Part shown: one piece after another, positions 1 through 64,000 of the stretch
Position numbering within the stretch: position 1 is the stretch's first letter
Layout of the letters: each line of letters starts with the position of its first letter
Origin: Deuterostichococcus epilithicus
Taxonomy: Eukaryota; Chlorophyta; Trebouxiophyceae; Prasiolales; Stichococcaceae
Direction: 5' to 3'
Length of the DNA: 64,000 nucleotides
Assembly (NCBI GenBank): GCA_033439295.1
Contig: JAVTLE010000023.1
Coordinates: 4,500,530 to 4,564,529 of the forward strand
Made by a program: the position numbers and the translations under genes
The notes under the pieces: generated by a model
Told to the model about the DNA's origin: nothing
Databases searched by the model: none
The model's input: the letters and a program-made list of their open reading frames with translations, nothing else

Positions 1-11
1 TGTCTCCGCAG

Positions 12-3000
12 GCCAGCATTGCCCAGGGTACCCACCCCATAAACATGGACCCGACGCTGCATGCTGAAGCGCGTGCGCTGCTGGACTCGCTGATCGGGCC
101 GCCGCGGCTGCTGGCAGCCGCGCCGCTGCGGGGGCTGCTCATCGTGGCGTGCGGCCCGGGGAAAGGCTGCATGTCCCCCTCCGTCGTTGCCGTGCGGCCG
201 TCCACCGGTGACAGAACGCCCAACAATGCGGACTGCTGAGGTGTCTGGGGGCGCATTTTGCCTAGGTGCCTGGGAGCCCTGGAGGCGCTGGTGACAGGGG
301 CTGTCGCATCCATGTGGCTGCCCCTCTCGTCCAGCACTGCCAAGGCTCCCAGATAATCCTGATGCCATGTTGGGGTGTCGCATGTCACAAGCCACATGCA
401 GCAATACAAGAACAGGCAGCGGGCCGTTGCGTGTGCACAGCCGTGTGGCTGTTAGGGTTTAGGGTATCGCATCGCATTGGCCGGCCGGTTCAGGTTTCCG
501 GTTGCGAGCAGCGCTGTTGTGAGGGTGGCAAGGCGGCCAGCAGCTGTGCCGCCGCAAACCATGCTCATGCTCGAGCTCCTGCGCCCGCCACCGAAGGAAC
601 CTCGCTACACCTTTCTGAACTCTGTTTCACGCTCAAAATGGTGAAAGCGAACGTGTGTGCTGGCGACAGGCGAGGTGGTCGCACAGTGCGAGCTGGGCCC
701 GACGGAGGCCGTCACCGCGCTGGCCGCGTGGCCGACGCTCACGGCGCCCTTTGCTCGGCCGGGTACACATGTCTGTGACGCGACTGCCGCCGTCTTGGCT
801 CATGCTGCACGCTCCATGCAGGCGTGCGGCGCACACCTGGCCTCTGCTTGGTGCTGCACCTTTTCCCAAGGCGGTGGTTTGATCCGCTGGCGTCTTCTCC
901 CCCTCTAGCAGGCCACACCGCAGCCGCAGCGGAGCCGCCGCGCCGGCGCCGCGGCGACGGCGCCGCCACGATGGTCCTGGACCTGGACCCTGCGGCNTTT
1001 CCGCCGCCGCCGCCGCCGCCTCGGAGGGGCGTGCCGCTGCCCCCAGGCGAACCGTTTCTGGATGCGGGCGAGGCCGGCGGCGAGGAGGCGTTCGTGGCGG
1101 NGGGCACGTCGTACAAGGCGCCGCCGCCGGCGCTGTGGCACGCTGCGCCGGCGCCGCGGGGGCGGCTGCTGCTCCTGCGGCTGGAGGCGCCAGAGGACGA
1201 GGCCCAGACGGAGGGTGCGCACCTGCAGAACCTCGTGTTAGCACTCACATGGTTGCAGTGCACACTCCATGCAAGATGCATGTGGATGCACAGGGTCAGG
1301 CACGGCTGCCGCGACCCGCTGGGCGCACAACCTGCAACCCCGCGCTGCGTCAGCCGTTGTTCTGCCCAGACGGGCGGCTGGCTGAACTATTTCTTTGGAG
1401 GCAGGATGGCGCCTGGCGGCACATGCTGCGGTGCTGCAGGTGGATAGACGATCTGAACCCCAGGTTTCACGAGGCTTTCGTAACATCAAGTCGCCAGACT
1501 GGAGTACGGCGCATTTGATGCAGGCTGGCGTCAGAGGGACAGGCACTCAGCCGGGCCACTTGGGGATGACAGGATCACATATCACAACGTCAAAGACGAC
1601 GATGCGAACAACTTCAGAAGTTGCCCTGCTGGCGTCTGGTGCTTGGGATTGGGTTTCAGGGCTCCCCAGTCCTGCAGCAGGGGCAGCCAACGACGGGACA
1701 CCAACAGCCCTCTGTGTGTCAACGAACCTCCTGGCACACTTCCTGCTGCAAGCTGACAAACACTGGCGGCGCAGGTGTTCGCCAGCTTGCAGCAGGAAGT
1801 GTGCCAGGACCTTCTCGACACATAGTCTGCTGTTGATATCACGTCATTGGCATTGGCCGAGGACTTGCTGGAGCTAGCAGAACCGGTCAAGTAGCTGGCG
1901 GCCACCACCCTGCCGGGGCTGCTGCTGGAGAGCGGCGCAACAACTGATGCAGACACCTTCGCAAATGCCGCTCTCTATACACCGTTCCACTCTCCCCGCA
2001 GGCTGGCGCCTCGTGGTGGAGGAGGTTCTGAAGCTGAGTGAGCCGGTCACGGCGCTGGTGCCCGCCGGGCTGCCGGGCCTGCTGCTGGTGGGCGCCGCCG
2101 GGGGCTGGCAGCCTACCGCCTGGTGCGGCGGCGGGTGCCGGCCGGCGGCGGCGGCGCGGCGGCGGCGGCAGCGGCAGCAGCGTCGTGGGCGCCGCGGTGC
2201 GCGGCGCCGGCGCTGGCAGCCTCCCCGACGAGGACGAAGTGTCCAGCCACCCCGCAGGTGAGGGCTTCTGTTCCAAGTCGCTGCCTTGCTCGCTACATAG
2301 TGGTGGCACGACCGACGGGACCGAGGTGTCCAGCCACCCCGCAGGTGAGTTGTGCGGGCTGCAGCTTCTGTGTGCCATGGGCGGAAGGAAGGGCACATCT
2401 GGTGGGCCAGTCGACGTTCATCTGCAGGGGTGTCTGACAGCCGGCAGAGTGCTGGCGGTGCGTTTGACAGTCACCTCGTGCGCCTACTCCCAAGGCTGCT
2501 GCCTTTGCCTGCTGCACATTGGTGACAATGGGTGCCATTGGGTGGCACAACTCAGCCTGTCGCGCCCCCAAGCCAGACTGGGCGAAGTTGTGCAGGTTGG
2601 TGAATTTAGCAGCGAAACTACACTTGCCGGCGTGGTGGCAGCTGGCGCAAGCTGGAATGCCTGTAGATGCACAACTCGAAGCGCGGCCGTCATACTTTCT
2701 TCCAGCCATGTCGGCGGGTGACCAGTGACGTCTGTTGCACAAGCTTGCTGACACGAGAAGGCCTGGAGGCGACTCTCACCACTCGAGGTTGTCCCTGAGC
2801 ACCTGCTGCGATCTCGCGCAGCAGCTGCGCGCCGACAGCTTTTGAGTGGTGAAAATCACGCGGCTCCCATGGCGAGGCCGAACACATGGTTTTGTGAGGC
2901 CAGCCAATAAAGGCTCGGAGCTTGGTTCTTATAGCATCGTGTAGAGACTGCCCTACGGCGGCATCCTATGCTAACTTGCACGACTCATGATCCTCTGTGC

Positions 3001-6000
3001 AGACGCGGCGGTGCGGCGGCACTCCGAGGACGGCGCCGCCGCAGCCGCCGCGGCTGGCGGGCGCCGCCCGGAGGCGCAGGGCTGGGCGTTCGAGGCGCGG
3101 CGGCGGCGGGTGCGGCGGCTGCCGGGCGGCAGCAGCAGCTTCGACGGCACCGGCGGCGGCGACGCCCGGCAGGACGGTGGCGAGCAGCAGGCATCCGGGG
3201 GCGGCGCCGACCTGCTGGCCTCGCCGGAGCTGCACGAGCCAGAGGTGAGCAGCCAGCCCCTTGGCGCAACTGCGCAGCTCGGGTCGCATTTTGGCAGCCC
3301 TGCCTCGTTTGCCGAGAAACGAGAACATCAGCGTTCGGAGCAACTCGCGGGCAGCTGGGCCAATGGCCCGTATCCTGGCCTGTGTGGTCGTTGCCATGGC
3401 CATGCCAAAGCCGAGACAATATTGAATCCAAGGTTGTGTAACGGACCTGTATGCCTCATGCTGCGTGCGCAGACGCCGCGGCTGCGATGGGTGGAGCACT
3501 GGGGCCTGGCGCGCCACGCATGGCGGCGGCTACCGGCGCCGCCCGCCAGCCTGCACGTGGACGCCACCACGGGCGCCGTCGCCGTCGCCGACGCCCGCCA
3601 CTCTGCGCGCCTGCTGGCCTTCGACCCCCTGGGCGAGCCGGCCTTCGAGGTACACCACACCCGGGCTACAGAAAGCAGTAGCACCTCCTCAAACCGAATG
3701 CGAACAAGTACAGCTTGAACCTGCTGCGCACAGGAGCCCGTCCGCACCAGCATCTGCAATCCGCTCGATGGCCGAGAGGTTCTGACCACTCAAAGTCTCT
3801 GGGAACTCGGGTACAAACGGGTTGCAGGCGCTGATGCCGTTGCCTGTGCACTTGCCGGCTGCTGTCTGCTGCCTTGACACAGCGGCAGCCCGGGCTGATG
3901 CGGCGCGCCCGACGCATCAGCATGGTTCAGAAGTATGCAGCGTGCAGAAGACTAAGCAGTTATCCCTTCGTGCAACGCCCAAACGGTGAGTGTTGGAGCG
4001 CAGATGCTGCGGGCGGACCGGGCGGCGCGGCCGGCCGTCGCCGCGCTGGCGCTACCGCCGCCGCTGCCGGAGCAGGACGGCGCTGCGTCGCCGGCACCCG
4101 TCTGCACCGATTGCGGGTCTGTATAAACTCACCTCTGAGCCTTGCTCAGTCACATCTTCCAGAGGTTTCGGCCTCCAGAGGCTTCGATCCAAGCAGTGAG
4201 CGACGATGTGGCAGCCGCCGGTGGCGCCTGGCTGAGGTTGCCAATGCTGCAGAGCAACTGCTGCCTGTGCCATCGAGAACGCTGCCGACAGCCGTCGAAT
4301 AGTCAGAAACTGAAGCTTAACAGCTCCTCTGCTCAAGTTCACATGGCAGCTCCCATGCATTGGCCGCATCCTGCGATGCTGGTTCCACTACTGTCTGCAC
4401 TCCCGCGCATGCCAGAAGCATCTGTGCACGCTCTGACGCCGTGAGAGCTGTCCTGGTAAACACGTGATGTTGGAAAAGCACAGCCCCTGCTGGTGTTCCT
4501 GCGCCGCCACGATTCGCGTTCCCAGCCTGCAAACCCTGCTGAAACCCTGCGGCACCTGAACCCTGCGACAGGTGCGCCATTGCGCCTCCCGACATGGCAC
4601 ACATCGTGGTTGCGGACGCGGCCAGCATGCTGGCGGTGCTGGTGCCGGACTCGCAGCACCGGGGGCCCGAGTCCAACGCGGACGTCGGCACGAGGTTCTG
4701 CCTCGGCAGCGCCGCCACCGGCCTGGCGCTGGGTGAGACGAGCATGCCAAAACCGTGCTCCAGTGTGCTCCGTGCGGGTCAGCGCTGCTTGGCGCTTGGC
4801 AGAGGCTGCTGGGGCGGCGAGCCAGCACTGTTGGCATACATTTTGCGGACCCAAGTCATTGGCTTATGCGCAGATCCTGCTGCACCGCCAACCTGGCAGC
4901 AGCAGAGCAGTCTCGCTGAGGTCCCTGTCAAACCATCTTCGCAGCACTGTTTTGAGCGGTTGCCCCCGCATGCAGGCGGCTTTGCTTTCGAGGGGCTCCT
5001 GAGCGCTGCAGTGGCAGCACCGGCGCCAGCGCCGAGCCCGTCACCGCGGTGGCCGCCCAGCGGCCCTGACCTAGCCTCCACCACCGACGCGACGGCGGCC
5101 ACAGGCACGGCGCCAATGCAGATAGCCAGCAAAGCGGCTCCAGATGCATCTGCCCCCGCCGCAGAGGCAGCTGACAGCGTGGCAGCGCCGGAGCCGCAGC
5201 CGGCGCTGGTGGTGGCATCGGCGGACGGCGGCATCACCTCGGCGGTGCCCATCACTGCTGGCTCGCATGCGCTGCTGGCGGCGCTGGAGGCGGCGCTCGC
5301 GGCTGACGCCTCACCGCTCGTCGCGCCCGTCTCAGGTGGTACTTGTTTGATGTGAGAGGCCGTGAAGGAGTCTGGATGGCGACCAGGGCATGCGCACAGG
5401 TTTCTCACGCTCCCCAAGGGGACAGCGCAGTCTGTACTGTTGGTGAGTGCAAAGAGCCAGTCGGCTGTAACCGTATGATGCTGACACATGTGCTGCGGGG
5501 CCTTGCGTCGGCAATGCGGGCATGGGCAGAAATTGGCTGGTCGGCTGCAGCAGCAGCGAATCACATCTAGGGTCGCCAAGGATTGCTGTCCTACTGCAAT
5601 GGTCTCTTCTGCAGGCGAGGCGCATGCAGCCTTTCGCGACGGCGCCGGCGGCCCGCCGCGCGGCGGCTGCGGCACCCGCATGGTCGATGGCGACCTTCTG
5701 GAGACTTTTCTGCACATGTCGGAGCCACAGCAGCAGGCAAGATGGCGTATCTGCAACAAGCGTATGTGCATGCCTTTCACATGAAGTGTGCGTCACGTCG
5801 GCTGCCCTTCCTGTCGCCTGCTGACCCCAGCAGGCTGTGCTTGAAGGGCGAGTTCTGTCGCTGCGCTTGCAAGCAACTGACAATGTGCCGCACGCAGGCT
5901 GTGGTTGCGAGGGCACTGGCGGGACTAGAGGCAGAAGCACTGGCCGCCGGCGGGCCACCCCTGGCTCGCCCGCCAGCGGCAGCGGCGCCACACACGCAGA

Positions 6001-6134
6001 GGGCTTTGGGTTCGCTGCCAATTGTGTTGGATCACCCGCATGCCTACGAAGCAGCATCCAGCCGCGCCGGTCTGGAGGCTGAGACGCGGCTGGTGGCCGC
6101 TCATGTGGAAGGTGTTTTGGCTGCTCTGGATTAA
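12..6134 (+). CDS. DDB1/CPSF-A family beta-propeller protein, C-terminal part
   Basis: The 5' end of the gene lies before the window. The phase-consistent exon chain is 12-165, 670-762, 909(or 912)-1214, 2002-2257, 3003-3244, 3473-3649, 4004-4116, 4572-4732, 4976-5335, 5615-5736 and 5898-6134 (TAA). Family signals in order are a strand reading RGRLLLLRLEA, then EPVTALVPAG followed by LLLVG, then a strand with SARLLAFDPLG, then HIVVADAASMLAVL, and near the end VDGDLLETFLHMS followed by VVARAL. This order and the DGDLLE-type C-terminal helix are typical of DDB1, CPSF160 and SF3B3; the helix is closest to DDB1 (DGDLIESFL). Low-complexity Ala/Gly/Pro inserts and weak conservation argue against canonical DDB1. 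A divergent plant-type CPSF-A paralogue is the better guess. The last intron (5737-5897) uses a GC donor, and the first visible intron would also need one. Exon 2002-2257 changes frame internally between about 2095 and 2240, so a base error or an unseen intron is likely there. Ns occur at 997 and 1101. Confidence 0.75.
1729..1809. repeat. perfect 27-bp inverted repeat (hairpin) in an intron
   Basis: Positions 1729-1755 and 1783-1809 are exact reverse complements (27 of 27), separated by a 27-nt loop that can pair further (AACAC with GTGTT). It lies inside the 1215-2001 intron of the CPSF-A family gene, so it would be transcribed as a stem-loop. The size fits a small-RNA precursor or a recent inverted duplication; the sequence alone cannot separate these. 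Confidence 0.9.
2239..2349 (+). repeat. duplicated exon end plus 5' splice site
   Basis: The 24 bases at 2239-2262 (end of exon 2002-2257 plus its GTGAG donor) recur exactly at 2326-2349, 87 bp downstream in the intron. Flanking bases are similar but diverged (GACGAGGACGAAG versus GACGGGACCGAGG). The second copy keeps a good GTGAGT donor and could be used as an alternative 5' splice site. Confidence 0.9.
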
Positions 6135-6785
6135 AGGCTTGACCGATGAGGTGCAGCATGACGTGCAGATTTCAGATTGCCCTTTGCGGAGGTGATTTTT
6201 GGGTCGAAGGCTGTCCACCACAGTATCAAGTGCACCTGGTATTTGCGATGTTGCATTTCCTTCGTTGAAGTGCCGTTTGCAAGCAAAGTTTGCCCTGCAG
6301 TATTTCACCATGTAAACAAACCCCCTGAACCAAGGAACGGAGTCGTGGGAACGTAGATTCCCGTTTATATACACAGCATGCTGACACCGCACTGGCATCA
6401 AATTTCGTCTGCCAGCGTCCCCAGCGCCTGGCTGTTTGCAATCCTTTTAAGCACCTGAGCGCCTCTACGTTGAGTGCAACGGTGACCGCGCGTGACCGGC
6501 GCCGCGGCTCTGCAGAACATAGCCGACTGCAAGAGGGCGCCTGCCGGCGGTGGGAAGTCTGGCTCGTGCAAAAGTGAGGGGTGATGCAAAGTAGTGCACA
6601 TGTACCCGCTTGGCAAGCCGCTCAGCGTCGCACTAGCACACGGCGCAAGCCCTCTCTCATCCAGATAGGGCTAGATGATCGGCAGCACATCGGCAGGCAG
6701 CATGCAAGGCAGAATCATATGCCATATGCCCATGCCGCCACTACTCACCGCCGCTATGTATGCACACTCCGCCATCCTCAGTAAG
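6135..6785. other. intergenic region, no gene seen
   Basis: This is the 3' flank of the CPSF-A family gene. A TGTAA motif near 6313 could be its poly(A) signal, as in green algae. No open frame with family similarity or credible splice structure is seen on either strand. Confidence 0.5.
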
Positions 6786-7071
6786 CGCGGGAAGGCCGCC
6801 AGGAACTGTAAAACGCTAGAGACGCGGGGCTTTTCTCAGCACGACAAAAGTATCCGTGGAGACGCGGGGAGGCCGTGAGGGCACCAGCTACTGTAGAAGC
6901 CATTGGAGTCGCGGGGTGCAAAAGGGCAACCGTGGAGACGCGGGAAGGCCGCCAAGAGCTGTAAAACGCTGGACAGCACCAAAAACGAGTTACCGTGGAG
7001 ACGCGGGGAGGCCATGAGGGCACCAGCTACTGTAGAAGCCATTAGAGACGCGGGGTGCAAAAATACAACCG
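6786..7071. repeat. tandem units carrying echoes of the tRNA-Ala 3' end
   Basis: Two imperfect units (about 6786-6936 and 6937-7077) run into the tRNA gene. Each carries the shared string GCGGGAAGGCCGCCA and then GTAAAACGCT, followed by GGGCACCAGCTACTG and TAGAAGCCATT. Copies of GAGACGCGGG, the sequence of the tRNA acceptor/T-arm 3' side, occur near 6820, 6859, 6932, 6997, 7046 and in the tRNA at 7074, with a variant GAGTCGCGGG near 6907. Confidence 0.8.
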
Positions 7072-7144
7072 TGGAGACGCGGGGAATCGAACCCCGGACC
7101 TCCCGCATGCGAAGCGGGCGCTCTACCAACTGAGCCACATCCCC
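7072..7144 (-). tRNA. tRNA-Ala(CGC)
   Basis: Reading the minus strand gives a complete 73-nt cloverleaf. The acceptor stem GGGGATG pairs with CGTCTCC, the discriminator is A73, and the D-loop contains AGTTGGTAGA. The anticodon stem CCCGC/GCGGG encloses the loop TTCGCAT, giving anticodon CGC. The T-arm CCGGG/CCCCG carries the GTTCGAT loop. The acceptor stem holds the G3-U70 wobble pair that is the main identity element for alanyl-tRNA synthetase. There is no intron and no encoded CCA, as expected for a eukaryotic nuclear gene. Confidence 0.97.
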
Positions 7145-7214
7145 TCGATGACGATTTCGATGTTTTGGCATTCGATTCCGGCGATAATAATTCGTAAACA
7201 CTTGCAACGGCGCA

Positions 7215-7680
7215 TTCTCATCGCAGCAGCAGTTCCAGCAGCGGCAGCAGCGGCAGCGGCAGCAGCGACAGCAGCATCAGACGTCGGCGCAGCAGCAAGC
7301 GACGGCGCGGCAGCGGCAGCAGCAGCAGCGGCAGCAACAGCAGCAGCGGCAGCAGCGGCAGCAGCGGCGACACCGGCGGCAGCAGCGGCGGCAGCAGCGG
7401 CGGCAGCAGCGGCGGCTGCAGCGACACCGGCAGCAGCACCAGCTGCTGCAGCAGCAACATCAGGCGTCGGCGCAGCAGCAAGTGGCGGCGCAGAAGCTGT
7501 AGCAGCTGCAGCACCGGCAGCAGCAGCAGCAGCATTGCGCGTCGGCGCTGCAGCAAGCGGCGGCGTAGCAGCAGCAGCAGCAGCAGGCGTCGGCACAGCA
7601 GGAGGCGGCGTCGTAGCAGCAGCAGCGGCAGCGGCGGCAGCAGCGGCAGCAGCAGCAGGCACCGGAGTAGCGGCAATGAC
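7215..7680. repeat. GCA/GCG trinucleotide block
   Basis: About 460 bp consist almost entirely of GCA and GCG triplets with occasional GAC, ACC and GTC. All frames are therefore open and would encode poly-Ala, poly-Leu or poly-Cys/Arg tracts. The long open frames here are a by-product of triplet composition. I see no splice sites or domain that would make it a gene. Confidence 0.85.
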
Positions 7681-7699
7681 AGCAGCGACGGCCCCAGTA

Positions 7700-8401
7700 G
7701 GGGCGGCGCCTGCTGGCGGTGGACGTCTGGCTCATCTGTCAGCGGGGGGTAGAGCGAGGGGTCTGGCGCCTGGTGTGCCTGGCAGCCCTGTCCGCCCTGG
7801 ACTATGTATGGACGCTGTCCGGTGGCCCGCCGCATCCTAGTTGGGCAGCCGGGGCCGCCGCAGCTGGCCCCTACAGGTGCAGCGGGCGGCCGTGGCGTGT
7901 TTCAAGTATCCTGTAGGAGTTTTGTGCCGTACGATTGGTCCAAGAGGGGTGGCGGGGGTCCGCCGCCGCCGAGGGGCCCTTCATCTTTTTCAGCAACCAG
8001 CTGCAGCGGTCGGCAGTCGTCCTATCGGCAGGCGGCGCCTAGCAGCTGGTGTGGATTTGGTTCCTTGCAGGCGATGCGTTTTGTCGTGGTGCTGTTCTTG
8101 CTCTGATTAGCATTAGGTCCTAAAGGTAAATTGGTCGTTTGTGCTCCTGTGGTGCGCGCTCCCGCGGGCCCGCGGGCGCCTAACGTTTGTGCACCTGTGT
8201 GGTTCGCTGAAGCTGCAGGGACTCGTCCCCCTTTTGTGTGTGGTCCTGGGGCCACTCCACCCCTACCGCCACATCAAGGGGCCACACACCCTCGCTGCGG
8301 GCTACGGCAAGCGCTGGTCCGGCCCGCCGCTCGCCTCGCGGCGGTGGCGGCGCTCGCTGTCATGGATGTCCTGCCGCCCCGCCGAGCACCACTGCCCTTG
8401 A
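7700..8401 (+). other. possible orphan coding fragment, unrecognised
   Basis: Two open segments on the plus strand have a mixed, protein-like composition: about 7719-7910 (hydrophobic stretch LVCLAALSALDYVW) and about 8141-8401 (GLVPLLCVVLGPLHPYRHIKG, then GKRWSGPPLASRRW, stop TGA). A candidate acceptor CTGCAG precedes GGACTCGTCC near 8219. They could be two exons of a small membrane protein or a decayed gene. No start codon, promoter or family match is evident. Confidence 0.2.
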
Positions 8402-8745
8402 CGCCAAAACTTGGGTACTGCTCATGGTCAGTGATCTGCATACCAGCCCTTGTGCACACAGCGACCCAGCTCGGACCCTCGGCCTGCCTGAAAGCTTGAT
8501 TGTACTACAGCGTTCCGCCGCTTGAGTGCTGCCGCACCCTCGCTGTTTCAGCTTCGTTGCTAACCCCCTACTAGCTGCTTCTCAAGCTTTGCTGAGTCTA
8601 GGATGCAATGCCTTGAAAAGTGAAGGGCGATGCCAGTAGTCTCCGCCATTGAAGCGGAGCTGTGGGCGGCTGCAGCAGCTGCCGAAGCAGGAGCAGCGCC
8701 ACTAGGCGCCGCCGTTCCCATAGCGGCGACGGGGGCGGCAGACTA

Positions 8746-8848
8746 CCAGCACCAGCACCAGCACCAGCACCAGCACCAGCACCAGCACCAGCACCAGCAC
8801 CAGCACCAGCACCAGCACCAGCACCAGCACCAGCACCANCACCAGCAG
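8746..8848. repeat. CACCAG hexamer array
   Basis: About 17 tandem CACCAG units, with an unresolved base N at 8839, probably where the assembly was ambiguous. It reads as His-Gln, Ala-Pro or (minus strand) Leu-Val repeats, but no surrounding gene model uses it. Confidence 0.95.
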
Positions 8849-9928
8849 CAACCCCGCCCCACAGCGTTGAGGCCAATAGCAATAGCGGCATCGCATCAGC
8901 AGCAACAGCCACCAACAATGCAGCTACATCAACAGCGGCGGGGCAGAATGACCGGTGTTTGCAAGCCGTTCAAGCGGCGCTATTTCTGAATGTGGACAGA
9001 TAGAGTAGGGCTTTAAAACTTGACGGGGTGTGCCGCAGCGGCTCCAACCTTGGACAACTGAACAATGCACCCTGGTCGCGGTTTGCTATATGGCTATGAA
9101 TGCGGCTGCTGGCTCATTTGCAGCTGATGCATGGGTGGCGAATTCATATCAAAGCGCCCTGTTCATCAGCAGGTTCCGTCAGGCTGTGCTGTTCTTGTGG
9201 TGAAATGGGCCATCAGATGTGCATCTGTACGCTTAATTTGTGCTCTTGCAGTGGAGGCCTTCTCATTACTGCAGCCGCGCATAGAACATCCCCTCACAAT
9301 GTCGAGTTGCACAAAGACATTGTGTCACCTGCTGCTCCTACCTGACCCTCAGTCCTGACCTCATGAAATTACAACGGTTGCAAAAGCAGGTGCGGCGACG
9401 CTACATCAAACACCAGCTCCAAGCACAGGATATCACTTGGAATCCTAAAATCGTGGCTGACGGCTGGCCTACCAGACAGTAAAAAGCTGATCAGACTGGA
9501 CAGTCGTCCGTTCAAGCAGTCTGAAGTCAGCACGCCCCCTGCAGCTGGCACCGAATCATGGTCCCCCAAACACTCAGCGATCCCAGAGTCGATGGAGCGC
9601 CTGCTGACTGAGCACCCCGCCAGATTGTACCGCCACACTGCACCGGCTTCCAAAAAATGTAACTATCACTGCCCTGAGCCGCTGTTGCGGTCGCCGCTGT
9701 CGCGGTTTCCGCCCTGGCACTCAGAAGTCCCACCAGGGATGTGCGTTTAGCGCTGGCACCCGCCTGCTGCGTCAGGTCCAACCTTTGGTGGACTCTCGTC
9801 CGGCCGCTGCCGTCATGACCGATGTCGTGGCGAACGGCAATGAGATTGGCGGCCGATCGAGCCGAGCTGATGCCAGGCCGCGAGTGCAATTTGTGCTGCT
9901 GCTGCTGCTGGGACTCTGCGAGACGTGA
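8849..9928. other. intergenic region downstream of the PP2C-type gene
   Basis: It holds the tail of the repeat block and the 3' flank of the minus-strand phosphatase gene. Short open frames occur on both strands, but none has a recognisable motif or consistent splice sites. Confidence 0.5.
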
Positions 9929-12900
9929 TCAGATCCTGCCACTGGCAGCGATGGCGGCCGGTCGGAACGCCTGCACGCCCACGTGGTCCGGCTTGGCGAA
10001 GATGAGCTCGCCCCTTGCCTCTGACGCCTCCTGTGATCGAAAGGATCGAGGCAGCCAATTGAGCAGAGCAGCAGTGCCGGCCGGGCGACACAGAGGGTGC
10101 GGTGCACAGCAAGTCCGATGCCGGGCGCATGGCGGAACGAGACCCATGCTGGAGCTGGGCCCTGGTGGATGCTCCAGCTCGCCGGCTCAGCAAGGCGCGG
10201 CTGTGGCAGTAGCCCGAGCAAAGTAAGGTGGTTAGAAATGGAAAATGACGTCGTCAAGATCTGAGCTGCACCTTGGCGTCGCCGTACATGGAGTGGCGCT
10301 CGCCCTTGGCGGCCATTGTGTCAGCGTAGATGCTGGCCTTGCCCTGGGGTGGCAGATGGAAATGTCAACCCTTCAGGCCAGGCAGGCTTCACGGCAGCAG
10401 CGAGTTAGCAGCCCAGCAAGGAGCCGCTATGTCACAAAACTCGGTGACACACTGCACAGCAGCGCTTCGGCTCGCACCCGCTCTCGATGATGTTAACACG
10501 GCGCCGGGCGGTCCGATCCGGTGCTGTGACCCACATGCGCTGGCACAGCAGAGAGAGCAGCAGAGCGAGCAGCAGGGAGAGCAGCACAGAGAGCCGGTGC
10601 GCGCCTGCGACGCGACGTCGATGATGTCGAACAGCTCCCGCTCGCCGCGCGTTGACTGCCAGGCGTGCTCCACGACGGCCTCCACCACCGCACGGGCCCC
10701 CTGGGGCACGGCGCCGCGGGTGACTTCGTTCAGCCGCCGCTGCTTGAAGATGGGCACCTGTCCACAGCGGTCGCCGGAGGAGTTCAGGGCTGTGCTTTGT
10801 CGCGCGGTCCCGTCGACGTAGGAGGGAAGACCACCGGCGGGCCCACGGCACGCGCTGTGCAGTCCTTGGCGCCACACGGTAGTGGGAACCAAGTGCAGGT
10901 GGGTGCGCAGGCCTGAGCCGCCAGCCGCTTGAGCCTGAGATATAAGCAGGTAGGGCGCCACTCGTTGCTTGCGACGCCCCTACTGCTCGCACCCTGCGAC
11001 ACGACACTGGCAGCCCGGGTTGCTGCCCACCGGCTGGGGACAATGCCGGTACTCCAGGCACCTGGTCAGACCCTCCTCCGAATGTCCTGCCCGAGCCTGA
11101 GCCCCACAGAGTGCAAGCGTCCTGCCTTCACTTACCAGCGGCACAATGCGGGTCACGTCCTGCGAGGACAGCTGGTCCCAGGTGTCGTAGTCCAGTTCGA
11201 ATTGGCGCGGCGTGCCGTTCTGCACAGCATCAATCGTGTCCCTGCGCAGCCCACCAGATTTGCTTTCAGCGTGGCACATATAACCTTGTTGATCGCACGT
11301 CAGCCTGCAGTGCGCATGTCAGCGTGCGATAGTCCAGATGCCGAAAAGGCAAGGGGTGCAGACGAGGAAACGAATCCCTCGCTCTGAGGCAGTTTGATGT
11401 GGCATCAGCAGCGCAGATGATGCCAGGCACTGCAAGCGAGAAAGTCCCACCACACGCCGTCGGAGCCAAGCAGGAACATGTCTGCGGCACGGCATGCGAC
11501 CACGCCATATTGGAGGTTGGTGTGCCGCCGCAGGTTGCCCTTGTCGTCCGCCGCGTCCTTGCCAACGGCACCTGCGATGTGTGCAAAGCGAGGGTTTAGG
11601 GTTCAGCGTCTTGTGCGCCACGCCATGATAGCCACACCATGGAGGGCATGGCCGTGCTTGATGACGGACTGACGGCCCCAATCTTCGATAATTCGAGCTG
11701 GGTGCTGCCAAAGGCTGTTGGTTTCGTTTGCTGCGTCCCTGTTGCGTCCTTGCCGATGGCGTCTGCAGACCCGGAACAGGTTGCATATCTGCTGGTGTTG
11801 CGCCTGCCGGGCTGGCATGCCGCCGCTGGGAGCTCTGCTCACACGCTGTATGGCCATCTGCCAAATCAATACAATTATCCTGTGTGCAGCCTCGTGCTCG
11901 GCGTCACTGGCATTGCTGGCCCGGCATGCACAGGCAGCAGGTTTCAGGCTGGGCTGTGCCATACCAAAGCTGCCACCCGCAGTTTGCGGGCTTGCAAACC
12001 CCTGCCTGATCAACAGGCGCGACAGCCTGGGTGTCCCAAGGGGCGCATGCATGCTGACAGCCCCCTTCCGACCTTTTCTCCCCCCAGCCCCTGGCGCCGG
12101 GTGTGACCCAACCCTGCTTCCTGATGCACCATCCGCCGCCTTCAAGATGACGAATCACACGACCGCAATTAGGGTCCATCGCCGCATCACCCCTGCACAC
12201 AGGTGCGGTGTGGTTTTATTGAGAGTCGAGGCCTCACCCGGAACCTGGGAGCTGTTGACGCGCAGCAGGTGCGCCGCAGGGCCGACCGGCTCGACCAGGT
12301 ACCGCCACTCCCCCCGCTGGCTGTCGTACCAGAATGCCTGTGGCCGGCAGCAGCAGCACAGTTCCCACCACTAGTCAAAGCACTGCTCAGATTGAAACGC
12401 CTGAAGTCCTTTTCCGGTAGCTTAGGCCATCTCTCAAGCGATTTGAATGCGAAGCCCCATTGCTATTCTGCTGGCTGTCGTTATAAAACGCCTGCACATT
12501 GGCGGCAGCAGCAGCATCGCTGAGCACTGCTCAGGTTCATGGATCGGGTTTCCCAACAGTTCCTGCACTGGCGGTCATGCCAAAGTGCCTGTTGCCAGCA
12601 GGGTTTGCCACGCTCGGCACTGCTCAGCAGGTTGGTCAGTCAAAACACTTCCCCTGGCTGGCTTTGTTGTACAATGATTGTATGCGGATGAAGGTACCAG
12701 CGAAGTGTCAGCACTGTTCCTGTGCAGGGGCACGTCCAGATCCATGACTCCAAGGCAGTGGTCAGGCATCGCAGCGACTGTCATTCAGGCTGCAGCACGA
12801 AAAGGGCCCCCGATGCCGCTGGCAAAATGCGCCGCATCGGCTGCTCGAGTGGCACGCTTTGCGCGCTGCCCACATGCAGAGTGCCAGCCACAGCTACCCA

Positions 12901-14838
12901 GTGAGCACGAGTGGAGGGAGGACGCCCACTTCAGTGTCGCCCGTGACGGCGAAGACAAAGACGTAGCGGCCGTCCATGACCTGGAAGCACATGTGCAGCA
13001 GCACCGCCGCACTGCCCCGCACGTCCAGCTGCGCGCACAGCAGTCAATACACGTCATCCTGAGGCGTTTCGCTTGTCGGGACGCCGGTGCAGGCATGCAG
13101 TTCTGCTGCAGCGCCGCGGCTTTCTGTTCCGGCCGCCCCGCCGCGGCGAGCCCCTTGACGTGCTGACGTGCCCACTGACGCGGATTGCTGCTGCAGCGGG
13201 TGGCAGCACCTCCCGGATGCGTGCTGTACACCGCAGAATAGCATAGCAGGTCTGTGGGGCGGTTCCAGTCGGCGAACTGCTTCAGGGTAGCAGCGCACAC
13301 TCCAAAGTCCAAGGGTGGGCCCTGGTGCCTTGCAACCTAGACTCTGAATGCTCGTGAGCCTGTCCAGCCTCTGCACGACTGCACACCGGGCAGAAGAGCC
13401 CTCCTTGCTCTCCCCTGCCTGATGTGTGCGGCTTCGAACGATTAGGGCTTCACACCCTGGACCCCCACCTGCATGATCTCGGCGTGCGCCTGATGTATGA
13501 TGCGCTGCAGGAGCTGCGCCGCTGCGCGCGTCGAGGAGATGCCGCTGACACCCTCCCGCATCATGCGCAGCGCGACCGCCAGCGTCAGGTGCCCTGCTAG
13601 CCACGCCTGCACAGCGATGGAGCAGCCCTCCTGAAACGATTCGACAGCCACACCGGGTAGACCGGCTCTGTGCTGCACCTTGTAGCGTCCCGGGACGCAC
13701 CAGATTATCTCCTTAGACCCTGGATCGAGGTCGAGCGTCGTGGCTTTTCCAAAGCGGATAGGTTGGCATCGTTGTGACAGCGCTGCAAGCCGCATTGCGA
13801 TGGTAGCGTTGCAAGAATAACACGAGGAATGCTGCCAAAAGTGGCTGTCCTCCTGCACAATATCGCCAGCGAGACCCACCTCATCGTCGCCGTCACCACC
13901 GCAGCCGTCGACGGTGGCGCCGAAGGCGCACCGCTTGCCAACCACGTTGAACCAGCCGTCTGCGCAGCAGCGATGCACAAGAGATGCACGCGTGCCGCCG
14001 CAAAGTACTGCAAGATTGCGTCCATGTTCTGCAATCTGCAGATCAGCATGCCGAAATGCCAGACTCACCGCCGTTGGGGAAGCGCACACAGACTTTCCGG
14101 CCCAGGTCCTCCCGGAACATGTCTGGGTAGGTCGCCGTGAGCACGCCCGCCACATCCTGGCCGCCCGCATCGGCGCTGTCTGCCAGCTCCACCAGCGATC
14201 GCAGCGGGTGCGGCTGCAGCGGTTCCCCTGTGCGGTTTGCAAGATGGATGTCGGATGCCGCATTGTGCAGATAGCACGGGCAGGCTGCAGCACAGGGGAC
14301 CCGGGAGGGGCGGGGGCGAAAGCCACCCGACATCATTCAAGTGGCTGCAGCGCAGCGCCACCTGCAGCAGCGGGAGCAGCGGGAGCAGCGGTGTGCAATG
14401 CATGGCAGGCAGTACAGCGGTGCCGCCGCACAGGTCGCGAGCAGGGCCGTGTGGTGTGTTCCAGCCCCCGATTGACGAATTGAAGCGGTCCTGGCGGTAC
14501 GCCGCACATAGCACGCTGCTGCTGTGGACAGCCTTAAGGCCCCCTCGACACATACGAGTTCGTGCAAAACAGGCCTTGGATTCAGTGTAAGGAGTCTGCA
14601 CACGAAATGTGGCAGCATGATCGTTGCACTTGCCCTGGACTGTGACGGGCCTGTGGATGTACTCGGGCTCGAGCGGCGAGACGATCGCGTGCGCCACGGG
14701 TTCGGCCGCGTACTGGAACGGAAGGCCAAAGGCTGGTACAGCATCGCAGTTCTGGTCTGTGATCGGACTTGAGTGCGCCAAGTCGTCGAGCTTCGGACCC
14801 AGGAAAAGCTTCGCCGTCGCGCGCTTCAGGAACGTCAT
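9929..14838 (-). CDS. divergent PP2C-type protein phosphatase
   Basis: Minus-strand exons, with phases agreeing at every junction, are 14838-14634 (or -14604), 14227-14069, 13959-13469, 13321-13232, 13028-12909, 12337-12238, 11571-11451, 11241-11136, 10757-10612, 10332-10272 and 10030-9929 (TGA), about 566 aa. The PP2C fold is suggested by GATVDGCGG (compare DGHGG), QEDSHF, GSAAVLL followed by AVTGDTEV (compare GDS), the spliced signature GSDGVW-D joined across 11451/11241, then SSQDVTRIV, and a C-terminal AKPDHVGVQAF where active enzymes have DDITVVV. Such enzymes are metal-dependent Ser/Thr phosphatases. Here several metal-ligand positions look altered, so it may be weak or inactive. The N-terminal 120 residues have no recognised domain. 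The first intron may use a GC donor (CAGG|GCAAGT). The upstream intron of exon 12337-12238 is built from degenerate copies of that exon's edge. Start 14838 was chosen because the reading that follows is protein-like. Confidence 0.65.
12310..12730 (-). repeat. degenerate tandem copies of an exon 5' edge filling an intron
   Basis: The exon edge around 12317 (plus strand CTGGCTGTCG, then CCTG, then GGCAGCAGCAGCA) is echoed at 12471 (CTGGCTGTCG exact), at 12568 (CTGGCGGTCATGCC) and weakly near 12656. A linked motif, AGCACTGCTCAG, recurs near 12377, 12523 and 12616, with a decayed form near 12709. The copies lie in the intron upstream of the exon in gene direction. Confidence 0.75.
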
Positions 14839-15068
14839 AGTCGGGCAGCCTGCGCTTCCATGTGACGGTGGAGCAGCCTTGGGTGATGCTACGAGGAGCG
14901 GGGCGAAGCGAACGGAACGCGCAAGTTGTGAGCTACTTGTGCGCACCTGCCGCCGCAAGATCTCTGGTTCCGGAGTACATGTCGCAGCAGTGTTGAATGA
15001 TTGCACACTAACGTCCAGATTTCAGACTTGCATGCGTTTGTTGATAAAGCAGGCCTACTTCACAGGCC
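14839..15068. promoter_or_regulatory. short bidirectional promoter region
   Basis: About 230 bp separate the start codons of the minus-strand PP2C-type gene and the plus-strand REXO4-like gene. Both promoters and 5' UTRs must fit here, or the UTRs must overlap. No clear TATA box is seen. Confidence 0.5.
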
Positions 15069-17902
15069 ATGGCGCGGGGCAACAAGTTCAAGCCGCGAGT
15101 TCCAGAGGCACCAGCACCAAAGCCACCGCCATCGAAGCCTTCCGGCGAGGCAACAGCGGCAGCCAAAGCAGCGTTTGCAGCCCAGAAGCCCTTCTCAGCA
15201 GCGGCAAACCCCGTGGAGAAGGTCGGCCGGAAGCGGAAACGAGCTGTTGCGCCCGGAGCGGCGGTCGCAAGCCAGGGACCTGCAGCGGCGACCAACGGCG
15301 TGCAAGCAGGCTCGCGGTCAGCAGGCCAGTCGCTTTCAGAGCGCAAGCAGAAGGGAAAGCATGCCGATCCGGCAGCAGCAGCTAAACAGTCGTCAAGCAA
15401 CATTGCGCTGCAGCCGGCGGCCGGGCAGCGGCGGCAGGGGCAGCCGAACGGCAAGCGGCGGTGGGGCAAGGGCAACAAGCCTGCCAAGCCGCCGGTGGAC
15501 ATACCCGCGGACCGCGCGGACTCTGCAGCGGTGCTGGCCAGTGGCGGCGGTATGCGGCCCAGCGCAGAGCAACTGCAGACTCTGGCGCGCTTCCCGGCCG
15601 CAGCAGGTGCGTTTGCATGTTGCCGAAGACCTCACACGGCTTGCGAACGAACCCGCTCTTGCGCGCATCACACCCTGGAGGCTTTGCTACGTGCGGTGTA
15701 CTGGCTGCCAGGCTGGCAACTCCGATGTGGCCTGGGCCTGCTGCTGATTCCCAAGTCATCCTGGAAAGCAGGCGTGGAGGGCGCCGGAGCAGCCGGCTCC
15801 AACTGGGCGGCGCTGAAGGCGCAGCTGGCGTCGCAGCCGCAGTTTCGGCGGCGGAAGTGGCCTCCGCTGCAGACGCAGGCAGACGCCGAGGCGGCAGAGG
15901 CGCCAGAGGAGGCGCGGGCCCTGCCGCCGCAGGCGCTCAGTGCTGACACCAGTCTGACGCCGGTGAGCGACCGTTAAAATCTGGACGGAGCCCATGCTTG
16001 CGGCCAAGGTCTGTGCAGGTGCATGCCACCAAGTGGCTTCGGTGCGGCCGCCGCCCAACCTGGGGAGCAATGCCGCAGCACAGCAGCAACAGCGAGTGGA
16101 CCTGACGGAGGCTGCTGCTCTCATCATCCGGTCGATGTCTGGTGTATGAGGCGCTGCCTAGGCAGCCATGGCCACGCTGCCGCGGTTGCCTGAGGCTGGC
16201 TTGAGCATCTGCTGCCCCGGTGGCAGCGCCCATCCGTGCGGTGGCCACGCCATGGGCCTCAGCTGGACGAGCTTTGAAGGAGCCCGCAGCCGGCCACTGC
16301 AGGCATGCTGCTCCGCAGGTGGTGGCCGTGGACTGTGAGATGGTGGGCGTTGGGCCTGAGGGTGCGCGGAGCGAGCTTGCCAGGTGCGCTGCTCTCGGAC
16401 AAGCCCGCCGCATGGCGGCCCTGGGAACTTTCCCAGCCAGAGGCCCATGCGTGTGCTTCGTCCCCGGCATGAGGTTGACTGAATGCATACAGGCAGATGC
16501 GTCTGCCTGCAGGAGGCGATGCAACAGCACAGCCTGGAATGTTGCGCCTAGGTCTGCTTCGCGGTCCCACCACGGCGCACACTTGCCGCATCAGCTTGTT
16601 CCCACATGTTGCAGGGTGTGCATAGTGAACAACCACGGCGCGGTGCTGCTGGACAAGTTTGCTCGGCCCAAGGAGCGCGTAACCGACTTTCGGACCCGCT
16701 TCTCTGGGATCCGCCCCGCCGACATAAAGCATGCGCCGGCCTTTGAGGAGGTGCAGGCGGAGGCGGCGGCGATCCTGAAGGACCGCACCATCGTGGGCCA
16801 CTCCATCACCAACGACCTGAAGGTTTGTTTGTTTGTTGGTTTGTTCGCCTGCTGGCTCGCTCGCTCGCTTGCCTGTGTTCCTCGCTGTAAGTCTTGCACC
16901 AGCCATGCTGCATGCCACTCGGGATGTGTGGCTGAGCTGGCTCTCATCGACGAGGCCAGCTGCCGGCTGCTTGGCTGGCCAGAGTCCTTTGCTGCGAGCG
17001 AGCTCCTGCCGCACCTTGGAACCCGAATGCCAGCGTCCAGGCTCCGGCGAACAGGTCGCACGGGGCCAATGCTTTGCACGTACAACCGGACTGCTGCAAA
17101 CACTGACCTCTGACCCTGCTGCGAGCGCAGGCGCTGCTGCTGGGGCACCCCGGCAAGCGCATCCGCGACACGGCCCGCTTCCCGCCGCTCATGCTGCCGC
17201 GACGGCCGGGCGGCAAGTCGCGGCCGCGTGCGCTGCGGGCGCTAGCTGCGGAGCAGCTGGGGCTGACCATCCAGGAGGGAGAGCACTCGCCGGTGGACGA
17301 CGCCCGGGCGGCGCTCTACCTGTACCATAAGCACCGCAAGGTGGGTAAAGATGCGAGTAGTCGTGTTGGGGAGTCGTCTTGCAGGCCCCTCGAACAACGG
17401 TCGCCGGTGGACGATTGGCAGCCAGCGCTCTGCTCCAGCACTGAGCACCGCAACGTGTGTCAGTGGCGGCTTGGGACAGCTTCTGAGATTTGTCTTGGAA
17501 AGAAGGACTTCGAGCACGGCCGCTATCAGGTCGGCGCCCGTCCGCCTCACCTGTCGAGACGCTTTGCGCCTGCAGCCGAACGCTGCACAGGAACCTACAA
17601 GCAGGCAATGGCAGGCAGCTGCACCTCATCTTGCCTCCTACAGCCGCCCATCACGGCAGCCTCTGGGGGCGGCGACGTGTCCCATGCCCATGCAGCAGTC
17701 TCTCTCCAGGCTGGGTGGGGGAATCTTCCGCACAAGTTTTGAATCTGAAACCCTGCTGCGATGTGAGCAGGTGTGGGAGGCGGAGCTGAAGCAGCACGGC
17801 AGCGTGAAGCGGCTAAAGTCACTCATGGCCGGCAAGGGGCGCGGCGCTGCCGCCCGCAGTCTGGCGGATCTTGCAAAGTCAGATGACATGGTGGATCTCT
17901 GA
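15069..17902 (+). CDS. REXO4: REXO4-like DEDDh 3'-5' exonuclease
   Basis: Seven exons with fully consistent phases: 15069-15606, 15772-15951, 16019-16143, 16319-16383, 16615-16822, 17131-17340 and 17771-17902 (TGA), giving 485 aa. The Lys/Ala/Gln-rich N-terminal half (GRKRKR, GKRRWGKG) fits nucleolar localisation. The exonuclease domain shows Exo I AVDCEMVGVG (Asp and Glu ligands), Exo II HSITNDLK (Asp) and Exo III HSPVDDARA (His and Asp), the DEDDh set of the REXO4/ISG20 group. REXO4 acts on RNA in pre-rRNA processing. All catalytic residues are intact. The second intron starts within the codon for Ser after ADT. The last intron (17341-17770) contains a decayed copy of the end of exon 6. The gene shares a short divergent promoter with the PP2C-type gene. 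Confidence 0.92.
17281..17460 (+). repeat. exon-end echo in the last REXO4 intron, offset 114
   Basis: Exon bases 17281-17346, including the donor, align without gaps to 17395-17460 in the intron. TCGCCGGTGGACGA is exact at 17287 and 17401, and GAGCACCGCAA at 17451 matches AAGCACCGCAA in the exon. The offset is exactly 114 bp. The copy has lost the codons for the Exo III Asp region and cannot encode an active site. Confidence 0.88.
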
Positions 17903-18169
17903 ATGGCTGGGATGCCACAGTCAGGGAGACGCTGGTGACCTCGGCAAAGAGTGGTAACCAGTGTGCAGGTGCCAAAATCACATCATGCGGGCTACATTTT
18001 GATGGCAACTTTCAATCGGTGTTTGCACCATCTTCCGACAGAATTCGACTCAAGCAGACTATACTCCCCAAACTTGTGCATGGGTGCCCTCTGAGAATCA
18101 AATGTCGTGCAAAGAATGTCTAGTGTACAGCTGTACCAATGCGATCCCCCACTGCCTCAATCCCCTACA

Positions 18170-21100
18170 TTACTCCTTGGGCTTAATGGCGATCAGGGTG
18201 CTGGCGACCGCTGACAGCACCCAGGTGCCCAGCAGCGGCAGCGTCGCCGGGCCGCTGTTGCTCGTGCCAAGCAGCGGCACCAGGATGACGGTGTGCCTGC
18301 GTGTCGCAACAGAGCACCGTAAATCTGCTACTTCGCGATTTAGCTTGGAACAAGCCTCCAGCAGCACACCCGATGCCATTGTTTCAGCAGCAGCAGCAGC
18401 AGCAGCAGCAACAGCAGGCTGTTGGTCTGGTGCGGGTCCGATTAGCTGACCGTGCAACTGCTGAAGCACGACAGGGCGACAAAGGACGCACGCGATGGAG
18501 GCGGTGGCGAGGCCCGCCATGAGTGTGCGCTTGTCTGGCCGGCTGAAGTTGTTCTGCAGCGCTGCTTCCTGCAGTGCCGAAGAAAAAGAAAAAATAATGC
18601 CATGCAAAGCCACTGGACATTCCCAGCCAGACCCGGGGGTGCGTTTTTGTGCCATCTACACAAGAGCAGCCCCAGTACGAACATGCAAGTGTCGGCCTCG
18701 CAAACCTGCTGTGTGTAGGCGAGGGGGCCCACGACGGTGGCAACGCCGCCACCGATCAGCTGCCAGAGGTACAGGTCGGCCGGCGACTTGGGGGCAGCGG
18801 TGCCTAAGACGAGGTCCAGTGTCTGCACGGATGCAGGGATGATGTCAACGGTATACTGTGCAACGACTCCTCTGCAGGCCAGGAAGTAGTCGTCTATCTC
18901 TACCTGTAACAACTGACATGGACAAGCTGTGCGGGCTTGACACAGCAGACCAGCCTCCCGCAAGCCTGTGATGGAGTTTCCGAGTCCAGCGATCAGGGGC
19001 TACAGTCAGGCACCTGAGCTGGGGCGCCAATGTAAGCGAAGCCCGCCGCCACAAATGCCGCAGTGAGCAGCGAGTAGATGCCCGAGTTCAGGCCGTCCAC
19101 CTTACCCAACTTGCTTAGGTCGTTGAAGTAAGACTGCAGTGTGTGCGAGGTGGTTCGTGAGCACATCCAATACTATAACTCAGGTGCCATGACACGCAGC
19201 GGGCATTAGCTGGCACGCGGGCACAGTGTTCTGCTGACATAAATTGCCTATGTGTCCTGCTGGCATATATTGCCTATGTTTCCGGCGCCGCAAGAGGGGC
19301 ACCTGAAAATCTGCTCAGCTCTGCAGGCTTTGTGCCACACAGAATAAAAACAGCGATCACATGCTCAGCACATGCGCGGGGCCATGCCCGCGCCAGGCAT
19401 AGAAACGATGACATTACATCTCTGCTACCATTAACAGGAGGGGCGCGCCTTGATGATGGCCACCGGGTTGGCGCCCTCTGGCGAGTACTTTGCGTAGTTC
19501 CGGCCGGCCACCCACCACTGTGACAGCGCGAGCACGCCCAGGCCGGCCGCTGCCGCCGGCTGCAGGAAGGGCTCCGGGTACAGCGACGGGTTGGGCACGA
19601 AGGTGATGGCTGTGATGAACCTGCAACGAAACACCTGACCCATGAAGCTGAGCCGGCGGGTTAGTGCAGCGTCCGTGCCGCTTGACGGGTCTTGCCGGCC
19701 AGCGACGGACAGCTGCCATTTAGCAAGGTGCCCGGAAGGCGACTTGCACATCAGCGCGCTGCACGCACACTCGTGCAGGCACGACAGGCCAAGATGTTCC
19801 TTGCAGAGCGGAACTGCACAGTAGCGACACGGAGGCGGCGCGGAAGCGAGGCGCACAGGTTGGCGGCCGCAAAGAAGGACAGCGAGCCATTCGCCCGCCT
19901 GTGCACGTCGTCGTCCAGCACCTCCGCCTTGGCCGCCGCCTGAAGTGTTGCAATCATCGCTCACAGGCGTCAGCTCGGGCACAACGAGGGGCGCCGCTGC
20001 AGCAGACGCAATCAGGGTTCGGTCAGACGGCTAACGCGTCTGAGCGTGAACGCGTTTGGAACACGTTTGAACGTTTTTGTCTCAACGCACCCAAACGCCA
20101 AACGCCTCGCAAACGGCACACGTGACTGTCGTCAGACAAGTCAGTCAGTCATTCAGGCGACAAGCTGCTGCTAGGAAAGACACCTATTTGTGCAGTTTCA
20201 ATCGCAAGCATGCTTGGAAAGCTCTGTTGAGCGTCCCAGGCACCGTTATAGCCTGCCTTAGTACTCCAACAGCGCCCGCAGCACTGCCTATGTCAGGATT
20301 ACCTCAGCACCTCTGGCCTGACTAAGGCTTGTCGTTTGGACAGCCGTTTCAGACGCGTTTGAACGGCAAACGCGTTTCAAACGCGTTCAACGGCAGCCAA
20401 AAATGCCCAAACGTGCGTTTGGCCGAACCCTGGACGCAATAGCAGATCGCTGCAGCTCCTGTGCTGCCCAGATGGGTGTGGCGCTTCCTGTCCAGTCTGC
20501 CGCGCTGGAACACAGGTGCCATTGGATGCAAGTTGGTCGTGACTCAGAAAGCTGCTCACCTCCTGCACCCAATTGGTTGTGGCGGCTGACAGGAAGCCCA
20601 GTGACAGGATGCGGAGGAGGATGCCGCTGTAGGCGCCACCACCGCCAGGGCCGAACAGGAAGGTCGAGGCCTGCATCGGCAGGATTGACAAAGCCTTTTT
20701 GGCCGTCTTGTGATTTATGCTTATTAGTAGGTAGTGCGTCAGCTGATGATTGCCCAATCGGGCCCAATTGGTTTGGGGCCTGCCGGGCAGAAGTGAAGTG
20801 GACGAAATGCATGAGTCAGTGGCTGCAAAATGACACGGAGAAAGGAAAAACACGTGTCGTGACGTCTACCACTCACAGCGTCTGGCGCCAGAGCAAATAC
20901 GGTGGCTGCTCCCAGGTTCAGGATCGCCTGCGCCAGGAAGGCTGTGTTGCTTCCACCGCCGCCATGGTTGCCATACGCGTCCCCCTCCGCAGCTGCGGTC
21001 GGGCAACCACTTCATATTGGGAAGGGGCACCCTGATCAGAAGCAGCTCGACCCCACGTCCACTGCTGCAGCAGGCGCTGCTGAAGCCGCTTCACCATGCG

Positions 21101-21684
21101 AGAAAGCTAAACGGCAGTGACGTAGGCGGCGGCGGCGGTGGCCCTGCCGCCACCACATACAATTCCACAAGCTCGCACAAGCTCACAGGCTGTGACTACA
21201 TCCCTCCGTCAGGGGCGCCAGGACTGCATCGCAACCACGTGATGTGGATAATGCAGCATGAGCCAAACTGCAGTCGTCCAGCACAACCCACATTTTTTAG
21301 CGCCCTTGACGGCACGATCACGACTGGTGGCCCTGGCCTCCATTACACCGGCATGCCGCACGGTCGATGTGCGCCGCTGCATGATTGTAGTTAGAGCTCA
21401 GATGTATTATGTAGGTCACAGTAGTTGAAATGTACTCATATACAATTGTACGCGAGGTGCAATGGTTCGGGCATCCCCGTGCACGTGCGAGGTGCAACTG
21501 ATGCAGGGGCATCAGGCACGTCTGAGCCAAAGTCATGCAACGGAGAAGATACCGAAACATCCGTCGCTGGCGTCAAAGGTTGGATGCAGAGCTTAGATCG
21601 GCACATCCCGGACGTTCGGAGAGGCCGGAACCCATCGAGTCCAGCAGGGCCGGTTACCGAGGGAGATGCGCGAGCTGCCATCAT
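18170..21684 (-). CDS. uncharacterised multi-pass membrane protein, possibly plastid-targeted
   Basis: I do not recognise this family. Minus-strand exons seen with confidence are about 20995-20877 (GGGGSNTAFLAQAILNLGA, hydrophobic), 20670-20560 (FLFGPGGGGAYSGILLRI), 19939-about 19810 (Asp-rich VLDDDVHRRANGS, then hydrophobic), about 19621-19431 (NPSLYPEPFLQP), about 19130-19015 (FAYIGAPAQ), about 18880-18720 (DLYLWQLIGGG), about 18560-18440 and 18296-18170 (LLGTWVLSAVASTLIAI, stop TAA). Junctions 20877/20670, 20560/19939 and the last exon are phase-checked; the others are approximate. At least five segments are hydrophobic enough to span a membrane. An upstream open segment at 21684-about 21490 is rich in Ala, Ser, Arg and Pro and starts MMAARASPS, like a chloroplast transit peptide, but its link to the first sure exon is a guess. 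The intron between 20560 and 19939 holds a hAT element. Confidence 0.55.
18386..18417. repeat. CAG microsatellite in an intron
   Basis: A run of about ten CAG units, interrupted by CAA, in the last intron of the membrane-protein gene. Such a tract is probably polymorphic between strains. Confidence 0.9.
19231..19279. repeat. 26-bp period tandem duplication in an intron
   Basis: CTGCTGACATAAATTGCC at 19231 is followed by CTGCTGGCATATATTGCC at 19257; both continue with TATGT. Two mismatches separate the 23-bp units. Confidence 0.9.
20013..20432. mobile_element. non-autonomous hAT-type element (MITE), 420 bp
   Basis: The left end is CAGGGTTCGGTCAGACG and the right end is the inverse of CAGGGTTCGGCCAAACG. 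Ten terminal bases are perfect inverted repeats and similarity continues inward. An exact 8-bp target duplication GACGCAAT flanks it at 20005-20012 and 20433-20440. The CAGGG terminus and 8-bp duplication are hallmarks of the hAT superfamily. There is no transposase frame inside, so it must be mobilised in trans. The subterminal regions are packed with AAACGCGTTT, ACGCGT and CGTTTGAACG motifs in both orientations, typical of transposase-binding subterminal repeats. It sits in an intron of the minus-strand membrane-protein gene. The perfect target duplication suggests fairly recent insertion. Confidence 0.92.
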
Positions 21685-22306
21685 ACTGACGATTCTGAAG
21701 AAATGCGTGGAAAGTTGGCGGGCCAAGCACGCAAGTGTGACAAACCTTGCGAGTGCACACAATTCCGCAGCATGTTGCATTTGTGCACGTGGCTTTTCGA
21801 CAGCTTCGCATCAGGCAAATTCGATCATTCCCAGGTTACAGAACTACCGATGCATTGTAAACAGCTGCTGCGCAGTCGACAGCATGCGAGACAGATATGC
21901 ACAAGTTGAGAGAGACTTTCCTACTTCAGACCCCGCTGTCTGGCGTGCTTTGGCGATGAATGGCCAGGCGCCGCTCCGCACCGAGCTCCAACATCATTCA
22001 TTTCAGATCCAAGACTCGACTTGCCCTCTCGTACCTCACAAGCGGCCCAACTCTTCGTCAGAATCAGGCCATTCCCTTGCTACGATGTCAGGAGTGCTCC
22101 TCGCGGAACCGTACTGCAGTATCCCTGTGACCATTTGCGCATGCATGGTTCCATCACCATTCGCCTGCTGCGGTGCCAGCTGCATGCGCGACGAGTCAGC
22201 TGCGCCAGAGCGTCGACACAACGCGCGTAGGAAAAGTTTTGTGGCAGAGGCGGCAGCGCTGCTGTCGCCAATGATGCTGCCGACTGGTCGATTAACATTT
22301 CAGGGG
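21685..22306. other. region between two minus-strand genes
   Basis: It lies between the putative start of the membrane-protein gene and the stop of the MFS_3-type gene, so it should hold the MFS 3' UTR and the next promoter. A long plus-strand open frame crosses it (about 21425-22537), but it has no recognisable domain and overlaps the last MFS exon antisense, so I do not call it. Confidence 0.4.
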
Positions 22307-25300
22307 TTAGTCAACCGGCTGCCCCCTTGCCGCCGCTGCGGCTGCAGCGCCTTCAAAGCGTTCGAGCATTCCTTCGAGCGCTGCGTTGCTGGCGTCCTTT
22401 GCATCGTCGCCCTGCAGCTGCTGCGGCACCAGCTCGTAATGCGCGGCCGTTGCTGGGGCCGCGGTCCCGCCGCGGGGCGCCGCCGCCAGCCGCCAGTGCT
22501 TCCAGGCGAACAGCGCCCACCCGGCCTGCGCAGTTGACACAGCTACCATAACAACCTGTAGTTGCCAGCTTACTGCCAGGGGCCATGCGGGAACGGAAAC
22601 AGCATGGACTCGTTTGTTGAAACTGTTGATGGCAGACAATTGCAGCAGCCTTGTGCAAGCCTGCAAGAGGGGCTCGGCCGCCCGCGCCCCCATAAGCGAG
22701 GCGCATTCCCATGCATCCAGCTGGCTACCCTGAACGTGGTGCACACTGCAACGACCCTGTCGAGCCGGTGTCAGAGCTGTTCACCGCGATCACAGTGGCG
22801 ATGACGGCCATGACTGCTGCAACGCTTTGCGTGCGCATCTGCAGGTGGTCAAACATGACGCCACCTAGCAGCCCACTGGCGGTTTCAGTGGACACGAAGA
22901 ACGCCATTTCCAGCGCGAACACCCGCCCTGTAGCAGCATCAAACAAGCGCTGATCATGATCTCAGAAACCCCATCGACAATCCACCAAATTTGACTGATA
23001 TCTTCAACACTTATCACCCCCACACACCTTGAATCTCATTGGGAACCCGAAACTGTAGGATCAACGTGGAATAAATCCACAACGCTGCGCTGCCAAGCGA
23101 GCGGATGACGACGCTCGGAAGCAGGAAAGCAATGCTGCGCGCCGCCGTCATGAGCATGTAGCCCAGCGCCAGAGACGCAAATGCTACGGCGCAGGACCGT
23201 AGCAGGTAGTGCTTCCTGCAGCCCCACACCCATTGGGGTTGGAACAGGTTTCAGGGCAGCGCTGTTGGGACCAGTGCAAATCCTAGCTGAGCTGCAGGTG
23301 TTTGCAGTGCATGACCAGTGCATGAGTCAGGGACGCAACACGAACTCGGGTCAGTTCTCGGTCATAGGTTTGCAGCCAAGCCACTGAACCAAGACAAAGG
23401 TATCAGTGGTGCAGACTTGGCTGTCAGAACGCCACAAACCATTACACTCACAGCGACGGCGTGAAGGGGTTGAAGAGCAGTGGCCCCAGAAAAGCTCCAA
23501 CGCCCATGCCAGCAAATAGGAGTCCCAAAGTGGTAGCCCCATCCTGGACCTGGAGCGCCGGCTCGTCCGAGAACCTGCGCAGCAGGCGCGGGCGTTAGGG
23601 GAAGCCGCGAGGGCCGCGCGCTTCCGAGGGCGAGCATTCAGGCGGGCGCGCCAACTGTGACTTCGACATCTGAGCCTTGGCTGCCCCACAAGTGCTGCTT
23701 CCTCCTTCCTCAGAGATCGGCTTGCTTGTAGCCCAACATGACTATAGCAGTAAGCCACAATCTAACGCCGCCCCCGCTGCCGCAAAGCACCTCCGCAGGG
23801 CACTCACTTTACGTAAAGCACATCGGACGCGCCCCAGACCAAGGCGCCGCTGGCCTTGATGAGCGTGAATGCGGCGACGTCCCGGTTGCCGGGCGCCGTC
23901 ATGTAGGTCCACCCCTCCCGCAGGTCAGCCAGCCCCTGGTGCCAGGCGCCGCCGGCCATCGGCTGCGCAGTTGCGCCTGCCGCCGCGTGGCTGCTGCCGC
24001 TGCCAGTGGGTGCGTCCGAACCCGAGTCCAGCCCTGCGTCCGACGCGCGAGTGCCGGGGGTCATGGAGCAGCCGGCTGCAGCCGTTCAAGTGTGGGCAGG
24101 AGGTTTCCAGCTGAGCTCTGCTCATGGCTTCTGCAGGCCTGACAGCAAGCCCGATCGCGAGCCTCAGTCGTGCTGCAGACGGAGAAACTGACAGGATGAC
24201 AGTCCAATGAGCTAGGCAGCATCCGACCAACCGCACATTCCCTAAGTCACACATACCCGGAGTGTGGCATGCACGGTGCCGCTCTTGCCCGCCGTCCAAG
24301 TGAATGTTACTGTCGCCGACCTTGTGCGACACCATCGCCGCCTCCACGTCATCCTCAAGCAGCTTGATTACTTCTGCATGGCTGCTGGCGCTGTCCGACC
24401 TGCAACAGGGATGGGCGCCAGGCGGGCATTGAGTGTATGTCGCAGGCTGCAGTCGGACAGGCAAGCACACTGGAGCCAGTACACCAATGCCACGGCATCA
24501 ACATGGCTCTGCTGTGCTTCCCCGGCATGGCGGTGATGGTCGATCCTCGTCTAAAGCCACACCAGGCGCATCAGCCAAGCGATCCTGTGCTATACCAGCC
24601 TTGCTTTGCCTCACGCATGGAGTTGTTGGCTTTTACCTGGACTGCCGCCTCAGGGGCGCCGGAGGGGCTTTGTTCTCGCCGACTTCTCGCAGGATGAGCG
24701 CTGAGCAGCCCGACGCCAGCACATACGTTGCCGCGTCAATCAGGAAGCAGGTCGTCGTGCCTGTGGAGTTGTTAAATGAATAACCGAGATAAGGTGACCA
24801 GAACCAAACGACCTAGGCAAAGCATGTAGCAGAACATGCCGCGAGGCGCGCAGAAGCCCAGCGGATGTGGCTGCAGCAGCGTACCCAAATGCGAAACCAA
24901 AAGCCCGCCAAGACTGGCGCCCATTGCCGCCTGTGGACAGCAGTCGATACATGATGCAGCATAAGGTGTAAACATGAGGTGATATGAGGTGCGCGGCCAG
25001 CACAGCACGCATCCACGCGTTGCAGGGTCCCAAGATCGGCTCAGAAGCCCGGGTCAAAAGGGCGCAGGTGCATGCCGCAGCCGCAGCACTGACCATGAGG
25101 CTCCAGCTAAAGGCATCGAGCGTCGCTGCCAGGGGCAGCTGATGCTGCGGCACCAGCTGCGGCGTGAGCGCCCGCCGTGCAGGGTCGGTGAATGCAGAGG
25201 CGCTGAACAGTAGCGCCAGCAGCGCGAACAGCAGCCTGCGGCCGCACAGCGCGGGGTTGGAGGGCTTCGTTCAGCGGTGCTGCCCCCTTCAACGGTGCTG

Positions 25301-26066
25301 CATCAGGCAAAGCCATGTGACCGAGAAAACGCATGCTCGTCGTCAGTGGGACAGGAGAGCGGGTGCTCACCACAGCGCGCCAGGCGTGCGCACCAATGGT
25401 AGTGCTGCGACCGTGACGGCGGACATGAGGCAGGTGACGATGAGCACCATTACTCGGTTGTACCTGCTTGTGCAAGTGCGAACTTCTGTGACCTGTGTTT
25501 ACACCCTTGACAATGTGGCACTGACAGCGCCAGCTCTGCCAAGGCAGCACATGCACAGCATAGGATGCAGCTCGGCAAGCATCTGCGAAGCCGCGCCAAC
25601 CTGTCCGCGACGACGCCTGCTGCCGGGAACAGGAATAACGAGGGTAGTACTCGCACAGTGACGACGCAGCTGACAAGCACAGCGGAACCGCCGCCCAGGC
25701 GCTCTACGAGCGCCATTGAAGCAATGTAGTTTCCCCAAGAGCCTAGCTGGTTGACGACCTGACCAGAGCGACATTATTTTTTCAGGACGTTCGCTGCGCG
25801 CTGGTTGTCACAGTCCAAGGCGTAATAGTGGTTTTGGTGCCAAGCAGTGTATACCGGAGCTGCCACCCCCGCCGCCGCCACACGGTCATGTGCACCATCG
25901 TCCAAGGGCCACCTGGAGTTCCAACCCGCCCATCAACGGCATAGAAACGGCTTGTGCCTACCTCCCCCAGCATCAGCAGGCGGTAGGGGCGGTTGCCCGC
26001 CAGAAACCGCCAGTAGTCGCCGACGCTGGCGGCCTTGTGGTCGCTGTTGTCGACCCCGCCGTCCAT
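22307..26066 (-). CDS. MFS transporter of the MFS_3 (EntS-like) type
   Basis: Minus-strand exons with agreeing phases: 26066-25962, 25758-25601, 25463-25371, 25235-25094, 24930-24885, 24760-about 24640, about 24402-24290, about 24064-23811, 23574-23452, 23215-23028, 22927-22785 and 22555-22307 (stop). The junctions around the 24640 and 24290 exon ends are approximate. The protein starts GNRPYRLLMLGE-VVNQLGSWGNY, the N-terminal pattern of this mostly prokaryotic MFS group. The loop 2-3 signature is AAGVVADRYNRVMVL (motif A, GxxADRxxR), assembled across the 25601/25463 junction. FTDPARRALTPQLVP follows in helix 4-5. A long charged loop (HAEVIKLLEDDVEAA, Gly/Ser-rich) sits mid-protein, then five to six more hydrophobic segments such as TTLGLLFAGMGVGAFLGPLL. 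About 12 membrane helices are expected. The substrate cannot be inferred. It is divergently arranged with the spinster-like gene. Confidence 0.82.
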
Positions 26067-26657
26067 TGAATCGGCTCAGGATGAACGAAGTATCTGATTC
26101 TGTAGAGCTAGGCTGCAGATTTATGATGCCACACATCAATCGCAGGATGCGAATCGTTTCGTTGCCCAGCTGACGTCACTGCCGCGTCCATCAGATGGTA
26201 TGGCATGCACCTTGTCGTCGCGGGACATGATTAAAATTGCTGTCGAATTCAACGGCAGTGCAAGTGCTGATTGATAGGATCGCGACACCATGTGCTCAGC
26301 TTTGCAGCATGCTGTCAGACAGGCACGTGCGTGCTGCGGGGACTACCAGTCCAACAGAGCGATGGGAGGTTGACAGAGCGCTGGGTGGCAGTCAGGTGAT
26401 CACCAGCCGCTTGCAGTTGCAGCAACGATCGAGAGACTGGAAAGCAAGCTGTGGTGTCGAGCTGAAGAGGAGCAAAGAAAAGAGAGGAGCAAGGGTTCCT
26501 CTGGAAATGATCTGCATCCCAGGCTTTCTGGCAAAGTCAGTCGTGTGAAAGCGCGTGGGCAACACCTGCAGCGATGTCGAGACATGTGCTCTGAACTCGA
26601 TGCCTCGTTGATAGCCTGAAACCTTGGGGTGGCGCACCTAGCCTTCGGCCTGCAAGC
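26067..26657. promoter_or_regulatory. divergent intergenic region between two MFS genes
   Basis: About 590 bp separate the start codons of the MFS_3-type gene (minus) and the spinster-like gene (plus), so both promoters lie here. I see no further gene. Confidence 0.5.
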
Positions 26658-29600
26658 ATGGGTTCTGCTGCAGAGCTCGAGCAGCACTCGCCTGCAAACT
26701 CGCACCATGGTGGGATGCAGACGCTCGAGATTGAGACACCATCGGTGGGAGATGGTTCAGCAGCTCGCAACGGCTACCATACAGCCATCGACATGGGGTC
26801 AGACAGGGTCGGCCATCACCAGCAGGAGGGGTTCACAAACAAGGAGCTCAAAGCAGAGGAGAAGGCGGGCCTGCTGAAGGGGCAAACCCTTTCATCATCC
26901 GCATCAGGTGGGCTATGCCAGCAAAGCTCGCAAGGACGTCTTTGGTTACGAAAGTATCCTGCGGCAGCATCTGTGCAGCACGTGTAGCTCAGCCGGAGGT
27001 GCTGGCCATCTGTATATTTGACCAGAGAAGAGGCATGCAGCTGTCGCTTCGAGCACTGCGTTCATAACACAGGCATATCCGGCGCCGTCCCATCATCATA
27101 TGGCATGCTCTGCCCGCGCACTCGCTGACCGCTTGCCGGCTTGCCTTGCCCAGACGACGTCGTGGCGCATGACGTCGAGGGCGTGGCGCCGCTGGCAGCG
27201 CCGCCGAAGGAGTTCGTGCACCCGATGCCCGCGGGGGAGCGCTACTATGCGGTCGGCTTGTTCTGCCTGGTGGCTGCGCTGCTGTACGCGGACCAGAACC
27301 TCATGGCGCCAAACCTGACGCAGATGGCCCAGGAGTTCGGCTTCAATGACACGGTGCGGCGCCCGTGCCGCGGCGCCCCTGCCTGGCCGGTCGTCTCCGC
27401 CCCGCCTCTCGGACCCCTGATGTCCTCCTTGCATGCCCCTGGTGTCCCCTGCAGCGGAGTGAGCCTGGGCAGGTGCCGCGCCTGGCGTGTGCTGTGCCCA
27501 GTGCGCTCGACGGCGCGCTGCGCGCGTGGCGCCTGGGGATGCTGCAGGCTTGCTCGGCTGAATGAGTGGCAGCGGACATTTTGTGCAGTGCATCCTCCAT
27601 GGCTGGAGGCAGGCTGGATCTCTCAACATCGGCCTGCTGTCCGCAACCCGTTGCCCGAGGCGGCGTGACGGTCTCGATTCAAGCGCAGCCCCGCCACACC
27701 TGACGCCAGCTCCGAATCCATTCCCTTCAACAGGAGAAGGACCAGTATCTGGGCGGCTGGATTGGCGCCGCCTTCTTCCTGGTGGGCGCGCCCGCGGCCA
27801 TCCTCATGGGCTACATGAGCCACGGGTACAATCGGTGCAACCTGTTCTTCTGGGTCGTCCTGCTGGGTGCGTCACTGCAAGACGCAGATTCCTCAACATG
27901 CCATGAGGTTGCGGGCTCCCGCATGCAGCAGCACTACGAATGTGCAGTTCGAAATGATATGCGCAACCGGCTGCACTGCCAACAGTCTGCAGCATCAGAG
28001 CTGCAGGCAAAGAGCGCGAGGCAGCGGCTGCCGGAGACTTCGCCGCACAGCAGCTGCCTCGCAGTTTGGCTGCTACCGGTGACCCAGCGGCCGCCTCACC
28101 TCGCCCTTTGCTAGCAGGGAGCTGCATATACCTCGTCGAGATGTGCTGCCAAAAGGTGCTGCGCACCTGTCTGCTGCAGGCGAGGCGCCGTGCATCATGA
28201 CGTACTGGGTCACCAGCTACTGGCAGCTGCTGCTGCTGCGGCTGCTGACGGGCATCTCCCTCGGCGGCATCTTCCCCCTGGTCTTCAGCCTCCTGGGCGA
28301 CCTGTTCAGCGTGCACCAGCGCGCCTTCGTTGCCGCGCTGGTGCAGATCGCCATGGGCGCCGGCATGTCGCTCGGCCAGCTCACCGCAGGCGTCCTAGGT
28401 GAGCCACGCCGAGACCCAGTCGGCCTCCTGCACCGCCTGACTTGCAACGTGGTCGCCACTGGCCTGCCCAGTACACAAGCAGCGACGAGCCGCTGAACAG
28501 GTTGCGCTGCGGAAGACATCACGGTTGGCGCTCAGGGGTGGGGGCGGTGTGGGGGAAAGGGGGATGGCGGACCTGACTTGACTGTGCTCGAGCCCGCCCT
28601 GACGACATCCTCATGTCGCCCGTCTCTGAAGAAACCCCAACCTGCTGTCCCCACAGGCCCATCGTGGGGATGGCGCGCCCCCTTCGTGGTGGTGGCGGTG
28701 CCCACAGTCGCGCTCGCGACGCTGGCCTGGTACACCGTGGCCGAGCCGCAGCGCGGCATCACGGAGGCGGCGCTGCAGGGGGAGTATGCAGACGAGGACT
28801 TCGAGTACGAGGAAAAGATCGACTGGGAAAAGACGAAGAAGCTGGTCAGGATCCGCACCAACCTGTGCGTCATACTGCAGGTGGGTGCCTTTCCCTGCTC
28901 CGCCCACCCCTGTTTGCCAGCGAGCATTTTTGTGCGTTTGATGCTGCGGTGTAAGTGCACCAGGCCTGTAGGGTGAGAACTGGGGCGATTTTGTCAGGAG
29001 CGGATGCAGTGTTGCTGCACGAGCCACCTGGCTCATCGTGGCCTCAACACTGACCTTAGATCCACAGCACCAGACGCCAGTCCTACACCGCTCCCACAAT
29101 TGGTATCATCTTACACGGTGCAGGGGCTACCGGGCTGCCTGCCGTGGGGCATGCTGCTGGTGTTCTTCAACGACTTCCTGGCGCAGCAGAAGGGCTTCTC
29201 CGTGCCTGCGGCCACGCTGGTGCGCTCAGTCCCATGCAGCATTCCGGATTGGAGTTTGATGCCCAGCTCAGGGCTGCATACCATATCGCTTGAGCATTCA
29301 CATCCTGCCGAGTCCCGCCAGAGGACGCCTACTCAGGCAGAAGCTGCAGGCGTCACATCCAGCGCACCACGGCAGCAAGGGCCAGGGCTGCTGAAGCGGT
29401 ACCTGGCAGACAGATGCCTTTCAAAACCCAAAATTCCGCCTGTAGGTGGTGTCAGTGTTTGGCCTCGGCGGCGGCGTGGGCGTCATTGTCGGCGGCATGA
29501 TCGGCCAGTGGCTGTACAACAAGCGGCGGCGCTACATGCCCCTGTTCACAGGTAGGCGCGGCAGTGGTGCGACCTGCACCTCGAACCGCACAACGTTCGT

Positions 29601-31565
29601 CGGTGCTGTCAGGACGCTAGGCCCACCTCGAGGGAAGTGGTTCCCAGCAAGTCCGGACACAAACAGAAGCTCTCCGCGTGTAGTTTTATATTGGACCGCT
29701 CTGACGTGCTGCTGCACCCTGGGTTGCGGTGTGAAGCCTCCGCGCGCCTTTCCCCGACAGGCCTGGTGGTCATCACCAGCACGCCGCCGATGATGTGGCT
29801 GGTGAACGACCCGCTGAAGGAGGCTTCGGCGGTGGCGCTCGCCTCCATAGCGGTCTTCATGGGTGGCTTCTCTGCATCAGCCTGCGGCCCCAGCATCAGG
29901 TGAGCGCTTGTCCTTTCGGCCCCACTGAATACTTCAGTCTGCGATTGTGTTCCGATCCGATCCGGGAGTTCTGGTGCATTGGCGACTTCTCAGCCTACAC
30001 GTTTGCGGCCCCAGCACCAGGCGGCGTTTTCAGATGCTGCTGAAATTCTGGCCTCCAGAAATCTCATGGAACCACATCTTGTCGCTGGCGCTGTGGTTGG
30101 TGCTGGACTGGTTGTGAACCCTGGCCCTCTCTTGCGCACAATGACAGCGCCGTGATGCTGAAACCAACGAGCCGGAGACGCGAAGCGCGGCGCTGGCGCT
30201 GCATGTGGTGCCAGTCCTCCTGTTTCTCGCAGTCCAACCAGCTTGTTTTCTGTGCTACAGGGCAATGATCATGAACGTCAACGAGCCGGAGACGCGCGGC
30301 GTCGCGCTGGCGCTGCATGTGGTGCTGGACGACTTGGGCAAGGGCGTGGGCCCGGCGCTGGTGGCGGTGCTCATCACCGCGCTCGGCCGCCAGCTGGCCT
30401 TCAGCCTCTCCATCGCCGGCTGGATCCCCTGCGGCATGCTCATCCGTGCGTCCCCGCTTCCCAGCCGTGTCAAACTCCTCCGGGTCCCCTGCCCGCTGCT
30501 TGCTGTGCGCTGCTTGTGAGGGAGCCGCACCGTCTGCAGCAGACGCAAATGCTGCAGGCTGCTGCTGCTGCTGCTGCGTCGCGGACGGCACAGGGCGGCT
30601 GGTGCTGGCAGGCATCTCCTCTGGGCGTCCAATCTCAGCGCATTCCCTAGCCGCACTGCGTCTGGGGCACGCTGGCAAGTTTGGAGCCACTACGAAGCTG
30701 TCCTGGCTGCATGCCGCAAAACAACGACGTCATCTCACGGACCTGCACGGTTCAACACAGCCTAATTATATGTTCCCAACCGGCTGCTGCTCTCACACCC
30801 TGAAGCTGCCTTTCATCCGCGCCCTCACAGTGACCGCCTGCAGCCACTCAGACTGGCGGACCAGAGAGGACATGCGCACCCTAGTAAACCCTTTGACCCA
30901 TCAACCTCTCGCAGTGGGCGCCTACTTCACGCTGGAAGACGACGAGGACAACATGCAGAAGCGGCTGGTGCACAACCGGGAGGTGCGCAGCGCCGCCGCC
31001 AGCGCCGCCGCCAGCGTGGCCACCGGTGCGCCTCTCGGATGTAGGGTTTAGGGTGTCGTCTCACTGCCGGGGGCTGCTTCCCCCGGCGGCGTCTCTTGTG
31101 CAAGATGGCAGCACACGCCGTGCACCGGCTGCCACAGGACGACGGCTTGGCCGCACAGCACTGTGATACGCGCCCATTTCTGACGCACACACAGGCAGGG
31201 GAGGATGTGGCAGGGCAAACACGAGCAGCCAGATGAGAAATCTCGTTCGCAGAACTGAGGCGGCCCCGTGACGTGCCCGCAATGCAGAGCAGCAGCAGGT
31301 CAGCGACATCGAAGAGGAGGAGCTCAGCAGCCCGGAGGGCAGCCGGCGGTCAGCGCCGACAGCGGCGGCCAGGCTGTCAACGAGACGGGGTAGCCGCGGG
31401 GACGCCACGGAGCAGCAGCAGCTGCTGCACGCGGTGGAGGACAGCAGCGCCAACGGCGGCGAGCAGGATGTGGGCGGGAAGAGCAGTGGAGGAGCCGCGC
31501 ATCGGAGCAATGGCGGCGGCGGCGGCAACGGCAGTGCGCAGGGAGGAGGTCTGGAGGAGGTGTAG
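26658..31565 (+). CDS. spinster-like MFS transporter
   Basis: Eleven exons with fully consistent phases: 26658-26907, 27154-27353, 27734-27866, 28180-28398, 28657-28880, 29124-29219, 29446-29551, 29761-29899, 30261-30445, 30915-30982 and 31296-31565 (TAG), giving 629 aa. A hydrophilic N-terminus of about 110 residues precedes helix 1 (YYAVGLFCLVAALLYADQN). Motif A is GYMSHGYNR after helix 2. Helix 4 carries RLLTGISLGGIFPL, then LGDLF, as in spinster homologues (lysosomal or plasma-membrane sphingolipid/lysolipid carriers). VNEPETRGVALAL, before helix 11, is also typical. The C-terminal tail is acidic and Ser/Gly/Gln-rich (DIEEEELSSPEGS) and probably cytosolic. The substrate and membrane are inference only. 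Two introns carry echoes of neighbouring exons. Confidence 0.88.
29862..30024 (+). repeat. exon-end echo, offset about 121
   Basis: The end of exon 29761-29899 with its donor (GCGGCCCCAGCATCAGGTG at 29884) recurs as GCGGCCCCAGCACCAGGCG at 30005 in the following intron. Upstream similarity (TGGCTTCTCTGCATCAGCC versus TGGCGACTTCTCAGCCTAC) is looser. The donor GT has mutated to GC in the copy. Confidence 0.75.
30085..30340 (+). repeat. exon-start echoes, offsets 114 and about 222
   Basis: The start of exon 30261-30445 (ACGAGCCGGAGACGCG at 30281) occurs again at 30167, exactly 114 bp upstream in the intron, with about 65 aligned bases and roughly 85 percent identity including GCGCTGGCGCTGCATGTGGT. 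A third, more decayed copy (CTGGCGCTGTGGTTGGTGCT at 30085) lies about another 108 bp upstream. Confidence 0.9.
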
Positions 31566-32360
31566 AGCATGTGTAGCTGCTGGTGGCCGAGAGTACGGCA
31601 GATCGGGGCACAGCGCGCACACGCAGACGGGGCGCCGGAGAGCGGAGGTGGGTTGGTGCTGGCACGAAGCAAACAACTCCTTGCGGCATGGTGACGCGCT
31701 ACCGTGTGACTGGTGCCCGCTGCAGCCCGTGGCATGCGTCCAGGTTGCCGGTCGAGCGCATGTTCAGTGGCCGCCGCGGCAAAACTTTTGTATATCAGGA
31801 AGCACGCCTGCTATCGGCTAGGAGTCGACGTGACAGCGACGGAGTGTTGCGCATCGGGTGGCGACGCCGGTTTTGCTTGGCAACAGTTCATGCGCTGAAG
31901 TGTTCACAATTCTTTCTCAACCGATGATGTCACAAGCGTTGAGTACACCATTTGCAGGAATGCTCTACTATAAGCAGCACCTGGATCTCGGTGGCGGATC
32001 ATCTGCAGGTCAAAGTCACAAGCTGTAGATGCAATGTATAGCTACCTAGTGCTGAAAGTAGAGCACTTCAGCCGCTCCCGCTCGTCAAATCTTGCTAGAG
32101 CAAGGGTGGGAAACGGACCCGCCCCCGCCTCGAGGATCCGGGTAAGATCGGAGATGCAGAGCACATATTGGTACAGCAGACTGGCGGTGCAGCAGTCTCA
32201 TCGCAACAGCACTGTCACACCATTAGCTCTCTCCTGTATTGAAGTCCTTTGAACCTGATCAAACATCGCCGGCGTTTGAACGGCCCAGTCGGACCTGTTT
32301 GCACTTTGCCACGGCTAGCAGACACAGTCCCCGCGCACAGCAGACGCACCGCGAGGCGCG
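31566..32360. other. intergenic region between two plus-strand genes
   Basis: It holds the 3' flank of the spinster-like gene and the promoter and 5' UTR of the AKR2-like gene. No supported gene. Confidence 0.5.
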
Positions 32361-35251
32361 ATGGGCAAGAAGAGCAAGTCGGCATCGGCAAATGGCATGG
32401 CCGGGTCGGGCTTGGGGACGGCACCGCGCAGGAGCAGCAGCAACGGCAGCAGTGCAGCGAGCAAGAAGCCTGCCGGTCCAGAGATTATCACCCTGCCCAA
32501 CGGCCAGCAGGTGCTGCGTGTCATCTTTCTGGCACATATAGAAGTTCTACAACAGTTGGTGACCAGCTATGCCTCCAGATCCAACGTTCCGGAGAAGCAG
32601 CAGATCGCTCTGCCACGACGTATGCCTGAGCAGCTTTGAAGCGTGTATTCGCACGAAATTGCTGCTAGCGGCTGTGAACTGCCGAAGTGTTTCCTCGAAC
32701 CCAGCACGTCGAGCGTTCATGCAGCATGAAGTGTTCGCTACGCCGTGACGCTATTGCTCCAGTGCTATTGGAATGGAGCTGCATCGATTCGACAGGCCTT
32801 GCCTAAATACCATACGCTGCAGCGTGCCCTTCGCGGAGACCTCCGGCTCCGTGCAGCTGTACAGCTCACCTTTCCCACCTGTGTCACATACCTCGCCATG
32901 CTGACACCGCGGGTGCCATGGCCCTGCAGATCCCGGTGGCGCCGCCACCCGGCGTCGACCCGGCCATGTATGTACAGGCGCTGCAATACCTGAAGCAGAA
33001 CCCGGAGGCGGCGCTGCAGGCGCAGGAGCAGGCACGGCGGATGGGCAATCCGCTCATGGCGCAGGCGGCTTCCGCAAAGCTCGCTGACCCCGAGTATAAG
33101 TGCGTCAGCTGTGCGCTGCCAGGATGCATTACAATCCAGTGGTGTGTCAATCACAACGATGCCCTGGACCTGAACTTCCGGCTGAACCGCGTGATTCATC
33201 AGAAGTGCATCGGAAGTGCTGCGCTCGTGTGCCAGCACCCCAAAAAACATGCTGTCAACTAGACAACAAGATGCAGAAGATTGATCCCGCAGCCAGGCGC
33301 TGCCGTCCCCGTCTCGTACTACTGATTCTTCCGCCAAGAGCAGAATGAACGATATGCAGGCAGGCCCTGACACAGCTTTCGCCTTCAAACCCGACGTGTG
33401 CCCGCCATTGCCCGCCACCTGACGTCCCGTTCCTGATCCGTCACCCGAACAGGAAGAAGATGGAGGAGCTGCGGGCGGACCCGGACCTGAAACCGGTGTT
33501 TGATGACATCGCGGCGACGGGCGCGGCGGGCATGGAGAAGTACTGGAATGACGGCGACCTCATGACGCGCATCAGCCGCAAGATGGCGGCGCTTGGCGTG
33601 TCGCCGGAGCCGCAGCCGCAGCCGCCCGGCAAGTCCATCCCGGTGAGCCGCCTTCGCGGCGCTGAGGATGCTTTGTTAGCTGCCGGGGACTTTGAGCGGC
33701 TGCTTGCAGGAGTGTAGAAGCCTCCTGCACGTCGCCGATGCCAGGCACGGCGCGAGGGCTGGCATCGCATCCCCAGCTTGCTGCTCCCTCCGTCTCCCTG
33801 CAGTGACCCAGCCCGTGACCCTGTCCTAATCCTCAGCACCAGCGGATCTCAGAGTGTCGCTTTTCATCAACTCGCACCCAGCACTCGCACCCGTAACTCG
33901 TGGCCAGGCGCGGCCGAGCAACCTCCATGACGCGGCCAAGGCGGGCGACGCCGCCGCGGTGGGCGCGCTGCTGCAGGAGGGCTGCGCCGTCGACGGCCGC
34001 GACGGCCGGGGCATCACGCCGCTCGGCGTTGCCGTGGGCTTCAACCGGCTGCCGGTGGTGCGGGTGCTGCTGGCGGCCGGCGCCGACGTGGGGCTGACTG
34101 ACGCCAAGGGGAACACGGCGCTGCACTACGCCGCCGGTGAGGTCTCGAGGGGCTTTCGAGGCCTCAGTCTCCTCTAGCATGCATCTTGCGGCTTTGCTGC
34201 CACTTTTGCTGATGTGGGTCTGATGGATGCCACGGGCAACATAACACCAACTGTAGGTGAGCGACCCGGCCTATCAGGCGGCTGAACTTTCTGTTCTTCT
34301 CCGGGTCACCTGGGATGTCCTGAGGGCTTGATAAGCCAGGCAAGGCAGCAGTGAAGCCTAAGCGCCGAGCAAGAATGCATGCCTGGCTGCCCACCAGTCG
34401 CAGTTTCTCGGCTGGTGTGTGCCTCATTCGTCTGCATCCCCTCTGGCAGCAATCTGCTCAAAAGCACTGAAAACAAGGGCGACCCTTTGGCTCGAGTGCG
34501 CAGCAACCTTTCAGTGTGCCTGACGTCCTCACGCTGAACTACCAGCCGGACGCAGGAAAGGTCTGCTTCGTGCTGGTGCAGAACCAGAACAAAGGGAGCC
34601 TTTTGGGGCCCGAGGTTGGCTGTTAGTGTGACATTCCTTCATGCAAGGTTTCAGCACCACACCTGAGCTGATGCCGGTGGCATTGGCTTCTGAATCGTAC
34701 ATCTGATGCCCCGGCAGGGTATGGACGGAAGGAGGCGGCCGCGCTGCTTCTGGATGCAGGCGCCGTCGCTGACGCCGCCAACAGCGATGGGCAGACGCCG
34801 GTGCAGGTGGGCAGCCGCCGCCTTTGGGCTGCACCCTGACCTTTCGCAACCGTCGCTAGGCTGGCTAGTGACTGATGCAAGCGGTGACACACCGCCGCCA
34901 GCGCGGGCTGACCTTCCCCGGAGTCGCGCCTGCGCCCAGCATGCATGTTATCTGCTCCCCGCAGCTGCCTGCTCGTGTGCACGGTCGAAGTAGGCTGGCC
35001 ACTCCTGTCGCACGACAGATGCAACAAAAGGATGCAGAGCGCCTGATGGGCGCTGCTGGGGGCCTGATGCGCATAAAGGGAAAGACACAAAGCGCCTGAT
35101 GGGCGCCGCTTTTCCTGAGCGCTAGGTGGCGGAAACCAACCGGGAGACACACATGGTGGAGTATCTCACCAACAGGGCGGCCGGCGGCGGCAAAGACGGC
35201 GCCGGGCTCAAAACCTCAGACGAGATCCCCGACTCGGAAAAGTATCTATGA
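32361..35251 (+). CDS. AKR2: AKR2-like ankyrin-repeat chaperone
   Basis: Six exons with fully consistent phases: 32361-32510, 32930-33099, 33453-33642, 33908-34136, 34718-34806 and 35126-35251 (TGA), giving 317 aa (plant AKR2A is about 340). The Ser/Ala/Lys-rich N-terminus is followed by STI1-like segments (NPEAALQAQEQARRMGNP; MEELRADPDLKPVFDDI; AAGMEKYWNDGDL), then ankyrin repeats (HDAAKAGDAAAVGALLQEG; GNTALHYAAGGYGRKEAA; LLLDAGAVADAANSDGQTP; ETNRETHMVEYL). AKR2 is a cytosolic factor that binds outer-membrane proteins of plastids and peroxisomes and delivers them to the organelle. The spacing of STI1 and ankyrin parts matches that family, which supports a plant-lineage origin for the window. 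The intron after 34136 contains an echo of the preceding exon end. Confidence 0.93.
34066..34262 (+). repeat. exon-end echo in the AKR2 intron, offset about 120
   Basis: Exon bases 34066-34144 (ending GCCG|GTGAGG) are echoed at about 34184-34262, ending GTAGGTGAGC. GACGTGGGGCTGACTGACGC at 34085 corresponds to GATGTGGGTCTGATGGATGC at 34211. The copy keeps a GTGAG donor. Confidence 0.8.
35038..35110 (+). repeat. local duplication before the last AKR2 exon
   Basis: AGCGCCTGATGGGCGCTGCT at 35038 and AGCGCCTGATGGGCGCCGCT at 35091 differ by one base with a 53-bp period. A shorter GGCCTGATGCGC lies between them. The second copy ends 15 bp before the splice acceptor of exon 35126. Confidence 0.9.
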
Positions 35252-36321
35252 GCAGCCCCGGGCGTGGTTCCGCGGCGCGGCGGCGGCAGCGGCAAACAGT
35301 GCCAGGCCTTCACGCCATGGCAGCAAGCAGGATCATGCAGCACTGAGTGGCGCCAGGAGCGGCTATGATGCAGGCTATGCTAAGCACAGCCATGATGGCG
35401 GCAGAGCGGCGTGCAGTGAAGCGACATGCAGTCTAGTAGTGGTGCCGCTGTGCATGTGCGGATGAGCAGCGGTGGCGCCACTTGAGCGGCTTGCACACAA
35501 GTTCCCCTCTACGTGCCCTCACTGCAACTTGAATTGTGCCCACTTGTCGGCCTGAGGCTGTGGGACACCGCGAGCCCCTATGCGGCGGGGCATGTCCCCA
35601 ACTACATGCAACACGGCTATTTGATTTGCTTGCCTTGACCTCGTTGGCTGGAGAGCGTGTGTCCTCTCTAGCATCATTTGTTGAGACAGACACGCAAGAT
35701 GATGCCTTTGAGGTGTGGCGCGGCGCATTGTGAGACATCTGTATGCAAATTAGCTTGAACATCCAGACATCTGCGGGATCGAACATGAGATACCCCACCA
35801 CGTCCTTCATACCATCGCTTTCCCTGTGCCCTTTCCCTCTTGTGGCACACCCTGATGCCCACTGTCAGAAACGAATGCGACATGCAAGACCTTTTCCAAA
35901 CAGTAGACCGGTCAAGAACGAGCATGTTGTGGGGACCAAACCACATAAATCACGCCGTGTTGCATTATTTGAAAACTGCCAAACTGCAGCTTCGAAGTGC
36001 AAACACCGAGGTGCATCCAGAAATACCGCACGTGCAGCGGTGCAGACCTCGGCTGTTCATTCCTGGATCCAGACGCCGGCATGTACATGTAAAGACCTGA
36101 ATGTCAAGAGTACAAGACTCCCGCCGTGACGAAGCCTGCTGGTGGCCAGCAATGCTGCCCGTTCGCAGCGACACAGCCACACTGCGGAACCACACTGCGG
36201 GACCAGGCCTGCGCCCAGACTTCTGCTGCAGCCTTGACTGCGCAAAACCGCCCATGTCGCCGGAAGCTTTGAAGCGGGAGCCTGGCAGGACTGGCGCACT
36301 GCTGTGCTGGAGCTGCCCAAC
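35252..36321. other. convergent intergenic region, no gene seen
   Basis: It lies between the stop codons of the AKR2-like (plus) and chromodomain (minus) genes. It is less GC-rich than its surroundings and should hold both 3' UTRs. No open frame with support. Confidence 0.5.
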
Positions 36322-39300
36322 TCACCGCCTGCGCTTCTTGCCGCTCTTGGGTTTTCCTGCGCGGAGGACAACAATCGCTGTGATACTTGTCGCAATTTCG
36401 AGAGCCCGCTGATTCGACAACGCTCAGCGTCGTTTGACTGCTGTGCAACCTCAGTAGGCAAGCTTTCCTTTGGGCCTGCTGCCGCAGCCACGCGACATTG
36501 CCGCAATCCTGCTGTTTGCATTCCGCCCCCCTTTCACGGTGCGGCAGCGTGACAGCGCCGCACGGCAGGCAACCAGAGCCCAACATGAGTTCTCACTGTT
36601 CAACAAGAAGCACCCCGGCCCAGCTCGCAGAATGGTGTGGCACCCCCCAACACGCCGCAGCGCCACACCAAAAGTGCCCCTTGCACCCCGAGATGCAGCC
36701 GTCCCCAAGAAAACCGCTCACCTATGGACCGCGCCTTTGACGGCAGCGACGGTGGCGGCACGCCGACGCCCTGCGGCGGCGGGTGGACCGCCTCCCACGC
36801 GTCCAGCGCGGCAGTCTCCGCCAGATCGGCATAGGCCGACCACTCCGCGGCGTTGAGCTCGAAACCGATCCACTTGACCAAATACTGCGCCGAAGGACGA
36901 GAGACAGGATGAGGCTCACAATTTGCAGATCAGCGACCTTCTGCAAACGCTGGCTTCTCACAGGTCGGCATAGGGCCGAACACCCCCCAGGGGTTCAGTT
37001 TGTAACCATCCACTTGGCCAGGTGCTGCAGGACGGACGCAGTAACAGCCCCAGATGCGGTTCAGGCCGCAGAGCCAGCAGCGTGACGTCCCATGGCCCAG
37101 CCATCTGTTGGAGGAGCATGCTCCAGCTCATGCAGCGGCACGCAGCTATGGCTGTATGCATTGCAGAGACATGCTGCTGGTTGATATTCCATACTGGCGT
37201 GCAACACACGACCAGAACTTTGCAAACGGAACCAATGCGGCATTGGGAAACATGCGGCATGAGGAAAGGTGCGGTGACGGGTTCCAGACGCCCCTACAAT
37301 TGGGTGCTTCTGTCGAAAGGGAAACCGGTCTTTGGTCAAAGAGTTGAATCGTAGAAAGATTGGGTAGCTCACCTCGCGGGGAGCGTCCGCGGGGCGCTGC
37401 GAGACGATGTAGTCCGGCAGGAATTCTTCCTCAGGCCCAAAGTCCGTCTCGCGGTACTCCTGCAGGAGCCTGCGGAGTTTTTAAAATATCTGCATTTTAT
37501 TCAAGGGTCATGTCGATCTCACTTCGCAGCAGATCGAGCCGATGGTCGATCCAGTGTGAATATTCAGTGTGAACCCTGTTCCTGCGCAAGACACTCTCCA
37601 TGGCCCTCCCGAAGCGGCCTGTGGCCGCCCACGACTCGCATGTGGACCGGAGTTCACCGTGCGTCACAAATGCTGGCCTGAACTGCGTTTCTGAGGAGAT
37701 GCCGCATCAATCTGCGCCGCACGTCCCAAGGCATCTGGAACAAGATGAGGCCGGGTCCATGCAGTGGCTGAGCCTGAAACCCTAAATTTCTCGCTCATGC
37801 GGCGGCCTGTGCTGCAGGGCAGGGCACCGCGCAGTGCCGCAGGGCTGCGGCAGCGGCATCGGCACATTCTGTGGCGTTCGTGGCAAGCAGAGCACGCCCG
37901 GCTCAGCTCGCTGGCAGGCGGGCGGGCTGGAGCGGCCAGCACGACACGTGCAAGCGGCACCCGGGCATTGTAACAAGAGAGGCCGGGCGGCTGCCGGATG
38001 CACAGCGCAGGGGGTTCAGTTCACTTGTCTCCGTCGGCCAGCGACCGCCTGAAAGGCACCCGGTCCGGGAAGGACCCCGGCGGCAGCACCACATCCTGCT
38101 CCTCGCCCGCCGCCGCCTGCGCGCCGGGAAACTGCCAGTCAGGAAACCACGCTGTGGGAAGGAGGGTGAAAGGACGAGGATGAGGTTGAGGACGAGGCCG
38201 GGAATGAGATCGGGATGACGATGAGTTCAGGGGATCTCGGATGCCTGCTGCCTGAGTGCATGCCGAGGAGGTGCGTGCTGGACACGAAGGGTCGCCGGCG
38301 CGAGGCGGGGATCGGCGCCCGCCTTCGCAGCAAGCTGGCAAGTGTGGGGCACATAGCGGCCGGGAGCGTCAGGGGGGGCCAATCACGAGCGCCCTGACCT
38401 CGTCTGCGTCGGCCGTCTCGCCAGGGGATGCGGAGTGCAGGGGCGAGCCGCTGCCGGCGCCGCCGCTCCTACTAGGCGTCGCCTGCGGCAGGTGGCCGTT
38501 GGGGATGAAGTCGTTCATGTCCTCATCCGCATCAGCCTCCTGCCCGGAGATGAGGCCCGGAGTTTGTGCATGCTCATCTCGATTCAATTCTGTCACATTA
38601 TCGGCCTGCCGCCGCTGCATTGAAGTTGCATCTGTCTTCAGCGCTACTGGCCTCCTCCCCAGAGATGCGGCTGGTCTTCAGCAGCCGACAGGTTTCAGCT
38701 GGAAGTGTCTGCAGCTGCCAGCCGGCATGTTGGCACCGCCGCACGATGTGGCGACAGCCGGCCAGCGGCTCCACAACAGCGGCCCATTGCTGCCGGCTAG
38801 TCTCAGCGTGCAAGACCGTGTCTGGGGTTCTGCGCTGTGCTGTGCTTGCCTTGGCACACCGCTTCGCAGCTTTCTAACCACGTCTCGCAAGGTCCTTGCC
38901 ACCACAGAAACCGATTTTCCAGCCGGAGAATGGAGAGCAGGGTAGCAGGGTGTCTGGGTGGCATAACTCTGACGGCGCACCTCCTGCGCGTCGCCAAACT
39001 CGTCCGAGCCACCCGACACCGCATCGTCTTCCGCAGCCTTCGCCAGCTGCTGTGCGGGTGACGAGCGAGAGGGTGAGACAGGGCTCATTCGAGCTCACTT
39101 GACAAACAAACAGCGGCAGCGTCACTGAGCCTGCCTGCTATGCTTTGCCAGGGCTCGGCGCTGATGTCATGTGCGGCGCAACATTGTGCAGGGAGTCGAC
39201 AGGTGAGCCCAAGACCTGGTGCAACAGCTCCGCAGCAGCGCGACTGGCGCGGCCCCTGACACTTGTGACAACAACTCAGAGAGCAAATGCAATTTCAGAC

Positions 39301-42300
39301 ACCGCATAACCCGTCCGCTCCCTCCGAGCACGTCTCTGTGTGGTGATGGTCCCGCTTTGGGTTTAGGGATTCACGATGCATGCTGCTCACCTGAGCCGCA
39401 GACGGCGCCCACCGCTTGGCGCGGCTTGAGCTGCTCGTTGCGCGCTCGGCTGTGGCGGCGTTGGCGCCGCCCGTGAACCGCTTGAGCGTCTGCGAGGGGT
39501 GCACAAGAGCTGGCACCATGTTGCAAGATTTGTTCGGACCAAGTGCCAGCAGGAACTAGTGTCAGCAGGAACCCTGTTGACAGAGGCAGAGTCAGAGCGA
39601 GCAAGGTCTCCACGACAGCAAGGCGATGCCATAGACAGCCTGCAGCTAGGGTCATGGCCTGGCAGACTGCCTGCCCGTGCAGAGTCTTGCTGGTGTTTTG
39701 ACATGCAGCAAGGTCACTTCTAGCAGATCTTGTGCATGCCGCGCTGCTGCAATGCCCCCACGAATGGTGACGCACAAAGTGTAGGCCGTGATGAGCTCAG
39801 TGAATGTACTCCAGACATTTCGTTTATCGCCAGTGCAGCTGCCGCTCTGGCACACCGGTGTCTGCTCTGCTGCTGGCACACCGGTCAGCCCAGACAGGGG
39901 ATTGTGCGCACGTCGCTCGGTGTCAGCCCGGTGGCCACGCCGCGGCGCGCGGGCGCCGCCTGCTTCTTCCTGCTGCTTCCAGCAGCCGTCGCCGCCGGCT
40001 TCGACCGCGTGGCCATCAGCGCCTTGGCGGCGCCGCCGGCGGCGCCAAGCCCGCGCCTTGCGCCGCGCGCCCGAGGCTGTGGCACCACCTCTTCCTCCTC
40101 GTCAGCGAGCGAATCATCGGCGCCGCTGTCCTGTGGTGGCGTCATGCAGCAGATGAGAAGCCCGTTGGGAGCATGCCGGCTGCCCTGCAGCAGGGGCTGC
40201 GGCCTGCCGGCTGCAGCAATTGCGGGGCTGCGCTGAGCAGGAACCCCAGCAGCCTCTGCATGTGCGGCGGCTGCACAAGGGTGCGCCGCGGAGGAGAACA
40301 AAGGGGCCCAGCTCCAGCAGGCAGGCATGTGCTTCCCTCCCTCCCCCGGCGCAGGGAGCCTCGAGAGGCACGCTACAGAGTGCAGACTCAGTGCAGCTGA
40401 GAAACGGCAGCATGTGTGCCTGAGGGCACGCGGCAGGGCAGCAACCCTGAACCCTGGCATGCCCAGGGTCTGCCACGTTTCAGCGCACAGCAAGCACTGG
40501 TGTCTCTGAGCGGCCGAGAAAAGGATCCAAGGTCTCACTGGTGAGAGGTTGTTGGAAAGCTTCACCTCCAGGTCGTTGGAGATGCCCTCCTCCGATGCTC
40601 CCTCCTCCCCATCCTGGTCGCTGTCGTTGCCATCCTCCTCGTCTGAGGACGGCGCCGCGTGGGGGCCTGTGCCAGCGCCTCCGCTGGCCTTCCTCTCGGC
40701 CTTCTTCTCCGCCTTTATCTGCGCGTGAGGTCAGCGGCCGGGGCTCAGCTGCGGCTCGCGCGATCGGGTCGCCGTGCGGGGTGGGTGCGGCTGCAGTGAA
40801 CGCCTTGGCGGCCTCTGGCGGGCTGCGCGCCAGGGGTGATGATACCTGGAGGCTACGAGGGCGACACGCGGCCACTGCACAATGCGGCAGGGACCAGGAT
40901 CCTGTGGCAGCCTGCAGAGGCCAGTTCCCACAGCGGTGCAGCGACAGTTCAGCGCCCCGGCTGCATGTGTGCGCAGGCGCTGGGAGACGCGTGGGCTGAT
41001 GATCTTGCAGGCAGGAGGTCGAGGAAGGGGCGCCGGCTGCCCAGGACGACAGCCGCGCTCACCTTGTCCAGGACGGGCTGCATCAGGGCCTTCTGCTCCT
41101 CGCGCCGGTTCTTTCTTTCGCCCTCCAGCGTCCAGTCCAGCAGCAGCCGCTTGGTCTCGTCCGACAGGGTGGACACCCGCCAGCCCTTCTGCGGCGGCCA
41201 TGCAAGCTTTCCTCAAGCACTTGAGCATATGTAGCATGGAACAGCATTGGTGCCATCAGGACATGGCCGCGTGTAGGAGATGCGCCGTGGGAAGGCGGTC
41301 ATCTGGTCGCCATGCGGCATCGGCGCCGATACGGAGGCATTGAGAGACGGCGCTGCTGGACAGCTGTCGCGCTTGAAGCCTGTCCAGCAGCCGCTCGGGA
41401 CCCGCAGCAGGGGCAAGAGAGCCCGTGCAGCGCAGCAGGCAGCCACCGCTCGGCCTATTAGGCTACGCTTCCACCTCCCCCTGTTGCCGCGCCGTTGGCA
41501 GCTGCTGGAATGCCCAAGAGCGAGCCCGGTGCACGCAACTGCGGGCAACGGAGTTGACAGGGCGCGACGTACCCGCTGCAGGATCATGATCGGCGCCGGC
41601 AGCTGTACGTGGCTAAAGGAGGTGCGAAGGGTGTACGGCTCCTGCTGCAGGTCCTTGTCCAGGACCACCTCCCGCTCCACGCCCTCATCGCCGGGGTACA
41701 TCTCCTGCGGCGCAGGATTGGTGCCGGGTTCTGCGCTGTGTTCCGCACCATTCAGTCGTGTGGACACAGATGTCTTGGACAGCTTCGGCGCCACGCCGCG
41801 GCGTGGTGGCTCGCCGTTCTGCATTGAAATGGCGAAAACTATCGCCTGCTAGCAGGTACTTTACTACACTTCAGCCAGCTCCAAGGGTGATTCGGCAGAG
41901 CGGGGGCGTCACAGACGATGCGGCTGCACACGCATGCAGCCGTGCGGGGCAGGTGTCTAGTGCCCAGGCTTCGTGCCAGCAGCGGTGAAGGCGCATCCAG
42001 CCCACAGACAGCCGAGGCTGAGAGGAATTGGTTGGACACCGCTACAGGGCTAGGCCACACTGTCCCACCTTCAGCGAGCGCTTCTTTGCGCGGTTAAGGC
42101 CGCCGACGTCCAGGATCACGCTGTAACGCGTGACGACGTGCGCCGGCGGCCCCTTCAGCTCCTCGCCCTCTACTCCCCAGACGACGCCCTCCACCTGGAA
42201 AGCAACACCAAGGCTAAGGCTGGAGGGCAGACACGCCGCCAGGGTGCAAGCGCGGGCTCATAATTCATTGCACATGATGGCAGACCGAGCTCGTGGTCAC

Positions 42301-42547
42301 CCGATTGGTCCGTCGAGCCGTAGCTCACGACAGCCCTTTGGGTGAGGACGAGTACCGTGTGGTGGCGTGAGCCTGCAGCACTTGAGTGCAACCCGCGCTG
42401 CGAGTCAAGGTGGAGGCGTTAGAGCATGGGTGATGGTCGCACCGCTGACTTGCCCTGCTTCTTGACCAGCTCCCTTCCGATCATTGCGTTCTTCCAAACC
42501 TTCACTTTTTCCTTGAGCTGGGCCTCCTCGTTTGCTGTGAGTGTCAT
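36322..42547 (-). CDS. chromodomain protein, otherwise uncharacterised
   Basis: Thirteen minus-strand exons with fully consistent phases: 42547-42443, 42194-42069, 41704-41573, 41188-41063, 40718-40566, 40130-39912, 39489-39391, 39049-38981, 38539-38399, 38131-38025, 37469-37373, 36884-36722 and 36356-36322 (TGA), giving 523 aa. The N-terminal 170 residues are moderately conserved-looking (TRYSVILDVGGLNRAKKRS; DKDLQQEPYTLRTSFSHVQ) and unrecognised. A long disordered middle alternates acidic (SSDEEDGNDSDQDGEEG; DEEEE) and basic Ala/Ser-rich stretches. A chromodomain near the C-terminus reads PDYIVSQRPADAPRE then YLVKWIGFELNAAEW then YADLAE, the usual YLVKWxGxxxxxxxW core. The last residues PKSGKKRRR look like a nuclear signal. 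A histone- or chromatin-binding role is inferred from the chromodomain alone. Two introns contain echoes of exon starts. Confidence 0.75.
36818..37030 (-). repeat. echo of the chromodomain exon start, offset about 139
   Basis: On the plus strand, AGATCGGCATAGGCCGACCA (36823) through GATCCACTTGACCAAATACT is repeated as AGGTCGGCATAGGGCCGAAC (36962) through CATCCACTTGGCCAGGTGCT, in the intron upstream of the exon in gene direction. The copy still aligns over the whole exon start and acceptor. Confidence 0.85.
38533..38680 (-). repeat. exon-start echo, offset 115
   Basis: CCTCCTGCCCGGAGATGAGG at 38536 (acceptor and start of exon 38539-38399, plus-strand sense) recurs as CCTCCTCCCCAGAGATGCGG at 38651, 115 bp into the upstream intron. 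Confidence 0.8.
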
Positions 42548-43463
42548 CCTGGGCCACGCCCTGCCCAGCAAAGCAGACGTCTCTGTAGGCGCTGTCTGAT
42601 ATATATGGTCGTCACAGCACGCGCTGCAACCTTCACGGACGAAACTACTGCCGGAGTCGCGCGCACGACACCTCAGGTTGTGTCAGGTTGATCCCACCAA
42701 CGGAAGGTTCATACTCATGTCTAGTCCGCCGCACAGCTCAGTAATCTTCAAGCAGCACAACTTCAATGTTGTGCACCTTCAGGACTGCAGAAGGGGTTGT
42801 CGGGGGTGCGATCGGCTGCAAGCACGTCGCAGCACGGGACCGTGCTGTGGTTGCAGCTTTGATCCTCGCATGTGCTGCATGGCGCTAAAGAAAGTGCCTT
42901 TGCGGCAGTCTCATAGCTATCAGAGTTCCGGTCCGCTCGAAAGCAACGCGCCAATGCTTGACAAGTTTCCCTGCTGCCGAACGAAGTGTCTGAGGGTCGC
43001 AAGGGGCAGCTGCAGCCGTGGCCGCGCCGGCCCTGATAATCGCAGGGCAAAAGTCTCAGGAGCTGCAATGAGCTTGGATCGGGGGAATGCAGTTGCGGCT
43101 GATGGCGTGTCTGACAATTTCGGAGCAGCTCAGGCTTCAGAGCTTCAGAGTTTAGGTGTTGAGAGTCCCGGTCCGACTGGCATTTGAATCTGCCCGGATC
43201 TCGGCGGGTGCATGGTCCGCAGAAAGCTGTCGCCGAGCAGGTGCCCTCACTGTAGCAAAGCGAAGCTCCAACGAGGGGCTGCTTCCTGGCCGATCCCGCA
43301 GCGGCTTGATCGGGCCGTGGTGTGCCACAAGCAGATGTCGGTGGGTTGGTCTCAGTCCTTTGCCTGCCAAATGCACGGGCATGTACAGGAGCATGAGCCT
43401 GGCTGACAAACCCTCTGCTTATGTGACACCCACCGTACACACAGCTCCACTCAGGCAGAGGCA
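42548..43463. promoter_or_regulatory. divergent intergenic region, chromodomain gene and CAP
   Basis: About 915 bp between start codons contain both promoters and 5' UTRs. Several open frames exist but none has recognisable coding features. Confidence 0.4.
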
Positions 43464-46400
43464 ATGGCAGCAAGTGTGTCGTTTCTGCTCAAGCAGGGCA
43501 TCTTTGAGACCGCTGTGAGCCGGCTCGAGGCCGTCGCCGCTCGACTGGAAGCTGCAGAAGTAAGCCTATTCACACAAGCAAGCAACACAGTGCAACTTCG
43601 CGGCGCAGATGCAGCGCTTTTGACGCGCATCCCATATCTGCTGCTTCATCACCGCACTTGGGCATGGTCCTCTGCAAAGGGTGCTGTCAGGCTTGATCGT
43701 TATCGCGCCTCCACCACAGGCCCGCTTCAGCAGCCAGCCGGCTAGCAGCCTGCCGGCGCCAGCGCCTGAACCTGGGGAAACAGCCGCTCCCACTGCCGCC
43801 GCAGCACCGCCGCAGCAGTCCAGCCGTGTGGCAGGATGCAGCATCACGGCGCCGCAGACGTCCGCCGGCGGCGCTGCCTCAGTGGCGGCGTACGATGCCG
43901 AAGTCATGCCGGCAGTGGAAAGGTTTTCAGCAGCAGCCGCACCGCTCGGCACTGAGGTCGCCCAGCCTAGCGCTGTCGTGCGGGACGCCTTCTCAGGTAC
44001 GTGTGAAGTACGAACGTGAACTGCACCAACAACCTTGATCACTGTCTAGCAGGCCCCTGCAGCAGCCCGGCTTGGTTCATGAGTGGAGCTGCAAGGCGAC
44101 GCCCCGCAGAGTGCAATACCCACATATGGAGGCCACATATGGACGAGCCTCGCCACCTGCTGGCAGCTTTGTCACAGCACGACACGCCTCCAGGGCGGTG
44201 ACCCCTGGACGTCCGCACCTTGCCGAGGCGATGCATCAGACTCCTCCCCGCCATGTGCGCAGGCCAGCGGCGCATCGTCGCCGCGGTCGCGGCGTGCCAG
44301 AGGCCGGACGCCGCCGGGCTGCAGCTGCTGGTGGCCCCGGTGGGCGAGCAAATGCAGCGGGCGGGTTCGCTGGCGGAGGGCCGCCGAGGCCCCGCCTTCA
44401 ACCACTGCAAGGCGGTCTCCGAGGCACTGCAGTGCCTGTCCTGGGTCGTGTACAGCGGCCCCGGCTGCGGTGAGCTGGCGCCGCCTCCCGTCGCCCCCTG
44501 GCACGGGTCCCGGCCCGGCCGGTCGATTGTCCGCCACTGAGCAGCCGCTCGCCGCGCTGACGGCTGGCGCGCAGGCACCAGCAAGTGGAATGCAGCGGCG
44601 GCCTGCGTTGATGCTGTGATGCCAGCTGCGTCGAGCCTCACCACCCATGCGATGTCCAGAGTGCCGCCTCCTTTGACATGGTGACCAGCGGCTGCCGCGC
44701 AGACGCGCACGCCTTGGCGTGCCACGCACAAGCCTGCAGCGACGGCCTCGTCCAACGTCAATGACGATGTGCTCGGCTGCAGGCATGAACCCGCCGGCGC
44801 AGCACGTGACGGAGGCCTGGCAGTCGGCGGAGTTTTACGCCAACAAGGTGCTCATGGAGCACCGGAACACCGACAGGTGTGCTGCACGATATGGGGAGTG
44901 TTCAAACGCAGCTGGAGGCCTGGCCCGATCTGTTTACGACAACAATCTGCTGGTCTGTGCCTGCCCTTGACGGTCCTCTGACACTGTCGGGGGCATCCAC
45001 GTGCTTTTGATATTGCTATCAACAAAACTCCAGAATTGACGCAGCAGAGGCCCTGCGATTGTCTATACTCTGGCCCATCAGCAACGAGAGGGGCGCATGG
45101 TAGGGAGCGCGTCTGCGGAGACGGGCTTTTTTCCGGCTCGAGGGCCCCCGAATCTCTTCACCGCCTGCCTGCTGCAGCGGCAGCGGTCACGTGGAGTGGG
45201 TGAAGTCGCTCAAGGAGGTCATCCTGGCGCTGGCGGCATATGTGAAGGCGCACCACCTCACCGGGCCCGCCTGGAACCCCGCCGGCGGCCCCGTCTCCCA
45301 GTACAAGGGTGCGCCGACGCTTCGCTGCCGCGTCTCCGCTTGCGGGGCGCGTGCTGTGCAGGCCCCCACGTCAGCGGCGCTGTGCCATCATGGCGAAATA
45401 GGCCCACACGAGCCCCACAAAGTGCCAGCCACATCGACAGGCAATGCCTTTCCCCTTTACATGCAAAGAGGCAGCAGCGAAGGCTCTCGGAGCCAGGGTG
45501 CAAACGCGCTTTTCTGCGTAGGGGATGCTCAGCCCAGCGGCGGTGCGCCACCGCAGTCGCCTGCGCCACCGTCGAGGCCGTCGACGGGCGGACCGCCGCC
45601 GCCCCGCCGCCGCCGCCGCCGTTGNGCCCCGGCAGCCTGCTGCTGGACAAGCCGGGCGGCGCCGCCAAGCCTGCCGGCGGCGGCGGGCCAGAGGTCACGA
45701 GGGACGCGCTGCTGTCGGCCCTGAACAAGGTTAGACTCAGGCTTGGGAAATCCGCGAAGATGAAAGTGAAAACACGAGAAGGTGTTGCTGTGCATGTGCT
45801 CGATGGATGTCACTCACCAGTCCTGGCGCGGGTGGCCGCCGTGCAGCAGCAGGGGTCTCCTGTTTGGCTGTCGGAACTGCCTGCGTACGAGTGCCAGCTT
45901 CATCCTCTAAGGGCGGGCTGTCGGGCTCAAGTCCTTCGTCCTCGTCCGATAGTACAGTATCGTGCTGGAAGATGCAGTGAGCGCGCACCCAGGCCAGACC
46001 ATCTGTGCACATGATTCCAACATGGCCTGAGCAAGCCCAGTATTCGTGGCGCAGGGCGACGCCGTCACGGGCGGCCTGCGCAAGGTGACTGACGACATGA
46101 AGACTAAGAACCGGACGGACCGCAGCGGCGCGGTGCCCGCGGCGGCCAAGCCGGCGGCGGCGGCGCCGCAGGCAGCAGGAAGCGGGAAGTTGCGCAGGCC
46201 GCCGCGGCTGGAGCTGGAGGGCGGCCGCAAGTGGGTCATCGAGAACCAGGTGGGGATTTTGAGACTTCTGTCGGGAAATGTGACCATCCTGTTGGCCAGG
46301 CTTCTTAAGCCAAGAGCAGGCAGGTGCAGGTGCCCGACGTCGGGGCCTGTCTACGGCAGGGTCCGACTTGGGAGTGCCGCGGCTGGCTTGGGAGCCAAAA

Positions 46401-47959
46401 GCATGGGCGGCCGCGCAGCGAGGAGTGTGGAACCTGGGCCGAGAGCGTTGTGAAAGTGTGCCGTATGTGACCGCTCTTCGAGCCGCTCGGCCGGAATGCG
46501 CGCCGGCGGGGCACGGGCCCCAAGCCGGGGTGTCATCAACCAGGACAGGATGTCCGCGGTGGTGCTCAGTTGCAGGAGAGATCGAGCTGGGCCGCACATG
46601 CTGACGGTCTTGTGCCGTGCACCATGGCAGATCAACAACCGCGAGATCGTGGTGGAGGTCACAGACCCAAAGCAGACCGCCTACATCTACTCGTGTCAGG
46701 GCTCCACCATCCAGGTGCGGCCAGTGTTTTGTGAAGCAAACCCCCATGCTGGATGTGGTCGCTGTCGGCCATGGTCAGCAACCTGTTGGCCCCGTACAGA
46801 GGATCCCTCCGAGACATGTGGTATGACGCAAGCAGCCCTGGACACCTGCCGCATGACAGGCGCCCCGCTGGTGCTGGCGATGGTGCCACTGGTGCAGCCG
46901 AGGCCCCAGATTGTGGACTAGTGTCTTTCATATCGTAATGAGGCAGGCTGAGGCGGTGCTGCCGAGCTGCAGGTGAAGGGGAAACTCAACGCAATCACGC
47001 TGGACCAGTGCAGCAAGACGGGGCTGGTCTTTGAGTGCGTGGTCGCCTCCTGCGAGGTCGTCAACAGCAGCTCCGTCCAGGTGCTGCTGTTTGTGGCGCC
47101 ACAGCTCGGGCAAACTTGTGTTATCTGCACCACATTCTGTGCCCGGCCCCTGGCCTCATGCTGCTATAGCCAAGGCAGCGCGCCGGCGGTGCAGTCGTCT
47201 GCTGCATGGCAGAGTGCCACCACCAGCATTTGATGGCGGTGTCGATGTATGGGACCTGCGCATTCCACAATTTGTAGCACTGAGCGATGGTCGACCAGCG
47301 TTGCCTGTCTGAGCTGCAGGTACAGTGCACAGGCCTGGTGCCGACCGTGGCCATTGACAAGGTGGACGGATGCCAGGTGCGCAGTTTACCTGCTTGCGTG
47401 TGTGGCACGACTGTCGGACATCGGTTCTGTGTGCGCATTCAACGGGCATCTGCGAGATGTGACTTCTTTTGGTCAGACAAGCGGGTACGAGTATGGGCAA
47501 CGTGGCCCTCCAGGCGCCTGCCGCAGCCATGCAGCGCGAGTCACAGAGCCAGCTGCACAAGCCCCTCGCCTGTGCAGCAAGCAAGCTGGTTGCGCTCCCG
47601 TGTGCAGCTGTACCTGTCGAAGGAGTCGCTGGCGGCCGCCATCACCACCGCCAAGTCCAGCGAGGTCAACGTGATGACGCCGGGTGCGCGTCACCGCCCC
47701 TGTGGAGGCAGCCTTGCTTGTGGGGGGCAATCTGCTTTCTGCGTGTCCAACACCTACCAGGCTGACAAGCATGTGCCTCGCACGTCGTGCATAGGGACAA
47801 CATGGGTTCATGCCGAGACCGCGCCCATTCCTGCTGCACTGCCGCGCAGGCGCCACAGAGGAGGACGACTTTGTGGAGTCGCCGCTGCCGGAGCAGTTTG
47901 TGAGCACCTTCAGGCAGGGCCGCTGGGTCACGGAGCCTGTCACCCACAGTGGCGGGTGA
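43464..47959 (+). CDS. CAP1: adenylyl cyclase-associated protein (CAP)
   Basis: CAP binds G-actin and cooperates with cofilin in actin turnover. Exons: 43464-43559, 43720-43996, 44263-44469, 44783-44876, 45178(or 45184)-45308, one ending at 45729 whose start is unclear, 46055-46249, 46631-46714, 46973-47080, 47320-47376, 47608-47683 and 47850-47959 (TGA). Phases agree except around the unclear exon. The N-terminus has the CAP coiled-coil pattern (SRLEAVAARLEAAE). The HFCD helical domain shows HVTEAWQSAEFYANKVLME and HVEWVKSLKEVILALAAYVK. The proline run lies near 45595-45630 and contains an N at 45625. A WH2-like stretch is LRKVTDDMKTKNRT. The C-terminal beta-helix CARP domain shows WVIENQ-INNREIVVEV, KLNAITLDQCSKTG, VAIDKVDGCQ and KSSEVNVMTPG, ending with PLPEQFVSTF. 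All expected parts are present in order. Confidence 0.95.
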
Positions 47960-48508
47960 CGCGTATGTGCGTGCTGCGCGAGAGCGAGAGCGCCGGAGAA
48001 GTGCTCGTTCACTGCACTTATGCCAGAACTCGGCATGAAACCCTGGGTCTTCAAGGCATAGCCTGCCGGGGTGCCGGCATGCGCCGGTGAAGATTGACGC
48101 TGCACATGGCAGAGTATTCTTATGCCGCCTGGCTTGATGATAAGACTGAGACCATGCAAGTACCCACCTTCAACAGGATTTCAAACAATGTGGCAGATCG
48201 CGCTCACAGACTCCAGATATTATACTTCGTAAATGTTGGTCAGCCCAAAACCTACATGACGTGCGTTTGATTGCTCACTCCACGTCGGTCTTGTGCGTCT
48301 CTGGTAGTTTGACGGGGAGACGGAGCCAGCGAAATCCACTTGAATGATACATTCGAGCGTCTAGTCTAGCAGTCCTGAGCACAGCCTGCCGCCTCGTCCA
48401 TTGCACCTCTCGCCTCAGGCGTGCTGACTCAGCTTCGTCGTCCTTGCTGGGCGACCTGCCCTGGCTCCCTGCCATTCGCTTTACATAAGATTGCAGAACT
48501 TTTTCAAA
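47960..48508. other. intergenic region between CAP and the small gene
   Basis: It should contain the CAP 3' UTR and the promoter of the next plus-strand gene. Nothing else supported. Confidence 0.5.
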
Positions 48509-49066
48509 ATGTCCAGCAGCGATAGCGTTCCGGTGGAGGTCGCGGCGCCGCCTCCCGCCGCGCAGAACAGCTGCTCGTCTGAGCAATTCGTCAAGCGCGC
48601 AAGCGTCGATGACGAGCGCATCCATCAGCGCCGCTCTAGCTGGGAACTTGCGGATGACTACCACAAGAACCTGTGGCTCCGACAGGCCGGAGGTACGGTT
48701 GTGCTGTTATGCCTTTGCCCGATGCAGTCTGACTGTGCACCAACTGCATCGCTCGGGTGCGTGCGCACTGGCGTTCAGGCAGCCTCGACAGATCAAATGT
48801 CAGGAAAAGAAGCATTCCGACAGGTGTCACTGCGTTCTAGTCGTTCTGCACAGAATTGCACTGTGTTGAGTTGGGCATCTGTTGCCCTCTCCCTCTCTCT
48901 TCCTACAGGCAGCAATGTGCTGTCGTGATGCAAAGCATTCTAGACATGGCGCATCATTGCGAGCTGACTGTGACATCAATTGCATGTCTTGGCAGGCGAC
49001 CAGCAGCTTGCCGATCGCATGCGGGCGGAGGACGAGGAGCGCATCCGGCGCATCGTCCGGGGCTGA
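48509..49066 (+). CDS. small two-exon gene of unknown function (84 aa)
   Basis: Exon 1 is 48509-48692 and exon 2 is 48996-49066 (TGA); the split codon GGC joins in phase. The protein is hydrophilic, Ser/Ala/Pro-rich at the start (MSSSDSVPVEVAAPPP), then charged and probably helical (RRSSWELADDYHKNLWLRQA; DRMRAEDEERIRRIVRG). There is no signal peptide or membrane segment. I recognise no family. The sharp donor (GGAG|GTACGG) and acceptor, and codon composition like its neighbours, support a real gene. Confidence 0.6.
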
Positions 49067-49786
49067 ATGACGCCTACCATATGAGACACCGCCGCCGCAG
49101 TCTTTGGCGCCCGCCATAGCTGCTCGTGTTAGCGGGGCTGCTGATGCCGGCACCTGCGGCATGGCGGATGGACGCCGTGTCACTTTAGGGGACATGCTTG
49201 AGTTGTGGCTCGCTGAACATGCGCTATGGGTGCGCAGGAACTCTAGTCCCACTTCAGCCCGGGTGACCGCAGGCCGTGCCTTGCTGGCTTGATGGATTTT
49301 CCGGTGGTCGACCGCGAAAGTAAAACCACTGAACGTTGATGTGATGGGCGGCGTGTTTTGGTCTGACTCGTGAGCCTCTTTGTCGGGCTGGCCTGTCTGG
49401 AAGCTAGGCTCCAGATGAGAATTTTGGCAGTACTGGAGTTGCACGTTGGAACCCCACACACACCGTAGGTTCTTGGATATCCTTTGTTTGCAGTGCACAG
49501 GTATTGTAGGTAGGATAGCTAGAAGCCGCATCACCTAACGACCACCATTTGAGCACAATTCGTCTCAGCCAGTTGAGGACGAGCATTGTGCCATTGCATG
49601 GCAGCTCTACTGTGCATGTGGTTGAACAATCGGGCACCCTGCCATCGGGCCTCAATGTTGCTGCTGGCCTGCTGCACTGTGCGTGTTCGCCCGATGTCCT
49701 TTCCACTCCAGTTTCAATTCCCATCAATCCTCATGGAACAACATGTGTCGCCCTCCCCGATGCCGGTGCCCCCTGTCATCAGCCAA
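49067..49786. other. convergent intergenic region, no gene seen
   Basis: It lies between the small gene (plus) and WDR83 (minus), so it should hold both 3' UTRs. It is relatively AT-rich and has no supported reading frame. Confidence 0.5.
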
Positions 49787-52501
49787 TCACCGCCAGACCT
49801 TGATTGCGCCGTCGGTGCCGGCCGTCAGCAGCAGCGCTGCCTCGGGGTGCATCGCCAGGGAGCAGACCGCGCCGGTGTGCGCCACAAACTCCTTTGCCAC
49901 CGTCGCCTCAACGAGCTCCCAGTACAGGACTCGCCCTGCATATAATCGGGGGAAGCATTTTAGAAACCTTTCTTACGCCTGGGGGCCGCTTAACCCCGCA
50001 GCGGCGGCAGTCGAACCAGCAGATCAACTGTCCGGCAGAGGCAGCTGCACCAGCAGGCGTCCCCGCCAGCCGGAAACAGTTGTATATTGGCGCAGCTGAG
50101 CATGGCCTGTCGCAACACCCGCAGCATTGCACAATGATTATCGCTTCTGAGATTGCAGACAAGGGCTCCCGCAGGGCGCACCATCCTCGGAGCCGGACAC
50201 AATGTGCGCGTCGGACGGCGTCAAGCAGCTGTCCAGCTTGTACGACTCGTGTTTGTGACCTGCGGCGCACACAAGCTGCCATTCGCCTTGGGCCTGCGGC
50301 TACTGCTAAGGGCGTTGGACATCAGAATCGCGACGGCACTGAGACGATTTGCTGTGCAGATGCGACTGCACGGGATGGTCAACAATCTGCTGCCCAGCCC
50401 CATTCGATGGCCTTCACTGCACATTTGACCATCTGACCCTGACAGCGCCACATCGGATGTCCCAGGCGGAGCCGCACCTCTATATGTGGCCAGCAAGTCG
50501 CCGCCGGCCTTGTCCAGCAGCCGCACCGCGCCGTCCATGCAGCCCGCCAGCAGGCAGTTGCCGTCGTGCGAGGCGCGCACGCTGGTGACCGGCGCGCCGA
50601 TGTCGTCGATGGACTCCAGCCCCGCGCGCACGTCAAAGCGCCGCACGGTGCCGTCGACGCTGCCCGCCACGATCTCCGCCCTGCGGCCATTGGGTTGGAA
50701 TTTGGCGGGTGCACGACTGCTGCCTTGAGAAGCTATGCAGCGCCCTGCGGCGGCCGGCGGAAGGGGAGGAGGTCCAGCATCGTGGCACAGTTGCATCTGC
50801 GGCGCAGCCCGCCGCAGGTGACTGGCCCTGTGGGCCCGCCGCCGCCGCGTTGCTGCTGGAGCCCGTCATGCTTTTCCTTTGTCAGGACAGGCACCAGAGT
50901 TGGAACCGTGGCGGCAGCACATCCCAGCAGAAACATGGGGCTCACTCGGAGGTCATGGTCACGGAGGTGACGCTGTCGGCAAAGGGGCGCATGACCTGCA
51001 GCGCCTGGAACGCGCGGCTGCGCGTGTCCCACACCTTGACCGCCTGGTCGTAGCCGCCCGTCGCCAGGACCTCATTATTGGCGCTGTATGCCACCTGCCA
51101 GATGCGAGCGCAGGCGCTTGCCTGAAGGTCCTGGTGACACACTGAGCTGTTTCCCGCAAGTAGGTCCCAGGCTGCCTGCAGAGCTCAAGGCTGTGAGGGG
51201 CGCCAGCTGTGGCCGACCTCAATGCTGACTGCTGATTGTGGTGAGAGCCTGACACAGCGCCTCAGGCTGTGAACACATTGCCGCAAAGAGTGCCAGCCAG
51301 CGGCACTTCGGGGCCATACATCCGGTTGGTGTCTGTGTCTGGGCATTTGGCGCGCTGCCAGACCATGCAAAGCCAAGCCATGCAGGAAGCCGCCCACCCA
51401 CCGAGTTGATGACGCCGTCGTGGCCGCCAAACTTGCGGATGGTCTGCCCTGTCGCCACGTCCCACAGGAACAGCTGCCGATCGCCGCCCGCGGAAGCAAA
51501 CTTGGAGTTGTCCGCCGATACCGCCACGTCCCGAACATCGTAGCCGTGCCCTGCGGCGATGCAGTAAGACATCAGAGTGTGAAGCCAGCACATGGTGTTC
51601 TGCTGCGCCACCACTGCCAGGCCCACACAAGAAAGCCATGCCCTGCGGCAGCACAGATATTATGGGACCGTCAGTCTGCCGCTGTGTGCCCGGGTCTGTC
51701 TCTTTCCCCGCCGTTGCCATGCCCTGGACCGCACCTGCGCACTGCTGCAGCACAGAAGCAATTGGACAAATTGCAGGGTGTGCATGACTGCCAGGTGAGA
51801 GCCGCTACCCTGCAACTCAGCAGAGCTGACATGTCCGGCAGCAGCCTCGCGTGGCACCGGCCGCATTCAATGATGCATGCACAGATGCCTAGAGTGCTTA
51901 CCTGTGTATGTCTTGATAGCGATGCCGCGGTGCGGGTTCCACAGCTTGACCAGTCGGTCCTGCACCCAGGCAAGGAATGCAAATCACCGCTCCATTTTGT
52001 GGGCCGCTGGTGGCGCTGTGCACAGCGCCACCAGGGCAGCACACTAGGGTTGGACCACACTGTCGACACACAGGGCCGGGCCCGCACAGAGGGCACAGAG
52101 CCTGCAAGACAGTGCGCCGCCGGAAGGTTGCTGATTTTTCCGGGCTGTTCTATTACAAATAACCTTCTGCTCCGCCGTTGACGCGGTGCTGCGGTTCACG
52201 CGGTTCAAGCGCGCCAACACGTCTTGCAGCGTCTGGGGGATCCGCGCCAGCCAGAAGGTGAGGGCCGCACCCGGCCGGCAGAGAGGCAGTAGGTGCCGCC
52301 GCGGTTGAAGCGCACCGCCAGCACCGGGCCGTCGTGCCCCTTGAGCGTGTGCTCCAGCTGGCTCGGCAGCGGCTCCCCCGCCGCCTGCGGCGCCAGGTCA
52401 TGGTACGATGTCTGTGGCGGACACTGTCTTGCGCTGCCGAATGCGCCCTCTGCTGTCGTTGATGTCAATCTGGCATCATCAGCCAGCCCACACCGGAGCA
52501 T
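49787..52501 (-). CDS. WDR83: WDR83 (MORG1) WD40-repeat protein
   Basis: Minus-strand exons with fully consistent phases: 52501-52271, 51959-51902, 51550-51402, 51094-50946, 50680-50478, 50259-50182 and 49935-49787 (TGA), giving 338 aa with this start (human WDR83 is 315). It is a single seven-bladed propeller. Repeats in order include HTLKGHDGPVLAVRFNRGG, DRLVKLWNPHRG, GHGYDVRDVAVSADNSKF, RQLFLWDVATGQTIRKFGG, QAVKVWDTRSR, EIVAGSVDGTVRRFDVRAG, GAVRLLDKAGGDLLATY, YKLDSCL, RVLYWELVE and TAGTDGAIKVW. The EIVAGSVDGTVRRFD, LLDKxxGxLL and YKLDSCL blocks are specific to WDR83, which scaffolds ERK signalling and joins spliceosomes. ATG 52501 is the nearest in-frame start; a short upstream exon is possible. 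The second-intron region contains a 28-bp palindrome. Confidence 0.93.
52007..52034. repeat. perfect 28-bp palindrome
   Basis: CTGGTGGCGCTGTG at 52007-52020 is followed directly by its reverse complement (52021-52034). It lies inside a WDR83 intron and could form a cruciform or RNA hairpin without a loop. Confidence 0.95.
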
Positions 52502-53378
52502 GTCTGCTTGTCTTTGTGGGATGAGGCAAACACTGCAGCTGCAGCACAGGCGACCGCAGCTGCGGCACGAAACACGCCCAGCCAGAAGGCTGCATATGTG
52601 AATCGCCTGCGTCACAGCCCACCTGCTGCTCCCCGGGCAGCTGGGGGCCCAGCATCGTTGGCATGCCGCCGCCAGCAGTGCCTGCTGCCGCAAGCGGTGC
52701 CTGCCGCCGCTGCTACTCACAGCTCTGCGCGGCTCGCAGCAGGCGCACCGGCAGGAAGCAAAAGCCCAGGCGCCTGCATAACCTCTGGACAGAGCCGCTG
52801 GCGCCGGCGCCCTTTGCGCCCTGCCGAGACCCTGCCTGAAGCAGCAGCAGCAGCCCGGCTGCGACGGCGACTCCTTGCGGAGCCGGCGGACGGTCCCGCC
52901 CTGCAGCCGCAAGCCCTCGAGCCGGTGAAGTGCTCCAGCAGCGTGTGCAAGGAAGCGTGCCCCTGCCTTGCGTCAAGGGCGCCTTGCCTCAGCGCGCCGC
53001 TGCAGCAAAGGCAGACTTGCGCTCGGTAGCTGTGTCGGGCGCAGCTGTGCTGGATCTGAGCTCTGCCGCGCTTTCCACTGCTATGAGCGAGACAAAGCAG
53101 TCTGCGGCGGACCCGCAGACTCACTGTGCGCCCTTCCGACCAGCGTCACACGCAAGCTGCCGTCAGGACTCGTGGCACGTTGAGGAGGCTGATCCGTGGA
53201 GCAATGTGTGTTTGATGCGATTGACGATGCTCGCCGGTGACTATCGGTGAGGTTCAGATTGAGATCGCAGCACTGCAGCAAGCCATCACCGCAACTCCCC
53301 CCAAAAATCCGAGTCTGTAAACGCTGATGGAAGGCGATATGATCAGCGTCTTACAGATCTTGCGAGTCTGGAATCTGA
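52502..53378. promoter_or_regulatory. divergent intergenic region
   Basis: It lies between the WDR83 start (minus) and the start of the unrecognised plus-strand gene. Open frames on both strands here look like GC-rich shadows; I found no phase-consistent exons. Confidence 0.4.
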
Positions 53379-54356
53379 ATGGACGAGAACATGGACGAGC
53401 GGGCCTCGACTCAGCACATCGTCACTTCGCTGACCCCAAGCATGTCCGCTTTCGGCACTCCACTTCCAAAGCACACAACGCAGCATGGGACGATGTCCGG
53501 CCCTAGCAGCCGGGCTCCGTCACAAACCAGCAACCCATTCGTCACGCTGCATGACACGCTGCAGGCCAGCCAAGGCCTGGTGAGCCCGTCCGGCTCGTCA
53601 TTATTGCTACCTTGAGTGTGTGCCCAACAGCCCAAGCATTTGCAGGCGCTGAGTTTACTGCACGCCCTGTATCCCACTGCCGACGGCCCTGAGAACCGAC
53701 AGCATCGACGCCCAGCTGACGTGCAGCTGGTGCTGCGAGGCAGGCGCTTGCAGGCGCCGAGGCCAGCTGCTACTGGCGCAATGCGCTGCGTGCAGCACGT
53801 CGCTGACATGGTGGCCGCCCTGGTGAAGCATCTGCTGTTCATGCCAAAGGAAACGTCGGTCGAGAAGGCGGCAAACTTGCTCGCAGCCAGCCTGCGCAAT
53901 CGGAAGCCGGGCATGGAGAGGGTGCGCACAACGGACTTGCACCGGATGACGCATGGGAGGCTGCATCATGCGGCGCGTGCAGCAGAGTGTATGCAGGGTG
54001 CATAACGTACCTCGGGAACGTTTTATCTGCTGCACCAAGGTTGCGGTATGTGGAGTGCCAAACGAGCTGTGAGTGCAGCGTGCCATCAGCCAGCCGTGAG
54101 TGGTGAGGCATGTCTGATGGACATTCACACCTTTGCGCGCATGGTTAAAGGTTCGGGGCATGCCTGCGCAGATGCCCAACGGCGGACCATATCTGCGTCT
54201 TTTCTCTCGCAGGCTGGCGCGTCATACGCTACGAGATCTGCGAGGCCCGTGCAGAGGACCGCGCAGAAGCCTGGGCACGTGACCGCGAGCGCCAGCAAGG
54301 CTGCGGCAGCACGAGCGGGTCCGAGCTGTGTCATACAGCAGCCTCCATCCTTCTGA
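53379..54356 (+). CDS. unrecognised three-exon gene (211 aa)
   Basis: Exons 53379-53579, 53631-53921 and 54213-54356 (TGA) join in phase 0. The first intron is only 51 bp. The N-terminus is acidic then Ser/Thr/Pro-rich and looks disordered (MDENMDERAS; PSSRAPSQTSNP). The middle is helical with heptad-like hydrophobics (LQALSLLHALYP; ADMVAALVKHLLFMP; EKAANLLAASLRNRKPG). The C-terminus is basic and Ala/Ser-rich. No signal peptide or membrane helix. The upstream open region 52930-53300 might add 5' exons, but I could not connect it. Function unknown. Confidence 0.55.
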
Positions 54357-54740
54357 TCCTCTGATGTGTAGCCACAGCAGAATGCCATCACCTAGGTATC
54401 GGTACTTGCAGTCGGCATGCGAAACCTGCTTTCACCTGCCGGCTGGCAATGTGCCACGTCCCGATTCTGGCAACTCTGCGTAGTTTGTGTTTTAAACCTC
54501 TTGGCAGGTATAGGTACAGGTCAAACCGTGCAAGCACAGTGCAAGTCGTCGCTGGGAGTGCAACCAGCCTGGTCCTGCTGCTTGTCCAGCTTCGCCCTTC
54601 TGCTCCGATTCATCCCTTCACCACTACTGCGACGCTAGAACATGCGGTCATAAGTAATGACCCTCGCCCAAGGAGTCTACCTACGTAAGCAACTACAGCC
54701 AGCCCCCTTGCCTCCTGCGATGGGCGGCCGGCCCGCGCTG
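54357..54740. other. convergent intergenic region, no gene seen
   Basis: Short space between the unrecognised plus-strand gene and the 3' end of the nucleoporin gene. Nothing supported beyond 3' UTRs. Confidence 0.5.
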
Positions 54741-57700
54741 CTACAGCCGGATGACGAGATCCTTCACAGCGCGTGACAGCAGCCGCAGGCTGTCGACATC
54801 ATCCGAAAAGACGCCGTCGTTGGCGGCCAACCGAATGAGCGCGTCCAGCGGCGGGCTCAGCAGCCGACGCAGCAGGTCCAGCTCCTGCGCCCACAATCGC
54901 TGCCTTGAGAACGTCTCTCGTTCTCCTTTCTTGTGGCGAGCAGACAACAACAGACGATCCCGAGTCTGGTGGGGAGCTTCGCGCATCTCTGGAGGATTCC
55001 AGCCCAGCGGCGGGCTCACCAGTTGCCGCAGCAGGTCTCCAGGATCAGGAAACGTGCCGTCTATCACGTGGTGAACCACATGCGTTCAGGAGCCGGCCCT
55101 GCTCCCCACCATGGAAGCCATGCGCATGGTGACATTCGTATTGCCGGGTGCATGACCAGTCTGCTTCATCGGCCGCGGCCACTGCTGACATCCATGCCTA
55201 TGCACCTGAATCAGAGGGCCAAGCTCATGAAGTGGGCCATGTATGCGCACCCGCTCGTCGCCGAGCTTGGTGGCGGGTTGATTGCGCGACAGCACCGCCA
55301 GCACCGCCGCCAGCAGGTTCTCGATCAGCAGCAGGCCCTCGATCACCTGCGGAACAGGACTCTTGCCGTGTCAACCAAGTGCAGCAGGACGCTGGCATCG
55401 CGGCACACATGCTTCACCCTCGAAACACACCCTGCCAACGGTCCCTTCATTGTATGTGATGCGGATGACCATCAGCCGGATGGATTTGAGGCAGATGACG
55501 CGGGCTCCATGCAGGGCTAAAACTTGGCGCAGGCTGGCTGACGACCCTCGGGGCCCATATGCAGCCCCAAATCCTGAACCTTATACGCAGCTCAGGCAGC
55601 GCACACACCTCGGCCTCCGTCAGCGACGCCGCTGCCAGGATGTCGGCGCCCTCGCAGCTGCTGCCGCCGCACGCAGGCGCCTCTGCAAACAGCTGCTGCC
55701 GCGTGTCCAGCGCTGCGTGGAGATCCTCCGTGGCCTGCAATTTCCAACAGTCAGACTTCAGGGTGTCAAAGGCGAAGAGGGGGTGCCTCGTGCTCTGGAG
55801 CTCGAAGGCTGCTCGTCTGCGATTCAAACGCTCGCAGGGTCGAAGGTGGAAGGCCAGCTGCTGTGAACTGCGGCGCCGCATGCTTTGGCAGCTCTGCGGC
55901 AAATTGCTGTTCGGCAAATTGACAATAAGCACTCTTCCGGCTGAGATCGCACTGGTGCCTCGGCGGGAAGCAAGACGAGTGCTGCGCACCTGGCTGAGCG
56001 ACTCGCGCAGCAGCGGCAGCGTCGGCGGCCGGTGGCTGGGCGGCGCATCCACAGCGTGCGGCGCCGCCCCATAATTCAGCGGCGCCTCACCTTCCGCTGC
56101 GAGCTGCCGCAGCGTCTGCGCAAGCACCACCCGCAGCCGCCGCACCCTGCACGAGAGCACAGGCGAAGCACGGTGACACAATTGTTGAATGTGGTCAGCA
56201 GCCAGCATGGCCTGCCGGCAGGCAGCGCACGCCGACGCCATCTCAGTGACAGCGGCAATAGCGGCAGCAGCAGCAGTGGCGATGGCGGCCTTCCAAGCAT
56301 ACATTATATTACAGAAGTCCGCCCCCAGCTCAGCAACCTCGAGGGCGTCTGCACACACGCAGGCAAAGCGTGTATACAGGAGCAGAGGCTGCTGCCACAC
56401 CCGCGGCGAATGGCGCGAGCCTCGCGGCGCAGCGCGGCGCCCGCCGCCGCCGGATGCATCGCCGCCGCCCCGCTGTCGCTGTCGCCATAGGGCACCACCG
56501 CCCCCTGCTGCGGCTGCGGCCTCGCCGCCGGCGCCGCCCGCCGCAGCGCCGCGGCCACCACAGGGTCCTGGACCTGAGAGACCCCGCGAGCAGCATGGGT
56601 GTCCGGAGAGCAGCCATCAACGACTCCTCATGCTGGCCACCAGGGCAGGCTTTGGAAGGCAGGCTGCTGGGTCTGGCTTCAGGCAGGCAGAGCCAAGGAC
56701 TCTGCATCCAGTTGGTTGCTTGACAACACGCCATTGCCCATGCCGAGCGTAGAGCAACGATGCCCACCCAGGCCACATCGCAGGGCCAGCCAGCAGCAGC
56801 CGCACGAATCGCATATCGAGCCTCACCCGGGCATTGAGGCGGCCGTACAGCCAGGCCAGACGGAAGAGGCCCGGCTGCAGGCGGCCCCAGGCGGGCGAGG
56901 ACGCCAAGCCTGGCAGCAGGCGCGACGCCAGCGCCGCCGCCAGCCGTGCCTCCTCCAGTGCCACCGCCACGCAGCCCTGCATCCTGTGGGCAGCAGGAGC
57001 AGTGTCCGGTCGCGTGCTTGTTCCTTAGAGTCTCTGTGAACACAGATACCCCGAAACCCTAAGCCCACAGCATCCCGCAGCGGCTGAGGAGCGGGGCAGG
57101 GTGCTTCCCTGGTGGGTGCCGACGGCGGCCGAGCAATCAGGTCAAGGTCGCTTCAGGCCGCTGCAGGACTGGCGGGCTTGAAAGCGGGGGCATCGGGCCG
57201 GCCACCCTGCATGAACAAAAATTCGGCAGCAGCAGCATGTGCGAGGGCGTCGAGGGCGGACAGCACCTGCGGCCGTCGGCGGCATCTTCCAGCATGCGGC
57301 CCAGCGAGGTGGCATGACGCTCCACGAAGCTGACCGCCTGCCCCTGCACCGCGCCAGAGTCCGGCAGCTGCGAGGCTATGGACAGCACCACCTGCAGCGC
57401 CGGCGCCACGACCTGCGCGAGACGAAGGGAGCCACCTGAAGTGCCGCCTCACCGGCAAAGGCGGGTGGGACAGAGGGGGCACGCAGGTCCGGTGGTGAGC
57501 TTCACAGATGCCTGTAGTGTGCGCTCGCAGCTGATGGGCAGCCACGGCAGACAGCAGGATTGCACAGCAGCCAACCTCGCTGGCACACATGGGGCGTGTA
57601 GACTGCCACCCGTCGTGTCTGTCCCGAGCATGCGAGCGTGTCAGACATGGACCAAAAGCAGCAGGCTGTCCCCGATTCATCTCAGCCATACAGCAGTAGA

Positions 57701-60700
57701 GAACGGAGAGGCTTCGGCGGATGCACCTCAGCCAAAAAGCAGTTAAGAACGGAGAAAAGGCTGCGGAGGCACCTGGTGCAGGCGGCTGCGCAGCTCAGAG
57801 GGCGCCATGCCCGCAGACTCGAACTCCACGTCCAGCAGCCGGCACTGCGGCAGCAGCACGGGAGGGGCTCCTCAAAACTTCGGCAACCTGGGCATGCTCC
57901 AGATTAGGCCAAGAAAACATCCTCGTCGACTGCCGGCAGCCAGGCGGCCGGGAGAATCGCGTCGCGCACGCATCCCTGGCCGTGCACCAAGCGAGCAGGT
58001 GTGCGCGTCCAGCGGCGAGCCGCAGCGCTGCACATGTGCAGGCAGGCCTTCGTGAGACGGAGTTCTGTTCAGGGGGCAGGCACCTGGGCGAGGCGCGGAA
58101 TGGCATTGAGGATGAACAGGCGGTGCGCCGGCGCGGCGGAGCTGCCGCCGCCGCCGTCCGTTGCGGGCGCCGCCAGCCGCAGCAGCAGCCGCAGCGCGGC
58201 CTCAATCGCCGGCAGGCTGCTGCGCGAGCTGCGCGCCCACTGCGCGGCACAGGGAGAGGGAGCTCTGAGGATTGAAACTCTGCCAAAAGATGCTGCCAGC
58301 GGCTCTGCGACCGTGACTCTCGTTGCCTGCCGGTCTGCGCCTGTGTCCGCAGGACTGTGGGCCGCGTCCGGATGCCGGCTGCCGAGGCCCATCGCACGCG
58401 GCTGGAACAGTGGCTCGAGACAGCACAGCGCAGACCGGGTGCATTGACCTGGCTCGAGAGTGCCAACCGGCCCCGCAGGGCAGGGGCTTCTGGCCTGCTG
58501 CATTAGAACGATCCTGATGTGGAACAACCTTAACCCTGCAGACTGTCACCTGGGACAGCACCGCGGAGGGTGGCGCGTCTGCCAGCTCCTGCAGCAGGCG
58601 GCCCGGCAGCGACGCCGCGTGGATGCGCTGCAGCACCGCTGTACCGCCGCGGTCCGCCGCCGCCAGAGCGCCCAGCAGCGTCAGCGCGGTGGTGCGGCCC
58701 ACCTGCAGAGCAGAAAGGGTTTGGGGATCGTTGTTTCACATTGCACATCTGTCAAACGCCGCATACCTTCTACAGCCGAGTAGCACAAACAGAACGCAAC
58801 GGCAGGAAGTCGCTGCTGGAAGTCGAGCCCGTCTCAGCGTGCCATCTATTGCCAGCAGCCAAGGCGGCTTCTCGGCCCGCTTTGCACCCATCGAAGGGCT
58901 TGTATAGACAGTGTAGCGACACAGGCGCCGGTGTGCTCGCTGGCAGCCGCTCACCTGCCCGGCGGCCCAGGCGGACATGGCGTCCGCGGCCAGCACGTCC
59001 ACAAGCGGCAGGTGTGCCCGGACCAGGCCGGACAGCCCCGCCTCCAGCTCGGAGCGCAGCGCGTCGAGCTGCGCGGCCGGCGCGCTGGCCGCCTGCGCCG
59101 CCTCTGGGCCTGCACAAGGGGATACAGGGTTTGGAGGCGCAGCGCATTGTGCATGGCGCCGCCAGGTCCACGGTCCGAATGCCGGGACAAGTTGAGGCTG
59201 GTTTAGGTCTGACTCTGGTGACGTGACGGCACAATGCGTGGTGCAGCCCGCGAGCCCGCCATTGGCTGGCCAGTTCCCTCGATGACAGCGATGTCGTTGA
59301 AGCCACCAGCAGTGTGCCCACTTGCGGGAGATGATGGCCTCTGGTGGGCCCGCTGGGAGCGGGCAGCTGAGCGGCGCATCTCAAACACCAAGCGTCACAT
59401 GTACATTGTGGCAACTGCCGGCTTGGCAAGGCATGCTGGTCCAAAGGCTCATCCGCTGCAGTACCCTGACACATCGTATGACCTGAAGATGCTCTCAAGC
59501 GGGACATCACCGGCGGTGGACAGCATGGCTGACCCCAGCCACCAGGCAAGGGGTGTTCACCTTCCAGCAGCGCGGTGACGGAGGCAGGAGAGAGCCCCGC
59601 GGGCGGGCCGCCCTGCGCCAGCATCAGCAGGTGTAGCAGGGCACCCTGCAGCGGCAGCCGCGCCGCCGCCTGGCGCCGGGCCGCGTCCAGGCGCGCCATC
59701 AGCGCGCCCGCGACGCCCAGCAGCCGCTCCGCGACCGGGCCGCCTGCAGGTGCAGGTGGTTTCGGGCAGTCGAGAGGTGCAGGCTGGAGCACCTCTTGCC
59801 GAGAGGCAACACGGAACTGACTTTTCCCGGCTGGCAGCCGGCCAGGAGAAGGAGCTTCGCCGTTTGTGGCGTGCGGAGGCTGCCTGACTGCATGCAGGGC
59901 GCCGCTGCTGAGGGTTGGCACGATGGCCACAGTGACCCTTGATTGCACCAGCGTCCAGACGAGTTCGCCTTTGCTGTTCAAGGTCGCGGTCTCATCACCA
60001 AGAGACAGGAGACTGCCGAGCTGGGCAGCTGCTCAAGGTGCCCAGTCGCTGACTGATGTTCCCTGCAGAACTAGTTGGCGGGCACATAGCCGCTTCAGCC
60101 AAACTCTCACTCAGAAGGATGCGTCTGACACCATGCCTGCTCCAAAGCGCTCTACACAAAAAGGCATGGGGAGTCGTTGCGGCCAGAGAGCCTTGATTCC
60201 ACACCTGCATCACTGCCCTCGAGTAGCGAGAAGTCTGCTGCCTGCTGCCGCACGCACGACATCAGCGTGCGCACCGCCTGCGAAGGAGGCATCGAGAAGC
60301 TCAGGTGCGGCTCGGTTGGAAGGCCCCACGCCACAAACTGATTTCGGATCTGGGAGCCAGCGTCCACAGGCGGCCTTGTGGGATCACAGGCTGACTGTGT
60401 ACCCAGCAGAAACACGGCTCTGGCACTCATCTGACCGGCAAGGTTTCTGACCCCACCGAATCGCGGCGAGGCCGGGTGGAACTGTCCCAGTTGCACTGCT
60501 TGCCGCCAAGAAGTGGCTGCCTCCATTCCGGGGTCACCTGGCAGAACGGCGGCGTGAGGCGCGCGTCGCCGCCAGCCAGCACCCAATCGAGAGCCGCCAG
60601 CGTCTCCTCCAGGGTGGCCAGCAGCAGCCCCACCGCGCCACCCGGCCAGCCCGGCGCAGCNGCGGGTGCCTGAGCGGCGCCACCGGCGCCGCCGCCGTCC

Positions 60701-63700
60701 CCGGCGGCGGGAGGCTCCTCCAGGACGTCACGCAGCAGGCCGAACCTGGCGCAGGCGCACAGCAGCGCTCAAGGTGCATGGCGCCAGGAACATATATGTT
60801 GTGCACGTGTGCTCTTCCTCATGACCTGCTGCATCCAGGGGGCGACCCAACAGGGTCGAGCAGGCATGGGCCAGCGCTTTTGGCAGGCCACAGGCTGATG
60901 TGGGAGGTTTTTGGGCGGCGAATTTGTGATTGGGTGGCGGGTATGGAATGTCGAGGGCTGCGGAGTACACCTCTTGGAGAAGGCGACCTCGATCACGGCC
61001 TGCCAGGCGCGGCTCAGCGCCGCCAGCGCGCCGCCGGACAGCGCAAATGCATTGAAGCGCTGCGCAAAGCCGAGCGCCGCGCGGCAGGCCTCCTGCATGA
61101 CGGGAGCCGCCGCCGCCGCAGATGCGCCGCTTGCCGCCTGGGCGTTGTACCTGCAATGAAGGCGGCATCGCCGGGGTCAGAAACACGCTTGTAGGGAGCA
61201 TTCCAGAAGGCATCATGCACCATGGTGCCCTCATCATGCAAGACACTCTGGCAAGGACCAGGAGGAGAAAGGAAGATGGATGGGACGACCCCTCCAGGCG
61301 AGGCTGCATGACAACATGTTGTCTGCTTTGCGAACCGAGTCAAGTTCCGATGTTTCACTCCGTCTGCGCCCGGCATCGTACCAGACTCAGCAACCCCACC
61401 TGCGCCCGGCATCGTACCAGACTCAGCAACCCCACCTGCTGCGCAGCGCGTCCGCGAGGGCGGGGATGTCGAAGAGCGACTCGCCGGCGTCGCCGGTTGT
61501 GCGCACGCTGGCGTTCCCGTGGCCGCCGCCGCCGGCTGCCAGGAGGTCCATGATACCCATCGCCTGCAACCGAGAGTCGTGCCTTTCGTTCGCAACCCTA
61601 CTGGGTTTGAAGGGACAGCAGCGCCAAGGACGGCTCGGCGGCTTTCGTGCTTGGCCCTGGTGCAGGACCAGCCTCGCTGAAGGCGTGCCGGCGGGCAGCG
61701 CATGTCGTGCGAGAATGCACGGCCAGTCGCTGTCGACTCCACAAGTGGCCTGATGCACACGCTGCATATAATCATTGCGCCAAGGAGGCCAGGCCTGCAG
61801 ACTGTCTTGGGAGAGAAGTGACGGGCACCAGCGGTAATCAAAGTGTACCACATCAAATACTCCTTACGAGTACTGGACCACCTCGCACCTGCTGCGCGCG
61901 CCGCACGTCGGCCGCCGCGGCCGTCGCCATTTCAGGCGTGTCGCCCGCCGCCGCCAGCCCCCGCAGCAGCACCAGCGCCGCATTGCGCGGTGGCTCGGCG
62001 CCTGCGTCTGAGCCGCCATCCTCTGCAGCGTGCCAGACAGGGGTGGGCAGCTGGTTTGGCACATGCCCTGCAGATTCACCGGGTGCTGATGCCAGCATCT
62101 CACCCGGCGTTTGGGATGCTGTCAGGCAGCGGCGGCGCCTCTGGTGAAGATCCTGGCTCAGGGCTGAGCTCTAGGACAGCGTCAACCAGGTGCCGACTGC
62201 AGGAGCAGCACCATGGTGGCAGCAGCCCAGCAAGCCTGCGCTGAGCCAGCATGCAGGCATGATGTGCGGCGCTGACATTTGCACCAGCAGAGGTCAGTGC
62301 GGCATTGCAGCACGGCAGGTTTCCTCCCCGGCTGACAGCCGGCCCGCGGGAGCAGCGGGCAAGACCCTAAATCCTGAAAACCCTACCCGGCGCCTCGTCT
62401 GGCGGCTGCGCAAACAGCGCCGCCAGGAGCTCCCGGGTCGCGGTCCGGTCCAGCGGAACTGCCGGCTCCGCCGTATGCAGCTGCAGCGCCAGCAGCTGCA
62501 GCACCGTGGCCCGCTGCTGCAGCGATGCGGTCCGGGCAGCGTCCTGCATGAAAGCAGAAGCTAAGGGGTGAGCAGCGCCAGCCGCCTTCACGAAGGGAAC
62601 ACCTGGCGAGGTGGTTTGATTGCTGCAGAAAGGAACACTTCTATTGGCACCCAATGCACAGCAAGGCAGTCGAGCAGGTCGGGGACCCCCCGGCAAGCAG
62701 CCACACACTGTGGGTTTGCTACACTCGCATGGCATCGACCAAAGGGCACGCCGGCGGCTCCCGGCTCCGCGTCCGACCAGGTCGGATCAGCAGGGAACCA
62801 GCAATCGGCAACGCGCCTGGTCCGGCAGTGGGGCGCACACGACAGCGGGTATGAGCGGCGCGAGACCGCCAAACTGGCGGCGCAGCAGCGCCAGCACCGG
62901 TTCCCCAGTCTCGGGCGCCGCCGCCAGCGCCAGCAGCAGCCGCAGCGCCNCCCCGTACAGGCCCGGCTGGCGCGCCGCAAACGCCTCCGGCGACGCGGCG
63001 GCGCGCAGCACCACCGTAAGGCAGGAGTACTGCTGCCGCGGGTCCAGCACCGACTGCGCCAGACCTGCACGGCGGTCATGCACATGTGGCATGAGAAATG
63101 GATGTCGGTCGACCGGGTTGCAGCAGCTGCGCAGCGCCGGGTGGAAGGGCGCGGGTGGTCGTGGTGGCAGCCGGCGGCATCCTGCCGAGGGTCCAGCGGC
63201 GACGGTGGCTGGCATGCAGCAGGGCGTCACGGGTAGCTCTCAGAGGTTTTGCATGAGCAAACCTCCACCTTCCACAGCAGCTGCCACCAATATGCACATC
63301 GTCGAGCACCCATCGCGACGCGGACGGCCCGGTGCAGCGGCACAGGTCAGCATATGGGGACCGTTGCTGGTGCAGTGTGCAAGAGACCTCCCTGGCAAGC
63401 CGCCTGGTGCTCCATGGCGGCTTGGAGCATCGGCCTCACAGCCACAGCAGCATGCGGCGACTGAAGCCAGGGAATCCAGGTATATGCAGCTCGCCTTGTG
63501 CGGCGCGCAAACCCCTGATGGCTGCCTGCACCAGCCTGAAGAATGAGGAAACCCTGAAGGATGGCCAACAGCTCTGTTCCTGACGCCGTTCACCGCACCA
63601 GCAGGGCCGTCCACGACGTCAAAGCCCAGCAGCAGGTGCGCCAGCCCGGGGCCCGCCCCCGCGCCGCGGGCCACAGAGTCCAGCAGCAGCCGCAGCACCA

Positions 63701-64000
63701 GGCCCGCGCGCACGTCGGCGCCGCCGTTGTCTTCAGACGCTGGAGACTCGCCGGTGGCGGGTGGCCGGCCGCCGTCGCCGTCATCATCGGCCGGCAGGAA
63801 GGGGCTAGCCCCCGACATTGCGTCGTCGAGGCAGGCGGCAAAGCCCTCAACCAGCTCCGGCGCCGAGGCGCCTGCGAACAGTTCACAGCCACGTCATCTG
63901 TGATGGCCTGGGCAGAGAATGCAATTATGCGCGCTGCCTGCAGCAGCAGGTTCGCGCACGGGGCAGCACTGTCACCAGGGCTCAATTGCAGCCGCAAAGC
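54741..64000 (-). CDS. NUP205: Nup205/Nup192-like nucleoporin, 5' end beyond the window
   Basis: Structural nucleoporin of the inner ring of the nuclear pore. The gene enters at 64000 and ends at TAG 54743-54741. Recognised minus-strand exons include 63997-63895, 63870-63600, 63065-62850, 62545-62395, 62040-61890, 61560-61436, 61150-60975, 60770-60540, 59744-59559, 59110-58957, 58704-58546, 58239-58089, 57846-57776, 57415-57267, 56983-56827, 56573-56401, 56147-55990, 55734-about 55600, 55346-55206 and 54884-54741. Many are approximate; 55346-55206 and the last exon are phase-checked. The protein is an almost all-helical alpha-solenoid. Family clues are GLAHLLLGFDVVDGP (Nup205 has LLGYEL at this place), then DPRQQYSCLTVVLR, and the block LPLVDVLAADAMSAW followed by GRTTALTLLGALAAADRGG, matching plant Nup205 (DACDGH, GRMLALACLD). 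Ns occur at 60661 and 62950. Three introns contain exon-edge echoes or splice-site duplications. Confidence 0.75.
54837..55060 (-). repeat. echo of the last nucleoporin exon start, offset 169
   Basis: CAGCGGCGGGCTCAGCAGCC at 54846 recurs as CAGCGGCGGGCTCACCAGTT at 55015, followed in both by GCAGCAGGTC. In the gene's frame the exon reads DLLRRLLSPPLDAL and the intronic copy DLLRQLVSPPLGW, so even the reading frame is kept. The copy lies in the intron before the exon. Confidence 0.88.
57681..57769 (-). repeat. 46-bp period duplication in a nucleoporin intron
   Basis: CTCAGCCATACAGCAGTAGA at 57681 and CTCAGCCAAAAAGCAGTTAA at 57727 both continue with GAACGGAGA and then GGCT. The second copy sits just upstream (plus sense) of the exon 57846-57776. 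Confidence 0.85.
61364..61435 (-). repeat. exact 36-bp tandem duplication starting at a splice donor
   Basis: Units 61364-61399 and 61400-61435 are identical. On the gene strand each unit begins GTGGGGTTGCTGAG and ends GGCGCAG, so each starts with GT and ends with AG. The real donor is the GT at 61435-61434, preceded by CAG, and the second unit recreates CAG|GTGGGG. Confidence 0.95.
63033..63215 (-). repeat. probable exon-start echo, offset 150
   Basis: CTGCCGCGGGTCCAGCACCG at 63033 (start of exon 63065-62850 in gene sense) resembles CTGCCGAGGGTCCAGCGGCG at 63183 in the upstream intron. The next bases (ACTGCGCCAGAC versus ACGGTGGCTGGC) are only weakly similar. Confidence 0.55.

Follow-up and report, generated by a model that had tools for sequence, protein, structure and literature searches.

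Introns of the genome examined here contain copies, or echoes, of the edges of the exons that adjoin them, and the pattern is real rather than a product of chance. The data comprise a 64-kb window (the whole stretch of DNA under study) and a further 200 kb of the same genome, 264 kb and 643 predicted introns in all. Exons and introns are self-trained gene predictions made without RNA, and the gene-free repeat counts are independent of them. By such a count the number of local direct repeats in the 264 kb is 77, and the control bands hold 4-10 each. Within the window alone there are 22 local exon-involving pairs (offsets 60-299, score ≥14, mismatch -1; at least one predicted exon per pair, exon-exon pairs included); four equally wide bands of control offsets gave 4, 4, 6 and 5. 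Comparison of introns with their adjacent exons at a score of at least 14 matched 26/792 pairs, and the same test gave 1/792 with the reverse complement of the adjacent exon and 0/792 with random exons. At least 29 of the 643 predicted introns bear an echo.

The signal also extends beyond the window, to 15 further 10-kb stretches on 15 contigs. Nine short polymerase-gene loci from outside the training set gave 10 local repeats versus 0 at control offsets, where several loci overlap and their length of about 3.1 kb each leaves fewer positions for such offsets.

Echo pairs and their controls

Table 1. Exon-edge echoes located in the 64-kb window; all exons are predicted, and offsets are in bp.
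Echo type	Source (strand)	Source feature	Echo (strand)	Offset	Identity	Remarks
Donor	2225..2262 (+)	last 33 nt of exon 2181-2257 plus donor GTGAG	2312..2349 (+)	87	89% over 38 nt	following intron; donor motif CCGCAG/GTGAG intact
Acceptor-side	2014..2098 (+)	head of exon 2002-2122	1854..1938 (+)	160	72% over 85 nt	preceding intron
Double acceptor, echo 1	12316..12350 (-)	5' edge of exon 12238-12337 plus acceptor	12470..12494 (-)	154	80%	
Double acceptor, echo 2	12316..12350 (-)	5' edge of exon 12238-12337 plus acceptor	12568..12601 (-)	251 (= 154+97)	79%	
Donor	17287..17346 (+)	end of exon 17131-17340 plus donor	17401..17460 (+)	114	70% over 60 nt	RNase_T exonuclease gene
Donor	29858..29909 (+)	end of exon 29761-29899 plus donor	29977..30029 (+)	about 120 (121 at 29883/30004)	76% with gaps	MFS (spinster-like) transporter gene; donor GT reads GC
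Acceptor	30257..30325 (+)	acceptor plus head of exon 30261-30445	30144..30211 (+)	114	91% over 47 nt	same MFS transporter gene, same intron
Second copy		exon 30261-30445	30083..30108 (+)	222	85% over 26 nt	same MFS transporter gene
Donor-side	34082..34115 (+)	near end of exon 33908-34136	34208..34241 (+)	126	76%	ankyrin-repeat gene
Acceptor	38506..38556 (-)	5' edge of exon 38399-38539	38621..38671 (-)	115	69%	
Acceptor-side	54845..54878 (-)	head of exon 54768-54884	55004..55037 (-)	159	88% over 34 nt	
Acceptor	63033..63069 (-)	head of exon 62817-63064 plus acceptor	63182..63218 (-)	149	76%	acceptor CAG reads CAT in ungapped alignment

Most of the offsets listed in the initial annotation could be placed: 87, 154 and 97 (as 251 = 154+97), 114 twice, 115, 121 and 149 (given there as 150). 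The one described as about 120 is perhaps the 126 pair 34082/34208, and for 169 no exon-intron pair was found in the window. The offset-139 pair (6854/6993) is intron-to-intron, part of an array beside a tRNA gene, with no exon edge involved. The pairs at offsets 87, 251, 121, 114 (the acceptor echo of the MFS gene) and 222 are placed at 2235/2322, 12317/12568, 29883/30004, 30165/30279 and 30083/30305. Pairs at 159, 160 and 222 come on top of the offsets first listed. Pair identity is 69-96% for window pairs taken by the offset-band count, and 72% for the offset-160 pair. Echoes lie tens of nucleotides from their own intron border, and the intron usually continues beyond them. Several sites hold two copies with offsets near 1x and 2x, in line with the successive copies originally reported.

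GC-rich low complexity, which the initial annotation itself had named as a possible undoing of the pattern, has in its favor the composition of the loci (57-66% GC, with frequent GCTGC and CAG-type words). The sequence was masked, however, and controls of five kinds (distant offsets, reverse complement, random exons, non-adjacent exons and inverted repeats) all gave far less, so that chance is almost certainly not the explanation. In orientation, 77 direct repeats stand against 7 inverted (6 non-redundant), the latter compared with distant direct-repeat bands, and the excess is confined to the local scale and the direct orientation.

By the exon-match controls and a genome block search, the copies match only the neighboring exon edge. 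The 47-nt block of the offset-114 pair in the MFS transporter gene was found in only these two places in the whole genome, and seven blocks searched genome-wide returned their 7 source places and 5 echoes, with nothing else among the best-scoring candidates. Thirteen spacers, that is, the sequence between copies, each matched only themselves in the genome. A mobile element or introner was rejected on these searches, since none of the 13 spacers or 7 blocks had a match away from its own locus.

Offset preference and junction anchoring

The echoes have a preferred offset of 110-127. When the 77 direct repeats are reduced to one event per locus and offset, 70 remain, and offsets were examined in 48 exon-intron or exon-exon events together with the 10 polymerase-locus repeats, whose offsets were entered by hand and not classified by gene model (4/10 fall at 110-125). 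Outside the window, 13 of the 35 offsets within 80-180 lie at 110-125, where 5.5 would be expected if they were uniform; a preference near 114 had been stated beforehand from the window, and it is upheld by the loci outside the window. The blocks are also anchored: among 33 of the 37 exon-intron events (those with offsets 75-275), 25 have a block ending near a splice junction, against 11.3 expected. Intron-to-intron events are scarce, with 5 of 40 at offsets 80-180 versus about 49% expected from placement. This deficit exceeds that produced by simulated differential decay, and the bias is weak for the youngest pairs. At two-copy sites the step sizes are close to the first offset.

Spaced blocks and tandem duplications

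A tandem duplication whose unit equals the offset should leave the intronic halves similar too. Spacer similarity was found in 7/34 real pairs (34 of the 40 events at offsets 80-180, of exon-intron or exon-exon class), versus 67-94% of detected simulated tandem duplications evolving neutrally; the other 27 have spacers below z 3. Simulations with other ages and indel rates gave no single setting that fits the spacer result and block strength together. When 24 pairs were tested one by one, the spacer resembled neither flank at p<0.02 in 22 of them; the other two showed similarity. An earlier flank test on all 26 matches, superseded by the simulations, gave weak residual similarity on both block sides (z 2.8 and 2.4), and none where donor echoes face the intron (z 0.2). 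Spaced blocks make up the bulk of the pairs, and true tandem duplications the smaller part.

The origin first proposed, small tandem duplications across exon-intron junctions, holds for a few pairs: whole-unit tandem structure is seen at loci L011 405-639 and L009 5026-5353, and in the intron-to-intron case L010 4009-4190. For most pairs the simulations of spacer similarity contradict it, and as a general account it is improbable. That the duplications lengthen introns is borne out; their creation of introns is not, as a predicted intron runs exactly copy-to-copy in only 1 of 26 pairs (score ≥14; L004, offset 139). The predicted mini-exon of that pair is unmatched by the PDB homologue, a weak test since the preceding exon is unmatched too.

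Several close pairs deserve separate mention. At L004, offset 127, 39/41 nt are identical, the donor is intact and the spacer scores z -0.7, and the window's offset-87 pair has a spacer at z 0.2. At L015, offset 120, the 31/31 identical block lies inside an exon with unrelated flanks; its spacer gives p 0 singly and z 4.0 in the simulation set, a score that we read as a within-exon repeat, since in the alignment the exon head is paired with sequence further along that exon.

Coding constraint and splice sites

Mismatches amount to 14.7, 12.9 and 19.9% by codon position, which fits an intronic copy that is free to change and an exon under constraint. Offsets modulo 3 divide as 13, 9 and 15, and two protein homologues have room for one copy only. 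In-frame exon repeats or tandem alternative exons were rejected, as the copies lack coding constraint and the offsets are not multiples of 3.

Some copies may provide spare splice sites. In a count by eye, the splice dinucleotide survives in about 17-18 of the roughly 28 copies that span a junction. This is near the level predicted by overall identity, and the idea of a systematic destruction of decoy splice sites was set aside on that basis. GTGAG is depleted in intron interiors (91 versus 156 expected) and TGCAG is the fifth commonest 5-mer there, so that splice-motif microhomology could help only at acceptors. Selection of the intronic copies as alternative exon ends or splicing decoys would account for junction anchoring and for the full donor motif kept in some copies despite the depletion of GTGAG. 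The missing coding constraint, the out-of-frame offsets and the mutated splice dinucleotide in a number of copies argue against it, and selection of this kind seems highly unlikely.

Origin of the copies

The copies are local, direct, mostly spaced and recurrent, with the intronic member decaying freely. We give close to an even chance to their being short same-strand, mostly spaced duplications that arose as templated insertions in the course of local replication or repair of breaks, and that survive in introns. The proposed event starts at a DNA end, broken or stalled, within an intron, for whose extension DNA close by would serve as template before the end is joined again. Roughly 30-120 nt of the flank would be copied and inserted, usually some 30-130 nt from its source, and each event would add an exon-edge copy to the intron. 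Candidate routes are polymerase-theta-type end joining (trans-templated insertion) or synthesis-dependent strand annealing (SDSA). Inserts in introns would survive and those in exons would mostly be purged, and exon-derived copies would stay recognizable longest because coding constraint holds one partner. In this scheme the enzyme is an inference, as are the direction in which DNA was copied and the filter on survival. The genome has a POLQ-type locus on contig C4, where POLQ_helical matches of 48.5 and 29.1 bits exceed the cut-off and DNA_pol_A exons lie about 5-9 kb from them on one strand; matches and exons may belong to one gene. Chlamydomonas ku80 mutants show repair with templated insertions from flanking DNA, attributed to POLQ in the available text of PMC8495919, and plants, according to PMC8654963 (in part), have no HELQ and show patchwork templated insertions.

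The direct-only local excess, the unrelated spacers and the single-locus blocks count in favor of break repair. Against it stand the usual size of templated insertions, 3-30 bp in the part of PMC8495919 at hand, which most blocks here exceed; the junction anchoring, which random copying does not predict; the shortage of intron-to-intron events; the two-copy steps, which fit tandem growth; the spacer similarity in 2/24 and 7/34 pairs; and the lack of an inverted excess, since snap-back repair would also make inverted copies. Junction anchoring, a ruler of about 115 bp and the size of the exon bias are not fully explained by local repair.

Alternatively, a tandem duplication of about 115 bp across the junction may have lost the likeness of its intronic half afterwards, either because both intronic copies drift and the exon copy is kept alike by gene conversion from the constrained exon, or because selection against a spare splice site deletes the intronic half of the decoy. 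This would explain junction anchoring, exon bias and direct orientation, as well as steps of about one or two offsets and the few pairs that are tandem throughout. It requires an extra process, however, and the youngest pairs are already sharp-edged (L004 offset 127, window offset 87 and L015 offset 120), so that we regard it as possible, if on the unlikely side. It is unlikely, though worth keeping in view, that exon edges are copied genome-wide from the splice junction inwards into the adjacent intron at a measured spacing near 115 bp that a physical ruler would set (a resected single strand, a nucleosome or a splicing-coupled structure), with introns growing by accretion of exon echoes. A staggered double-strand break whose long overhang is filled in to either side of an insert of filler DNA would yield block, unrelated spacer and block, and would probably be harmless only if the block spans the junction. 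A filler source was found for 0/13 spacers, acceptor-side echoes (19/33 events) would presumably have a displaced branch point, and in length the blocks exceed the Daphnia repeats (4-12 bp in the available part of PMC4202315) several times over; a staggered break is very unlikely.

Significance and comparison with known systems

The origin of intron sequence is largely unknown because most origins have decayed past recognition. In the introns counted here, part of the length is recognizably copied from the neighboring exon edge. Intron lengthening becomes directly testable in a genome where such events are numerous, favor one distance and have left young as well as old copies. Intron growth may be linked to error-prone break repair, and spare splice sites arising from echoes would be raw material for alternative splicing.

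No description of an exon-echo pattern was found in searches of open-access literature, and a term search of the text available for the Coccomyxa genome paper (PMC3446292) gave none. Introners, as treated in part of PMC9860276, likewise build introns in many genes of some eukaryotes; unlike them, the echoes form no multi-copy family, the spacers and blocks searched being single-locus. The review PMC3443670 (in part) treats the gain of introns when AGGT-containing sequence is duplicated in tandem; this resembles the present case as a direct local duplication with splice-like sequence that leaves spare splice sites, whereas the echoes are mostly spaced, their block is an existing exon edge, and the intron is lengthened. 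In Daphnia neointrons, exon-end direct repeats of 4-12 bp led to a proposal of staggered breaks and filler (PMC4202315), and PMC11782384 describes intron-border repeats of 4-30 bp. By the available portions of these two papers, direct repeats again join exon ends and introns, with breaks as the proposed cause, but those repeats pair both intron borders, whereas the echoes are long and lie beside one border.

POLQ templated insertions (PMC8495919, PMC8654963) are local copies of break-flanking sequence, as the echoes may be, and a POLQ-type locus is present here. The blocks in this genome are mostly 30-120 nt and the known insertions usually 3-30 bp, and the signature as given in the available text of those papers includes neither an offset preference of about 115 nor splice-junction anchoring. 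Repair-mediated capture duplications in human (PMC2671141, available text) share with the echoes short, spaced local copies, attributed to SDSA, and exon or splice-site sources. For the proximal human duplications the median is 147 bp, and their sources can lie as far as 5 kb off; the echoes, unlike them, are tens of bp long at about 115 bp, direct only, and concentrated on exon edges.

Local direct repeats in and around predicted genes

The window (C19:4500530-4564529 of a 46.8-Mb, 21-contig genome) was analyzed together with 15 stretches of 10 kb from 15 contigs and five more, a total of 264 kb or 0.6% of the genome. Exons and introns are predictions of a self-trained gene finder, whose splice motifs are (C/A)AG|GTGNG for donors and YGCAG|G for acceptors; the genes are intron-rich (643 predicted introns, median 221 nt), which marks a eukaryote and is compatible with the 'alga' of the initial annotation, and five of ten predicted stretches in the window have a Pfam match (RNase_T exonuclease, MFS transporter, WD40, CAP C-terminus and ankyrin). 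Intron interiors throughout the 264 kb hold fewer copies of the donor word GTGAG than dinucleotide content predicts (91 vs 156) and more of TGCAG, their fifth commonest 5-mer (539 vs 409), a pattern suggesting that only decoy donors are selected against.

Local direct repeats (offset between copies 30-400, score at least 14, thresholds of our own choice) numbered 77 in the masked 264 kb, compared with 10, 4, 6, 6, 8, 6 and 6 in seven other offset bands and 7 inverted local repeats; an earlier 214-kb subset gave 69 against 2-6 in controls. The initial annotation had described copies of exon edges in neighboring introns, and these are borne out: introns matched the adjacent exon at score 14 or above in 26/792 pairs, but matched the reverse-complemented exon in 1/792, random exons in 0/792, and exons further along the same gene in 3/1453. 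The window alone holds 22 exon-involving pairs versus 4-6 in controls. Nine loci outside the training set contributed 10 local repeats versus 0 in the control, although several overlap and short loci leave less control room. The local repeat signal is real.

Other repeats and elements encountered are tabulated. The copies beside the tRNA gene are an echo (a decayed copy) of a constrained non-coding element, the 36-bp duplication is apparently very recent, and the twin pairs in stretch L014 are perhaps the ends of a larger repeat.

Coordinates of additional features in the window and in stretch L014
Location	Feature	Detail
Window 7071-7144	tRNA-Ala (CGC) gene	minus strand
Window 6786-7144	near-tandem copies of tRNA-Ala 3' acceptor-arm, before the gene in window order (span includes the gene)	76, 139, 153 bp apart; at most 93% alike
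Window 61364-61439	perfect 36-bp tandem duplication	inside predicted intron
Window 8745-8847	ACCAGC hexamer, about 17 copies	His-Gln run in predicted gene
Window 1729-1763 + 1775-1809	hairpin-like inverted repeat (1686-1851), inner arms	strong; in intron
Window 1686-1720 + 1817-1851	same repeat, outer arms	weaker
L014 1956-2171 + 9750-9965	spaced pair, offset 187, present twice	direct orientation, 7.8 kb apart

Offsets, junctions and constraint

The 70 non-redundant events comprise 37 exon-intron (in 29/643 predicted introns), 17 intron-intron, 2 single-exon, 3 intergenic and 11 between two predicted exons, a class that includes echoes called as exons, such as the offset-127 pair of stretch L004, where the match to poly(A) polymerase 3nyb (PDB) covers the first copy and ends there. 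Against uniform placement in the same intron, offsets of 80-180 account for 27/37 exon-intron events (10.7 expected), 30-80 for 0 (4.2), 180-220 for 0 (3.3), 220-275 for 6 (4.5) and 275-400 for 4 (7.9). An 18-bp scan places the peak at 110-127 (19/58 offsets), matched by smooth nulls in 9, 2 and 0 of 1000 at bandwidths of 20, 30 and 40. The preference for about 114 bp first noticed in the window also holds outside it, where 13/35 offsets within 80-180 lie at 110-125 (5.5 expected; P 0.002, uniform null).

With gapped extension, 25/33 blocks end -10 to +20 nt from the splice junction (11.3 expected if the block slides), 5 deeper in the exon and 3 further into the intron; 14 echoes are on the donor and 19 on the acceptor side. 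Mismatches fall at codon positions 1, 2 and 3 in 59/401, 51/395 and 80/402, and exon-intron offsets modulo 3 divide 13, 9, 15. Homologues of the Spinster-like transporter, in weak alignments (E 4e-6 to 1e-5), span the exon junction without space for the echo. The source is constrained and the copy is free.

Tandem or spaced copies, and a possible origin

Small tandem duplications had been proposed as the origin of the echoes. If unit length equals offset, the spacer between copies should match the other copy's flank; in 22/24 pairs examined singly no such match was found at p<0.02, and in the exceptions it is the exon continuing beyond the gap (L004, offset 139) or lies inside the exon (L015, offset 120). 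Real junction regions duplicated in silico, with one exon copy constrained and the rest drifting, and then detected identically, predict spacer similarity (z>=3) in 67, 73, 83 and 94% by identity class; 0/4, 0/6, 2/13 and 5/11 were observed, part of the last being blocks running on (L004 150, window 114) or L015. Simulations at other ages, each run with one age, and with heavier indels lowered the prediction only where blocks scoring at least 24 became rarer than the observed 44%. Spacers searched were unique, with blocks found at source and echo only. The pairs are mostly not tandem in origin; genuine tandem cases, a minority, occur in stretches L011, L009 and L010.

Polymerase theta could leave short same-strand copies tens of nucleotides from their source through trans-templated end joining, and SDSA could do likewise, a geometry that we infer. 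POLQ_helical matches and DNA_pol_A exons lie on the same strand of contig C4, a POLQ-like locus. The POLQ_helical domain is common to HELQ too; a separate HELQ was not seen, with a single POLQ_helical locus found, a weak negative that relies on this domain sharing. Among the polymerase-gene loci (L023-L031) are two more DNA_pol_A loci, on C7 and C15, and local repeats at 112-122 bp that are exon-echo-like in appearance.

The polymerase theta/SDSA proposal does not account for junction anchoring, for the offset preference or for the scarcity of intron-intron events; at offsets 80-180 these events make up 5/40 versus about 49% expected by placement, a shortage that differential decay explains in part. 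Exon bias is weak in the youngest pairs (identity >=0.88, >=25 nt), with 7 exon vs 2 intron loci by hand count. The main rival, tandem duplication with parts then lost or converted, accounts better for junction anchoring, but requires an extra process and fits poorly with the youngest pairs. Break repair in Chlamydomonas yields templated insertions, which are attributed to POLQ (PMC8495919).
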